From: Sternotherus odoratus | Taxonomy: Eukaryota > Chordata > Testudines > Kinosternidae | Direction: 5' to 3' | Assembly (NCBI GenBank): GCA_032164245.1 | Contig: JAVMKO010000006.1 | Location: 104,673,310 to 104,737,309, forward strand | DNA length: 64,000 bases | In this document: positions 1 through 64,000 of the stretch, piece by piece | Position numbering within the stretch: position 1 is the first letter of the stretch | How the letters are laid out: every line of letters begins with the position of its first letter | Position numbers and translations under genes: made by a program | Notes under the pieces: model-generated | The model's input: the letters and a program-made list of their open reading frames with translations, nothing else | Database searches by the model: none | What the model was told of the DNA's origin: nothing

Positions 1-230
1 AAAGGATGAAGGCTTCTTTTCCTCTTGTAACGTATAAATAAACTCTAGATAGAAGGAGATGTGAGCTACTACTTCTAATATCTGGAAGGACGTTTATGAC
101 CAGGAACAATCAGTTCAATGCACTAACAAACCTCAGTTTGTTTCAATCTTTTTTTTTTCACTTCAGTCAACCTTTTTGTTTTTATGTATCCTGTAAAACC
201 AGCAAGTCAACGTGTTTTAATGGTGGCCTG

Positions 231-530
231 TTCATAGAATCATAGAAGATGGGTTTGGAATAGAGCTCAGGAGATCATCTAGTCCACCCCCTTGCTTAAA
301 GCAAGACCAACCCCAAACTAAATCATCCCAGCTAGGGTTTTAGCAAGTTTAGCATTAAAAACTTATAAGGATGGACATTCCTCCACCTCCCTCGGGAATC
401 AATTCCAGTGCTTCACCACCCTCCTAGGGAAATAGTGTTTCCTAATATCCAGTCTAAGCCTCCACATGGCAACTTGAGGCCATTGCTCCTTGTTCTGTCA
501 TCTGCCACCACTGAGAATTTCATGAGAATC
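231..530 (-). mobile_element. CR1 LINE 3' fragment, reverse orientation
   Basis: The segment opens with ttcatagaatcatagaag, the reverse complement of the usual CR1 terminus, and continues with the conserved tail phrase gatcatctagtcca. It is a 5'-truncated CR1 copy with no coding capacity. The right limit is approximate. Confidence 0.8.
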
Positions 531-544
531 AATCTTTGATTAGG

Positions 545-1204
545 AAAATAACTCAAAAATACAAATACAAAACATCTGGAATGAAATCAATCCACCCTGA
601 TCTTTAGTGTCTGGGGGGGTGGGCCTATGAGGCCAGACTGAGACCCTCATTGGCTAGGAACACCCAGGAAGCCAGTAAAAAAGTCCCTGTCATCTTAGGA
701 ACCAAGCCTCCATCATCCAAGGAACCCCCATAGGCTGCGGGAGACAGGGGGGTGCTGAGAATGTCTAACTCATGACTGCAAACACAGAGATGTGTTATTG
801 GCTTTGGATGGGGGACAAAGAGCAAAGTCGTCGGGATTCTTGCCCCAAACAACACTCACTCATTCTCCTTCAGAGCACCAGGGCTCTAACACGCCTGTCG
901 TGCTCAACTGTCTCTCCTGCTGGGACTTAGAGAATTGTCTCCATCCCCATGATACAGAGGTAAAGAGAAAAGAAGTGACCTCTCTTTGGTCGCACACCAA
1001 AGTCATGCTAGAGCTAGAAAGAGAAGCATAAGAAACAAAGTTGTGTCAACATGTTTTGCCTTGAAAACTAGCTGATTTCTTAAACCAAGGAAATTTGCTG
1101 TGTGGTTAGTGAAGTGAAATGATACGTTCGGGTCTCCACGTGTTTCTAAACTTATGAACCAGCAGATCCATCCCCTCACACCTAGTTTTACTCCAAGAGA
1201 TTGG
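545..1204. other. intergenic, no gene seen
   Basis: Short open frames exist on both strands, but none shows a recognisable domain, splice pattern or codon bias. I see no gene here. Confidence 0.6.
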
Positions 1205-1770
1205 GGCGGTCTACCCCGGGGGAGGGTTTGTTTCGGCAGGGTGGCCCACCCGGGCGGGGGTGTTGTTTCAGTGGGGCGGCCCACCCGGGGGCTGGGTTGC
1301 AGTTGTGTCGGCGGGATTGCCCAACCAGGGAAGGGGGGTGTTTTAGTGGGGCGGCCCACCCGGGGGCTGGGTTGTAGTTGTGTCGGCGGGATTGCCCAAC
1401 CAGGTAAGGGGGGGTGTTTTAGTGGGGCGGCCCACCCGGGGTGGGGGGGTGTTGTTTCGGTGGGGCGGCCCACCCGGGTTGGAGGGGTGTTGTTTCGGTG
1501 GGCAGCCCACCCGGGGGGGGGGGTGTTGTTTCGGTGGGGCGGCCCACCCGGGGTGGGGGGGTGTTGTTTCGGTGGGGCGGCCCACCCGGGGTGGGGGGGT
1601 GTTGTTTCGGCGGGCAGCCCACCTGGGGTGGGGGGGTGTTGTTTCGGTGGGCAGCCCACCCGGGGGGGGTGTTGTTTCGGTGGGGTGGCCCACCCGGGAG
1701 TGGGGGGGGTGTTGTTTCGGCGGGCAGCCCACCCGGGGTGGGGGTGTGTTGTTTCGGTGGGGCGGAGTTC
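1205..1770. repeat. G-rich minisatellite, unit about 38 bp
   Basis: About fourteen imperfect units share the core GGCCCACCCGGG, then a run of G, then TGTTGTTTCGG. At 1287-1440 there is a higher-order pair of about 75 bp carrying the variant GGATTGCCCAACCAGG. The plus strand has many closely spaced G-runs and could form G-quadruplexes. Long open frames on both strands are products of the repeat (proline- or glycine-rich) and are not genes. The array runs directly into a CR1 tail. Confidence 0.9.
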
Positions 1771-1890
1771 AATCCTTGGGGGGACCATCTGGGGGAAAAC
1801 TCTGTTGGATGATTTAGGTGGGGTTGGTCCTGCTTTGAGCACGGGCTTGGGCTAGAACCTCCAGAGGTCCCTTCCAACCCTGACTTACAG
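1755..1890 (+). mobile_element. CR1 LINE 3' fragment
   Basis: The phrases gatgatttaggtggggttgg, tcctgctttgagca and gaggtcccttccaaccctga are the standard CR1 3' end in forward orientation. The left edge merges with the minisatellite. Confidence 0.8.
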
Positions 1891-2251
1891 GGCAAGAGCC
1901 TGCTACTTATTTCTAGCCGACGGTGTTTGGCTGCCAGAGGCCAAGGACCCTGGGCTGCAGCCTTGCTAATGGCCCTGGCTTGTGTGTGTTGCATGCATAT
2001 GTGGCAGTAGGGGACCTGGCTGTCTTTGTGAATTTCGGTTCTAGAGCACACAGACTCGTTCCCAGTCTGTTAGGACACCTGCGGTGAATCCTGCTCCAGA
2101 AAGAGCTATTCCTTAGGGCCTGCAGCCTTTAAGCGAAGGGGCCATGGGACCCCAAACGTTGGCTGTCCCAGGACTCTTCTCCACCTTGTGAGATACTAGA
2201 CGGAGCCTTGTTCTGGGCAATTGCCAAGAGCTCTGGTGCTGTTTCTTTTAG
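1891..2251. other. intergenic or intron, ends in a splice acceptor
   Basis: No coding sequence is recognised. The right end carries a pyrimidine tract and AG (tgtttcttttag at 2240-2251) feeding the MROH exon. Confidence 0.5.
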
Positions 2252-2404
2252 GTCTTTGGACAGATCTTCTCAGAGGCCCAGAGAAGATCTTTCCTCCATG
2301 CAGCGCTCCTGGCCATAAATGACCCCCAGAGCCGGGTCAGCCAGGCTGGGCTGGTCCTGACCTATGCGATGCTAGGGGAAGTCAGACAGCGTATAGGGAA
2401 TGAG
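2252..2404 (+). CDS. exon of a maestro HEAT-like repeat (MROH) family gene
   Basis: The exon is 153 bp, exactly 51 codons, phase 0 at both ends. It is bounded by the acceptor tttcttttag and the donor gag/gtaacc. The translation begins VFGQIFSEAQRRSFLHAALL and continues with a run ending VLTYAMLGEVRQRIGNE, which has the amphipathic helix-pair look of MROH HEAT repeats. MROH proteins are large alpha-helical scaffolds of poorly known function. The next exon on the same strand is at 3221 and is also entered in phase 0. No upstream exon was recognised, so this is a partial gene or a remnant. Family assignment is by memory of sequence style, not by a search. Confidence 0.6.
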
Positions 2405-3220
2405 GTAACCAAATAAGGATCAACTGGGGAGGGACCCCCAGGGCCTTTCACCTCCAGGCGATTGACAGTCACTCCCATCCCATCCCCATGAGGTGACCTG
2501 GGAGCAAGGAGAGGATGAACCTGGGCAGGTGCCATTGGTGGGTGCCAGCTTGTCCCCTGAGCAGCTCAGAGCAGAGCAGACCCAGCTCCCCAGCATGGCT
2601 AGTTCCTAACACATCAACACGACACGCTGCCATGGCTCACGCTAGGGGCTGCCAACTCCCCTAACGACCACTGTGAGCCTTTCATACCCCTCCGGGCCTC
2701 AGGCCAGTTCCTAGGGCCCTAGTATCCTGTTATCCCAGCCACCCCCTGCTCCGGGAGAACTGGGGGGAGTCAGTCAGCAGAGGCTGCTCCAGTGCCCCAT
2801 TCCCCGGAGCTACTGTCCACAGAGTCACCATGACGATGGGGGTCCCTTGGGGAAAGGTGTCCACTTCCTCACCCTCCCCCATGACACTACTGCCCAAAGC
2901 CTCCCAGCCCCTCAGCTGGAGGGGGAACAGGCAGCTGAGGGGATTCTGGGGAGCGGAGCTGAATCCTCAGCTTGGTTGGGAGGTAGAACAGCTCTCATGG
3001 GGGCTGAGAGGAAGGGGGCAGGAGTTCATTCCACTATGGTGGGAGTGGGGCTGGAGGACACTAGACAGGAGACAAGATCTCGTCTCGGGAGTTGGGTGGG
3101 GGAATCCGTCCCTCAGACATGGGGAGGAGTGGGGTGGAAATTTTGCTGGCTCCCGGTGCTGTTAATGCCCTTCGTTGCCATGGGTGTCCGAGTCTCTGAC
3201 TGATCCTTGTTCCCTTGCAG
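2405..3220 (+). other. intron between the MROH-type exons
   Basis: The sequence runs from donor gtaacc to acceptor ttgttcccttgcag. It is GC-rich with short open frames and no further recognised exon. Confidence 0.55.
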
Positions 3221-3363
3221 GAGGAGGACATAACACCTAGGGTCATGGCGCACCTGTTCAACCTCCGGTGCTTGCACCAGGTCCCTGAAGCGCTGCAGGG
3301 ACTGTGGGACGTGACCTCTCTCCACCAACTCCGCTTCCCAACACCTTCCCAGAGCAGACACAG
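3221..3363 (+). CDS. second MROH-type exon
   Basis: The acceptor ttgttcccttgcag is followed by 143 bp open in phase 0, leaving in phase 2 at acacag/gtactg. The translation starts EEDITPRVMAHLFNLRC and contains LQGLWDVTSLHQLRF, a helical HEAT-like segment. It joins in frame to the exon at 2252-2404. No following exon could be identified, and the sequence from about 4.1 kb looks like retroelement. The gene may therefore be truncated by insertions or may continue outside what I can recognise. Confidence 0.55.
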
Positions 3364-4100
3364 GTACTGTTCTTTCTCACTGGGCTTAGGGGAGAAGGAC
3401 TGGGGGTGGGGTGGACATAAACCCCACAGCACTGAGAGAAACCCAGGCCAAGCTCCTCGCTCTCACCACCCTACCCCACCCAGACCCCTGGAGCTGGGGC
3501 CAGGCCACATACGGTCCCTGCCCCCGTGCCCAGAGGTCAGTTTCGGAAGCATCAGGCTGTCAGGGCCGTGGGGCTGGCCCGGAAATGAATCCACAGAGCC
3601 AGGGGTTATCTTCAATAACCACTGCAGTCTGGGAGGGGTGGCCCCACTTGGAGCCCCTCCCCTGTCATCACAGCTCAGACCTCCCCATGGCCCGTGTCAG
3701 TGAATGTCTGACCATCCCCCACCTGGGGCCAAAGCCACCCATCTGGTATCTGAACCCTTCCCAGCCAGGAATGATACTCCCCCCTAGCAGCTTGGGGCAG
3801 GGAAGGATCCTCCCCATCTGGCAGGTGGGGTCTGAGACACAGAGGAAGGGCTGTGATCCTGAGCACACAATCCCGGGGGGATATCTGGGAACTGGACTGG
3901 GTCCCAGGCTAGTCCCTTTCCCCCAGGGGCACCTTCGCTTCCTGCCCTTTATTCTCCCCTCTGGCAAGGGGGTCTCTGAGTGTGAAATGGACCAGGAGGG
4001 TGATGGGGTCCTGGCACAATGCCGGGGTGGGAGCTCCCCTTGGCCTGGACCACAGGGTCAGAGACATCTTTGCCATCCTGCTCTCCTTCTTTTATTCCTA
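3364..4100. other. no gene recognised
   Basis: GC-rich sequence with long open frames on both strands (one of 282 codons on plus) but no domain or splice structure. An acceptor-like ttcttttattcctag at 4087-4101 resembles those at about 7.6 and 8.8 kb. Confidence 0.45.
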
Positions 4101-4249
4101 GGCCGGGAGTCCCCAGAGGAGGCCTCCGTATCCTCCTTGCCTTATGTAGCCCTGCTCCAGACCCTCCACCGACCTGCTCCCGCATCTCCTTCTCCTCCTG
4201 ATCCTCCCCAACCACATGGACTTGGACTACCTGGTTTTGACCCTCGGCC

Positions 4250-5750
4250 TGTATCTTGACTCCTGTTTGGACATTGACTTGGCAGATCTTTCGTCTCTGA
4301 CTACCCGCTAACTACCTCTGGCCCGGACTTAGACTCTGGCTCTGGTTCTGCTCTGGCTTTGTCGATGGACTCTGACCTCAGTTTTGACCCCGGACCTTGA
4401 TATTGGCACCACGTTTAGCCTGGGCCCAATCCTGCACCTCGCTGCAACCTGCGCTCCAACCCCTGGGCCCATGGTTATCAGATGCAGCACGTGACATTAG
4501 GTGGTGACATTAGGTGGTGCAACTTTTTGCAAGAAAGCAGGCGCTCCGCACGTAAGTGGAATTAAGGCTGTCCCTGCGTACAGTCCTGAAAACCGGACCT
4601 AGGAGTTTACGAGCCAATAAACGTTTCCCACAGGTGCCCAGGCCCTTTTTGGGAAGACGAAATGTGGGACTCTCATTAGACAATCAGCTCCTGAAAAAAA
4701 TGATTGTTTGGAACCATTACCCCCCTGCTGTGAATCCCCCCATGGTTGGCTCCCAGGAAATCTGCCATGTTGTTCATCAAACTTCATCTGGGAGGATTTC
4801 CAATCTAACACTCATTTGGGCAGGGGACAAATGGAAGACAGATTTCAAAACACACTATGGACATTTTAACTGTCTGATATGGCATGTGAGCTCACTAACG
4901 GTCCCCTGCCCTTGCCACACTTCATCAGTGATGTATTTGCTGATCTTTGGAATCCACACCGTGTCATCTGTTCAGGTGACAGACTTCTCTTTTTGGAGAA
5001 CCCAGAGCAGCACGCGCACCACACCCCAACCTGGAGAGGTTTCGGCAGCAGAATTGGAAAAGCGTACCTCCGGCCAACTCTCCACGGGGCATTGGGGGTA
5101 CATCCTCTCCCCGGAAGATGTGACGATTGATCCACATAAAGTGGAGGCCATTCCTAGATGGGACCAAGTTTGAAGTCCTCAAGAAGACAGCGCTCCCTAG
5201 ACTTCCCCAGCTTCACTGCTGCTTCGGCCCAGGGTTCTCAGGGCCCGGAGAGCTCTCCTCCACATAATGGCCGCATTCGTTTGGTCGCCCAAGTTCCAAC
5301 AAGCCTGCAAACAGCTCAGAATTGCCTTCACCACTGCACCTATTTGGAGGCTCAGCATTCCTCCGGGAAGTAGGCGCATCCACTGTGATCACCAGGGCCT
5401 GCTTCATTTGGTGGTGCCAGATGTGGGCTGAAATTCAGACTTCTCTTGACTGACGTGACTTCTGCGCTTTCACCAAGGCGCCACACACCAAACTCCTTGG
5501 CCTCTCAGGCCTCTGGAGACCCTGCCCTGGCCATGGGCCGCCAAGGCCAGGAATTTTACAGAATCAAATGGTCACATGATGGCGCGCTTCATCCCCTGGT
5601 GAATGTGAACCGTCGATTGAGAGGACAGATCAGTTCTGGATTTGCAAAGGCCAATGACTCCTTCATTTTGTTAGCTATTGATTTCCCATGGATTTCAGGC
5701 CACACTACAAATGGCCTCTCTGAACTTCCCAGCTATTGACCTGGGTCAAG
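4250..5750 (+). pseudogene. decayed Ty3/gypsy retrotransposon
   Basis: Several frames carry remnants of a gypsy polymerase in the right order. There is a reverse-transcriptase fragment reading FISDVFADLWN, then LLFLENPEQHAHH (near 4920-5030). Next comes the phrase GYILSPEDVTIDPHKVEAI (near 5090-5150), typical of the end of the gypsy reverse transcriptase. An RNase H-entry fragment with an FVWSP-like start and a thumb/connection remnant lies at 5270-5380. Frame changes between these pieces show the element is dead. The preceding stretch rich in gactctga-type words (4250-4450) may be its leader. LTRs were not identified and both edges are approximate. Confidence 0.65.
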
Positions 5751-6059
5751 GAATCCATCCCATTCCAGAAGAGCGATGGGAGTCCCCTTCAGGACACTGG
5801 GAAGGAGCTGAGATAGTCTACGGCCTGCTGATGATAAGAGGGAAGCCATTTGCTGAAGGGAGGTACAAAGCCCCTGGCACTGACCGAATCCCTGAGTCCT
5901 TGTCTGTGGCAGCAGTTCCTGACCCATCCCCCTTTGCTGACCTTCTGATCCCATCCTCCTCCCCTGGCTCTCGGGAGCAAATTCTGGGTCCCTTCCCTCA
6001 CTGTGGCACAATCCGTGCCCGGAGGGTCTGAGCTCCTCGCTGACAATAGGACTCTCCTG

Positions 6060-6190
6060 CCTTCCCCTCCTGGTGTGTGTGGGGCTAAGACTAGAACCCC
6101 CATTTTACAGACAGGGAATGAAGGTGATGAAGTGACCTCTCCAAGGTCACACCTAGCAATGGGGGGCAGACCTGGGAACTGGACTGGGTT
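6060..6190 (+). mobile_element. MIR-like SINE fragment
   Basis: The words cattttacagacagggaatga and ccaaggtcacacctagcaat match the conserved MIR/CORE-SINE body. Boundaries are approximate. Confidence 0.55.
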
Positions 6191-7356
6191 CTACAAGAGG
6201 GCCCCTCCCTTCTTGGCCCATCTTCGAAGGGGGCTCTGAAAGGGAAATGAACAGGGGTTTCCTCCCCCTCTGTCTTCCAGGCTCTGGGATCTGTCCATGT
6301 CGCCTACAGCAATGCAGCCTGCAGCTGGCCAGCTTGGGAAGTCAGGACCTCATCCTGTGAAATCAAGATGTGCTGGCTCTCAGTGAGATTTAGATAGAAA
6401 CCCCCACACCCCACACGGAGGTAGGAACCACCCATTCCCCGGTTGTCCTGAGGAGCCACGATTCCTCCAGGAGCCGGGGAAGAGCCCAGTGATCAGTCTG
6501 TCAAAGGTAAGGAAGGATGGTGTAAGGAGAGGGTCTAAGAGAGGGGGAGCGTGAGCTAGGCTCTGTATTTGGGCTTGGCAGGGATCAAGAGGAGGGACGG
6601 GGCTGTTAGAGGGCAATGTTGAGGTACAAGGGGTGTCGGAGGTGGGGGCAAGGCCTGAAAAGTTCAGCTACTTTAGATCAACTCTGCTAGAAAATCACCG
6701 GTGGAGAAGACATGGAAGCTCTGAACTAGGGCTGGCCACAATCATCCTCCTCAGATGGGAAACATCCCAAAAGTCTGCGGAAGGTCAAGCCTCTGAGGGG
6801 AACGTTGTGGCCCAAACCTCTCTCTGCTCTGTACCTCACAGAATTCCCACTGGCTGTTCCAATCCAGGATGAAAACTATGCCCCTGGAGTCTCACAGACC
6901 CTGTGCAGTGAAGTGCCACTTAAACCCGCTGTGATTCACAGACCTCACCGTGGCTGTCTGCACAGGGCTGAATTTTGCTCCTTGAAAGTGTAAGGAAATA
7001 ATTGGCTGAAGGCCTTTTTCTTTTCAGATGTGGTTCTAGTGGGAAAGAACCATGGGGATTTCTCACCTGCATTGCTCCAGGGACTGGTGCTTCAATGAAG
7101 CAGAGAAGTACTGTTACATTGGTGAATTTTTGCCTGCTTTTAATCTACTGTCTTCCTCTCTTAACAGGTTTTCTAAGGGAACCCCGGGATTCATGTGGGC
7201 ATAATTGGGTGGGCAGATCCCATCAGACCTGCACCTCCCTAAATAATAGTGAATGAAATATGCAGACACTAAAGTTCTGTAGCCAAACTCTCAGAAACTT
7301 TCCTCTTCAATGTAGGAACAGGATTTTGTTTTTAATTGGATTTTTTTATAGTATTA
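6191..7356. other. no gene recognised
   Basis: Moderately GC-rich sequence with short open frames only. An acceptor-like ccccctctgtcttccag occurs at about 6265-6281, but the following frame is not open for long. Confidence 0.5.
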
Positions 7357-8486
7357 AGGGGATGCTGCACTATAATAAGAAGAAAGAGAAGTAAAAACGG
7401 AAAGAATCCTACTTAAACCAATGAACGGATGCAGAGAGTGGAAACACGGCAAAGCAAACCAATGAATACTGTGAGCAGATAACCTGACAGCAAATGGGGA
7501 AGAAAACCTTATCTCGAGAATTGTGTATAGAGATCAGGTTCCTGGTACGTAGCCTGGCTGAAATCAGATCTTTCCCCTGGATCCCAGACCTGGGATTCTG
7601 ATGTCATTTTCAGTGTTTTGTCCTTATTTTATTCCTAGGAAAAGGATTCCCAAAGGAGGTGTAAGGATCTCGAACCCTAATGTCAGCAAGAAACTTCAAC
7701 CACTTTCCCAGGTAGAAGTCACTTTCTTTCCCACAATGCCACTAGTGCACTTACTGCTCTCCAGGTCTCCTCCCTGCAGCAGGACAGAGACACCCCTTAG
7801 CTCCCTGAGTCCTGATTTCCTGCCATGCAAGGGGCTGAGGGGTTGCATTGCCCCCACCCCTTCCATCAGAGACTTTTCCTGGTGAGAATTTCCCTAGAGC
7901 AGGGGGGAAATCTGTTCTTCCCTTAGAACCAGACTGCTCAGGAAATCCACCCCCACTGACCTCATCTTAGCTGCTTTGTTTGTCCCAGATGAGTGGTATC
8001 TTTGGAAAACCCTTAGCGTGTCGGGATGTGAGGTGGAGCAGGGGGGATGGGAGCTCCAGCAGATTCCCCTGAAGAACACCCCCTGTTTTTCTCTGGTCAG
8101 GCTTGGGCTAGCCCTCCATTGTGGAGGTGAAGACCAGATGGGAGCTGCTGGATTGACCTTGATACGCAATGTCCTTGTGTGCATGAAGGACTTACATCTC
8201 AGAGATGACCAGCAGCAGATGTTCCACATGTGTCCAGGAATAGGATAAACAGCCTACACTGATGGGTAAGTAAAGTCATGGACAGATGTAGACACCACAG
8301 GAATTGGTGGGGAATGAAGCAGCTTTCTGTTTCCTGCTGCTTCCCTGGACCCACTTGAGGAGAAGAGGAAGTCAACTAAAGTAGTAGGAGCCAGTTAAGC
8401 CCTTAAGATGCTGATCTCTTCCCTCACCCAGGCCCTGCTACCAGCCTGCTTATTTTTCCCCTTTGATGGAGTATTGAGAATCACAA
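7357..8486. repeat. unit A of a ~1.13-kb tandem duplication
   Basis: The unit starts at aaggggatgctgcactataa and is repeated about 1130 bp later with scattered substitutions. It contains a splice-acceptor-like sequence (ttattttattcctag near 7624-7638) and a donor-like gatggg/taagtaaag near 8261-8272, so it may carry decayed exons. The open frame between them is short (up to 111 codons) and has no recognised domain. Confidence 0.8.
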
Positions 8487-10070
8487 AGGAGATGCTACAC
8501 TATAATAAGAGGAAAGAGAAGTAAAAGCTGAAAGAATCCAACTTAAATCAATGAACAGATGCAGAGAGTGGAAACACGCCAAAGCAAAGAAATGAATACT
8601 CTGAGTAGATAACCTGACAGCAAATGGGGAAGAAAACCTCATCTGGAGAATTGTGGCTCTCGGGACAAAGATCAGGTTCCTGGTACGTAGCCTGGCTGAG
8701 ATAAAATCTTTCCCCTGGATCCCACACCTGGGATTCTGATGTCATTCTCAGTGTTTTGTCCTTATTTTATTCCTAGGAAAAGGATTTCCAAAGGAGGTTT
8801 AAGGATCTCGGACTCTAATGTCGGCAAGAAGCTTCAACCACCTTCCCAGGTAGAAGTCACTTTCTTTCCCACAATGCCACTAGTGCCCTTTCTGCTCTCC
8901 AGGTCTCCTCCCTGCAGCAGGACAGAGGCACCCCTTAACTCCCCGAGTCCTGATTTCCAGCCATGGAAGAGGCTGAAGGGTTGCATTGCCCCCACCCCAC
9001 CATCAGAGACTTTTCCTATGGGAATCTCCCTAGAGCAGGGGGAAAATCTGTTCTTCCCTTAGAACCAGTCTGCTCAGGAAATCCACCCACACTGACTTCA
9101 TCTTAGCATCTTGTTTGTCCCAGATGAGTGGTATCTTTGGAAAACCCTTAGTGTGCCGGGATGTGAGGTGGAGCAGGGGGGATGGGAGATCCAGCGGATT
9201 CCCCTGGAGAACACCCCCCTGTCTTTCTCTCATCAGGCTCGGGCTAGCCCTCCATTGTGGAGGTGAAGACTCTGGAAGGGCTGGGCTGCTGGATTGACCT
9301 TGATACGCAATGTCCTTGTGTGCATGAAGGACTTACATCTCAGAGACGACCAGCAGCAGATGTTCCACATGTCCAGGAACAGGATAAACAACCTACACTG
9401 ATGGGTAAGTAAAGTCATGGCCACATGTAGACACCACAGAAATTGGTGGGGATTGAACCAGGGTTCTTGAGCACAAGCCCCTCCCTCTCATTGTCAACCA
9501 ATCCAGCTCCACCCACTAGACCACGCCCCCTTCCAGAGTCAGGGAACCCAGGAGTCCTGATTCTCAGACCCAGTCCTCACATCACAAGGTCAAACCTCCT
9601 CCCAGGATGGGCCCTGTAGAAAGGACCATCTGCAGAATCCCCTCAGGTTCCAGACTGTGTGGGGTGCCACTAGGACCCAGAGTGTAGAAAATTGTGTCTG
9701 CTGCTGGTGCATCTGTATTCTCTCTGCTCTAGATGTGCAGAGATGGTGGAGGGCTGGGCTGGAGGAAGGAAGGAGGGTGCAAGAGACACAACAGGCAGGA
9801 GAAAAGGTGAGAGGGAATAACAGAAAGCAGCAGAAGATGCAGGGAGAGAGTAGGGGGAGCCTCTTATGTACCTCTCCAGCACCCCCAGGAGGCAGGATTC
9901 ATTAACACCAGCTTCTCAGGGAGCTTCCTGTTTCCTGCTGTTTCCCTGAACCCACTTGAAAGGAGCAGTCAGTCAACTGAAGTAGTAGGAGTCAGTTAGG
10001 CCCTTAAGATGCTGATATCTTCCCTCACTCAGGCCCTGCTAGCAGCCTCCTTATTTGTCCCCTTCAACTG
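8487..10070. repeat. unit B of the ~1.13-kb tandem duplication, with an insertion
   Basis: The unit matches unit A from the actataataagaggaaagag region to about 9450. It is then interrupted by about 460 bp that contains the accepted SINE-tail words attgaaccagggttcttgag and ccactagaccacgccccctt. Similarity to unit A (its 8321-8480 part) resumes at about 9918. The interrupting segment may be an insertion here or a deletion in A. Confidence 0.75.
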
Positions 10071-10071
10071 A

Positions 10072-10960
10072 GTGTTGAGAGCCACTAGAGCTGACAGCAG
10101 TCAAGAGGGAAAGAAGAAAATTCCTTTTCTGGGGCAGCATTCAGAAAAAGAGAAAAGCTTCATTTGCTTTTCTTTATCTAAGCAGGAAGAAGCTCTCCTG
10201 AGAGACATAGACACAAATGTTCACGGTGAGCCTTTTGGCCCCAGTGAGGATGTGAGTGGTGAGGAGATGCCTGATCTTCCAGTTGGTTCGAGTGCAGGTG
10301 ACCTGGAAGTTACTACAGCATCCATGTCTCCATCTCAAATGGATGTAACCAGGCACATTCCTGAAGAAAAGTGTAGATCAGAGAAGGGTGTAGTGGAGGC
10401 GCAAGAAACAGTTGCTGCTGAGTTTAGTTGCTTGAGTCTACGTGATCCAAGACTGCGGAACCACTTGAAGAGTAGCCTGAGAGGCTAAGTGTAAAACGTC
10501 ATGTTCCCCAAAGACAATGAAACTACATGTTTCCATCCAACACATTACTGGCGTGAAATCCACAATGGTGACAAAGTGGAGAGGCCATGGCTTATGTACT
10601 CAAAAACCTAGAATACTGCATACTGTTTTTGTTGCAAACTCTTCCATTTTAATGTTCCAGGCACATTGGGTTCTACAGACACAAAGGACTGGAAAACTCT
10701 GGCTAGAAATGTGGCATGCCATGAAAAAGCAGCAAATCACCAGACCAGAGAGCATTCCATAAGTGGAAAGAGCTTGAGATGAGACTAAGGTTAAAGGCCA
10801 CCACCGATGATCAGCATCAAGGGAAGATTGCATCAGAGTCTCTTTACTGGCAAAATGTTCTGGAAAGGCTCATTGGCATTGTGAGAACGCTTGCTACCCA
10901 AAACCTAGCACTTCTGATCAGCTGTATGTGCCAAACAAGGGAAACTTCCTTAAAATTGTG
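10072..10960 (+). pseudogene. hAT transposase remnant, N-terminal part (ZMYM1-like)
   Basis: An open frame of 138 codons (10072-10488) ends in LRDPRLRNHLKSSLRG. It is followed, with frame changes and stops, by pieces reading HYWREIHNGDKVERPWLMYS and YCFCCKLFHF. The last two are the TTF-type zinc-finger region found in ZMYM1-like hAT transposases. Stops interrupt the region after the finger, so no functional protein is expected. The remaining parts of the same transposase lie downstream at 12.5-17.3 kb, split by several insertions. Confidence 0.65.
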
Positions 10961-11150
10961 GAGCTGATGGCTAAGTTGATGCTGTACCCCAGGAGCATCT
11001 AAGAGTCACCCCCCAAGAAATGTGCACACACTACTACCTTGGAAAACAATTCCAAATGAGATCACACCGTTACTGGCAACAAAAGTCAAATGGAAGATTG
11101 TGGCAGATCTTAAGTCAGCAAGATATTACCCTGTTAGTCTGGACTGCACA

Positions 11151-12401
11151 CAGGGCCGGCGACGGGGGGGTACAACGGGTACAGCTGTACCGGGCCCCGG
11201 ACTTCAGGGGGGGCCCCTGAAGTCCGGGGCCCGGTACAGCTGTACCCGTTGTCGCCAGGGGCTGTGAGCGAGGCGCGGCTCGGGCAGCCGCTGCCGTGCT
11301 CACCAGCCCCCTACCCCGGCACCCAGCAGCCTCCCCCGCCACTCTTTGCTTCTCCCGAACACGCGGCCGCAGCACATGCGGGGGTTGGGGCCCGCGGGAG
11401 GTAGGAGACCGGCCCGGGGGGAGGCGGGGACGGGAGATCGGCGGGGGGGGCGGGGGCGGGTGATCGGCCGGGGGGGCGTCGGGAGATCGGCCGGGGGGGG
11501 GCGTCGGGAGATCGGCCGGGGGGGCGTCGGGAGATCGGCCAGGGGGGGCGTCGGGAGATTGGCCGGGGGGGCGGCGTCGGGAGATCGGCTGGGGGGGGCG
11601 TCGGGAGATCGGCCGGGGGGGCGTTGGGAGATCGGCCGGGGGGGGGCGTCGGGAGATCGGCCGGGGGGGCGGCGTCGGGAGATCGGCCGGGGGGGGCGTC
11701 GGGAGATCGGCCGGGGGGGGCGTCGGTGGGAGATCGGCCGGGGGGGGCGTCGGCGGGAGATCGGCGGGGGGGGCGTGGGAGACTGGCGGGGGGGCCCCGC
11801 GGGTGGCGAGAGACTGGCGGGGGCCCCGCGGGTGGCGAGAGACTGGCGGGAGCCCCGCGGGTGGCAGGAGACTGGCGGGAGGAGACTGGCAGGGGGGGGC
11901 CTCGGGCGGCGGGAGACTGGCGGGGGGGCCCACGGGCAGCGGGAGACTGGCGGGGGGGCCCCATGGGCGGCGGGAGACCGGGGGGGCCCCGCAGGCGGTG
12001 GGAGACGGGGGGGGCCCCGCGGGTGGCGGGAGACGGGGGGGGCCCGCGGGTGGTGGGAGACGGGGGGGGCCCGCGGGTGGCGGGAGACGGGGGGGCCCGC
12101 GGGTGGCGGGAGACTGGCGGGGCCCCGTGGGCGGCGGGAGACGGGGGGGGCCCCGCGGGTGGCGGGAGACGGGGGGGGGGCCCGCGGGTGGCGGGAGACG
12201 GGGGGGGCCCCGCGGGTGGCGGGAGACGGGCGGGGCCCCGCGGGTGGCGGGAGACTGGCGGGGGGGGGCGCGGGCGGCGGGAGACTGGCAGGGGGGCCCC
12301 CCGCAGGCGGCAGGAGACTGGCAGGGGGGTGGGGCGCAGGCTGCGGGAGACCGGGAGGGGGGCCCGTACGATCTGCCCCAAAATTCCTGTCGCCGGCCCT
12401 G
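11151..12401. mobile_element. non-autonomous hAT element with internal minisatellites, copy 1
   Basis: The element begins CAGGGCCGGCGAC and ends CCTGTCGCCGGCCCTG, giving terminal inverted repeats of about 16 bp. It is flanked by a perfect 8-bp duplication ACTGCACA (11143-11150 and 12402-12409), the hAT signature. Just inside the left end is a perfect inverted repeat with 39-bp arms (11172-11210 and 11214-11252). The rest is G-rich tandem repeat. The left part carries units with GGGAGATCGGCCGGGGGG (about 24 bp). The right part carries units of about 28-32 bp around GGTGGCGGGAGAC. Open frames of up to 445 codons here are repeat artefacts. Confidence 0.9.
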
Positions 12402-12529
12402 ACTGCACACCTGACATATAAATGACTTTAATGGTGCGTGTTGTAACAACAACAGAACCTAGTGAAAATGTCCCTGCAATGGTGACTGTCTAGAGCATTT
12501 TCTAGAATTTATTGCCAATGATGATACTA

Positions 12530-12960
12530 CAGGAGCCAGTATGACAAATGTGCTTCCTAAAAAGCTGGAAGATACGGGAATTGCGAGAGCTGACATGAGA
12601 GGTCAGGGCTACAATAATGGTGCCAACATGAGAGGAAAGAACAGAGGAGCGCAGACTCGGATCTGAGAGTTAAACCCTCGAGTTTGTTTTGTCCCGTGCA
12701 GTTTTCATTCATTGAACTTGGTGGTTAGTGATGCAGCATCAGCCGCTAGTGAGGCTGCTGAATCTTTTAATGTACTTCAAAGCATCTGTGTCTTTTTCTC
12801 TGCATCAACTCCTCGATGGCAACTTTTGAAGCAACATCTGGAAACATCCTCTCTGACACCGAAACCCCTGAGTGCCACACGATGGGAAGTCGAGTGGGGG
12901 TGATAAAGCCTATCAAACACCAAATTGGGAAGTCCTGGCACACAGACAACCCGCCAACCT
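12530..12960 (+). pseudogene. hAT transposase remnant, central part (copy 1)
   Basis: Translation gives DTGIARADMRGQGYNNGANM, then a piece with SLNLVVSDAASAASEAAESF and VFFSAST, then LSATRWE. These are in the order and spacing of the RNase-H-like core of ZMYM1-type hAT transposases. A stop (TGA near 12664) falls after the first piece. The same segment occurs again in the second unit of the tandem duplication. Confidence 0.7.
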
Positions 12961-13171
12961 TAAGCAGATTCTCACCAACAACAGCTGATGGCTAAGTTGA
13001 TGCTGTACCCCAGGAGCATCTAAGAGTCACCCCCCAAGAAATGTGCACACACTACTACCTTGGAAAACAATTCCAAATGAGATCACACCGTTACTGGCAA
13101 CAAAAGTCAAATGGAAGATTGTGGCAGATCTTAAGTCAGCAAGATATTACCCTGTTAGTCTGGACTGCACA

Positions 13172-14494
13172 CAGGGCCGGCAACAGGGGGGTACAACGGG
13201 TACAGCTGTACCGGGCCCCGGACTTCACGGGGGGGCCCCTGAAGTCCGGGGCCCGGTACAGCTGTACCCGTTGTCGCCAGGGGCTGTGAGCGAGGCGCGG
13301 CTCGGGCAGCCACTGCCGTGCTCACCAGCCCCCTACCCCGGCACCCAGCAGCCTCCCCCGCCACTCTTTGCTTCTCCCGAACACGCGGCCGCAGCACATG
13401 CGGGGGTTGGGGCCCGCGGGAGGTAGGAGACCGGCCCGGGGGGAGGCGGGGACGGGAGATCGGCGGGGGGGGGCGGGGGCGGGTGATCGGCCGGGGGGGC
13501 GTCGGGAGATCGGCCGGGGGGGGGGGCGTCGGGAGATCGGCCGGGGGGGCGTCGGGAGATCGGCCGGGGGGGCGTCGGGAGATCGGCCGGGGGGGGGGCG
13601 TCGGGAGATCGGCCGGGGGGGCGGCGTCGGGAGATCGGCCGGGGGGGGCGTCGGGAGATCGGCCGGGGGGGCGTCGGGAGATCGGCCGGGAGATCGGCTG
13701 GGGGGGCGGCGTCGGGAGATCGGCCGGGGGGGGCGTCGGGAGATCGGCCGGGGGGGGCGTCGGCGGGAGATCGGCCGGGGGGGGCGTCGGCGGGAGATCG
13801 GCGGGGGGGGGCGTGGGAGACTGGCGGGGGGGCCCCGCAGGTGGCGAGAGACTGGCGGGGGCCCCGCGGGTGGCGAGAGACTGGCGGGGGCCCCGCGGGT
13901 GGCAGGAGACTGGCGGGAGGAGACTGGCAGGGGGGGCCTCGGGCGGCGGGAGACTGGCGGGGGGGCCCACGGGCAGCGGGAGACTGGCGGGGGGGCCCCA
14001 TGGGCGGCGGGAGACGGGGGGGGCCCCGCAGGCGGCGGGAGACGGGGGGGGCCCCGCGGGTGGCGGGAGACGGGGGGGCCCACGGGTGGCGGGAGACGGG
14101 GGGGCCCGCAGGTGGCGGGAGACTGGCGGGGCCCCGTGGGCGGCGGGAGACGGGGGGGGCCCCGCGGGTGGCGGGAGACGGGGGGAGGGGGCCCGCGGGT
14201 GGTGGGAGACGGGGGGGGCCCGCGGGTGGCGGGAGACGGGCGGGGCCCCACGGGTGGCGGGAGACTGGCGGGGCCCCGCGGGTGGCGGGAGACGGGCGGT
14301 GCCCCGCGGGTGGCGGGAGACGGGCGGGGCCCCGCGGGTGGCGGGAGACTGGCGGGGCCCCGCGGGTGGCGGGAGACTGGCAGGGGGGCCCCCCCGCAGG
14401 CGGCAGGAGACTGGCAGGGGGGTGGGGCGCAGGCTGCGGGAGACCGGGAGGGGGGCCCGTACGATCTGCCCCAAAATTCCTGTCGCCGGCCCTG
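13172..14494. mobile_element. non-autonomous hAT element with internal minisatellites, copy 2
   Basis: Same element as at 11151, with the same ACTGCACA duplication (13164-13171 and 14495-14502). It is 1323 bp against 1251 bp in copy 1. It differs in repeat number and in a few bases of the head hairpin (a C replaces a G near 13228). It was copied by the tandem duplication and was not a second insertion. Confidence 0.9.
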
Positions 14495-14625
14495 ACTGCA
14501 CACCTGACATATAAATGACTTTAATGGTGCGTGTTGTAACAACAACAGAACCTAGTGAAAATGTCCCTGCAATGGTGACTGTCTAGAGCATTTTCTAGAA
14601 TTTATTGCCAATGATGATACTACAG

Positions 14626-15020
14626 GAGCCGGTATGACAAATGTGCTTCCTAAAAAGCTGGAAGATACGGGAATTGCGAGAGCTGACATGAGAGGTCAGG
14701 GCTACAATAATGGTGCCAACATGAGAGGAAAGAACAGAAGAGCGCAGACTCGGATCTGAGAGTTAAACCCTCGAGTTTGTTTTGTCCCATGCAGTTTTCA
14801 TTCATTGAACTTGGTGGTTAGTGATGCAGCATCAGCCGCTAGTGAGGCTGCTGAATCTTTTAATGTACTTCAAAGCATCTGTGTCTTTTTCTCTGCATCA
14901 ACTCATCGATGGCAACTTTTGAAGCAACATCTGGAAACATCCTCTCTGACACCGAAACCCCTGAGTGCCACACGATGGGAAGTCGAGTGGGGGTGATAAA
15001 GCCTATCAAACACCAAATTG
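14626..15020 (+). pseudogene. hAT transposase remnant, central part (copy 2)
   Basis: Second copy of the RNase-H-like core. Here the frame continues past LSATRWE-equivalent codons into SRVGVIKPIKHQIGK before hitting PLE sequence. This marks the PLE insertion point in the transposase at roughly 15010-15025. Confidence 0.65.
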
Positions 15021-15838
15021 GGAAGTCCTGGCACACAGACAACCCGCCAACCTTAAGCAGATTCTCACCAGCAACAGCACACCGTGCCATAACAACTCCA
15101 ACTCAGGAACCAATCCATGCAACAAACCTCGATGCCAACTCTGCCCACATATCTACACCAGCAACATCATCACAGGACCTAACCAGATCAGGCACACCAT
15201 CGCTGGTTCATTCACCTGCACATCTACCAATGTCATATATGCCATTATATGTCACCAATGTCCCTCTGCTATGTACATCCGCCAAACTGGACAGTCCCTA
15301 CGAAAAAGGATAAATGGACACAAATCAGATATCAGGAATGGCAATATACAAAAACCTGTAGGAGAACACTTCAACCTGCCTGGACACACAATTACAGATT
15401 TAAAAGTCACCATATTGCAGCAAAAAATCTTCAAGACCAGACTGCAAAGAGAAACAGGAGAGCTGCAATTCATTTGCAAATTTGACACAATCAATCTGGG
15501 ATTGAACAAAGATCTTGAATGGCTTGCTAATTACAAAAACAGCTTGTCCTCTCTCTGAGTTCACACCTCCAATTCAGCTGCTAGAGGAATACCTCACCCT
15601 TCCTGATTTGAGATAACAAGCAGGTTCAGGCTCATTGGACTAACCTTGTTACCTCCTATCTGGTTCTTGCCTACTTATCTATACCTGCCCCTGGACACTT
15701 CCACTGCTTGCATCTGACGAAGTGGGTATTAGCCCACGAAAGCTTATGCTTCAATACTTTAGTTAGTCTTTAAAGTGCCACAGGACTCTTTGTTACCTCT
15801 GCTATTCCAGACTAACACGGCTACCTCTCTGATTCTGT
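15020..15838 (+). mobile_element. Penelope-like element, 3' end with GIY-YIG domain
   Basis: The open frame to the stop at 15556-15558 holds the PLE linker-finger NPCNKPRCQLCPHI. It is followed by a GIY-YIG endonuclease-like stretch with VIYAIICHQC, MYIRQTGQSLRKRINGHKSD and GEHFNLPGH. PLE proteins join a reverse transcriptase to a GIY-YIG endonuclease; only the C-terminal part is present here, so this is a 5'-truncated insertion. The non-coding tail carries a hammerhead-like core at 15714-15751 and ends in the common reptile tail ccagactaacacggctacct. It splits the hAT transposase remnant. Confidence 0.8.
15714..15751 (+). ncRNA. hammerhead-ribozyme-like core in the PLE tail
   Basis: Box CTGACGA (15714-15720), stem II arms GTGGG (15722-15726) and CCCAC (15733-15737) with a 6-nt loop, box GAAA (15738-15741), then a short stem III (A-GC, loop TTAT, GC-T) ending at 15750. 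This order is that of a type I hammerhead. One A (15721) between the first box and stem II is unpaired, and no good stem I partner is evident in this single copy. Hammerheads are known in PLE tails. Activity of this copy is unproven. Confidence 0.65.
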
Positions 15839-16023
15839 TCATGGGAGAAGAGTGGCAGAGGGAAATGGAATCACCAGAAACATACATAACATCAAATTCC
15901 TGGGTGGCTTAGTGTTGTGGCATGACATACTGTTTGGAGTCTCTTGCTTACAACATTTATTTCAAGGTTTTGACCTTAATATATACCTGGAGCAATGGAA
16001 GAACTGGACAAAGCGAAGTCGTA
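15835..16023 (+). pseudogene. hAT transposase remnant continuing after the PLE
   Basis: Translation gives HNIKFLGGLVLWHDILFGVS and QGFDLNIYLEQWKNWTK, the block that follows the catalytic core in ZMYM1-like hAT proteins. It shows that the PLE landed inside the transposase gene. Confidence 0.65.
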
Positions 16024-16024
16024 C

Positions 16025-16270
16025 TTCATAGACTCATGGACTTTAAGGTCAGAAGGGACCATTATAATAATCTAGTCTGACCTCCTGCACAACGCAGGCC
16101 ACAGAATCTAACCCACCCACTCCTGTAATAAACCTCTCACCTATGTCTGAGCTATTGAAGTCCTCAGATCACAGTTTAAAGACTTCAAGGTGCAGAGAAT
16201 CCTCCAACAAGTGACCCGTGCGCTACGCTGCAGAGGAAGGCAAAAAACTCCCAGGGCCTCCGCCAATCTG
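16025..16270 (-). mobile_element. CR1-like LINE fragment, reverse orientation
   Basis: Starts ttcatagactcatggacttt, then gtcagaagggaccattataa and tctagtctgacctcctgcac, a CR1 tail variant read in reverse. It separates two further pieces of the hAT transposase. Confidence 0.75.
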
Positions 16271-16544
16271 AACCCTGAGCTTGTGGGCAAGACACCAGCC
16301 ATTCTAAGAAAACAAAACAACAAAAACAAAAATGGCCATTTTCCAAAAAAAGACTTGTAAATAAATCCAGGCCAAAAACTATTTAAAATGTTTATGGTAA
16401 AATGATTTTAATTAGTCAAATTAGCTAAAAACATAAGGGGTTTTATTAATACCTAACCCCCCAAAAAAGGGATATTTGTTATTTGAAAGCTAATTAGGGA
16501 GGGCAATACATGCTGAAGGTGCTTATTTAAAAACACGGGCACAG

Positions 16545-17250
16545 CCTGTGGAATAAGACACCACTCAGATGAGAGATTTCAAAATGTTCAGAAAAGTGCA
16601 CAGAAGTTGGTAGAGGAACTTCACACTGAAGCTATTTCCCCACCCATTCAAGAATAAGAGAGTCACCAAAGAAGACATTTTGATTATGAGGCAGGGGATT
16701 AGAGACCCCAAACAACAATTCAAAGTTGAATTCTTTAATCAGCTGCTAGATTGTGCAATACGGTCAGTTGGAGAACATTTCACTCAGCTCAAGGATCACA
16801 GCAGTATATTTGGGATGTTGTAGGATATTCCAAATCTCCTCACTATACACCAGGAATGCAGGGCACTAGAGACAGTGTTGACACATGATGGCATGTGTGA
16901 TAATGATGTGAGTGATTTAGGTGATGAACTGAAAGCACTTTCAAGATAAATTTCATCAGGAACAACTCCAAAGGCTGTTCTGGAATATATGTGCACAAAT
17001 AAGATGACCATCCTCTTTCCAAATGCTTTTGTTGCTCTGCACATCTAGCACTTCCTATCAGAGTTGCCAGTGGAGAACGCAGCTTATCCAAGCTGAAGTT
17101 AATAAAAAACCATCTACACTTCATAATGACTCGGGAGAGGCTGGTCAGCTTTGCAACCATCTCAGCAGAGCATGAGCTGGGCCCAGACTTGTGGACCTTC
17201 AGGAAGCAGAAGCAGTTCAAATCTCTGCAACCAAGAAGGCCCGGAAAGCA
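16545..17250 (+). pseudogene. hAT transposase remnant, C-terminal dimerisation region
   Basis: Pieces in changing frames include VTKEDILIMRQGIRDPKQQF, then FPNAFVALHI, then words corresponding to VASGERSLSKLKLIKNHLHF and MTRERLVSFATISAEHEL. The last two are the highly conserved hAT dimerisation block. Frameshifts and stops make it non-functional. With the parts from 10.1 kb onward it reconstructs the order of a single ZMYM1-like hAT transposase. Confidence 0.75.
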
Positions 17251-17345
17251 CCACTTTGATTATTCAAACAAATAACTATGCCAGTGTTTACTATGCAGAC
17301 AAGAAAAGTTACATTTGCTCTTCAGTCGGTGCCAGCTTTAGATGA

Positions 17346-18344
17346 GGAGAAATATCGTTCTACAGATGAGTAGAAACACAATCCATGACAAAACAGCAAA
17401 AGCAAATGTAGTGGCTGTCTCAGCCAACGCAAGACACATCTGGACACAAGCGTCCCCTCACCTGACCTCCTGCAAAAGATTCACATCTCTTGTAATCAGA
17501 ACTGGTGGAACTAGATCCGGAGATGGTATAGACTGGAATAGCCTGAGGATCAGTAAATCAAGACCTTTAATATTCTGAGTGTCTATTGTGTTTTAAGTCT
17601 TTGATAAATAAAAAAAAATACTTGATGAACAATCTATGTGCATGAATATTCTCTCATGTCTCTTGGATTATGTGTCTTTTGATCAAACTACCTCTCCTGG
17701 GCAACTTCTTGTTACTTTCTGACTCAGGCTATATTTGCTCACCAATGGCTGTTCATGTTGGCTGTCCCTTTGCGGAGCTGTCTCTGAAACCCAGGACTCC
17801 ACACAGGCACAAACTCCAGCTCCTTTTGGGGGTTGTTCTCCCTCCCAGCACTGATTCCTCCCCTGCCCCCTTTTCCTCAAGGGCTGTGGTCTGTGGTCTC
17901 TGGGCTAAGAGTGTCTACTCTCTCATCAGCGGCTCCTTTTCCCAGCAGTTTTCCCTCCCCTATAAACATAATAAATAGAGTGTTACTATAGGTGTTAGCA
18001 TCTCACCAGAGATCACTGTTCATAGAGTGAAATATGGAAACCTAGTTCATGTCTGTGTAGAAGGAAAGTTTGGGAAGGGGGCATTCCCAGAACATTCCCA
18101 GAATGTTAACACAGTCAAAGAACTGTGGACCAAAACAGAAGCAAGTTGCAAAGCTGGTGACTCGCTCTCCCCAAAAGATCCCTAGCCCCAACTTTGAATC
18201 AAAATATTTCCAGAGTAAATGTTCTTCAGAAGATACCAAGAGGACCTGACCTCTTTCAAAACAGCTTCTATCTTCTATTGTTCTTGAGGACGACAGGGTG
18301 CAAATGCCCTTTGAAAGGAAATGACTCTCTGTGCTGGGGACATG
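17346..18344. other. no gene recognised
   Basis: Mixed-composition sequence with short open frames. No domain, clear repeat family or RNA gene was seen. Confidence 0.5.
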
Positions 18345-18520
18345 CAGGGCCGGCGACAGGGGGGTACAATGGGTACAGCTGTACCGGGCCCCGGACTTAA
18401 GGGGGGGACTTAAGGGCGGGAGACCGGCCGGGGGGGGGGGGGGCACGGGCGGCGGGAGACCGGGAGGGGGGGCCCGCACGATCTGCGTACGGGGCCCCAA
18501 AATTCCTGTCGCCGGCCCTG
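18345..18520. mobile_element. short hAT element of the same family, 176 bp
   Basis: Same terminal repeats (CAGGGCCGGCGACAGG and CCTGTCGCCGGCCCTG) as at 11151 and 13172, with an independent perfect 8-bp duplication GGGACATG (18337-18344 and 18521-18528). It has one GGGTACAGCTGTACC arm only and almost none of the minisatellite. It therefore shows the compact form of the family. Confidence 0.92.
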
Positions 18521-18528
18521 GGGACATG

Positions 18529-21500
18529 GGACACCAGCTTCTGTGAGGGTAGCTTGACTTTACTGCAGTAGACTGCAGCTTGTCTTTAGGCAGTAGACAA
18601 ATGAAAACAGTCTGGAATGCATAGAAAAGTATGCCCTTAATGTGTATATAGTGCATCTATAACCCACTGGTTGGTAGGCGTTATGGGAGTCCCGTTCAGT
18701 GCCTGATGTAAAGAGGATGTGCTTCTGTTATACCCCATTGCGTCAATGGCTGGTTCTTTAGCCAAGTGGCAGACACTCCTGTTTTGCATTCTAGAGAGGC
18801 CCAGTTCAGTGCTTCTTGTTGGTTAACATGATAACTGTCACTCATATGAATTACTGTATCATCATCAATTGTAGGATCATGTCCCATACCTGAAATAGTT
18901 TATTCTTATAAATAAATCTAAATCATGCAATTGACAAGTTGTTAGACTCCATTGTGACTGCACCGTAGTTAATGCACTTACTCTCAAAATAACCCAGTGG
19001 GAGAGGGTGCAGAATTTGGCTTAGTGTCCCTTAAAACCATTCCCATGAAAATGATGCTACACTTCCTATGTAGACAATGCTGAGCAAGTGAAATATAACA
19101 CCACAGAATACTTATGAAAATGAGCTTGCATGGATGGTGATTTAGAAATAAATTACTATGTGAATTGTTAAAAGACTATGACTCTATCAGTAATGTTTTG
19201 TTAATACACTTCACTGTGAAGGGGACATATTCAGTTAAGTAAAATAACAGGGAAAAAGACCTAAAAAGTTATTTTCAAAAACCGCTCGCTGCCCCAGATC
19301 CACCCAAGACTTAGTTCTTTGGTAATTTCATTGATATAGGGAAGGTCTGAGCTGGGTTATTTAGGGAGAAAAAGATGCTGGACATTTTTAAAGGACATAT
19401 TTTTAAATTAATTTAAACTCAGTCATTAACTAACAGATGCACTAGCAAATTCTCAGAAAATTAATTCTGTAGTCAGGGTGCAGTGCTGTAAATATGAGGA
19501 GGAAATAGCTGAAATATCTCAAGAGGCACCAACTGGTCACAGATGGATTAATAGGGGAGTACAAGGAAACTAGTTAAAATGGTCAGCATGAAAGGCAGTG
19601 ACCTCAGCCACACCACAGTGAATCTTTGCTTACGTGGAAGCAAACTCAGCCTTATCTGTAACACTACCTTGGTGCAATACAGCACATACTTCGTACTTGG
19701 AGACACATGCACATTTTTTTCAGTGTTGCAGAAAAGTTAGTCATTTACTTCTGCTTTATTGGTTAGAAATATATTGATAATGTTCATGTCATTTGCATAT
19801 ATGAATATATTTTGCACTCCTGATCTTATTAAAGACATGTGGCAAAACTTGAATTGACTTCAAATTACCCGAACTCTAACAGTGCATATGCAGAAGGGTA
19901 AAGAGTTAAGATTGCACCTGTACATTTAACTTTGCTGATTCCTAACTCTTGTGTAACACTGGTAAATCTGTTTGTCATCAATGTAGCCCTTTCTTTGGTT
20001 AGGACCAGAATGTGATCTATTGGCACCCATGTTGAGTCCAACTTCCTCTGATGTTTCATGGGGAAATCAAAGGAAACCAAACTCCAAATATTTGGGTGGG
20101 ACATTTTCAATGCGTGGTGAAATCTGGAACCTAAAACCCTACAGATTTTAATAACATTTCTTCAACCCCAAAATATTTATATAGACAGGGGAAGAACTGA
20201 TGTTTTGGTTTTCTAAAAACTGTGATGGTCATTGGGGAGAAAGCTACGTGAAGTTTCCCACAAAATTTAAAATGCAATTATCATTAAAAATGATAAAAAG
20301 TAATTAGAATTTAAAATGTGCAACCAGCTTTAATGCTGCTCCATGAATCAGGTGCAATCTGAGGATTAAATTACTTCCCAATGAGAGACTGTCTAAGAAT
20401 CTTGTCTATCATGAATAATTTCAACACTGTTGGCTTCCTATTATTTCAGCTTTCCAGCCTTCTAGCTACATTTCACTTTGACTAACCAATAAATAAGATA
20501 AAATAGGTTTACATTAAAAAGAAGATGCTTCCAGCTCAGGAAAGTAAAGTGGTTTCCTCCATTATTTATCCCAGCTTGGTTCAAATATAGCCCCGTGAAA
20601 CCTACCTGCTGATGGAAGCTGGTATTTACTGAAAGACTTCGCAGGATTTACATTAGTAAAAGGACGGAGTTTTAAGATTAAGTGTTTATTACTAGTTTAT
20701 AAAGCCAAGACAGATTCCCTGGAGTTTTCAGATCTCTTGATGACAGAATCGCACAATTAAGTGACTAAGATTCATGTAGCAGGCAAACATTTTTTTGGTT
20801 ACAGAATAATTGCCCTCAGATATATTGTTCTGTTGGGGCTGGGGGTGTGAGAAGAGATTTTTACTAATCTGCCCACTATTTCTCATCCTGTGTTCTTTCA
20901 CAAGGATAACTGAGCTTCCAAATTTGGGTGGAAGGAGGTCCAAAATAGAGCTCCAATTTTGGACTCTATTCTCTATAAATTTATATCACCATAATATCTG
21001 AGCATCTTCCTGCCGTGTATTGAGTGACATGGTAGTTTGTTCTGACTTCTTCTTTCCCCATTACTCCCAGGGGAATTCTGGGAGTACACATTGCACAATA
21101 CACAGTTCACACCACATTAATGTTCTGTGCAGAATTTCCTCCACCTCCCCCCGATTTGGCCTTGCAGAGCCACTAGCTGCCACTAGGGGCCACTGAACCA
21201 AGCAGAGCCCAGCTCCTGGCTTGCATAGAAGATGCTGCCAGGGTAGGAGATGGAAATGAAGGGTTGCTGGCATGCCCTGAAAGAAAGAGGTGACATGCAG
21301 GAAACCCCATACATACAAGCACAGGACCCAGCATCAGGTTCTTTCTCCTTCTGGATCCCCAGACTTTGGAAAGGGAGGGGTGTGAGTGTCTAGGCTGGGA
21401 TGGCTGCATACGTCTACCCAGCAGAAAAACACATTTAGCAGGGAGTCTCATAATCTGGGCCTACAGACTTGGGTCTGTGCTGCAGGGCTAAAAAGAGCCA

Positions 21501-21640
21501 AGTAGACGTTCCTACCAGGCTTGTGAAACCTAGCAAAGGGGTGGAACTGAGATCCAGAGAAGGAGTGTCTGGGTGGCTATTTTTAGCCCTGTAGCATGAG
21601 CCAGTATATATAGATCCAGACTTGGAGACTTGCTCCTGTG
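18529..21640. other. AT-rich intergenic sequence, no gene seen
   Basis: Open frames are all short and without recognisable domains. No tRNA, rRNA or clear repeat was recognised. From about 21060 the base composition rises in GC. Confidence 0.55.
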
Positions 21641-21642
21641 GC

Positions 21643-21663
21643 TTTTTTTTTTTTTTTTTTTTT
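21643..21663. repeat. poly-T tract
   Basis: An uninterrupted T run next to a reversed MIR-like SINE. Confidence 0.85.
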
Positions 21664-21674
21664 GCAGTGTAGCT

Positions 21675-21800
21675 ATACCCTCTGTGCCTCAGTTTCCCCA
21701 TCTGTAAAATGGGAATAATAGCCCTGCCCTGCCCCACAGAGGTATTTGAGTGTGAATACATGAAAGATTGTGAGGTTCACAGGTACTATGATAATCGGGG
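21675..21800 (-). mobile_element. MIR-like SINE, reverse orientation
   Basis: The words gcctcagtttccccatctgt and aaaatgggaataatagccct are the reverse complement of the MIR body. Confidence 0.75.
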
Positions 21801-21811
21801 CATATAAACAC

Positions 21812-21985
21812 CATAGAGACGGGAGGTGGTGGAATCTCTTTCCTTAGAGGTTTTTAAGGTCAAAGGCTTGACAAAGCCCTGGCTGGGATGTTTTAGTTGG
21901 TGGTTGGTCCTGCTTTGAGCAGAAGGTTGGACTAGATGACCTCCTGAGGTCCCTTCCAACCCAGATATTCTGTGATTCTATGATA
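21812..21985 (+). mobile_element. CR1 LINE 3' end
   Basis: Contains ggtggtggaatctctttcct, agaaggttggactagatgac and gaggtcccttccaacccaga. It ends tgtgattctatgataa, the complete CR1 terminus in forward orientation. Confidence 0.88.
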
Positions 21986-22959
21986 ATTTCATTAATAAGC
22001 CTGTGTTTTGCAGATGAGAGTATAAAGGCCCAGAGACGTGCAACTCCATTCGATCCAGCCCAGCCGGGGGAGAAATTCGCAAACAGAATTTGCCCAGCAA
22101 GTCAGTGGCAAAGAGAGACCCCAGGTCTCCCGACTCCAACAGAGCTGCTCATTTCTCAGGTTACACTCCTGCCTTAAACTGTCTTTTCTTTTGCTTATTT
22201 GATTGATCCCAGCTGAACTGTAGAAACCAGAGAACCGCAGTCTGTATCAACAAACTCTGGGAGTGATCAGTTCATCTCTTGCAATAACTGCTTAAAAATG
22301 AAGCCCCCCCGCTACGCCATAAAGTTAGAGAACTTAAGTATGGATTTTACCGTTGGCCTTTTAGTGGATCTGAGCCAAGACTCCCTCCTACAGCTCTGCA
22401 GCTTTTACCTTCCACCTGTTGCCTTGACAAAGCTGATCCAGCCTCCTTCACACCACCGACGGGTGGCTGAGATGGTCAGATGGGGTCTATAAAGCTGCTT
22501 AATCTGGATACTGAACTTTCTCCTGCTGGGGAGCAAAGTTTCCTTCTTGATCAGCTAGGCAAAGCCCCGGCTGTTGCTCTTAGCAGGTAGCATGTTTAAT
22601 CCAAGGTGGTCAATTTCACATGACTTGGCAGTTGCTGTTCCTCACCCCATGGACTGCAGAGTCTGCAGCTGTTCTTGGGAACCGTGGCCTGGCCCCTCCA
22701 CCCGCAGGAAGCGTTAATGTGAATTTAATGGGCATTCTCGAAGCCAGGAAGAGTCAAAGAGCACAGATCCGGTCGTACAGAGGCAGGGTGGTTTATTTAG
22801 CTAAAGCAGGGGAGTGGGGTCTAGTAGATGAGAGTGGGGGATGGAATTCAGGACTCCTATGGTCTGTTCTGAACTCCGGGAGGAGCTGTGACTCCAGTCC
22901 CACTGTGAGCTAGAGCTAGTCCCCAGATATCCTAAATGCCCAGACTTCCCATGCAGCTT
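21986..22959. other. no gene recognised
   Basis: Short open frames only (up to 97 codons). Nothing with a domain or splice structure was identified. Confidence 0.5.
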
Positions 22960-23270
22960 TAACCCACGAGATCCCACTCCCCTCCCAGAGCTGGGGATAG
23001 AACCCAGGAGTTCTGGCTCTCAGCCCCCCAGTGCTAACCCACTAGACCTCACTCCCCTCTCAGAACTGAGGCTAGAACCCAGGAGTCCTGGGTCCCAGCC
23101 CCCATTGCTCTACCACACTAGACCCCGCTCCCTTCCCAGAGCTGGGGACAGAATCCAGAAGTCCTGGTTGTTCCCAGCCCCCCAGCGCTACCCACTAAAC
23201 CCCACTCCCCTCCCAGAGCTAGGGAGAGAACCCAGGAGTCCTGGTTGTTCCCAACCCCCCTGCTCTGAAT
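22960..23270. repeat. tandem repeat, unit about 72-78 bp, four copies
   Basis: The phrase gagctggggatagaacccag recurs with variations at about 22988, 23060, 23138 and 23214. Between copies lies ccccagtgctaacccactag-like sequence. The words match the tail of the local SINE/MIR group, which suggests amplification of a SINE tail. Confidence 0.8.
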
Positions 23271-24063
23271 CCTAGATGGCATTTCCTAAAGGAATTCAGG
23301 AAGTTCCTGATGGGACACAGGGGCTTGTTTTGTGATGACACCAAAACCAAAGAGAAATGAGTGAGGTGAAAGTCAGGGTCAGCTTTTCTCCCGGCCAGCG
23401 AGGGAAGTTGGCTGCTGCTAGAGCAAGGTTAGGGGGCAGCTTCCCCTTCCTACATCCTTGCCAGATGCTTCTTCCCTCCAACTCAGCCCAGCTATGGCTA
23501 TCGGCTCTTTCTTGCACAATAAGCAAATGCTGACTGAAGTAAAGGGGAGGATCCTGATGGAACCAATAGGTGGCGCTGTTTGCAACCCAATTCTTCTGGG
23601 ATTCCACCTAGACACCTTGAACCAGACACATCCCTTCCATCCAGACCAGGTAACCAGGTGTGTGGTGTTTTCGGGCCTGCTGTCTGCAGATCTAGAAGAC
23701 ACCTGTGGAGTAGGACACCGGCTCCATTGAGACCACACACCCAGTAGGCAGCTTGATGAGACTTAGCTTTGAATCCTCTCTCTTAAGGATCCCCCCCGGT
23801 GCCGAATTCACTGGTTTTCATTGCCAAACGGTACAGCCGTCTGGCCCCCGATTTAGCTCAGAGGGAAACAGGGGACAGTTCAGGGTTTCAAACTTTGTTC
23901 CCCAGAGTGATGGGGAGGTACAGCTAGAGCCCTTTCCCAGCTGTGCTATATGCCCAGTGAGGCACAACACGGCAGGGCTAGATTCTCATAACCAAGCCAT
24001 GGCAACTGATACCAGCTGGGGAACCCACACCAGTTCTGAACAGAGTGCTGGGCATTTATAGAG
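23271..24063. other. no gene recognised
   Basis: Short open frames on both strands overlap each other and have no recognisable product. Confidence 0.5.
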
Positions 24064-24073
24064 TATCTCTACA

Positions 24074-24721
24074 TGTAGCAGGGTGGTCCCCCGGCTCCAG
24101 CCCTGAAGGGGTTAAAACAGCCCCGGGGAAGGGCTGCCCTGGGGAGCCAATAGAGTAGGCTGATTGGGGAAGGAACCACGCCCCAATCAGGCAACACCTG
24201 GCCCTGATAAAAGGGCTGTGAGCCAGGAGCTAAATCAGTCTCCCTCCAGCTTTAGAGGGAGAAGGACCTGGCTGCTTAGGGTGCAGGCAACAGAGCAGAG
24301 CAGGGCTGGGGAAAGGCAAGAGGAGCTGGAGAGCTCCCCAGGCTGCAGGCTTTGTGCAAGGCCTAAAGAAGGTGCTGGAGCTGCAGAGGGGCACTTGGGA
24401 TGAGGCAGCTGGTCCAACCCCCTGCCCGTGACGAGTGGCCTTTACACTGTGGGGAGCGGGGGCTAGATGATGACTGGCAGTAGCCACTGAGGTGGGCTGG
24501 GTTTAGAGGGTGGGGGTTCCCCTGGGAGGGGAGACCCAGAGTGTTGGGGTATTGCCAGGGGGCAGCACCTCAAGGCAAATGGCCACCGGGGTCCGGGAGG
24601 GACATGGAGGGCCAGCGGCAGGTGAGACACCAGCCACCAAGAGGCGCTCTGAGGGCTGGAGAGCTAATTCCCTGGATGACCATCAGGAGGTGCCATATTG
24701 GTGAGTCTTCACATTGCTACA
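24074..24721. mobile_element. solo LTR of an endogenous retrovirus-like element
   Basis: The 648-bp segment begins TGTAGCAGGG and ends ATTGCTACA, so its ends are TG and CA with a 6-bp inverted repeat. It is flanked by a perfect 5-bp duplication CTACA (24069-24073 and 24722-24726). Inside is a TATA-like gataaaagggctgtgagcc near 24204. No internal retroviral genes are present. A diverged relative is at 61.0-61.7 kb. Confidence 0.85.
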
Positions 24722-24726
24722 CTACA

Positions 24727-25105
24727 CTGCACACTAAGCCTGGGCTCTGACACAGGTTTGAGCCCAAGCCCCTGCTTCTGTCCACACACAAATCAGTGTG
24801 ACTCAGGGCAGCAAGCACTCCGGGCGTGGGTCTAGGATGCTGCTAGAGGGTGGGTCTGAGCCTGGGTCCCCCTGCGACTTGGGTCCAAGCCCTGTCATTC
24901 TGCACTGTGGACGTAGGCCCAGCTACAGACCTGAACCAGAGGGTCTACGTAGTGCAGTACGGGTGTCCTAGCATGGCCGTGAGACCTGGGTCCAGCAATT
25001 GTAAGCCCGTTTAGTTCATGGTGTGGACACTCAAATGCAGGCTTGGAAACAGTCCATAAGTCCGGGTCTCATAGACCCAGGTTTACAATGCAATGTGGAC
25101 ATGCC
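24727..25105. mobile_element. miniature DNA-transposon-like repeat broken by the solo LTR
   Basis: Recurring words such as gtgtggacactcaaatgcag and aatgcaatgtggacatgcct, together with the start ctgcacactaagcctggg, resemble the family of short elements with TCTACACT-type ends. Removal of the LTR in comparison restores a continuous left edge near 24064. Boundaries are approximate. Confidence 0.45.
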
Positions 25106-25106
25106 T

Positions 25107-25320
25107 GTAGAGCTCAAGACAAGAAGGGACCATCAGAGAGGAACATGGGACTGGAAGGGACCTCCTGGGTCATGGAGTCCAGTGCCTGCTCTCCCAGGCA
25201 ACACTAGTGTGTAATCCCAGTCACAAACTGGTCAAAATCCATTCCCAAACCTAGTAGGTTGTTTGCCTCTGCTACTGCAATTGGGAGACTGTTCCAAACT
25301 GACCCTTTTCTAAGGGTTTG
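25107..25320 (-). mobile_element. CR1-like LINE fragment, reverse orientation
   Basis: The phrases gacaagaagggaccatcaga, ctggaagggacctcctgggt and catggagtccagtgcctgct are a CR1 tail variant read in reverse. Confidence 0.7.
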
Positions 25321-26117
25321 AACCCTGCTCTGGGGCTGGATCAGAGCTGTTGTTCCTGAGTGAGGAAAAGCCCTGCATCCGCTTCCCTGATCCCCTAAAC
25401 CGACCAGTCCCCTGTCCTGGGGCTAGATCGGAGCCAGCCCCCGCTAGAGGGGAAAAGCTCCCTATCCTATTCTCGGAGCCAGCCAGTCCCACAGTATTTA
25501 GGGTTATAACTAAAGCACAGTGTTGGACCCTGTATTCCCCAGTGCACAGCTTGCCGGTCAGTTTGCTGATGTTGACGTACAGTTCAGGGGGCCCAGTGGA
25601 ATACAAATCCAGCCACCACCACCCCAAGATAAGGGCCGGGCTGCCAGAGAACCTAGGAGAAAAGGCTGGAGCACAATTACGTACCTAGATTCCGAGCAGC
25701 CCGGCAGTCGAGCGGTGCCCTGAATGGCGATCCAGCAAGGTGTGGTCTTATCGAGGGCTCCTTCTTGTTCAAATACCCTGCTGCTGGCGTGATTGACAGC
25801 CCCCGAGTCCAACCGGCTACTGTGCACCGCGCCCCCACTTCCTGACCCAGGACACGTGTGTTTGAATCGTCTAATCAGGGCGGCGGTAGCACGGCCTATG
25901 CAAGGAACCGTGGGGATGCATTGGCCAGGCCGAGCCCGCCAACAGAGCTCTGTAAGAACCATTCTCCTGAGCCAAACAGGGCTGGGATGGCCAGGGGCAG
26001 GCGGGAAAGGGAGCAGACCGTGCAGTTTCTTGGAGTCAGGTGCTAGGGGGTGCTGTTCTTCAGGGAGCGGGATGAGGGGCTCAGTAGGGGGCTCCAGGTC
26101 CCAGTCCTGGTCTTAGG
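25321..26117. other. no gene recognised
   Basis: Overlapping short open frames on both strands show no recognised product. Confidence 0.5.
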
Positions 26118-26237
26118 GAGGTGATTCCCTGATTTTATAGGGACAGTTCCGATATTTGGGGCCTTTTTCTTATAGGCTCCTATTACTCCCCACCCCCATC
26201 CTGATTTTTCACACTTTCTTGTCTGGTAACCCTACCC
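26118..26237 (+). mobile_element. ~120-bp terminal-inverted-repeat miniature element
   Basis: Contains gattttatagggacagttcc, ttcttataggctcctattac and tcttgtctggtaaccctacc. The same element occurs at 38455, 40000 and (reversed) 43644. Its ends in better copies are AGGTGACCAGA and TCTGGTCACCCT. Confidence 0.7.
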
Positions 26238-26929
26238 AAGCACCTTTTGAGGATCTGGGCTTAAATGGCTTTGCTGATTCAGGACCAAATTGCACACAAA
26301 ATAAACCATCCCCTTGGGTCTTTCTGTGTTTTATTTCTTTAGATGCAAAATTATTCTGATCTTACACAGGATTAAAAAAAGATCCATATTTTTTTTATTT
26401 TGTTTTAAGGAAGTATATACAGTTTCTTTAAAGGAATATAGACAATATGGAGTTTACAGTCTAAAACCCTGTTCCCATAATCTAAATAGAAACAGAGATC
26501 ACATATGGCTCTTGATTTGGCTGGACAAAGCATTGCTGAATCAGCAGCATATTCCGGGCTGGATTGTGTGTTACAGGCCTGCTCCAAAGTCCAGCCTTTG
26601 GATCAGGACCTATAAACACAACCCCCTGGTACAGAGCCAGTCCACCACAGGGAAAGTATCTTGAGATATTCTGCTGCAGAAAGCCACAGTGCTCGATGGG
26701 ATTCCTTATTACACCCCTTGAGAGGATGCTACATACTTTCCACTGCCCTGCTGATCAGCTTTGGCCAGCCATAGCTCCACCTTGTTGTTGAGCTGCTGCA
26801 GCCGGGAGACATTCTTACCTCTCCACCTGCTATTGTGGCAAAGCGGAACACCCTGTATTTTGTTGCATCATCAATTTAAAAGTCCCCTTTACTGCCGTAT
26901 CTGAGTCCCTCACCATTCTCCAGGCATCT

Positions 26930-27080
26930 GTTCCCAGATCCCCCACAGTGAGGCGGAGCAGAGCATTGTCCAGATGGGGAAACTGAGGCACAGAGAGGCT
27001 AACTGACTGTCCCAAGTCACACAACCAGTCTGTGGCAGAGCAGGGAACTGAACCTGAGTCTTTCAAGTTAGCACCTTAAC
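26930..27080 (+). mobile_element. MIR-like SINE
   Basis: Contains agatggggaaactgaggcac, agagaggctaactgactgtc and gggaactgaacctgagtctt, the MIR body in forward orientation. Confidence 0.75.
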
Positions 27081-27149
27081 AACCGGGTCATCCTTTTTTA
27101 TAATAGCTTTTAACGCCCAGCTGAAGAGAGATTTTTCTCAGTGTGTGTA

Positions 27150-27300
27150 TTAAATATTTCAAGCTCTGTGGCAGAGGGACCGCCTTTTTATTCTGCTTGT
27201 ACAGTGCCTGGGACATCAGCGTCCTCGTGCATGATTAGGGCTTCTAGGTGCTACAGCAATTCATATAAATAATAATAATAATAATTAATAAAATATATCT
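27150..27300 (+). mobile_element. SINE-like 3' end with an (AAT)n tail
   Basis: The phrases ttgtacagtgcctgggacat and cttctaggtgctacagcaat are followed by aataataataataattaata. This is a common reptile repeat tail. The family name was not established. Confidence 0.55.
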
Positions 27301-27805
27301 GTATTTAAAAAAGAAAACTGGGAAAGCCAATTCTGTCACATGCAACCATAAAACTCCTCCCATGGTAATAAGTGGGGTTTGAGCCAGAGACCTCCTATTT
27401 CCCAGCATGCACTTCTGCCACTTGAGCTTTAGGAGTAATTACTCCTAGAGCTTTCTTCTCAACATAAGAAGTTGTCCAGACATTTTCCTCAACTGGCCAG
27501 TATGATCCATTGTCTCCCAACCTTGACTAGCGTGTGCTGGGTCACCAGTGAGGACTGAACCACGGACTGCTGGATCTCAAAACCTGAGTCTGTACTGCCT
27601 GAGGCAAAAGACCGACTCCAGTAACTTAAAGGCAGTTGCAAATTCATACGTGTCTACATCTACTCCAACCACTAGAGGGGGACAATGAGCCAATGATTTA
27701 GTGTGAGTTAGATTCAGCAGGAGCATTCCAGATGCAAACACGACTGCGGAGGATTTAGTGTATTGAAAAGAAAACTATTTCCATTAGAATTTTATTTAAT
27801 ATGTT
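27301..27805. other. downstream flank of gene A, no further gene
   Basis: This is 3' sequence beyond the gene A stop codon on the minus strand. No clear polyadenylation signal could be assigned with confidence. Confidence 0.45.
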
Positions 27806-29578
27806 TCATGGAAACAGCTTAGGTTTCTTTTGTACAGTCTGAAGCCAGTTTTGACCTGGCACTGAGATTGCCCCTTTAAAAGCTTCCTCTAAACTTTCCA
27901 ATGCCTGCTCTTGCATTATATTATCCCAGTCCCCGGGCAGATCGGCTGGTTTAGTACCGTACTCTCTGGCAAACTGTTGGTTGAACTCCTTGAAAACAAA
28001 CTTCCAATAGCTGGAAGTTTTGTTGCTGGAATCTCCTGGAGAACGACAGCACAAGACATTGTTATCTTCACAAAAACAACGGCGGTAACCTATGTGCACG
28101 TGGGAATCCTTGATAAGCCATCCAGAATAGCAGGGAGAATAGTCAAGTTTTGGGCCATGTTCCAAACAGGGTAAGAAGCCTCTCTTGGGTTTCATTAGCC
28201 CCTGAGGCCGGTGGACTGATGCAAAATGCATTTTGTGATCGGTGCCTTCCGCTTCACAGGGGACTTTACAGAACGGACAGCACTTCCCACAGCCAAACAC
28301 GCGCTTAAAGATCTCCTCCTGGGGCTTCAGCGGCAGGATGGAGAGTTTAGACTCAATATCCAGGTCTTTAAACTGGGATAAGATTGTTTGCTCAAGTTCA
28401 GGTAGAAAGACTTGAACAGCAGCGGGAAACTGGTTTGGGTTTGTCGTGCTACTAAGCTGCATTCTGGCTAAGCTGTCCCTGGCCATTACAAGATCCCTTT
28501 GCAAATATTTGAAAAAGCTGCCTAAAGAGTCAGTCTGAGTCTTGGAGTTCTCCAGAGCATCCCTGATTTTCTTTATTACGGTGGACAGAAGCTCTCGCTC
28601 GAAATCTTCCACGCCCCTAGTCTCTTTGTAGTGATCCAACAGGTGTGTCCATATCCAAGTTTTGGCAAACTCTTCGTAGTTATTAAGATATTTCACATAG
28701 CCACCAAAGTTCATCTCTTCCAAGAGTCTGCTCAGCATCCAAAACTGGAAGAAGCTCCGATTGCCATAGCCAATGGCTTGCGCACTGTTGCGAAAATTGC
28801 CCATTATTTTTATCCCAAGCATCCTCTGAACATAATCCACCAGGGCAGGCCTCAGACACTCCTCACAGAATACCCTGATCTCCTTTAGAAAGAGGTCCCT
28901 TGCCGAGGAAAGGTTTCCTTTTCTGCAGGGTTCCAACAGACCGTCCGCTTTCCCTTTCATTGTTTTCATGTTCGTGGCTTGGATCTGATGGTTCCATCTC
29001 TCTGGGCTGCTTTGACTGTCAAGGGCTTCTTCACACTTTCTGAACCAATACCGTCGGAGTTCTTTCCTCAGGCCGTTGGTGCTCCTGATGAAATCTTCCC
29101 TGTATGTCCCGGTCAGAAGCACATTCGCAGCTCCACTTTCAATGTATGTTTCCAAACAATCCAAGAGCCTCCGTTCTTCCTGCCGCAGTTTCTGCCAAGT
29201 TTTATGTTTTAGCCTCCTTAAAGCCACGTGATCGAGTTCAGCTTGAGGCTGATTCTGGATAAAAGTTTCATGCTCAGACACCCAAAGATGCATCTCCTTG
29301 CGGAAAGCCCATTCCCATTCCGAATACTTTGTGAACAGCTGGTTATAAGTGTGAGCCACAAAGCTATTTCTCAAGCTGAAGGTAGAATTTGAATGTTTTA
29401 TAGCATTCCACAAGCTCCTTACCCATTCGTTAAACTGGGGGATGTCCTTAAGGGGTTTATTAGATGAGGATCTTCTCATGAATTCAAACAGGTATTTCTT
29501 TAGCTCAAACACTCTCTCACTGTATCCCATGTTCACTGGAGCCATGGGAGGGACTCCATGCCACAAGCCGGGGATGTA

Positions 29579-29581
29579 TCA
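29579..29581 (-). other. in-frame TGA, second stop in gene A
   Basis: The minus-strand context is AAA CAC AAA TGA TAC ATC CCC. Gene B has TGG (Trp) before TACATCCC. The frame continues without shift into WHGVPPMAPVNMGYSE. Confidence 0.88.
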
Positions 29582-30853
29582 TTTGTGTTTCTCTGCATCA
29601 TTATATATAATACCAGGAAATTTCATTTCCCTGATTCCTTTTCCTGTACAAGCTGAGGCTATGGTTGTTTCATCCAGCGGCTCCAGGAGCTGATACCTGT
29701 CTCCTGTGTTTTGTTCATGTGTGGACACATCACCGACTTTCTGATGCACAAATTGGCAGTTTGGATGTTGCCTGATTTTCTTCATTTTCAGAAGTGTATC
29801 TAGCATAATTTTCAGAACACTCTTCGTGTCAGCGGCGTTCTCCGTGGCCATGTTAACGACGGTTATGTCACTCAGTCCAATCACCAGTGTGGCCAGCTCA
29901 TTGTCACGTTGATAATTGCCCTCCAGCTTGGCCAGTCCAGGGGCTTTCAAGCCTTCTGTGTCTATCACCAGGATGAAATCACAGCCCAGTTCCCGCTGAA
30001 AGTTCTCTGCCACTTTAATGAGTGTCATGAAGGCTCCTCGCGTACATCGGCCGCTGCTCACTGCAAACTGCAGGCCAAACATGGTGTTGAGGAGGGTGGA
30101 TTTCCCTGTGCTCTTCCCTCCCAGCACTGTTAGAACCAGCATTCTGGACCTTCCCCCCAGCTTGGCATGGAGCTCAGACAGAACATCTGTCACCCACTGC
30201 AGTGGGATGTTGGATACGTCTCCATCGATCAGTTCTAGAGGAAACCCTTCCAGCATCAGCTCAGCTGCTATGCCTGGGAGATGGATGAGTTGCCTTTGGG
30301 TTTTTAGCTTTTTTCCTTCCTTCACCATTGCCCAGTCAGCTTCATAAAACTGCCCCAACCCACGCATGAAATGCTCCACCCCTAAGGAACTGGAGGAAAT
30401 TGGTTCATGCAGCTCTGCCGTATGCTGGGGATCATTGCCTCTAGCATGACATTGCTCCTTACAGTCCGCCTGCAGGCTGCAGAGATTGCCCTGAGCAATA
30501 TGACCCAGATGGTATTTCATCCACTTTAGGAAGTAGTGTGTTTCCACTTGAGAGAGTTTTCCTAGCCCCGTAATAAACTTGACCATCCCATCAGGAAGCT
30601 CACATTTATCCTGTAAGTCCAACCGTTCCTCTCTTTGCTGAGATGCCTGGAACCCAGGGGCATTGTCCCCTTGTGGTTGCATTCGGCACAGCCCTTTCTC
30701 CACCTTGGCCAACGTTTTGCACCAATCCCCTGGGAGTCTCAACGTTTCCCTCTTGTACTTTGCCACATCTTTTATTTCCGCTGTGATTCCTGCCACCCGT
30801 TTGCTCGCCCTTTGGCATTCCTCACACTCCTCGTCCACCTGGACACCCAGTTC

Positions 30854-30856
30854 TCA
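30854..30856 (-). other. in-frame TGA, first stop in gene A
   Basis: On the minus strand the context is GCG ACA GCA TGA GAA CTG GGT. Gene B reads ACA GCG CGT GAA at the same place (TARELG). A CGA to TGA change at a CpG is the simplest cause. Confidence 0.88.
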
Positions 30857-32059
30857 TGCTGTCGCAGCCATGTCTGCTACGGAGGTTCTCTTGAGAGAGG
30901 AGGCCTCCATTAGGCTTCCAATGGTCAACTGCAGCTTCTCCACAAACTGAGCCTGATTTAGGGTGTTCTGTCTCAGCAGCACACGTAGTTTGTCTAGTTT
31001 CAGCACCGACTCTAATTTATAAAGGAATCCCCAGGTCTCTGTGGGTTTCTCCATCTCGCAGTTAAAGATGAAGTGGTATTTAGTGGCTGATCCCTGCAGA
31101 GATGATAAAAGCATGTATTGTTTCTCACTGATGCTATCAGTAATTATGAACACTGCTGAGGAGACCTCTGTTAAAAAACTGAACTGCAGCCAGTGGGACT
31201 CAATGTCTCCCCGCAGGTTTGTAATCGCGATGGGCTCTGGGAAAAGATTGGAATTCTCCCTCCCACCAGGGAAATACCAGGAAATCTCAACCAGCCCATC
31301 TGTGATTTCTCGAGGGACATTCCCAGACTCCATGTCCCGATGGATGAAGAAATCGTGGTGCTGCTGAGAGGGGCTGAGAACCTCATTGAGGAGTCTGGAC
31401 TTGGAGAAGCTGCAGCTCCCCAGCCGCACAAAGGAAATGGTTGGCATTGACGTGAGCACCAGGCTCTCCTCCCTGAACCCTCTGCTCTGTGCCAGGGAGT
31501 GCGGCCTCCACTTCCTCACAATGTCCCTCATGGCCCACAGCATCAGGGTGCACTTGGGGGTGTCGAGGGCGGGTAGCAGCAGCGGGAGGGCAAACTGGCA
31601 CATGGACATTTTGGACAGGATCTCCTGCTGCAGGAAACTGTCTGAGCAAAGCAGAACAGCACAGAGAACATCCAGGGGGTGCAGAGAATTTCTACTGTCT
31701 ATGTTACTCAGAGAAATACTATTGGAATCAATATGTACTTCCTGCTCCTCATTGGTCTCTTGATCATCAGTTGCCACCTGCACAAGCCTTGTGTTTCTGG
31801 CTGTCCCATTCAGAGCCATGATTTTCCTCAGGAAATGCCACGGTAAATCCCCTAATGTCATAGGAGGCCAGGTCTTTCTGCTCTCTGGGCTGATCTCCTG
31901 GAGATCTCTCAGTCTGAGTTGCCTGCTTCTGTATTGCTCCAGGTTCAACTTCTCCAGAACTCCCTGTGTGGCTCGTCTTCTCTCTGCAGGAAAAAAAAAA
32001 GAACATGACATTGACTCATGTTGAGCCTCCTCCAACTTTAACTGTGCCCATCTCCAGAT

Positions 32060-32255
32060 GTCCACCCCTGCAAGTTTAACTCTGACCCCTTACACCTTCA
32101 CACCACCCATCCCCAACCTTAACTCTGCCCCTTTACCCATACACACCCTCCTCTAACCTTAACTCTGCCCCCTTATGCCACCATCCTCTGTCTTTAACTC
32201 TGCCCCTTTACTCACATTCACCCACCTCTAACCCTAACTCTGCCCTGTTACCCTT
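32060..32255 (-). repeat. intronic tandem repeat upstream of the gene A giant exon
   Basis: About five imperfect copies of taactctgcccctttaccc-type words with ctctaaccttaactctgccc, spaced roughly 40-50 bp apart. They lie in the intron just before the giant exon acceptor. Confidence 0.7.
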
Positions 32256-32389
32256 GCTATCATCCCCCAATACTAAGGGTCCCCCTTTCACCATGCCCCA
32301 TCTTGCTCTCAACTACAAGTCACAGACTCTTCTTCCCTGCCACCCTTGACGTAATGGCCTAAACATTGTATTCACCCCGTTCTCTCTGG

Positions 32390-32560
32390 CTGACTGCCAG
32401 AATCTGGGATTGGACAACAGGGGATGGATCATTCGATAATTGCCCCTTTCTGTTTATTCCCTCTTTAAAGTATCTGGTATTGGCCAGTGTTGGAAGAGAC
32501 TGGGCTAGATGGACCATTGGGTTGACCCACTTTGGTCCTTCTTATGTTGCAAGCTGGAAC
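32390..32560 (+). mobile_element. CR1-related LINE tail
   Basis: Contains gtattggccagtgttggaag, tgggctagatggaccattgg and gacccactttggtccttctt. This is the forward end of the same repeat seen reversed at 50.6 kb. Confidence 0.7.
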
Positions 32561-32766
32561 CCAGACTGCCCCTTCACTCCCATGTTAGTACCATGGGGTG
32601 AGTTCAGGTTACTTCATTGTACAGCTAAATCTCATCACAGGAGTCTTGAATGTCCTTCACGTGGCAGCTAATGGGGCTCTCTCCCGGGAGTGGCGTACGG
32701 AGGACACAGTTCCATTTCTTTCCTGGACTATATCCCTTGCAGAGACAAGCTTGTAAGAGCAAATAC

Positions 32767-32898
32767 CTTGGGAAATGTCTCTCTCCTCCGGTTCTGGGTA
32801 TCCTTGAGCCTCTGCTTCCTGCTCTGGATTCAAATCAGCTTCTTCCCCCAGCTCTGGCGCTTGTGGAGTGTCTGAGTTCTGCTTCCGTCTTAAAGTGT
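32767..32898 (-). CDS. gene A linker exon 2 (acidic, phase 1-1)
   Basis: The exon is 132 bp, with acceptor ttttccttgctag and donor cccaag/gtattt, phase 1 at both ends. The translation has DTLRRKQNSDTPQAPELGEE and a Glu/Pro-rich remainder ending ERDISQG. It matches in position, phase and style the 72-bp linker exon of gene B. It is probably a flexible spacer between the PYRIN domain and the GTPase body. No enzymatic motif is present. Confidence 0.75.
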
Positions 32899-32949
32899 CT
32901 AGCAAGGAAAACAAGAGGAAGCACAAATGAATGGAGCTCAGTCACTGAC

Positions 32950-33009
32950 CTGCTCCAGCCCTTTCCCCAAAGGTCTCCGGCATCTCTAACTCCTGCAGCC
33001 CGGAACAAT
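32950..33009 (-). CDS. gene A linker exon 1 (phase 1-1)
   Basis: The exon is 60 bp, bounded by acceptor ttccttgtttgcag and donor gcag/gtcagt, phase 1 at both ends. It reads DCSGLQELEMPETFGERAGA. It was too short for routine detection and is supported only by splice signals, phase fit and the open frame. Joined PYRIN exon + this + exon 2 + giant exon gives 4650 bp, an exact multiple of three. Confidence 0.6.
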
Positions 33010-33214
33010 CTGCAAACAAGGAAAGATTGGTTTAAAGTGCTCAGTCTGGGGCAGTCAGAAATGAGCTGGTTGTGGGTCTCGCTACATAAACGCTTGGGGT
33101 GTGTTTCTTAGCATAAAGGGGCATTTGTGATGCTTTTTCAAAAAGAAGAAGAAAGCACACAGGATGATTTTTAATTGATCTTACCCAGAATCTCTGTTTC
33201 TATCTCCCCGTGCG

Positions 33215-33900
33215 TGGTTAGTGGGGGGGTGTGGAGTCAGTGTGTATGAGTGTGGTCAGTGTGTGGGTTTAAAGTCAGAGTCGGTCAGTGTGTGTAGGCA
33301 GGCAATGTGTGTCAATGCAATCTGTGTGTGTATATATGTGCAGGTGTGTGGGTGTATGTATGTGCAGGGGTGTGTGTTTGGGGTGGTGTATATATGTGCA
33401 GATATATGTGCAGTTGTGTGTACATGTAGTCAGTGCATGTGTGTACGTGCAGTGTTTATGCACAACCAGTATCTGCATGTCCAATATGTATATGTATGCA
33501 GTGCATGTATGTATGCAGTGTATGCATATATGTGATCAGTGCACACTTGTATGCGTACAGTCTTGTATACATTGTGACTAGTGTGTGTCTGTGTTCAGTC
33601 AGTGTGTGTGTGCGTGTGTGTGCAGTCAATGTGAGAGTGCAGTCAGTATCTCTGCTGTGAATGTGCAGGTTAGTGTGTGTGGTCTGTGTGGGTGTACACA
33701 CTCAGTGTGGGTGTACATAGTGTAGGTGTACAGAGTCCATGTCATTACACACGCACCTTTGAGTGTGTGCAGTCAATGTGAGAGTGCAGTCAGTATCCCT
33801 GCCGTGAATGTGCAGGTTAGTGTGTGTGGTCTGTGTGGGCGTACATATTATAGGTGTACAGAGTCCATGTCATTACACACACACATTTGAGTGTGTGCAG
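33215..33900. repeat. TG-rich degenerate microsatellite region
   Basis: Long imperfect (TG)n-type sequence on plus. It includes a duplicated block of about 85 bp (cagtcaatgtgagagtgcag at about 33623 and again at about 33770). It lies in the gene A intron between the PYRIN exon and linker exon 1. Cys/Val-rich open frames here are artefacts. Confidence 0.85.
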
Positions 33901-34397
33901 ACTATGTGAGAAACATTAAAAGGAAACAACCACCTGTGAACTCTAGTGTATTTCAGAAAAAGAGTGAGAAAGGGTTTCAGACTCCATCCCCCCACTGCTG
34001 TTCAGACACCCTCCCTGCTCCCTGCCTGAGAGCGGGATCTGCTCTCTCCCTCCCCACGTGCTGCTCCCCCCCGGAATACAGATCTGCTCCCTCCCTCCCC
34101 TCACCTGCTGGCCCTTCATTTTCAGTTTGTACCAATTTTCACACATTTTTAATTTTTTTGAATAAGTGGATAAATTCCTGGGATATTTTAAACAAAATTA
34201 CAACAACAAAAAAATAAATAAAAGAAAAAAATGAGGGGCTTTGGCAATATTATAGCAGTGGTTTTGGGGGGTCCCTGCAAATGAACTATATGTGCAAAAC
34301 GTAGCAGTGGGATGGCTAATTGCGTGATCTGTGGGTGCAATATTTTTGATCCTGCTGAAATACACCAAGGCTGAGGCCTAACTGACAATTTTGACTT

Positions 34398-34682
34398 GGG
34401 CCTGGGCTACACTGGGCGGGGGGTGTGGGTGTGGGTGTGTTTCGAACTATGATACACAACTTCAGCTATGCTATTTGCATAGCTGAAGTTGAAATATCTT
34501 AGTTCGACTTACCTGGCCGCCCTCATGGCGGCTCCCCCGTCAACTCGCTTACTCCTCCTGCAGAGGTGGAGTACAGCCGTCAATTTGGGGATTGATTTAT
34601 CGGGTCTAGACGAGAAGCGATAAATCGATCCCCGATACATCGAACACTACCCGCCGATCCAGCGGTTAGTGTAGACATACCC
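34398..34682. mobile_element. miniature DNA transposon with an internal palindrome
   Basis: The right end gtgtagacatacccttgg and left end gggcctgggctacactgg are loosely inverted, as in the common reptile elements ending GGGTATGTCTACACT. Inside is a perfect 14-bp inverted repeat with a 5-nt loop (34458-34471 and 34477-34490). Confidence 0.65.
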
Positions 34683-34689
34683 TTGGAGA

Positions 34690-34860
34690 GACAAGGCGGG
34701 TGAGGTAATGTCTTTTATTGGAACCATTTCTTTTGGTGAGAGAGACAGGCTTTTGGGCCGTACAGAACTCTTCTTCAGGAATGACCCAACCCACCTTGTC
34801 TCTCTAATATCCTGGGACCACCATGGCTACAACTACACTGCACGCAGTGTAGGTCAACAC
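34690..34860 (-). mobile_element. PLE-like tail with degraded hammerhead boxes, reverse orientation
   Basis: Words gtaatgtcttttattggaac, ggtgagagagacaggctttt and cttcttcaggaatgac recur widely in reptile genomes. In reverse complement there is CTGAAGA followed about 17 nt later by CAAAAGCC where a functional hammerhead would have GAAAGC. The core therefore looks mutated. The family assignment is tentative. Confidence 0.4.
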
Positions 34861-34884
34861 ATTTCACATTCTGGACTCAGAGAT

Positions 34885-35158
34885 GGCAGATGACAGAACA
34901 AGGAGTAATCATCTCAAGTTGCCGTGGGGGAGGTCTAGGTTGGAGATTAGGAAACACTATTTCACTAGGAGGGTGGTGAAGCATTGGAATGGGTTACCTA
35001 GAGAGGTGGTAGAATCTCCTTCCTTAGAGGTTTGTAAAGCTTGGCTTGACAAAGTCCTGGCTGGGATGATTTAGTTGGGGATTGGTCCTGCTCTGAGCAG
35101 GGGATTGGACTAGAGACCTCCTGAGGTCTCTTCCAACCCTGATATTCTAGGATTCTAC
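34885..35158 (+). mobile_element. CR1 LINE 3' end
   Basis: Contains the C-terminal coding remnant KHWNGLPREVVESPSLEVCK (34960-35045), then attggtcctgctctgagcag and ctcttccaaccctgatattc. It ends taggattctacagt. Confidence 0.9.
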
Positions 35159-35449
35159 AGTGGTCTTACGTGACACATCCAGGTTCCCATCTGTCTGCAG
35201 CGCTCCATTGTTGCTGGGAGCTAGGGCCAAAGATCTCAAGGCATCAGTGATTCCGGCCTTTCAAGTGCTTCCAGCCAGGGACTCTTTCTAGCTGGGCTCA
35301 GGCACCTAGGTAACAGGGAGCAGCTGCTGATCACGGAATGGAAGAGTCACTAGAGAGGGAACAGATGTATTAGTCCACCGAGCCTCTCCCCACCTCAGCC
35401 ACTTGCAGGAGGGGCAGGTCGGATCTGCTCTCTCTGACTTATGCCTTAC
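35159..35449. other. start of the gene A first intron, nothing else seen
   Basis: Sequence immediately inside the PYRIN exon donor on the minus strand. No repeat or gene was recognised. Confidence 0.5.
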
Positions 35450-35729
35450 CTGCTGAAGACTCGGTGAGTCTCTCTTCCAGGCTTCTCTGGTTGATGTCTC
35501 TCAGCACCTGCACAGTCACCTCCACCCCGTAGCGCTCCCCATAGTGATTGATCAGTAGGTCAGTAACATCCACACAATCTCCTTTCTCCAGCCGGCCCCA
35601 GGGGATGGCTTTATACCCCTCCTCCAGCCGGATCGCTCGCAGCTTGTGCTTGAATCTCTTGAGCTCATGCTCCCCCAGCTCTTCCAGGGTCTCCAGCAGG
35701 ATGGAGATATTGCTGCCTGTCTTCTCCAT
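35450..35729 (-). CDS. gene A first coding exon: PYRIN domain
   Basis: ATG at 35729 and donor gcag/gtaagg, phase 1 out, 280 bp. The protein begins MEKTGSNISILLETLEELGE and contains ELKRFKHKLRAI, GYKAIPWGRLEKG and DVTDLLINHYGERYG. This is a complete six-helix PYRIN (DAPIN) domain of about 90 residues. PYRIN domains bind other PYRIN domains, classically the inflammasome adaptor ASC. The phase fits the linker exons and the giant GTPase exon downstream. The fused product would be a PYRIN-GVIN protein, but the giant exon has two stops, so a full-length product is doubtful. A short PYRIN-only product from this exon remains possible. Confidence 0.82.
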
Positions 35730-35815
35730 AGCACCACCTCAGACAGGGCCCTAAGCAAACTGCGGGGCCATCCCGGAGAAAGAGAGAACCAGGAAGTAGC
35801 TTCTGCTTCGGCAGA

Positions 35816-35829
35816 CTAAAATTGAAACT
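35816..35829 (-). promoter_or_regulatory. ISRE-like site upstream of gene A
   Basis: The minus strand reads AGTTTCAATTTTAG, one base off the ISRE core AGTTTCnnTTTC at the second TTTC. It lies 87 bp upstream of the PYRIN start codon. No TATA box is obvious between them. Confidence 0.5.
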
Positions 35830-36867
35830 AAAATCTTGGTGAGTTCAGCACAGCCTTCCCATTGAACTTCCTGAACGCGAAGGACATTATACAGGGCTAG
35901 GCACGTCACTTACCTGCAGATCCTTCAAGCAACCACTTAACAGCTCTGCCCATCTCTTTTAATCCACACTCCTGATTTTTGGGGACGTGACTCATGATTC
36001 TTTAATGCCTAGAGTTAGTAATAGCAGACAGGACATTTCTGGGACTTCTTTTTAGAAAACATTTGACCTGATGTTTAAAGTGGTCCTTAAACATTTAGGT
36101 TATGTCTTGTAGCCTGAGTAGACACACCGAAGCTAGCTTTGATCTCGCTAGCTGAGATACCAGCAGCAGCACAGGTTTCAGTGTGGGCTAGCCAGGTGGG
36201 CAATTATCCAGGGCCCCATACAGGCTTGTACAGTCCATGCTGAAGTCCATCTCGCTCTGTCTTCACTGCTGTCGGCAGGTGAAGTAGCAGACTAAAGCTA
36301 GCTCAGGTATGTCAGACTGCAGTGTAGATCTACTCTTAGATCCAGATTCACACTGCGTGTGAATAAACATTAAAGGGAAACTATCCATTTTAAATCCATC
36401 CATTTCAAAAAATGAGCAAGGAGTGGTCTCAGATGCTGTGTCTAGGTCAACGTCTGCCATTTTGTTACCAGATTTTTTCTATTTTTCAAAACTGTTTTTC
36501 GTTTCTCCCCTGCTGCATGAAAAATCCTGACAGACAAGAGGGCAGATTGACTACAGTGAAACAATGAAACGGACGCAGTACAAAATAGGGGCAAAAGCAC
36601 ACAGGAAATCAACGGGGGGAAAAATGGTGCCCAAAGACCATTTCCTCTTCAGTTGCTCTGAGTGACTGGGCGATTGATCTCTGCTTGTTTCTTTCAAGAA
36701 GGGCAGGTACAGTGTTCGCAGGCAGGGTGTCAGTTGAAAGATGAAAGTGTCCCTTAAGTTTACAGGGCTGCATCTCCAAAAGTTCGGCATCCCGTGCTGT
36801 AAATGATCTAGTCTCCTTCCAGCACCCTGCAGTGAGATCCCTGTTCTCTCCCTGGCTCGTTCCTTAC
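35830..36867. other. intergenic between the two PYRIN exons
   Basis: AT-moderate sequence with no further exon recognised. The part next to 36868 would be the intron of the broken PYRIN copy. Confidence 0.5.
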
Positions 36868-37134
36868 CAGCTCTTCTGAGTCTCTGTGCCAGGTCTCTCT
36901 GGTTGATGTCTCTCAGCACCTGCGCAGTCACCTCCACCCCGTAGCACTCTCCATAGTGACTGATCAGCAGGTTCCTAACATCAGCAGGGTCCCCCTTCTC
37001 CAGCCAGCCCTAGGAGATGTCTTTGTACCCCTCCTCCAGCTGGCTGCTGGCAGCATGTGCTTGAATCTCTTGAAATCGCCCTCCCCAAGATCATCCAGGA
37101 CCTGTAGCAGGAGATCTTTCCCTGTCTTCTCCAT
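36868..37134 (-). pseudogene. broken PYRIN-domain exon
   Basis: Starts ATG GAG AAG ACA GGG at 37134 and ends at the preserved donor gctg/gtaagg. It aligns throughout with the gene A PYRIN exon (FKRFKHMLPA, then in another frame LEEGYKDIS, then DVRNLLISHYGECYGVEVTA). It is 13 bp shorter than the intact exon, so the frame is lost, and an in-frame TAG follows at 37012-37010. No GTPase exon was found for it nearby except the fragment that lies upstream at 39 kb. Confidence 0.82.
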
Positions 37135-38160
37135 GCCAGCTCCTCAGAGGGGGCCCTGAGCAAACGGCAAGGCCACCCAAAAGCGAAAGATGGGAAGCGG
37201 TTTCTGGATCTGCATGGTTACATATGGGGGGTGGGGGGAATGGGGAGTAGTAAACCCCAGTGAATGCAACTCGCTGTTGCAGATACACACTTTGAACCTA
37301 AACGTTCCCTGCTGGAAACAGCAGCCTTAACTCCCTCCAACACGACCTGCCGTCACTGTCGCCAACTTTTGGGATGTGAAGTGTTTTTCTTAAAGCTCCT
37401 GGACTGACGGGAATCCTCACGTTCATTTGAAATACGGGCGGCTTTCTAGACCTCCTGGCTGCAGGGAAAGGCTTGAAACCATGAGCTGAGTGCAGCCTGA
37501 AGGCAAAGGAAAAGTCCCCCTCCCCCTTTTCATTTTTAAGACAAAATCTCATGATTGTTGGGGACCGGACCCATGGTTTTTGAAGACTTGGGATGGCAGC
37601 AGTGTAGTGTCGAGGTAGAATTCCTTCTTTTTGAGGATAATCATTAATGCAGTAACTTTTCCTGTCGTGTCCCCTCCCCACCAATGATGGAATCGGTCTG
37701 TGCCCCCTTCCATTGGTTCACAATTAGCTCAGCAGAGGAGCTAGGGCTGAAGGTGGAGCTGGGGGCAGAACTGGCTGGGGGATGGGGAAGGAGCTGGGGC
37801 TGGAAGCGGAACTGGCCTTGGGTTGGAGAGGGAATGGGAGCGCCCCCGGGCTGGGGGCAGATCAGGGGGTGGAGTGGAGCTGTAGCTGGGGGGCAGAGCA
37901 GAGCTGGGTGGAGCTCCATCTCCACTGCCTCCCCTCCCCCCCGGGGGGGCTGACCCAGGCCCCGTCTCATGCCCCGTTGAATATTCCTCTGCACCTCCTA
38001 GGCAGGCGCTCCTCACAGTTTGGGGATCACTGCATTAATGGGTTAGTTCCCTGTATTTGTATGTTTTCATAACAATTATTTTTTAAAAATTAGCATTCTG
38101 GAAATGGCACATGAGGTTAGTAATTAAATCTCTTTAGTAGGAATTTGTCTGTAGCTACTA
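37135..38160. other. intergenic, includes a G-rich imperfect repeat
   Basis: At 37740-37940 there is a purine-rich stretch with gagctggggctgaaggtgga and variants repeated about six times. No gene was recognised elsewhere. Confidence 0.55.
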
Positions 38161-38169
38161 GACCTCACT

Positions 38170-38450
38170 ATTATCACCATCTCCATTATACAGATTGGGG
38201 AAACTGAGGCACCAAAAGGGGAAGTGTTTCTCCTGAGACCACATGGTGAGTTGGTAGCACAGCTGGCAATCAAACCCAGCAGATTCCCAGCCCTCACTCC
38301 AATTCACTAGACCACACGTCTCTCCCAGATCCGGGCTAGAACCCAGGGGTCCTGACTCTAACTCAGGGGCCCTCTGCTCTAACAGACTAGGTTCACTGAC
38401 TTGTTGGAAGAAGGAACAGAACCCAGGAGTCCTGACTCCCAGCCGCCTCT
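38170..38450 (+). mobile_element. MIR-like SINE followed by SINE-tail repeats
   Basis: Begins ccattatacagattggggaa actgaggcaccaaaag, then two copies of the gaacccaggrgtcctgactc word set, like the array at 22.96 kb. Confidence 0.65.
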
Positions 38451-38454
38451 GCTT

Positions 38455-38576
38455 AGGTGACCAGATGTCCCGATTTTATAGAGACAGTCCCGATTTTTGT
38501 GTCTTTTTCTTATATAGGCTCCTATTATCCCCCACCCCCATCCCGATTTTTCACATTTGCTGTCTGGTCACCCTAC
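38455..38576 (+). mobile_element. ~120-bp terminal-inverted-repeat miniature element
   Basis: Left end aggtgaccagatgtcccgat and right end gctgtctggtcaccctacct form the terminal inverted repeats. The middle has cttatataggctcctattat. This is the best-preserved copy in the window. Confidence 0.82.
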
Positions 38577-38814
38577 CTCTGCTCTGACAGACTATATCCA
38601 TTGTCTTGCTGGAAGAAGGAACAGAACCCAGGAGTCCTGAGCTACAGCCTTTGATTGCTAATAGTTGCATATTACCAATAGCAGTGTCATGTTGCCATCT
38701 AGTGGCTGGTCCGTACCACAGAGAACACCTTCCTCTTTAGTTCAGGTGGTAAATGGATGCCTGTCGTGGGCAGCGGATGATGGAGGATTCAAGTCCTGGT
38801 TCTGACCCATGCAG

Positions 38815-39080
38815 AGGGAGGGAAAACTGGCAGATGGACATTTTGGACAAGATCTCCTGCTGTAAGAAACTGTCGGAGCAAAGCAGAACGGCACAGAGAA
38901 GAGCGAGGGGGTGCAGAGAAACTCTGGCTTCTGTGTCTCTATGCCAAGCTATCCCGTCAGTCACTAATTCCTGTATCATCTGAAGCCCATAGCAAATGGC
39001 TTGTTCTTCTGGCCACCCCAATCAAAGCCATGGCTTTTCTCTGGAATTGCCAAGGAAGACTGCCTAACATCTCAATGGGC
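38815..39080 (-). pseudogene. fragment of a GVIN giant exon
   Basis: In minus-strand frames the segment reads [14 protein letters not shown] near 39050. It then gives [20 protein letters not shown] and [12 protein letters not shown], matching the N-terminal part of the giant exons of genes A and B. It contains a stop and frame changes and ends abruptly. Its order relative to the broken PYRIN exon at 37.1 kb is not that of a gene (GTPase piece upstream of PYRIN), so the two may belong to different dead copies. Confidence 0.78.
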
Positions 39081-39329
39081 CGTTCCTTTTCCCAGCTCCC
39101 AGCAAACCCCTCCCTGGTACTGCTCCCCCAAGGGGAAGAAGGTCACTTTCAGTCCAAAATGCAATCTCCCAAACACCCAGCTGCCCTAGCAGTAACCCCT
39201 CCAGTCCTACCCACTTGGCAGCTTTGGCTCGGGGTCAGGGAGAGAAATCAGACTGGCACCTAGGATGCAAGTAAAAGTCGTGGTCCAATCAGACAGCTGC
39301 AGCCCTGGAGACGTCACTCAGCTCGTAGT

Positions 39330-40330
39330 GGGGGGAAAAGGGGGTGTTTGGGATGGGGTCAATGGGGAAGGAGCATGGAAGGGAGGGAGATTGGGTCAAT
39401 TGGGGAGGGGTGGAGGAAGTTTGGGGAATCAGTCACAGATTACAGGTGTGGGGAGGGGGAGTTGGAGGGGAGCTGGCGGAGGGATGTTGCGAGGGGTCAG
39501 TGGAGAATCAGTTCTTTGCCCCCCCCCCCCTTTGGCTCCTGCCTGCAGGGTGTTGCTGTGTTTATGCTACACTGTGTCATGGAGCCGGCTCTGCGGGTCC
39601 CTGCTCACAGCGAGGTCTGTGGCCTCGGACGGAGCAGCCCAGGGGAGGGAGGGACCCCGCCTATGTCAATGCTGATAAACCTGGCGTGGATGCTGCTTGG
39701 CCCTTTGGCTGAGTGCACCCGTCTGGTCAGGGGCGTAGATGCCGTTCGGACTCATTTGCAAGGGAGCGGCACGTCCACCTGGCTCTCTGCTCCATGCTGG
39801 CGTCTCTGTCCACCCAAGACCCAGGAAGAAGGTACCAAGCCGCCAGTCCTTTGCTGCAGGACGACACCACAAGGTAAGGCTGCTGGAGGCGGGGGTGAGG
39901 GCCGTGAGCTGCACAGACTGGGGGGCACCCCATAGCTTTGGCTACTTCAGATAAACAGCCATACTTGGAATTGTACGAGGTTCCCTCAGCATAGCGGGAC
40001 CAGATGTCCCGATTTTATAGGGACCGTCCCGATTTTGGAGTGTTTTTCTTATATAGGCTCCTGTACCCTTCACCCCGTCACCCTTCCCCAGCACTAGAGT
40101 CACATGGAGTTTGGCAATAGTGAGGATGGTTTATTATGGCTGGTCACTGTGTGGAGTGTGGGACTAGGGCAGGGCTTCCCAAAGTGTGGGGCATGATGAG
40201 GGGCAGGACTGGACCAGTCCTGGGGGGCACATACAGGCACCTCAACGGTTCCCTAGTGTCGGCTTTCATTTCTTCAAAAGCACGTCTAGCTGGTATGCTT
40301 GCGAAGAAACCCGCCAAAATGGGACTTGAA
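39330..40330. repeat. ~1-kb direct repeat, left copy
   Basis: Shares with 41650-42660 the blocks ctgcagggtgttgctgtgtt, caggaagaaggtaccaagcc, accacaaggtaaggctg and tcacatggagtttggca in the same order. It carries a miniature element at about 39996-40093 that the right copy lacks. It could be an LTR-like sequence or a segmental duplication. Confidence 0.75.
39996..40093 (+). mobile_element. ~100-bp copy of the terminal-inverted-repeat miniature element
   Basis: Contains ccagatgtcccgattttata, gggaccgtcccgattttgg and cttatataggctcctgtacc. The paired repeat at about 42405 shows the empty site. Confidence 0.75.
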
Positions 40331-41649
40331 GGTAATGGCTGCCAAGGCTCCCAGCCCGGGCAGGGGTCTCAAGCCCTGAGGGGCCCTTCAGACCCCCCAG
40401 CACCCAGGCCAGCCCTGATTGGCTGCTCCAGCCTCCTCTATGCAAATAAGTCTCCATCCCCTGATGCTAACAAGGGCCCAGGTAGCCCCTTGGGGGGAGG
40501 GGAGCTCGGAATGCCCCGAGGTGACAGTTAAACCGACATAACTGACCCCCTGGGGAGCAGGGGGGAGGGGTCGAGCTCAGGGGGCCCCTCAGGGGTAGAG
40601 GGGGGAATTCAGGAGGAGGGGAGGGAGGCGCTTGTAGGAGGGATTGATTGGAGAGGGGGGAATTTGGGGGGGTCGGTTGGCTGAGGGGAGCTCGGGCGGG
40701 GTGTTAGTTGTGAAGGGGGTGTCCTGTGGGGTTCCCAGCTGTCTGCTCAGAAAAACCCAAACACCCCTGCCCCGCCCCTGCCCCACGCCTTCCCTGAGAC
40801 CCCAGCACTGCCCCGCCCCTGCCCCCCACCTTCCCTGAGACCCCAGCACTGCCCTGTCCCTTCTCCAAGGCCTCGCCCCGCTCACTCCACCCCCCACCCT
40901 CACTCACTTTCGACAGGAAGGGGCAGGGGATGCGGGCTCTGGGCTCAGGGGTTTGCAGGGTGGTTGGGAGGTCTGGGCTGAGCCTGGGGAAAGGGGTTAG
41001 GGTGAAGGAGGAGGTTTGGGGTCCGGGAGGGGGTGTGAGGTGCAGGTCCTGGGAGGGAGTTTGGTTGTGTGTGTGGCGGGGGGGGGGGGAGGGCTCAGGG
41101 CTGGGGTGCATGAGGGGCTCAGGGTGCAGGACGGGGTGTGGTATTTGGGAGGGAATTTGGATGTGGGGGGCTGGGAGCTGGGGTGCAGGAAGGGCTCAGG
41201 GTATGGGACAGGGTGTGGGGCCTTTGGCTGGGAGGCGCTTAGCTCGGGTGGATCCAAGTCCCAGTCGGCAGCGTACTGGGGCTGAGACAGGCTCCCTGCC
41301 TGCCCTGGCTCTGTGCTGCTCCTGGAAGCATCCAGTATTTCCCTCCCTGAAACCCCTTGAGGGATCAGGGGGTCTCTGCGTGCTGCCCTTGCCTGCAGGT
41401 ACCACCCCACAGCCAATGGGAGCTGCAGAGCCGATGCTCACGCCGGGGCAGCACGTGGAGACCATCTGCAACCTGCCTGCCTCGGGGCCGCAGGAGGGAA
41501 CATGCTGGCCACTTCTGAGAGCAGTTTGGGGCCAGGACAGTCAGGCAACCTGCCTCAGCATTGCTGCACTGCTGGATTTTCAGTGGCCGATCTCCCGGTT
41601 TGGTTTCAGGAGCCTCCAGGAGACCGATTCTGGGAGACTCCTTAGCGGG
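40331..41649. other. G-rich spacer between the direct repeats
   Basis: Strongly purine-biased on plus, with many gggg runs and open frames of up to 254 codons that reflect the composition. No gene was recognised. Confidence 0.55.
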
Positions 41650-42660
41650 GGTCAGTTGGATGGGAGAGGGGGAATTTTAGGGGTCAGTCAGTAGAGGGGA
41701 AGGGGAGTCAGTTATAGGAGGGGCTAATTTGAGAGGGGGGACAATTGGAAAGAGGGGCTAAGTCGAAAGGGGACAGCTGGGCGGGAGTTGAGGAGGGGGG
41801 GGGGTCAGTCAGGGGAAGAAATGAAGAATTTGGAGGGGGCTGGTGGAGGAATTTTTGAGAGGAAAGAATCCGTTTTTCACCCCCCCCCCACCTCTATGGG
41901 CCCTGTCTGCAGGGTGCTGCTGTGTTTGTGCTGCACTGGGCCATGAAGCCGGCGCTTGGGCTCCCTGCTCACACTGTGGGGTCTGTGGGTTGCGATGGGG
42001 CAGCCTGGGGGAGGGACATGCCTTGTGGATCAGCATCTCTGTAAATCCTGAAAACATGGCGGCTGAGCACCCCCGCCTGGTCAGGGGGCAGAGTCTGGTC
42101 TGACTCCTTAGCGAGGGAGCAGTATCCTCAGCCCAGCTCTCTGCTCCATGCTGCTGCTGCGGAGCAGCCAGCGTTTGAGGGGAGCAGCCTCCCAAATACC
42201 CCCATGGGATAGCAGCTCCGTCCACCACAGATCCAGGAAGAAGGTACCAAGCCACCTTCCTTTGGTGGATGAAAACACCACAAGGTAAGGTTGAAGGAGG
42301 AGTGGGTGAGGGCAGATAGCTGTATGGACCTGGAAGGTATCCCCATCGCTCTGGATAGTTCAGATAAACATCCATACTTTGAATTGTCTGAGGTTCCCTC
42401 ATCACTAGATTCACATGGAGTTTGGCAGTTGTAAGGATGGTTTATTATGGCAATGCCATTAAATGCAGTGTGTGACTATGGTAGTGTTTCAAAGCATACG
42501 GCACAACTCCCTGAGGAAGGTGTGGGGGGTAAAGGACGAGTCCTGGGGGCAGATAGACACATTTCAACTGTTCCCTAGTGTTAGTTTCATTTTCAAAAAA
42601 AGTAAGTCTAGCTGTTATGGTTGCAAAGAAACCCATCAACATGTCACTTGAAGGGAACTG
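41650..42660. repeat. ~1-kb direct repeat, right copy
   Basis: Counterpart of 39330-40330, diverged by many substitutions but collinear. It lacks the miniature element. Confidence 0.75.
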
Positions 42661-43640
42661 ATGACACAGTGTTGTCTCCCTGAGTCTGCAGAGATCCTGA
42701 AATAAGAGCTTGGAGAGGTGTGAAGTGGCCCTTTCATTTCAGTGGGGACTGACTCAAATGCTGTGATGCTGTTTTAAAAGTCAGCATTTTGAACTATTTT
42801 GCTGCTCAAAGCACGTAAGAAAGAAGAGGAAGTATATTATGAAGATCTAAAAGATGACCAGGCCTTTAACACTAGATGGCGGTATTAGTGAGTGTGAGGG
42901 AAGCAGGAGAGGTAGTGTTTGATTTCATTTTGCTGAAGGGAGGCCTCAGGTTTCAGAAGTTTAGGAAAGACTGACTCATGGTGAATCTTGTATGGAATTT
43001 TGCAGTGATGAGGCTGATTTAATATAGCATGTTGTTATATGGAGTTTAACAATTACTAATGAATTTGCATGGTTTTTTAAAAATATTTTTTTGTAGTCAT
43101 ATGGGTTTGATTTTCAAACTGAGCCTCCAGTTTCACAGTAAATTGTGGCCCACAATTTCCCCCCCAAAATTGTTGACACAATGAACTGAGGAAGCAAATT
43201 TGCACTTGCTAAACTGGAGGGTCAGTTGGAAAATCATGTTAATGGTTACAGTGTAGAAGAATCAGAAATACTTTTGGCCCTCTGGTGGGAAACAGTCTGG
43301 CTTATCAGCCCTAGACAGCACAGAACATGTACACCAGTTACCCTGTCTGTTGGAATCTCCGCATTTATAACCTGTTTGTGTCTGTGGTCTCTGAGTGCCT
43401 ATTGCACTTGTGAATTTGCGGGTGGGGTAAACAAAATTTTCCTCACAGTAAATCACAGTGATCAGTGTGTGGTTCATGGAAAATTCATCAGTTTGACCAA
43501 ACCCCTATGATAGAATGATGAAGAAAAAGGTTGTCACTGTAGTATAAGGAACATGGAATTAGGCGAAAATGCTGAAATCCATGATAAATAATAGTCAAGA
43601 GTCAACATCCTGTTGGTGCAAGAGTGTAAAGCGTTATACT
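42661..43640. other. AT-rich intergenic, no gene seen
   Basis: Only short open frames; no repeat family or RNA gene was recognised. Confidence 0.5.
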
Positions 43641-43643
43641 AAG

Positions 43644-43768
43644 TTAGGGTGACCAGACAGCAAGTGTGAAAAATCGGGACAAAGGTGGGGGTAATAGTAG
43701 CCTATATAAGAAAAAGACCCCAAAATCTGGACTTTCCCAATACAATTGGGACCTCTGGTCACCGTATT
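43644..43768 (-). mobile_element. ~125-bp terminal-inverted-repeat miniature element, reversed
   Basis: Begins agggtgaccagacagcaagt and ends cctctggtcaccgt, with tagcctatataagaaaaaga inside. Confidence 0.8.
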
Positions 43769-44224
43769 AAGTGGTCTATCCATCTGTCTCATTTTAAATG
43801 ATCCCCTAGCCCCATGATTTGTTCCTCTTGGGAGAATCTTGCTGTAAAAAGTCACATATGAACATTGTAATGAATCAACATCCAGTGACTATGAAGCAAA
43901 GAATTGTGTTAATTTTATTTTGTTTTTTGTATAAGTTGTTTTGTCCTTACACGATGATGAATTTTCAACAGCATTAAAGCAGTATGCAAGGCTAGTTTGC
44001 TAGTAGAAATTAGTAACTGCTTCTAAAAATATGCATAGCACTCTGACCCCTGGATTCATCAACAGAAATGTATTACAAGAAGAAAATAAAAACCCTCCCT
44101 CTCTGAAGTAACTTTTCTGCCCTGCCCCAACACACGTTTTACCAAATTAATAATAATCACAATACTTTGTCCTTCTTTAATGTTTTCCATTAGAGAAATG
44201 AACATTACTGAATTAATCATCATA

Positions 44225-44440
44225 ACCTACAGAGAGGTGGGTCAGATTCATTACCCCTTATTTTACAAATGACAAATTGAGGCATAGGGCGGGCTCGGGG
44301 AAGTGAAATTACCCAAAGTAACACAGCAGGTCAGTGGCAGAGCTAGAACAGAACCCAGGAATCCACTAATCCCAGTACCTCTGGCTCACTAGCCCACATT
44401 CCCATCTCAGAACTAGGAAGAGAACCCATGTGTTCTAGTC
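44225..44440 (+). mobile_element. MIR-like SINE
   Basis: Words attacccctt attttacaaatgacaaat, tgaggcatagggcggg and taacacagcaggtcagtggc follow the MIR body. A tail with gaacccaggaatccactaat follows. Confidence 0.7.
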
Positions 44441-45266
44441 TTTAGCCATCAAGACCATCCATCCCCTGGCAGATGGAAAAGAGAGAATGAGAGAATGATG
44501 CTGCTCTGTCAGGAGCCTCTTCTTGTTAGACTTCTTTTAGAGTCTTAGTTCTTGTCATCAGATTATTTTCAGCACTGGAATCCTGAGTTGCTCTACAAGT
44601 TACTGTCTAGATGGTGTATTCCACCAGTTTCTTTGAGGAGCCTAGTCAGCAGGAAACATGGTAGTGGGGGAAGTTAGTAGATGGCATAAGCAAAATGGAG
44701 CAAAGGTGAGGAGATAGACTGCAGGTGGAGAGCAGAGTGAGTATATGGAGTGAAGGGGAGAGGAAGCTCTTCAAATAAGCCATCAATGGCAAGGGATTTG
44801 GTCATTTATGATCATGGTATACTGTCCCAATTAAAACTAGAGCCAAAAATGCAGATGATCCATTATCTGGAGTGACCCTGCCCAGCTTTTCTAATAAAAC
44901 AGATTTTGTTTATCAAAATATGATTATGTGGTATGGTATATCCTACCCTTTGAGATTAACTGCCTGGTCAGGGTATCGACACTTGAATTAGTAGGAGACT
45001 TGATCTGTTTTGGAAGTGAATTAATTGGTTATTGGGTGTCACCTTGGCGCTGGTGAAATGTATCTGTGGTTTGAGCATTCAGAAGTCTAAGACTTGATTC
45101 TGTCACATTTTCATTCTGAAGTTAGGAATAGTGCCTGATAAACAAATATGTAATTTCATCTATGAATCTAAATTGATTTTTTTTCATGTCTGTTTTTAAA
45201 TCAAAAGAATGTTCATTTTCCTATCTGATCACATGTATATCCCATTTCAGCAGATTGTCTGCATGT
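44441..45266. other. downstream flank of gene B, no gene seen
   Basis: AT-rich sequence. The stretch nearest 45266 should hold the gene B 3' untranslated region on the minus strand. Confidence 0.5.
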
Positions 45267-48200
45267 TTATTTCATAGTAAATGCTTCCTCTAGGCTCTCC
45301 AGAGCCTGTTCTTTGGTTATTTTTTTCCAGTTTGCTGGGAGATCAGCTGGCTTAGCACCATACTCCTTAGCAAACTGTTGGTTGAACTCCTTAAAAACAA
45401 ATTTCCAGTAATCAGAAGCAGTGATGCTGGGATCTGGCTGAATGCACCAGTGTGGGTAATACTGACGATAATCTTTATAAGGATGATCATTCCAATCTGT
45501 GTCTGAATTCCTAAATTTAGTGTTGGAAACCACATCAGATGAACATAGAGAATAGGTAAGCTTTTCTGTTGCCAGACTGTGGTATCTTCCTAGCCCTTGA
45601 GGACGATGTACTGATGCAAAGTGCTCTTTATGATCCCCTCCTCCTGCTTCGCAGGGGACTTTGCAGAATGGACACTGCTTCCCACAGCCAAACACTCGCT
45701 TGAAGATTTCATCCTGGGGCTTCAGTGGCAGATGGGAGAGCTTTGATTTAATTTCCAAATCTTTCAATTCAGCTAGTATTTGTTCCTGCAGATCAGGAAG
45801 GAAGGTTTGAATAAAAGTAGAAAATTGATCTGGATCTGTTGTGTTTTTAAACTGTACCCCCACCAAGCTATCCTTGGAAATGACTAAGTCCTTCTGCAGC
45901 ACTTTACAAAAGTTGTTTAGAAAGACTGAGACTGTCTTAACACTTTCATCTTTGGCTTTCTCCAGAGCGTCCCTGACTTTCTTTATTATCGTGGAGAGAA
46001 TTTCTTCCTCCAGATCTTCCAAATCCTCAGCCTCTCTGTAGTAATCTAATATGTGCCTCCATATCCAATCTTTGACAAACTTTTCATAGTTGATAATGTA
46101 TTTCACATAGTTGTTGAAATTCTCATCATCTAACAGCTTCTTCTGCACAGTGAACTGGAAAAAGCTCCGGCTGGCATATTCAATAGACTGTCCGCTTCTG
46201 AGAATGTTATCCACTATTTCCAGTCCAAGTCTTTTGCTAACATAATCCACTAAGGCAGGTTTGAGACACTGATTACAGAAATCCTTGGCTTTATTTTGTC
46301 GGGCATCTTTTTCCAAGTAATGGTCTCTAAATGTAGAGAAATACTGAGGTTTCAGCTTCTCCAGCCGTTGTTGAGGATCATTTTCCTTGAGAAAATCTTC
46401 ATGCATCTTCTGAAATGCGTGAGCGGCTTCCCCCAAAATGTGAAGCTTCAGCTCAACTTCAAAGCAAACAGAAGTCTGAAGTTTTTTCACTTCCTCCTGT
46501 TGAAGTTTCTCATTGATCATATGTAACAATTCTCTGCAATAGGTTTCATCATAGTCTGCCTTGGAATAGACCCTCTCTTCAATGTAACTATTACATTGGG
46601 CCATCAAGGATTCAGCAAGTTTTTCTGTTTTCTGTGACTTTTTTTTGGTAAACCATTGTTTCACTGTTGCGGTAAATGACAAGTCTAAATATTCAGTTCT
46701 CATTGTGAAAGAGTTAATTCTATAATTCATCAAGCTTCCTGCTTCTTGTATCTTCTGATTGACTGAACTCCCTCTGTTATCCAGGTCTTTTCTCAGATGG
46801 AACTCTATATCTTGATGAATTTCACGTTTCTGTAAACAAATGGGTGATAATTCTGAAAAGGTTTCTTTCCACATTTTTTCAAATTCCATTTCCAATTCTT
46901 TATTTTCTAACTTACTTTCTTTTCTCCTGCATTGTTCTAAAAGCATGTCCACTTTCCCTTCAATTACTTTCATGTACTCAGCCTGGATACTGGCTATCTT
47001 GTGCTGGCCTTTTTTAATGTGAATGGCTTCCTTACATTTCTTAAATGAATAACTTTCCAGCTCATTCTTCAGGCTCTTTGCACTTCTGATAAAATCTTCT
47101 CTGTACTTTTCTATCAGATGCAGATTTGCAGCCCCGCTTTCAAAATATTGCTTTAAAAGCTCCAGAATTCTCTGTTCTCTGCACAGTAGTTTCTGTTGCA
47201 TTTCATATTGTGACTTATCAGCTTCTAGTTCATCAGGAGAAAGATTCTGAATTGAAGTTTCTTTTTCGGTTATCCAGAGGTGCATCTCCTTGCGGAAATC
47301 CCACTCCCATTCAGAATACTTCACAGAGAGCTGGTTATAGGCTTCAGCTATGAGGCTGTTTCTGAAGCTGAAGCTGAAGTTCTCATGTTTGACAGCATTC
47401 CACAGACTCCTCACCCATTCAAGAAATTGTGGAATGTCCTTGGGGGCTCTTTTAATTGAACGGTTCCTTATGAATTCAAACAGATAACTCTTTAATTCGC
47501 ACACTTTTTCACTGTATCCCATGTTCACTGGCGCCATGGGAGGGACTCCATGCCACAGCCCAGGGATGTACCAATTGTGTTTTTCCAGATCATACTCCAT
47601 AATATCAGAAAACTTTATTTCCTTGTTTAGTTTTTCCATTTTTGCTGCAGCTTTGGTCATTTCATTCAGCTGCTCCAGGAGGTGTTTCCTGTCCCTCATG
47701 TTTTGTTCATGAGCAGACACATCACTGACATTCTGATGCACAAACTGGCAGTTTGGCTTATGCCCTATTTTTTCCATTCTGAGAAATGCATGGACCACAA
47801 TTTGCAGAATATCCTTCATTTCAGTGGCATTTTCCATGGCCATGTTAACAATGGTTATGTCACTTAACCCAATCACCAGGGTGGCCAGCTCATTGTCATG
47901 TTGATAACTGTCCTCCAGCTTGGCTAATTCAGGGGCTTTCAAGCCTTCTGTGTCTATCACCAGGATGAAATCACAGCCCAGTTCTTTTTTTAAGATCTCT
48001 GTAACTTGAAGGAGCATCATGAAGGCTCCTCGCGTACATCGGCCGCTGCTCACTGCAAACTGCAGGCCGAACATGGTGTTGAGGAGGGTGGATTTCCCAG
48101 TGCTCTGCACTCCCAGCACCGTTAGAACCAGCATTTTGGACCTTCCCCTCACCTTGGCATGGAGCTGAGTCAGAACATCTGTCACCCACTGCAGTGGGAT

Positions 48201-49984
48201 GTTGGATGCATCTCCATCGATCAGCTCAATAGGAAACCCTTCCAGCAGCAGGTTAGCTGCGATGCCTGGGAGGTGGGTGAATTGCCTTCCACTTTTTAGA
48301 ATTGTGCCTTCTTTAACCATCGAGCATTCAGCCTCATAAAACTGCCCCAACTCACGCATGAAATGCTCCACCCCTAAAGAAGTGGAGGAGATTAATTTAT
48401 CTAGTTCTGCCAACTGTTTGGGATCATCTCCTAAAGACTTGCATTTTTCTTTGTATTCAGCCCGTAGTTTAGAAAGATTCCCCCTAGCAATGTGATCCAA
48501 CTGAAATTTCATCCATTTCAGGAAATAATGTTTTTCTAATGGACGTAGATGCTGTATTGCACTAATGAATTTAATCAAACCATCAGTAAGATCACATTTA
48601 TTCTGTTGTTTACGTAATTCCAACATCTTGTCTTTCAGCTGAGATTTATATTTTTCAGCAGGGATATCCCCCTGCCTTCTCATTCGGCACATTTCTTTTT
48701 CCACTTTAGCTAGGCTTTTCCATAAATCCCCCTGGAGCCTCAGCATTTCTTGTTTGTAATATGCCACATCCTTTATTTCTATGGTGATTTCTTTAACGCA
48801 CTTGCTCGCGGTCTGACATTCCACACGGTCTTCATCTATTTGGATTCCTAGTTCACGCGCTGTCAAAGCCATGTTTTCTATGCCTATCATCTTGGGAGAC
48901 GAGTTCATTATACTTTGTATGGTGGCCTGCAGCTTTTCCACAAATTTTGCTTTATTTATATTGCTATCTTTCATCAGCATATGTGAATTTTTCAGCTTTA
49001 GCACAGGGGCTAATTTGTTAAGGAAAGCCAGAGTTTCACTGGATTTCCCAGTCTGGCGATTGAGAATGAAGTAATATTTAGTTGTGGATTCTTTCAAGGA
49101 TGATAACAGTGTGTATTCTCTTTCAGTGATGTTTTCAGCAAATATGAACACAGCTGAGGAGACCTCTGTTAAAAAGCTGAACTGTGGCCAGTGAGATTCA
49201 ATGTCTCCACGTAGATTTGTAACTGCCACAGGTTCTGGGAAAAGATCCAAATTCTTCCTCCCACCAGGGAAAAACCAGGAAATTTCTACCAGCCCGTCTG
49301 CGATTTCCCGGGAGAGGTTCCCAGACTCCATGTCCCGATGGATGAAGAAATCGTGATACTGCTGGGAGGGGCTGAGAACCTCACTGAGGAGTTTGGACTT
49401 GGAGAAGCTGCAGTTCCCCATTTGCACAAAGGAAATGGTTGGCATTGATGTGAGCACCAGGCTCTCCTCCCTGAACCCTCTGCTCTGTGCCAGGGAGTGC
49501 GGCCTCCACTTCCTCACAATGGCCCTCATGGCCCACAGCATCAGGGTGCACTTGGGTGTGTCGAGGGCGGGTAGCAGCAGCGGGAGGGCAAACTGGCACA
49601 TGGACATTTTGGACAGGATCTCCTGCTGCAGGAAACTGTCTGAGCAAAGCAGAACGGCACAGAGAACATCCAGGGGATTCATAGAGACTTTAGTGTCAGA
49701 GTCACTAACAAAGAAAATTTGTTCATTGATACCTTGTTCCTCCTTATCCACCCTGGTTCCTTGATCGTGAGGTGCCCCACACCTAAGGCTTGTGCTTCTG
49801 GCTGTCACATTCAAAGCCATGACCTTCCTCAGGAAATGCCACGGTAAATCTCTTAATTTCCGAGGAGTCCAGTCCTTTAAACTTCCTGACTTGATTTCCA
49901 GGACATCATTCATCCTGAGCTTTCTGCTTTCGTAATTCTGCAATTTTAACTTGGAGAGAACTTCTCTGAATGCTTTTCTTCTCT
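45267..49984 (-). CDS. GVIN1-like: gene B giant exon: intact very large interferon-induced GTPase body
   Basis: Single 4718-bp exon after the acceptor ttttctag, entered in phase 1, about 1572 residues to a TAA. It starts ERRKAFREVLSKLKLQNYES, then the conserved block [20 protein letters not shown]. The GTPase carries P-loop GVQSTGKS (residues about 625-632), CTRGAFM and DTEG (about 678-681). A long, charged, helical and probably coiled region follows (about 850-1300). Near the end is the metal-binding cluster CGKQCPFCKVPC plus HKEHF and SVHRP (from about 1434). GVIN proteins are huge, single-exon-bodied GTPases induced by interferon and linked to cell-autonomous defence. The upstream exons (linker, CARD) join in phase, so the product is probably CARD-GVIN. 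Unlike gene A there are no internal stops. Confidence 0.9.
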
Positions 49985-51257
49985 CTAGAAAATATGAACA
50001 TAAATTTCAGAGCCAAAAATACAGGGCTGAATTATCTTTATTTGCAAAGGCCATTTCTGCTACCTAGGTGGTGGAAAATAGCCCAAGAGAACCTGTGTAG
50101 AAATTTTTCTGAGTAGGAGAACTCTCAACTTGTTTAAAGTTGGCAGAAGTGGCTCCCGTCCTGCCCCAAGTCCCTAGCACAATATAAGTGGTGTTGTGGA
50201 GTGGAGAGGTACTGTATCTGATCCTCCCCTGGCATGATGTTTGTTACAGACTCTGATCAGTGGCATAAACTAGCATAGGCCCCAGGCTGCTCTAACTTTC
50301 ATAGGTTCTGGGATGCTGAGGATCAGGGAGATGTAACCAGCTCCTTGGACTGGCCACCCCTCACTACGTTTGAGTAGTGGGACGCAGTGGAGAATCAGGG
50401 TCGTTGTGATTTTTGTGATACTATTTGGCAATTGTCGATTGTGACAATAAGGTAGTGATGAAAAGCTATAATTAGAGGATGGCAATACATAGAAGTGACA
50501 GATACACCAAGGAGTTACACGTCTCATGCACTTCAATAATTATTTAAATTGCTCGCCACAGGACTTTGTTACCTCTTAAATTGCTCTGTATTCTTAGTTT
50601 CCCCTCCATTAGTATAAGAACATAAGAATGACCATGCTGGGTCAGACCAAAGGTCCATCAAGCCCAGTATCCTGTCTACCGACAGTGGCCAATGTCAGGT
50701 GCCCTGGAGTGAGTGAACCTCACAGGTAATGATCAAGGTATCTCTCTCCTGCCATCCATCACCCCCTTCTGACAAATAGAGGCTAGGGACACCATTCCTT
50801 ACCCATCTTGGCTAATAGCCATTAATGGACTTAACCTCCATGTATGTTGCTGTTAACAGTCAATGATGGACACTAGTGTAGATGTGATCTCTTCTTTGGA
50901 GAGGTGGGGGTCATAATACCACTCAAGTTAGGCCTTCTCACAGCTCATTGCTATATCCAGCTGCCTTTGTGCCTTCTAGTCTGATAATATGTACAGTGTG
51001 TTACTAGCATATCTATCCTGTCTAGAGATTTATACAGTACCCCTCACGGTGGTATCTGAGGACTCCTGCATCTGCTGCATCATTAATCCTGGGTTTTTAA
51101 ATGGAGATGTTCTAAACTACTAAGGATTAGATAATATAATCAATACAGAAACACCAAGCATGAAAGTAGTCAAAGCCATCATAAATCTAATAGTATTTTA
51201 AATTAATGAGATGCAATACTAATAACACATGCCCATGGAAAATTATATGAGGACTAC
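49985..51257 (-). other. gene B intron before the giant exon
   Basis: Runs from the linker exon donor to the acceptor ttttctag. It contains a reversed CR1-like repeat at about 50605-50860 and a PLE-tail scrap (ccacaggactttgttacctc) near 50558. Confidence 0.65.
50605..50860 (-). mobile_element. CR1-related LINE tail, reverse orientation
   Basis: Contains ataagaacataagaatgacc, gggtcagaccaaaggtccat and ggctagggacaccattcctt. This is the reverse of the family seen at 32.4 kb. Confidence 0.8.
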
Positions 51258-51329
51258 CTTTGGGAAGGTCTTTTTGCTTCTGTTCTGGGTCTTGCTGAAT
51301 AGCAACTTCTTGTTCCTGATTTAAGGAAT
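51258..51329 (-). CDS. gene B linker exon (phase 1-1)
   Basis: The exon is 72 bp with acceptor tttcttcctag and donor cccaaag/gtagtc. It reads DSLNQEQEVAIQQDPEQKQK then DLPKG. It is phase 1 at both ends, like the two linker exons of gene A, and similarly charged. It connects the CARD exon to the giant GTPase exon. It is short and without a domain; support is from splice sites, phase and homology in position. Confidence 0.75.
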
Positions 51330-53005
51330 CTAGGAAGAAATCCAAAGGAAAATATATTATCACAATTTAATTACTAAGTATCTATATTTACTGATTAGCA
51401 GAAAAAACAACAGCGCTGAATGTCCTGAGTGCAGAGGTTGTCAGTGCAAGGACCATCAGGCATGAAATAAACAATTCCATCAACACTCTACTAGAAGGGG
51501 AAAGGTGGAAAGGTGATCTGGGAATTCCCTCTTTTGTCAGACTTAAATTTGGCTGCATAAAACCCTTGTTTGTTTGTTTGTTTTGCTCACAGTAATTTAG
51601 AAATGAGGCTGAAAGCAGCCTTTTTAAACTCTTAATTTTAATGTGTGTCAGAGTTCTCGCTTTGATTGGACTAAAGAGAACATTACTCCAAAATTTGGAC
51701 TTGAAAGGTTCATGAATGTTGGCTCTATTTCCAGTTGCAGTTCAGCTGACTTGCCTCCTCTAACACTGACCTAATACTGTTATACTGAATTGTACAGAAA
51801 CTGAACTTTAGGAAATAGTCTTGTAGGACTTGCAAAGATGAGTTAACTGAAAATCTGAACACACAGTGAGGGAAAGCATGCTAGGAAGAAAGATGGAAAT
51901 CTACTAATTTCTAAAACTTCTTGTGCTACTACCAGAGAAAATATGATCTTAACCAAAACATTTCACAGATTCAATGCTCAAATTAAACATAAAACAATTA
52001 GTTGGTATTGTTAGGATAATAACCTTAGATTCCCTACAAAGTATGTTCCTGAACTGACATTCAAAGTATGACCATATTGCTAATCATTTTGCTTTGAGTC
52101 ACTACTCTCTCTCAGTGAAAATAACCAGAGAACTACTATAACTGTGAGGGAAATATCACCCTAGCTTTCAAATTCTCAAGTGTTTCCTTTATTTAGCACT
52201 TTGAGTGGAACCTATGACCCTCCTTTTCCCCAATTTAATGTGCCTTCCCAGAGCAAAAAAGTCAATTTGTAAACCCATCTCTGGTTTTGTAAATTTGTAA
52301 ACCCATCTGGTGTTGGGTTATTTTGGTATTGATATCAGAGTGCTTTCTGCCACTGATGCATAAGATTTGGTATAAGTCCTATTAACGGAGTCACGATGCA
52401 TAAATAATTCGACAGTGAAGTGGGAAGACAGTCCCTTTCTCTCTGCAAGGTGCAAAACACTAGTGTACAGGGGATGGAGGCAGTGAGAGGTATGAGATCT
52501 ATACACCCAGAAACTCTCATGAAACTTTCAACAAGGTCTGAGTTGCATATCTGGGATTGAGTTAAAACTGACTGAATGGCAGAGATTATGATGGTCTTCT
52601 CAATTAATTCTCCATCAGAAGATAATGTTGTTGTATATCAAATACATTACCTTTGGGACTATCTACTATCTACACTACAGATATTTACTGAATCTGAATC
52701 CATCTTCTAAATGGTTTATTCCATGTGCAATTCCTATCTACACACAACAGGGTTAATATATAGTTCCTCACTGTGTGGGTTACCTAGCCGGTCTGCTTGT
52801 GAGCTGGGTTGAAAAAACTGACAGAGTGTAGCCAGGAGTTAACATTGTTCCTTTGCTGCAAGACATTTACATGAAAACATATATTTCTTAATATCGATCT
52901 CTAATTGGAAATATGGACATATTCAATTTTATGGCTTTCAGATTCTTTTCTTATGAAAAATAAAATATAACTTGCCATAGCTTAAATATAAATCCTGACC
53001 CATAC
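51330..53005 (-). other. gene B intron, no repeat or exon recognised
   Basis: AT-rich sequence between the CARD exon donor and the linker exon acceptor. Short open frames (62 codons or fewer) have no splice support. Confidence 0.55.
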
Positions 53006-53271
53006 CTGGAAATACAATTTCTAAATGCTCTAGAAATTGCTGGCAGGCTGATTCCCCCTTTTTCTCTACCAGAGTCAACAATTTTCTTATTTTATTCTTG
53101 GGATCCTCCTCTGTTTTATCCAAAGTATTGTACTCCTCCTCTGTGACAATGGATTGGGATCTTAATTCACCCAAGATGAGTTCTAGGTCTTTTTGAAGAA
53201 TTTCAGTGAACTTTTTTCTTTTGCTGCGTATAATCTCGGAGGGTTTTTCAACAGCAGATAAATCACAAGTC
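53006..53271 (-). CDS. gene B CARD exon
   Basis: The exon is 266 bp, with acceptor tttttgtcctag (phase 2 in) and donor ttccag/gtatgg (phase 1 out). It reads TCDLSAVEKPSEIIRSKRKK, then LELILGELRSQSIVTEEEYN and KIRKLLTLVEKKGESACQQF, ending LEHLEIVFPG. The spacing of the six helices and the LVEKKGESAC/FLEHLE end identify a CARD of about 88 residues. CARDs pair with CARDs of caspase-1-like proteases and their adaptors. The phase-1 donor joins the linker exon and giant exon without shift. It has no ATG at its own start, so an upstream exon must supply the start. The exon at 56215-56365 fits by phase. Confidence 0.85.
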
Positions 53272-54469
53272 CTAGGACAAAAAAGATTTTTTTTTAAATA
53301 TAAAGAATAAGAAACAGGATTTGTGAAGCAGCCATGGTTAGCTTTAGTGTACTTAGTCTTGTATCATTCTTCAAACATTAGCAGGTAATCTGCAAGTTAA
53401 ATAGTTTGAGATGGAGAATAAACACATTTTCTCCTAAAACGTTGGAGCTGAAAATTGTCACTTCAATTGAAGTTTTCCTCTTCTTCGAGTTTGAAAATAA
53501 ATGTTGACTTTTTTCTCTGAAATCATGAGGAAAACTTTTTACTTTTCTTCCACTTTTGTCCAATTGGATTTTTTTTTTAAAAAAATTAAGATAAAATAGA
53601 TTTTTTCCCCCACTGAAACAAAGCAAAAGGTTCATGACAAATTTTAAATACTAAAAATCTTCTGTTGTTCTCCCCACCAAGCAACAGGTTCATTTCAAGC
53701 AGCTGATCTTTTGAACAGAATATCTCTGTGTTAGATGCGCTATCTAGTGTTCAAGGCTTGTACTACAACATCAAAACTGCTATAAATTTAATAGCCAATG
53801 ATCCACAGTATAACTATATTTCCTAGATAATCTCTGCTCCAAAGAGCTTTTAGTTTGTTTTTGGGTATTTTACAACACTGAGTGCATATAATGTCAATTG
53901 AAAACAAGTAAGTACTACATTTTGCAGCCTGTCTTTTATATGAACTGTATTCCAAATGCATTACAGTTTTAAATACTGTAATAAAACTATAAAGTTAATA
54001 TAAAGAAAACAGTGAAAGATAGAATTGAAATGTTTGGAAACAAGGGAGAAGAGAGATTTTCAGATAAAGTCTTAAAACAGGTGAAATGTTGAGGAGATGG
54101 AGACTTGCTGGGTGTTCCAGATGGTAGGGACTTGCAGAGAGAGAGGCTTTTGAACCATTATATCGTGATTATGGCTGCTGCTAGATGCACAAAAAGATAT
54201 GGAGGAAGACAGAGGTTTGAAACATATGGATGGTGATTCTGAAATGGAGCTTGAAATAAACAAGGTGCCAGCAGAACTGTCTGGGAATAGGTATAAGTTG
54301 AACATAGATCTGTGGACATTTGAGAAGTCTTCAGGGGCATCAGGCACACTATATGGAGGAGCCCAGGGAGGTGAGATCAGAGGAGGGAACTGCCATTGCC
54401 AAGGCCAATGGAGATGGACATCTAGATGGGAATCTCAACAAAAGGAGGAATCTTAGGGAGGCCATAGAA
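53272..54469 (-). other. gene B intron, AT-rich
   Basis: AT-rich sequence with oligo-A and oligo-T runs. No exon was recognised. Confidence 0.5.
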
Positions 54470-55223
54470 CAGGGGTGGGCCAACTACGGCCCGCGGGCTC
54501 CTCCCAACCGGCCCCTGAGGTCCGGCTGGGGAGGCTGCTGCGGCCCCTCCCTAGCTCTCTCCCTCCCCTGCAGCCTCTGTGGGTCTCACGCAGCAGCTCT
54601 GGGGGGCGCGGCTGTGCAACCTTGTGGCCGGCTGGGGAGGCTGCTCTGGCCTCTCCCCTGTTGTCTCCCTCCCCTGCAGCCTCAGTTCTCAGGGGCAGGG
54701 CTGCATGACCACATGTTTGGCTCTGGGCCAGACAACGCGGTGCGCTCCAGCGTGTCTTACCCCACCACCACTAAGACACGCTATTCTTAGTGGTGGCGGG
54801 GTAAGCGGGATGTGGCGGGGCCAGCCCTGGAGTGTGGGGGTTGGATAAGGGGGCAGAGGGTCTCGGGGGGCAGTGAATGGGGATTTGGGTGGCATGTGGG
54901 AGTCCCAGTGGGCTGTCAGAGGGCGGGGGTGTGGCTAGGGGTCAGGGAGCAGGGGGGTTGAATAGGGGGGTAGGGTCCTGGAGTGTGATTAGGGGATGGG
55001 GGGGGGGTGTCTCTGGAACGGGGCAGTCAGGGGAAAGGAGCAGGGGGCTTAGGGGGTGGGGACTTGGGGGGGTGATTAGAGGTAGGGGGTCTATGGAGGG
55101 GGGCAGTCAGGGGGCAGGAAGTGGGAGGGGGCCGGATTGGGGGGAGGGCCTTCCCTACCTGGCCCTCCATATAATTTTATAAACCTGATGTGGCCCTCGG
55201 GCCAAAAAGTTTGCCCACCCCTG
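54470..55223. mobile_element. hAT-type non-autonomous element, 754 bp
   Basis: Ends CAGGGGTGGGCCAACTACGG and GTTTGCCCACCCCTG form the typical inverted termini. The flanking octamers ccatagaa and tcatagag agree in six of eight bases, as expected for an aged 8-bp duplication. The interior is G-rich (54.8-55.15 kb). It lies in an intron of gene B. Confidence 0.8.
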
Positions 55224-56214
55224 TCATAGAGGGAGTGCCAGTATCCCAGGGGAGAAGAGATGGTGGCCTGCCTGGAACCTTATAGAGCGGGGAGCTGGGA
55301 CTCAGACCAATCATTGTTGAGGAAGCTGCAAAAGTTTAGGCAACAAAAATAAGAGGCTTTGTTCACATGCCTGGCTTAAATCATGGATATGTCATACAAC
55401 TTGGAATGAAGTGAAAACCAGGTTTTGTATGGAGAGGTTTGTTCAGCTGTAATATTGATGCTGATAACTGCCTAGTAAATATTTTACATAGGGCCGCTGG
55501 GGCCACACAAACGTGTTGACTCCTTGGTACTTGTAAAGGAAGCAAAATGGTGTCAAAATAGGATGTAACTTTTGAATCACTGTGGGCCAATTCCTCTGCC
55601 TAGTGCACAGGTCTAGCAAAGGAGCTGTGGTGGTTTGGGCAATGGGAGCATTCTACAGACTGATTCAAGCCACCAGAAGACCCCAGAGTGGCTGCATCCC
55701 TCTGTCTAATGTAGCAGATCTCTGTGGTTATGAATGCACCACCCCTATTTTTATCCACGGAGTACTAATCCATAGCATGTGGGGATTGCCAACCTCCTGT
55801 TGAGTGATCTTACCACATCCTTCTCCTGTACAGTAGAACTACACCTGCTCTGTTGTATGGAGGGCCTTCTATGTCTCTTTCTCAGGTTGGAGGACTTGGC
55901 TGTATAGGAACTTATACACTGGTGGCACTATAATTGGGGCTGACAAAGCACGTAGATTTTCAGCTTCAAATTCTGCTCATTGACACCCTTGTGAATCCAG
56001 AGTAACTTCACTGGCATAACCATGGATTTGATGGAGATCAGAATGGAGATCAGAATCTGGTCCAAAGCACATTGGCATCAGGGGTATTTTTCTGGATTTA
56101 CATAGGGATGACTGAAACCAGAATTCAAGTCTACTGCTGAGATTTTCACTGTAGTGCAGGAAATCTCCAAATAGTCACTAATCACAGCTCATTATCACTT
56201 TTCAGAGACATTAC
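55224..56214 (-). other. gene B intron, nothing recognised
   Basis: No exon, repeat family or RNA gene was seen. Confidence 0.5.
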
Positions 56215-56365
56215 CCTTTCGCTGGTGTTCTTGATGGAGTGGTGCCCTCTGGTTCCTTCTCAATAGTCCTCGCTGCCAATAGGTCACCAGCTGGTGCTGA
56301 CTCCGGCATGTTTTTCTGTCTCCAATGTCTGATAAATTCATTTTGGGATTGTAGGAACAATTGCT
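56215..56365 (-). CDS. probable upstream exon of gene B (phase 1 in, phase 2 out)
   Basis: The exon is 151 bp and open throughout, from acceptor ctttctgcaaccag to donor aaagg/gtaatg. It reads EQLFLQSQNEFIRHWRQKN and then MPESAPAGDLLAART, ending TPSRTPAKG. Its phase-2 donor fits the phase-2 acceptor of the CARD exon at 53271 and gives GTCDLSAVEKP with no shift. Its phase-1 acceptor fits the CARD exon at 58327 or the candidate first exon at 63109. There is no known domain; it looks like a helical and then Ser/Pro-rich linker. It is supported by open frame, splice sites and phase only. Confidence 0.55.
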
Positions 56366-56665
56366 CTGGTTGCAGAAAGTAAGGGGTTACATTTCAGAAA
56401 GACAGTTTATTAATCTTAAAGATTCCTAACATATCCTCACAAAGGCCTTTTAAAACCTACACAAAAATGTATAATCTATGACCTCTCTAAGATCACGTAT
56501 TTGTAACCATCTTGTTGCTTCTAGTCCAACTAACATTAATCAGATGAGAATAGGGCATGAGATGAGTTAGTTACAGCAGATTTATTTATAACAGAAAATA
56601 TGAAATTCACAAGCATGTCCCAGTTGGCAGCTTTACTTGTCATTGTAGGTGTTTGCTAGCCCATA

Positions 56666-56668
<3 letters not shown>

Positions 56669-56706
<38 letters not shown>

Positions 56707-56725
56707 TGTCTGTCTGTCTGTCTGC
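56669..56725. repeat. (TG)n(TCTG)n microsatellite
   Basis: An uninterrupted tgtgtg run followed by tctgtctgtctgtctgtctg. Confidence 0.95.
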
Positions 56726-57038
56726 TGTATCTAATACTGCTGAGTTTCTTTCCTTGATCTAAATTTGTAAGCTTCTATCTGGTAACCATAGTGCTGAATC
56801 TCATTATGTATATATATAATGGTTAAAAAAGGGAATGTGTTGTCACAGACTAAAGGGTTCTAAAGGTTATGCTTTTGGAAAGTCTCTCACCATTGTATCT
56901 GGAGATATAGTGTAATACAATGCAGACAGGGTGGATGACACCTTAAATATTTCTTAAACATGGTATGTACCAACTCTGACTGCCTTATTTTGGCTAAACC
57001 TCATTGATTTCATTGGGAGCTTTGGCAGGGCATAAGGC

Positions 57039-57589
57039 CTAAAGGTTAAATCTCAAAATGTTGAGGATAAATAAATCTTCAGAATTCTCTTTCTCTGAAG
57101 TCAGAGGGACTTCTGGGATCTTTGCTCCTTTCCCTTTCTCCGACGTTGCAGAAGGTTCTAGGAGCTCAGATTCCTTTCCTTTTCCTGAGGATGCAGTAGC
57201 TTCTGGGTTCTCTGCTCTATTTCCTTTCTCTGAGGATGTGTCAGGTTCTGGGCTCTCGGCTCCGTTCCCTTTCTCTGAGGATGTGTCAGGTTCTGGGCTC
57301 TCGGCTCCGTTCCCTTTCTCTGAGGATGTGTCAGGTTCTGGGCTCTCGGCTCCGTTCCCTTTCTCTGAGGATGTGTCGGGTTCTGGGCTCTCCGCTCCAT
57401 TCTCTTTCTCTGAGGATGTGTTGGGTTCTGGGCTCTCGGCTCCATTCTTTTTTTCTGAGGATGTGTCGGGTTCTGGGTTCTCGGGAAGATTCTTTTTCAC
57501 CAACGATACAACCATTTCTTTATCTTCTGGTCCATTCTTTTTCTCTGAAAACACTGCAGCTTCTGGAGTCTCAGTTCCATTATGGGGAT
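57039..57589 (-). CDS. terminal exon of 45-bp coding repeats (acidic Ser/Pro/Glu)
   Basis: After the acceptor ttttttgaatctttag the frame is entered in phase 1 as DPHNGTETPEAAVFSEKK. It then runs through about eight degenerate 15-residue units of the type EPDTSSEKGNGAESP, and stops at TAG (57041-57039). At least four units are nearly identical. No splice donor was found before the stop, so it looks like a last exon. Phase 1 matches the donor of the CARD exon at 58327, so a CARD plus repeat-tail protein of about 300 residues is predicted. The repeat is acidic, disordered and rich in possible phosphorylation sites. Repeat number is likely to vary between individuals. Confidence 0.65.
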
Positions 57590-58326
57590 CTAAAGATTCA
57601 AAAAACAATATCCAATAAAATCCTATTCAGGTTCTTCGGGATTCTTGATATTCTGACATTCTTGACATTAGACTCAAATTTTCCTTCCTTTCAAAATTAC
57701 ACTAGAGTATTTGGAGATAGCACACTTCAGTAGTAACACAAGATAAGTGCAAAGAAGAGATAATATAATATAATTTCTAGAAAGTTCTGATAGTCATGAG
57801 CAGATGAGATGGGATCTACTTTTATATCAAATGAACACGTTGCTTTGATATAGATATATTCTGTAATTATCCACTGGGGTTTTCTTTTAACTGAAAAAAG
57901 TAATTTACTATATGGACCCAGGAGTGAAATCTTTAAAAGAAAGAAACACGGCTTCTACATTGTCCTTTAGGAAAATCTAACAGGATTTATCAAAGGGTTT
58001 TTTAAAAAATTAAAGCATCTGGACTCCCGAGATCAAATTCTGTCTAGGCTACAAGTGAAAATTAGTCTAGTAACCTGATCCCATCCTGCTCTATTGTAAA
58101 AGATAAGACAAAGATATAGTAGATGGAGTGATGAGTACAAAAGGCTGTTCAGAAGATGACTTTCTCTTTTAAATTATACAGGATGATTTAAAAAAATCTA
58201 TAGAAAGGTGTTAGTTCTGTATGAAATTCTAGCAGATTGTTCTTTAAGAGGAGGATCAGTCTTTAGGAATAATCTGAAATATTATTTGATTTTTAAAAAA
58301 TCCATTAGTAAGAAAATTTTACTCAC
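57590..58326 (-). other. intron between the CARD and repeat exons
   Basis: AT-rich, no other exon seen. Confidence 0.55.
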
Positions 58327-58640
58327 CATCTTCTAAATACTTAGAAATTGGTTCTAAGCGTGGAAACATGTGTTGCAGGTTTTCCATACAATCTAGGAAT
58401 TGCTCATGGGCCAATTCTCCCTTTTCGAGTACTGTTTCTATCAGTGTCACTATTAGGTTCTGTGGTTCATTTATTTGAGTCAGTGTGAAGTACTCTCTGT
58501 GTGTAATCAGGAGATGGGCATCTACAGCACTCAAGACAGCCTCTGGATCTGTTTGAAGAACATCTGCTAGTTTTCTTCGGGCCTTTCGTATAACCTCTGA
58601 GGGCTTCTCATTGGCAGCCATTGCTTCCAGATCACAAGAG
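58327..58640 (-). CDS. second CARD exon
   Basis: The exon is 314 bp, with acceptor tttttgatttcag (phase 2 in) and donor gaagatg/gtgagt (phase 1 out), the same phase pattern as the gene B CARD exon. It reads SCDLEAMAANEKPSEVIRKA, then VLSAVDAHLLITHREYFTLT and LIETVLEKGELAHEQFLDCM, ending LEPISKYLEDG. It is a complete CARD with the shared motif CDL-A--KPSE-IR. An internal ATG (MAANEKPSE, G at -3 and +4) could start translation in this exon. It may belong to a short CARD protein ending in the repeat exon, or form a tandem-CARD N-terminus with gene B. Confidence 0.8.
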
Positions 58641-59190
58641 CTGAAATCAAACAAAAATAACCACAAAAGATCATTACAAAAAGAGCATTCTAAGATGTCA
58701 CATTCAGAAATTGATCTTTAAAACCATAAAGGGTGAAAAAGTCTCTCTCTCTTTTTTTTAAATGAAAGCTTTCATTCTGAAGAGTTTGTAAATGCTATGA
58801 TTTTGATTCTGAAGGTCCAGGTTTAATTTACATTGGTAACTGTGGTGTCTGCATGCATGGTTGTTTACAAATGACAGCCCAGCTAGTAGGTGAACTCCTC
58901 TGGTTGTCAGACACTTGGTCTGAGCTGTATCTTAGGAGTACACTTAACATTTAGATTGGCATAGCTATGCTGACCTAACCCCCGGTGTAGATGAAGCTAG
59001 GCGGATGTAAGAATGCTTCGTTGAAAGCATTACATTGAAAGTGTTACAGTTTTGGACCGTGTGGTGTTTCTTTGGCTGGGATGGTATTTAGAAATGGATG
59101 CATTTTTCAGTTTGACTTTCGTTGATTTAGCTACCATTGCTCAGGGAGGTGGAATTCCTAGAGCAATGGACAAACCCCTTTTGCCACTGT
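58641..59190. other. upstream intron or flank of the second CARD exon
   Basis: Contains scattered miniature-element words (gacctaacccccggtgtaga near 58972). No exon was recognised. Confidence 0.45.
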
Positions 59191-59262
59191 AGGTTGCATC
59201 TACACTATGGGGTTATTGGGCATAGCGATGGGGTCACTGTCCTCATAGTGTAGATGTGACCT
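59191..59262. repeat. 72-bp near-palindromic mini-element
   Basis: The left arm aggttgcatctacactatgg and right arm catagtgtagatgtgacct are inverted with few mismatches around a short middle. It would fold into a hairpin. It resembles the ends of the TCTACACT miniature transposons. Confidence 0.7.
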
Positions 59263-59438
59263 AACTTGAGGGATTTGTAGGTAAAATACCCCGTAAGCAT
59301 GTGTGATCATGTGCCCTCTAGTGGCAGCTTCAACAAAGCTAAGAGTCTGTTACAGTTAACAGTTCCTTTAGCTTTGCCTTTAAGAGTTGAGTACTGAAAG
59401 TGCCAGGTTTGATTCCCACTGATGAATGTGGTCTCCGT

Positions 59439-59727
59439 GGGTATGTCTACACTGGGATAGAAAAACCATGGCTGGCCTGGGCCAGCTGACTTGAGCTTGC
59501 AAGGTTTAGGTTCTGGGGCTGTAAAACTCTGGTGTAGACAATCAGGCTCAGGTAGGAGTCGGAGTTTTAGGATCCTGCAAGTTGGGAGGATCCTAGAGCT
59601 CAGGCTCCAGCTTGAGCCCGAACGTCTGCACGCCATTTTTTCAGCCCAAGCCCCGTGAACCCAAGTCAGCTGACCCAGGCCAGCTGTGGCCATGCTGTGG
59701 GTCTTTTATCCCTATGTAAACGTACCC
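59439..59727. mobile_element. miniature DNA transposon with ~24-bp inverted ends
   Basis: The left end gggtatgtctacactgggat and the right end atccctatgtaaacgtaccc are inverted with a few mismatches. No target duplication is clear. Confidence 0.7.
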
Positions 59728-60990
59728 TGTATGTAAGAAGCCATGGCCCCATATCCAGAGAAGAATGAACCAGAGGCCGTTGATCAAATTTTGTCCTCTG
59801 AAGCAGGGATAAGTAGGTCTAAGAGATCTTTGTGTATAACAGGATCCAACTTGCTCCAGCTTACATATCACCAAGGGTCACTGCAACCAAAAATTTACAA
59901 TCCTACAGTTAGATTGTCCTGCTTTACCTCTTCTCTCTAAATACTCCCCACTATAAGCAGCTGCACTATATGTGCAGAAGATACGTAACTGTACTAGTTT
60001 GTTACTTATCCACTAATTTAGGTAATTAGCATATATAACGAACCCCTACGATGCTAACTGTGAATTGCATATTTGATTTCAATATTTGTAATTCAAAACT
60101 CATGCTTTTTGGGCTAACCATTCAAGCTGAAACAATACTGTTAGTTATATAACTAACCAACTGTGTGGGAATGGGGAAATGTACCATTCAGATCTTGCTC
60201 TTAAGAGAATAGCTGAGTTAAAACACTTGCTTTTCACAAGAATTGGTGCCAGCAAAATGTTACTAGTAGAATATTTACAGAAAACCGAGAGCTTTGCAAA
60301 TAAGTCAAATTAATAGCCACATGAATCTCCTCTCACATTTGTACAGTTGCTTGATCCAAAGGTCATTGACGTGAATGGAGTTTTTCCATTCACTGCTGTT
60401 GGCTGTGGTTCAGGCCCTAAATCAAGAATAACTCCATTCAAGTCAGTGGAGTCACACTGATTTTACACCAGAGTGAGAACAGGATCAGGCCCACTGTCTC
60501 GAATCTAGTAACACTCGAGTTGGCACTCTTAGGGATTTGGTTCAGGAGGAGGAGGTCTGCACAAACAGAGACAAGAATACACCAGTGCTGGAGATTTCCA
60601 TGACAATAACACCCAGATCTGTCATAATATATAATTTTTTTTTAAATTGACACTCATCACTCTCTCAGCCTAGTCCAGTTCTGCTATCTGACTGGACACC
60701 AGTCCGTTGTGATGGGATCCCATGTGCTGCTAAGCTTTCTTGGTGTGAGGAGTGATTGTTTGCTGTCCTAGCTCTGGGTTACTCCCCAGGTGCAGATCCT
60801 CTGTCTGACAGCCCTCTTGGCAATGGGACCCTGCAGTCTGAATATCTAGACCCTAACCGATGCCACAAACTTCCCAAGCTCCCTAGTTCCTTAAACACAT
60901 TCCCTCCTCCGTCTCATTGGCTGGGTGAGCTCTGGTTTCCTGGCTGCATGCTTCAGGGACAACGTGGCAGGAAAAGCAAGGGAAACAGGC
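59728..60990. other. AT-rich intergenic or intronic, no gene seen
   Basis: Short open frames only; no exon with splice support was recognised. Confidence 0.5.
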
Positions 60991-60994
60991 GCAG

Positions 60995-61675
60995 CAAAGG
61001 AAATTCTTAAATACTGAAGGGCCCAAAACAGCTCTGGGAGAGGCTGCAGCAGAGAAAGGGATTAAGAACAGCTGGGAGGAAGCTGGCTGAGTAGCTGATC
61101 ACAGCTGTGGCCAATGCAATCAGGGCCCAGCTGGTCCTTATAACAGGGCAGTGGGCCAGGAGCAAGCAGTCTCTCTCCAGGCTGGCAGAGAGTAGGGCCT
61201 GGATGCCTGCAGAAAGGGTGCTGGGAGTGAAGCGGCGCTGGGGAAAGGCCAGAGGAGCAGGGGAGCTCCAGCCTGGCAACTCCACAGGCTGCAGGGCCTG
61301 GTCCTAGGCCCATAGAGGTACTCAGTGGTAGAGGAAGGCAGTTGGTCCAAACCCCCTTGCCTATGATGAGTGGCTTTTACGCTGCAGTCTGCCCCAGGAA
61401 GGGGGGGCTTGATGATGATGATGATGGCAGTAGCCCAGACTGAGGCAAGGTGGGGATTAGAGGGTTGGGAGTTCCCTGGGTAGGGGAGACCCAGACAGAG
61501 TGAGAGGGAACTGCCAGGGGAAGCACCCCAAGTAAGAGGGCACCAGGGTCTGGAGGGACACAGGGGCTAGCGGACAGCGAGACACCAGCCTGCAGAGGGT
61601 ACTCCGCGCTGGAAAGAGCTAATTCCTGGATGGTCAGCAGGAGGCACCGCAGGGGTGAGTCATCACACTGCTACA
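60995..61675 (+). mobile_element. diverged LTR related to the solo LTR at 24 kb
   Basis: Collinear words include gaggaaggcagttggtccaa, gatgagtggcttttacgctg, ggcaccagggtctggaggga and gagacaccagcctgcag. It ends ggtgagtcatcacactgctaca, like the 24-kb LTR. The left end is not defined and no target duplication was seen. A short (GAT)n run lies at about 61411. Confidence 0.7.
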
Positions 61676-62245
61676 AACAAACACACATTTGACTCATAAA
61701 ATGCACAAAACAGTTGCAGATCTAGGAAAACAACAAATTCCTGGGTGTAACCCCCCACCCCCCAGTCTAGTCTCTCTTTTGTGATCCTCTGGGTTTTATC
61801 CAAGACTTTAGCTAAGATCCATCCTGCCTTCACCCCTCCTTCTGGGGATAAACTGCAGCTGTCCCATGGGGCCATTTCCTGAGCGGGGAGGAAAGTCCAG
61901 TTCCCCCACCCCCATTGCTGTGAAGACAGCCCTTCAGAAACAAAGAAAAAGGCTCTGTCTGGTAGTAACCCCATTGTTTCACCCAGGGAGGGTCGTTTCA
62001 ATGTGGAGGACCCCTTGATTGGTTTGTCACACTCTTCTAGATGGAGCTTTTCACAAATTGTTAAATATCTGCTACCAAATGGATGATCTAATTCACAGTA
62101 CCAGTGACAATTACAAACAGGATCTCAAAGTCAAATGGAAATCACCAGCAAGACACAGATATAATATTCCCCAAACTATCTCAGTCACTGTCCGAGTTCT
62201 CAACAACACACTGGAAACTAGTGAAAACAATCCAATAGGAAGAAA
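61676..62245. other. no gene recognised
   Basis: Short open frames only, without splice or domain evidence. Confidence 0.5.
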
Positions 62246-62259
62246 CTGTATTGTCAGAG

Positions 62260-62322
62260 GTAACAAAGAGTCCTGTGGCACCTTTGTTTCCTCTGCTATT
62301 CCAGACTAACACGGCTACCTCT
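62260..62322 (+). mobile_element. 63-bp PLE insertion with inverted 5' part and 14-bp target duplication
   Basis: The right half is the PLE tail ccagactaacacggctacct. The left half, gtaacaaagagtcctgtggc, is the reverse complement of the tail segment that precedes it in the 15.8-kb copy. The insert is flanked by a perfect 14-bp duplication CTGTATTGTCAGAG (62246-62259 and 62323-62336). Confidence 0.88.
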
Positions 62323-62566
62323 CTGTATTGTCAGAGTCTGCATTTCTGAATATTGCAAAAGGTCCTTTTTCTAGATGAAAATATTACTGCTCTGGGTTAT
62401 ATAGACTTACCACAAGGGGACAATTCTGTGCTCCTTTCTCAGTTTGTACTCCGCCCTTACTTAGGGAAACTCTTGATTTTAAAAAAAAATTGTGATTGAA
62501 TGTTTTTCTAAAATCAGTGATCTAATTCAAATGGGAATTATTTCAGAGAAGTTATATGGCCTGTGC

Positions 62567-62991
62567 CAGGGGTGGTCAAACCGTGGCTCGTGAGCCGCAT
62601 GCAGTTCTTTTACAGTTAAAATGCAGCTTTCGGCGCCCCCATTGTCCCCCCCTTCTATACCTACCAGACTGTTTGGGGGAGCTCAGGGCTTCTGCCACAG
62701 GATGGTAGGACTAAGGGCTTCTGCTCAGCGGGGAGGGGGTCTCGAGACTTCAGCCATGTGGGAGGTGCCTGCTGAGGTTTAGGGCTTCACCGGGAATGGG
62801 GCTGAAGCCCTGGCAGGTGTGCCCTATGAGGATGAAGCCTTGAGACCCCCTTTCCCCGGATGACAGAAGCCCCTAGTCCCACTGCCCCACCGCAGGGTTG
62901 TAGCCCCGAGCCTTGGCAGGCATGCCCCGGCTATCAAACTTCTGAAGATTGTTTTATGTGGTGCAGCGGGTCAGTAAGTTTTCCCATCCTG
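62567..62991. mobile_element. hAT-type non-autonomous element, 425 bp
   Basis: It begins CAGGGGTGGTCAAACCGTGG and ends AAGTTTTCCCATCCTG. It is flanked by a perfect 8-bp duplication GCCTGTGC (62559-62566 and 62992-62999). Confidence 0.85.
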
Positions 62992-62996
62992 GCCTG

Positions 62997-63052
62997 TGCT
63001 GTACAAGTCAGACTAGATGATCACAGTGGTCTCTTCTGGCATTAGAATCTCT
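62997..63052 (+). mobile_element. short CR1-like tail
   Basis: Contains acaagtcagactagatgatc and agtggtctcttctggcatta, a CR1 tail variant in forward orientation. Confidence 0.6.
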
Positions 63053-63108
63053 TAATTAAATCAATCTGGTAAAATACGAGAGAGAATTTCAGGATATACC
63101 CCACTGAC

Positions 63109-63190
63109 CTTGATTAGAATTAGTCCCTCGGAATGAAGAATCGTTCCTACTTTCCATTCCCCATTAGAATCAAGAGAGTGAGGTGTCTGC
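63109..63190 (-). CDS. candidate first exon of the CARD cluster (start approximate)
   Basis: Downstream of the TATA-like box on the minus strand. An ATG at 63157 (G at -3, G at +4) opens MESRNDSSFRGTNSNQ and leaves in phase 1 at the donor aatcaag/gtcagt. Phase 1 matches the acceptor of the exon at 56365 and of the repeat exon, but not the CARD exons (phase 2). A shorter upstream ATG reads MGNGK then stop. It may instead be an untranslated first exon. The transcription start near 63190 is guessed from the TATA position. Confidence 0.35.
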
Positions 63191-63216
63191 TCCCGGTTAG
63201 GTTTCTGATCTCCTTT

Positions 63217-63224
63217 CCTTATAG
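63217..63224 (-). promoter_or_regulatory. TATA-like box
   Basis: CTATAAGG on the minus strand, about 20 bp downstream of the ISRE. Confidence 0.5.
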
Positions 63225-63244
63225 GAAGAGTGAGAGTGGAGTAA

Positions 63245-63258
63245 ATGAAACTGAAACT
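63245..63258 (-). promoter_or_regulatory. ISRE (interferon-stimulated response element)
   Basis: The minus strand reads AGTTTCAGTTTCAT, a full match to the ISRE consensus AGTTTCnnTTTCnY bound by ISGF3 and IRF factors. It sits just upstream of a TATA-like box and points toward the CARD/GVIN cluster. Confidence 0.65.
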
Positions 63259-63687
63259 AAAGTGCTCAGAAAGCAGCCAAGTGGAAAGCTGGTTGGCATT
63301 CCAGTCAATTGCACAAAGGAAGAATTTCAGACAAACCATCAAAATGATCCTCCTCACGAATGAGACTGAGACCTCGATTGACAATAAAAGTGCCCCAGCT
63401 AGGGGCAGAAACCCCAAAGAGGCTCATAGTGTACACCACAAAGATACCAGCCTGCTCTCAGAACATATTGTCGGGGATAATCCAGCATCCCCGCACCAAT
63501 AATCCAGGTTGGGGAGAAAGGGGTAGGAGGGAGAGCTGGATATGACCTGGTCCAGGTGCCCCGTTGAAGGGCTCATTGTAAATACACACCCAAACACAGA
63601 GATCTTTTAGAGTAACTGGATCTAATAGATTGTTTCCATCTCTTTGAGACTTACTTTAAAATCATTTATACTCTGAAATGTGACTCT

Positions 63688-63960
63688 GGGCTTGGCTACA
63701 CTGGCGCTTTATAGCGCTCTAACTTGCTGGCTCCTGGGTGTGGAAAATCACCCCCCTGAGTGCAGCAAGTCTGAGCACTTTAAAGCGCTAGTGTGGACAG
63801 GCTCCGAGTGCTGGGAGCCGCACTCAGAGCCAATCCCCTCTGGAGGTGAATTACCAGAGCTCTCTCCCAGCGCTGGCGCGTGGCCACACTCCCACTTCAA
63901 AGTGGTATCACGGGAGAGTTCCCACAACAGCGCTTTGAAATTTCAAATGTAGCCAAGCCC
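63688..63960. mobile_element. miniature DNA transposon with perfect 13-bp inverted ends
   Basis: Ends GGGCTTGGCTACA (63688-63700) and TGTAGCCAAGCCC (63948-63960) are perfectly inverted, and the interior has repeated agcgct words. A target duplication is not clear. Confidence 0.82.
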
Positions 63961-64000
63961 TCTGTAAAAGGGCACTGAGGCTTCAGAAATGTTTTTTTTC

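What the first reader, a model, noticed from the sequence alone, without database searches (positions are those of the whole stretch)
27806..58640. Death-fold-tipped very large GTPases: PYRIN-GVIN beside CARD-GVIN
Two neighbouring minus-strand genes share a giant single-exon GVIN GTPase body but begin with different death-fold domains: PYRIN in gene A, CARD in gene B. Linker exons and giant exons are all phase 1-1, so N-terminal modules could be swapped by exon shuffling without frame damage. This suggests a family in which an interferon-induced giant GTPase is directly coupled to inflammasome-type signalling. The fusion is inferred from genomic exon phases, not from transcripts.
Basis: partly seen in the sequence, partly recalled or inferred. 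Interest (0 to 1): 0.88.

Follow-up and report, generated by a model that had tools for sequence, protein, structure and literature searches.

The report
Turtle giant GTPases with death-fold heads
In this turtle, genes for giant antimicrobial GTPases begin with cell-death and inflammation docking domains; one neighbour (tandem CARD) looks usable, the other (PYRIN) is broken here but appears intact in related turtles, which suggests a direct link from a pathogen-coating GTPase to cell-death signalling.

Summary
The core observation holds. On the minus strand a tandem-CARD GVIN gene (B) lies beside a PYRIN GVIN gene (A), and predicted turtle orthologues show the same head-linker-body order. Corrections. 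(1) Gene A's giant exon has two in-frame TGA stops, and an inverted second copy 2 Mb away (giant exon 98% identical) is broken by different small deletions, so A is probably dead here; at least one other PYRIN-GVIN in this genome has an open giant exon. (2) Gene B has two CARDs, a first exon at 63.16 kb, and about 80 bases before its ATG the window's only exact ISRE, plus a TATA-like box. (3) Not all exons are phase 1-1, and the acidic-repeat exon seems to have lost its donor; skipping it keeps frame. (4) Head swapping looks rare: 3 changes among 86 headed proteins on the body tree (29 if 'no head' counts as a state). CARD looks ancestral; PYRIN heads were seen only in turtles. The CARD is ARC/NOL3-like (79 bits; next 30), the PYRIN ASC-like. 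Coupling to death-fold signalling is well supported, but 'inflammasome' is inference, and the CARD arm may restrain rather than trigger. No paper describing the fusion turned up in my open-access searches.

The parts
63245..63258 (-). Exact ISRE match (AGTTTCNNTTTCNY), the only exact one in the window; 80 bases lie between it and the gene B start codon; TATA-like TATAAG at 63223-63218 between them
   Evidence: for the sequence
63151..63164 (-). Gene B exon 1, coding MGNG plus two bases; orthologues P0001, P0002 and P0004 begin MGNGSS
   Evidence: donor has A at -1, so inferred
58327..58640 (-). Gene B CARD1 exon (ATG also at 58621); acceptor phase 2, donor phase 1
57077..57589 (-). Acidic 15-residue-repeat exon (45-bp tandem repeat); the joint implied by orthologues reads GAAG|AT, no GT; frame runs on to a stop at 57039-57041
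   Evidence: orthologues P0001 and P0002 include it, P0004 does not
56215..56365 (-). Gene B linker exon EQLFLQ...PAKG, phase 1 to 2
   Evidence: same junction residues in P0001, P0002, P0004
53006..53271 (-). Gene B CARD2 exon, phase 2 to 1
   Evidence: Pfam CARD 3e-13
51258..51329 (-). Gene B linker exon, phase 1-1
   Evidence: conserved in P0001, P0002, P0003
45267..49984 (-). Gene B giant exon, uninterrupted: URGCP domain, URGCP-type GTPase domain, C-terminal part
38812..39079 (-). Relic of a third GVIN body (start of the URGCP domain, in pieces)
36868..37134 (-). Second PYRIN exon, decayed (frameshift and TAG)
   Evidence: listed with 1 TAG
35450..35729 (-). Gene A PYRIN exon, ATG to phase-1 donor GTAAGG
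32767..32898 (-). Gene A linker exon, phase 1-1
   Evidence: conserved in P0121-P0124
27806..31983 (-). Gene A giant exon with in-frame TGA at 30854-30856 and 29579-29581

Best explanation
These are two members of a tetrapod lineage of GVIN (URGCP-type) giant GTPases in which a death-fold head is fused, through linkers rich in acidic residues, to the large GTPase body. Shown from sequence: the domains, the in-frame exon chains, the same order and junction residues in predicted orthologues, and the two stops in A. Inferred: gene B is an interferon-inducible tandem-CARD GVIN, made here without the acidic-repeat exon (1844 aa), while gene A is an inactivated PYRIN-GVIN. Inferred mechanism: interferon induces the protein; the GTPase body assembles on a pathogen or membrane surface, as human GVIN1 does on bacteria; crowding brings many heads together; the clustered heads then nucleate or capture death-fold partners. 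For the ASC-like PYRIN that partner is probably ASC, giving an inflammasome-like output. For the ARC-like CARD it is a CARD or other death-fold protein whose identity, and whether it is switched on or off, is unknown.
For: Domains. In-frame chains. Relatives of B: Chrysemys P0001 and Chelonia P0002 with both CARDs, Pelusios P0004 with both CARDs and no repeat exon, Pangshura P0003 (model starts before CARD2). Orthologues of A: Lepidochelys, Chrysemys, Emys, Pangshura, Pelodiscus. Same genome: 16 GVIN GTPase domains, a lower bound; PYRIN exons precede 4 of them and CARD exons 3, with single CARD exons about 22 kb upstream of 2 more. ISRE and TATA-like box at B. PYRIN nearest ASC, 68 bits against 35 for NLRP3. 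CARD profile nearest ARC/NOL3, 1.8e-21. Body function: human GVIN1 coats Burkholderia thailandensis (PMC11974893, sections 9 and 11 read). Analogue: zebrafish Gbp4, an interferon-induced GTPase with a CARD, works through Asc (PMC4932187, passages).
Against: No transcript seen; the database proteins are gene predictions and their exon boundaries were not seen. Gene A has two stops, its duplicate has two frame-breaking deletions, and B's repeat exon has apparently lost its donor, so the locus in this animal may be partly decayed. CARD1 is below Pfam's cut-off. The CARD resembles a repressor, not a sensor. The AF2 model of part of the body is poor (mean pLDDT 52), so no structural statement on the GTPase is made. 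winB shows 47 private changes in 1411 comparable sites against 16, 32 and 40 in P0001-P0003 (119 in the deeper Pelusios P0004); winA 73 in 1087 against 36-52 in four relatives, i.e. faster change. CARD and pyrin have 0 occurrences in the main text of the human GVIN1 paper.
Confidence: 0.6

Rival explanations
1. The CARD-headed GVINs are brakes, not triggers. An ARC-type CARD on a clustered GTPase captures caspases, FADD-type or other death-fold proteins and keeps an infected cell alive while the coat works.
For: A profile of 12 GVIN CARDs scores NOL3/ARC at 79 bits, ICEBERG (also an inhibitor by its entry title) next at 30; CARD1 and CARD2 alone also have ARC first. CARD1 is followed by an acidic P/E-rich exon, reminiscent of ARC's C-terminus (recalled).
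Against: Family resemblance of a CARD does not fix its sign; the PDB sample of CARDs is limited. The PYRIN paralogues are ASC-like, pointing the other way for that arm.
Confidence: 0.3
2. The heads are only self-association or targeting modules: they thicken or place the GVIN coat and have no signalling partner.
For: Tandem and triple CARDs (winB, P0001, P0015) and long acidic linkers fit avidity. 46 of 132 rows on the tree show no recognised head, though truncated models contribute.
Against: Death folds commonly bind other death folds (established knowledge); the PYRIN keeps an ASC-like sequence across turtles.
Confidence: 0.2
3. The locus is mostly a graveyard in this animal: A is a pseudogene and B is on the way, so the pair says little about function here.
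For: Two TGA in A; decayed PYRIN2 and GVIN relic; duplicate of A broken differently; lost donor in B; faster private change in both.
Against: B's giant exon, both CARD exons, exon 1 and two linker exons are intact and the promoter elements are present; skipping the damaged exon keeps frame, as in the Pelusios model. A against its duplicate shows dN/dS 0.41 in the giant exon (42.5 nonsynonymous, 28.5 synonymous), so some constraint lasted past the duplication.
Confidence: 0.15
4. Gene-model artefact: the PYRIN and CARD exons belong to separate neighbouring genes.
For: A cluster of PYRIN and CARD exons lies at C6:104.34-104.59 Mb, close to the GVIN array. No transcripts seen.
Against: The same head, linker and body recur in order in predicted orthologues from several turtles, and tandem CARD also in lizards; linker exons keep phase; PYRIN exons sit 5-6 kb before GVIN GTPase domains at three loci and about 4.5 kb before a fourth body.
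Confidence: 0.06

Closest known systems
Human GVIN1 and the GVIN/VLIG family of interferon-inducible giant GTPases
   Same: Same URGCP and URGCP_GTPase body domains by Pfam and by the names of the homologues; giant coding exon, human GVIN1 being intronless (PMC11974893 section 9).
   Different: Human GVIN1 is described with an N-terminal domain of unnamed kind, and CARD and pyrin do not occur in the main text; here the N-terminus is encoded by separate exons for PYRIN or CARDs.
Zebrafish Gbp3/Gbp4 (interferon-induced GTPase plus CARD)
   Same: Interferon-inducible large GTPase joined to a CARD; Gbp4 works through Asc and the caspase-1-like Caspa (PMC4932187, passages).
   Different: Different GTPase family; CARD at the C-terminus; no PYRIN form mentioned in the passages seen.
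ARC/NOL3, apoptosis repressor with CARD
   Same: Closest solved relative of the GVIN CARDs by sequence, and of CARD1 by fold.
   Different: ARC is a short CARD-only protein with an acidic tail (recalled); it has no GTPase.
ASC (PYCARD) and PYD-only proteins
   Same: Closest solved relatives of the GVIN PYRIN: ASC 68 bits, pyrin 58, POP1 57.
   Different: ASC pairs its PYD with a CARD in a small adaptor; here the PYD is joined to a giant GTPase.
Caiap (CARD-ankyrin inflammasome protein)
   Same: A non-NLR protein with an N-terminal CARD that acts in fish inflammasomes and has reptile orthologues (PMC9978379, passages).
   Different: Ankyrin repeats instead of a GTPase.

Membership tests
GVIN / URGCP-type giant GTPase | URGCP (PF25496) and URGCP_GTPase (PF25683) domains | tested here: met
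   B: 416 and 688 bits; A pieces: 376 and 498 bits, against cut-offs 27 and 55
GVIN / URGCP-type giant GTPase | Body in one giant uninterrupted exon | tested here: met
   B: 1579-codon open frame. For A not met, two in-frame TGA
GVIN / URGCP-type giant GTPase | Induced by interferon | not testable with these tools
   Only indirect: exact ISRE and TATA-like box before B exon 1; no exact ISRE near A
PYRIN domain family | Pfam PF02758 above curated cut-off | tested here: met
   99.5 bits against 22.9
CARD family | Pfam PF00619 above curated cut-off, CARD2 | tested here: met
   50 bits against 23.9
CARD family | Same for CARD1 | tested here: inconclusive
Inflammasome sensor | Ligand-driven recruitment of ASC and/or caspase-1 | not testable with these tools
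   Only resemblance of the PYRIN to ASC
ARC/NOL3 family | CARD of the ARC type | tested here: met
   Profile of 12 GVIN CARDs: NOL3 1.8e-21, next ICEBERG 3.6e-6
ARC/NOL3 family | Short CARD-only protein (recalled) | tested here: not met
   CARDs read in frame into a 1572-residue GTPase body; so it is not an ARC
Zebrafish GBP-CARD type | GBP-family GTPase with C-terminal CARD | tested here: not met
   Body is URGCP type and heads are N-terminal

The most novel reading that the evidence does not exclude
GVIN giants are a second, NLR-independent class of tetrapod death-fold platform. A pathogen-coating GTPase carries its own output head, ancestrally an ARC-type CARD that restrains or redirects cell death, replaced in turtles by an ASC-type PYRIN that triggers inflammasomes, so that sister genes read the same coat with opposite outputs; mammals, with human GVIN1 as the example, lack a recognised head.
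Probability: 0.2. Interest if true: 0.88.

Novelty: new variant of a known kind. Interest (0 to 1): 0.62.

Why it matters
Among interferon-inducible GTPases the GVINs were long without a known function; human GVIN1 was only recently shown to coat bacteria, needing unknown co-factors (PMC11974893, sections read). Forms with a built-in CARD or PYRIN suggest what kind of partner the coat talks to, and give a direct test: attach or remove the head and watch ASC specks or caspase activity. The specific match to the ARC CARD also ties a vertebrate apoptosis repressor to an interferon-induced GTPase family.

Tried and rejected
Direct CARD1-to-CARD2 splicing was rejected (phase 1 into phase 2); the exon at 56365-56215 solves it. 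Repeat exon as the end of a short ARC-like protein (CARD1 plus acidic tail, stop at 57039-57041): possible by-product, not needed, since P0001 and P0002 continue. The roughly 190-residue gap in A's body as decay: rejected, it is shared by P0121-P0124 and P0130. Structure of 841 residues of the B body: model too poor to use. PDB search with the whole B body: no match at E 0.01. Third homologue search (salamander N-terminus) returned 5 proteins, all salamander, so CARD-GVIN in fish, birds or mammals was not settled. Gamma-activated site TTCCNGGAA: none in the window. Exact ISREs at other GVIN loci: 1 in 160 kb of fetched stretches against 0.3 expected, not evidence either way. Ten ORFs elsewhere in the window had no Pfam match at E 0.01. 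Heads searched at other GVIN loci and not found: about 10.7 kb upstream of C6:104.7468 and the fetched upstream of C6:104.8137, 7 kb upstream of C6:104.8888. Absence from print rests (open-access library only; listings seen). Of the papers I saw PMC11974893 in outline, abstract, sections 9 and 11 and passages, and PMC4932187 and PMC9978379 in passages only.
Full report
What is there. The window is C6:104673310-104737309 of a 1.76 Gb genome in 218 contigs, a turtle by its nearest relatives. On the minus strand lie two GVIN genes. Gene A: PYRIN exon 35729-35450, linker exon 32898-32767, giant exon 31983-27806, all joined in phase 1. Gene B: exon 1 at 63164-63151, CARD1 exon 58640-58327, acidic-repeat exon 57589-57077, linker exon 56365-56215, CARD2 exon 53271-53006, linker exon 51329-51258, giant exon 49984-45267. 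Pfam finds PYRIN at 99.5 bits, CARD2 at 50, CARD1 at 20.3 (below the 23.9 cut-off), and URGCP plus URGCP_GTPase in both bodies. CARD1 is nevertheless a helical CARD by model (pLDDT 85) with ARC first among solved structures.

Integrity. B's giant exon is open for its whole length. A's has two in-frame TGA codons. At the first, P0121-P0124 and P0130 have arginine and Pelodiscus P0125 has proline; at the second all six have tryptophan. The first stop falls inside the URGCP domain (profile positions 1-274 of 299 precede it), so a truncated product would lack the GTPase. Much of window 1-38.7 kb is repeated in inverted orientation near C6:102.7 Mb, in two blocks that are out of order relative to the window: 102706572-102727787 matches 21408-1, and 102732093-102747999 (the end of what was fetched) matches 38663-24038; the long unique pieces are mostly 97-98% identical. 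The copy of A's giant exon there is 98.25% identical to A, does not have those stops, but carries a 1-base and a 2-base deletion. Both copies therefore seem to have failed separately. Between A and this copy the giant exon has 42.5 nonsynonymous and 28.5 synonymous differences, dN/dS 0.41; the PYRIN exon has 6 and 2, the linker 1 and 0, too few to judge. In B, the joint that orthologues imply at the end of the repeat exon reads GAAG|AT, so the donor appears lost; leaving the exon out keeps frame (1844 aa) and is what the Pelusios model shows.

Is the fusion real? No transcript was available. The case rests on predicted orthologous proteins, whose exon boundaries I did not see. For A: P0121 Lepidochelys, P0122 Chrysemys, P0123 Emys and P0124 Pangshura are full-length matches at 84-85% identity, and P0125 Pelodiscus at 71-74%, each with PYRIN, the same linker and the body. 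For B: P0001 Chrysemys and P0002 Chelonia contain MGNG, CARD1, repeat, linker, CARD2, linker, body; P0004 Pelusios the same without the repeat; P0003 Pangshura starts just before CARD2; lizard relatives P0009 and P0010 also have two CARDs. In the same genome 16 GVIN GTPase domains were found, a lower bound, 11 of them on C6. PYRIN exons lie about 5-6 kb upstream on the same strand of three, and a fourth, not in the list, was found by a local profile about 4.5 kb before its body. The C6:105.82 Mb copy has PYRIN, linker and an uninterrupted 1565-codon giant exon, with 92% PYRIN and 88% body identity to Trachemys P0094. CARD exons precede B, C6:106.02 Mb (8 kb) and C6:104.787 Mb (three CARD exons within about 19 kb), and single ones lie about 22 kb before two more. 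For the remaining 7 of 16 no head was found; for five of these (two on C1, two on C3, one on C195) only the lists were consulted, and the C195 copy belongs to the immunoglobulin-headed clade.

How heads evolved. Of 133 N-termini with a GVIN body (131 database proteins plus the two window genes), local profiles found CARDs in 67 and PYRIN in 15. On a body tree of 132 rows (P0128 dropped for its short body) head type, ignoring the 46 rows without a recognised head, needs 3 changes among 86 rows where 2 is the least possible; with 'no head' counted as a state it needs 29. Among the hits that were listed (120 of 734; 45), CARD occurs in salamanders, a caecilian, tuatara, lizards, crocodilians and turtles, and the 14 database PYRIN-GVINs are from 12 turtle species, going by the names the sources give; one search also returned one fish PYRIN protein without a GVIN body. 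So CARD is probably ancestral, PYRIN a turtle replacement made once or twice, and an immunoglobulin-type ectodomain another. This argues against frequent shuffling, though common phase-1 joints would have permitted it. The tree is a FastTree tree with open forks, its root is only a midpoint, and rows without a head may be truncated models.

What the heads resemble. The PYRIN's nearest solved relatives are ASC (68 bits), pyrin (58), POP1 (57) and NLRP6 (56), with NLRP3 at 35. In the alignment, positions corresponding to human ASC E13, K21, K26, D48, D51 and D54 are kept and R41 is replaced by tryptophan; their role in ASC filaments is recalled, not tested. The CARD result was unexpected: a profile of 12 GVIN CARDs hits ARC/NOL3 at 79 bits and the other CARDs at 30 bits or less.

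Regulation. The only exact ISRE in 64 kb lies 80 bases before B's first ATG, with TATAAG between. Allowing up to one mismatch 9 sites occur against 2.8 expected, reached in 0 of 100 shuffles. In 160 kb of other GVIN stretches there was 1 exact match against 0.3 expected. This supports B's start and interferon control, weakly.

Mechanism. Human GVIN1 forms coats on Burkholderia thailandensis and needs interferon-induced co-factors (PMC11974893, sections 9 and 11). Zebrafish Gbp4, a different interferon-induced GTPase with a CARD, works through Asc (PMC4932187, passages). The simplest reading is that the turtle proteins carry the partner-recruiting head in the same chain: assembly of the body concentrates heads, which seed or capture death-fold proteins. 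The PYRIN arm would favour ASC. The CARD arm might equally be a brake, given its ARC kinship. None of these steps was tested.

Novelty. The proteins are in public databases under names such as 'interferon-induced very large GTPase 1-like' and 'up-regulator of cell proliferation-like', so the architecture is annotated but, as far as I saw, not discussed. Nine literature searches in an open-access library listed no paper describing it; subscription journals were not covered. I rate it a new variant of a known kind: an interferon-inducible GTPase with a built-in death fold.

Noticed in passing
P0098, P0100, P0107, P0108, P0071; own-genome contig C195:109320-110510: A GVIN clade in turtles predicted with immunoglobulin domains before the GVIN body; P0107 has V-set and butyrophilin-like C2-type domains and a transmembrane-like stretch. 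The C195 copy in this genome is closest to that clade.
   Followed up: partly
P0062 (Mauremys mutica): Predicted PYRIN plus RING plus B-box plus GVIN protein, which may be a TRIM-like fusion or a merged gene model.
   Followed up: partly
window 1-38663; C6:102706572-102727787 and 102732093-102747999: Large inverted duplication about 2 Mb away in two blocks that are out of order, mostly 97-98% identical in the long unique pieces; it includes copies of gene A's exons.
   Followed up: partly
C6:104768024, 104775130, 104782339: Three CARD exons before one GVIN gene, whose closest relative is the triple-CARD Mauremys reevesii protein P0015.
   Followed up: partly
C6:104.34-104.59 Mb and C6:95.9-96.3 Mb: Clusters of PYRIN exons (11 and 8 of the 28), the first also with 13 of the 41 CARD hits and ending about 82 kb before the window; a possible source of swapped heads.
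   Followed up: no
C3:2257708-2273585: Two GVIN GTPase domains in unusually long open frames (2430 and 2509 codons), away from the C6 array.
   Followed up: no
window 11400-14460: GC-rich tandem repeats in a stretch with long ORFs in several frames on both strands.
   Followed up: no
P0128, P0132 (Platysternon): GVIN proteins named 'sulfurase' and 'ER membrane protein complex subunit 4' in the source; P0128 joins PYRIN, a partial GVIN and a CARD, probably two merged genes.
   Followed up: partly
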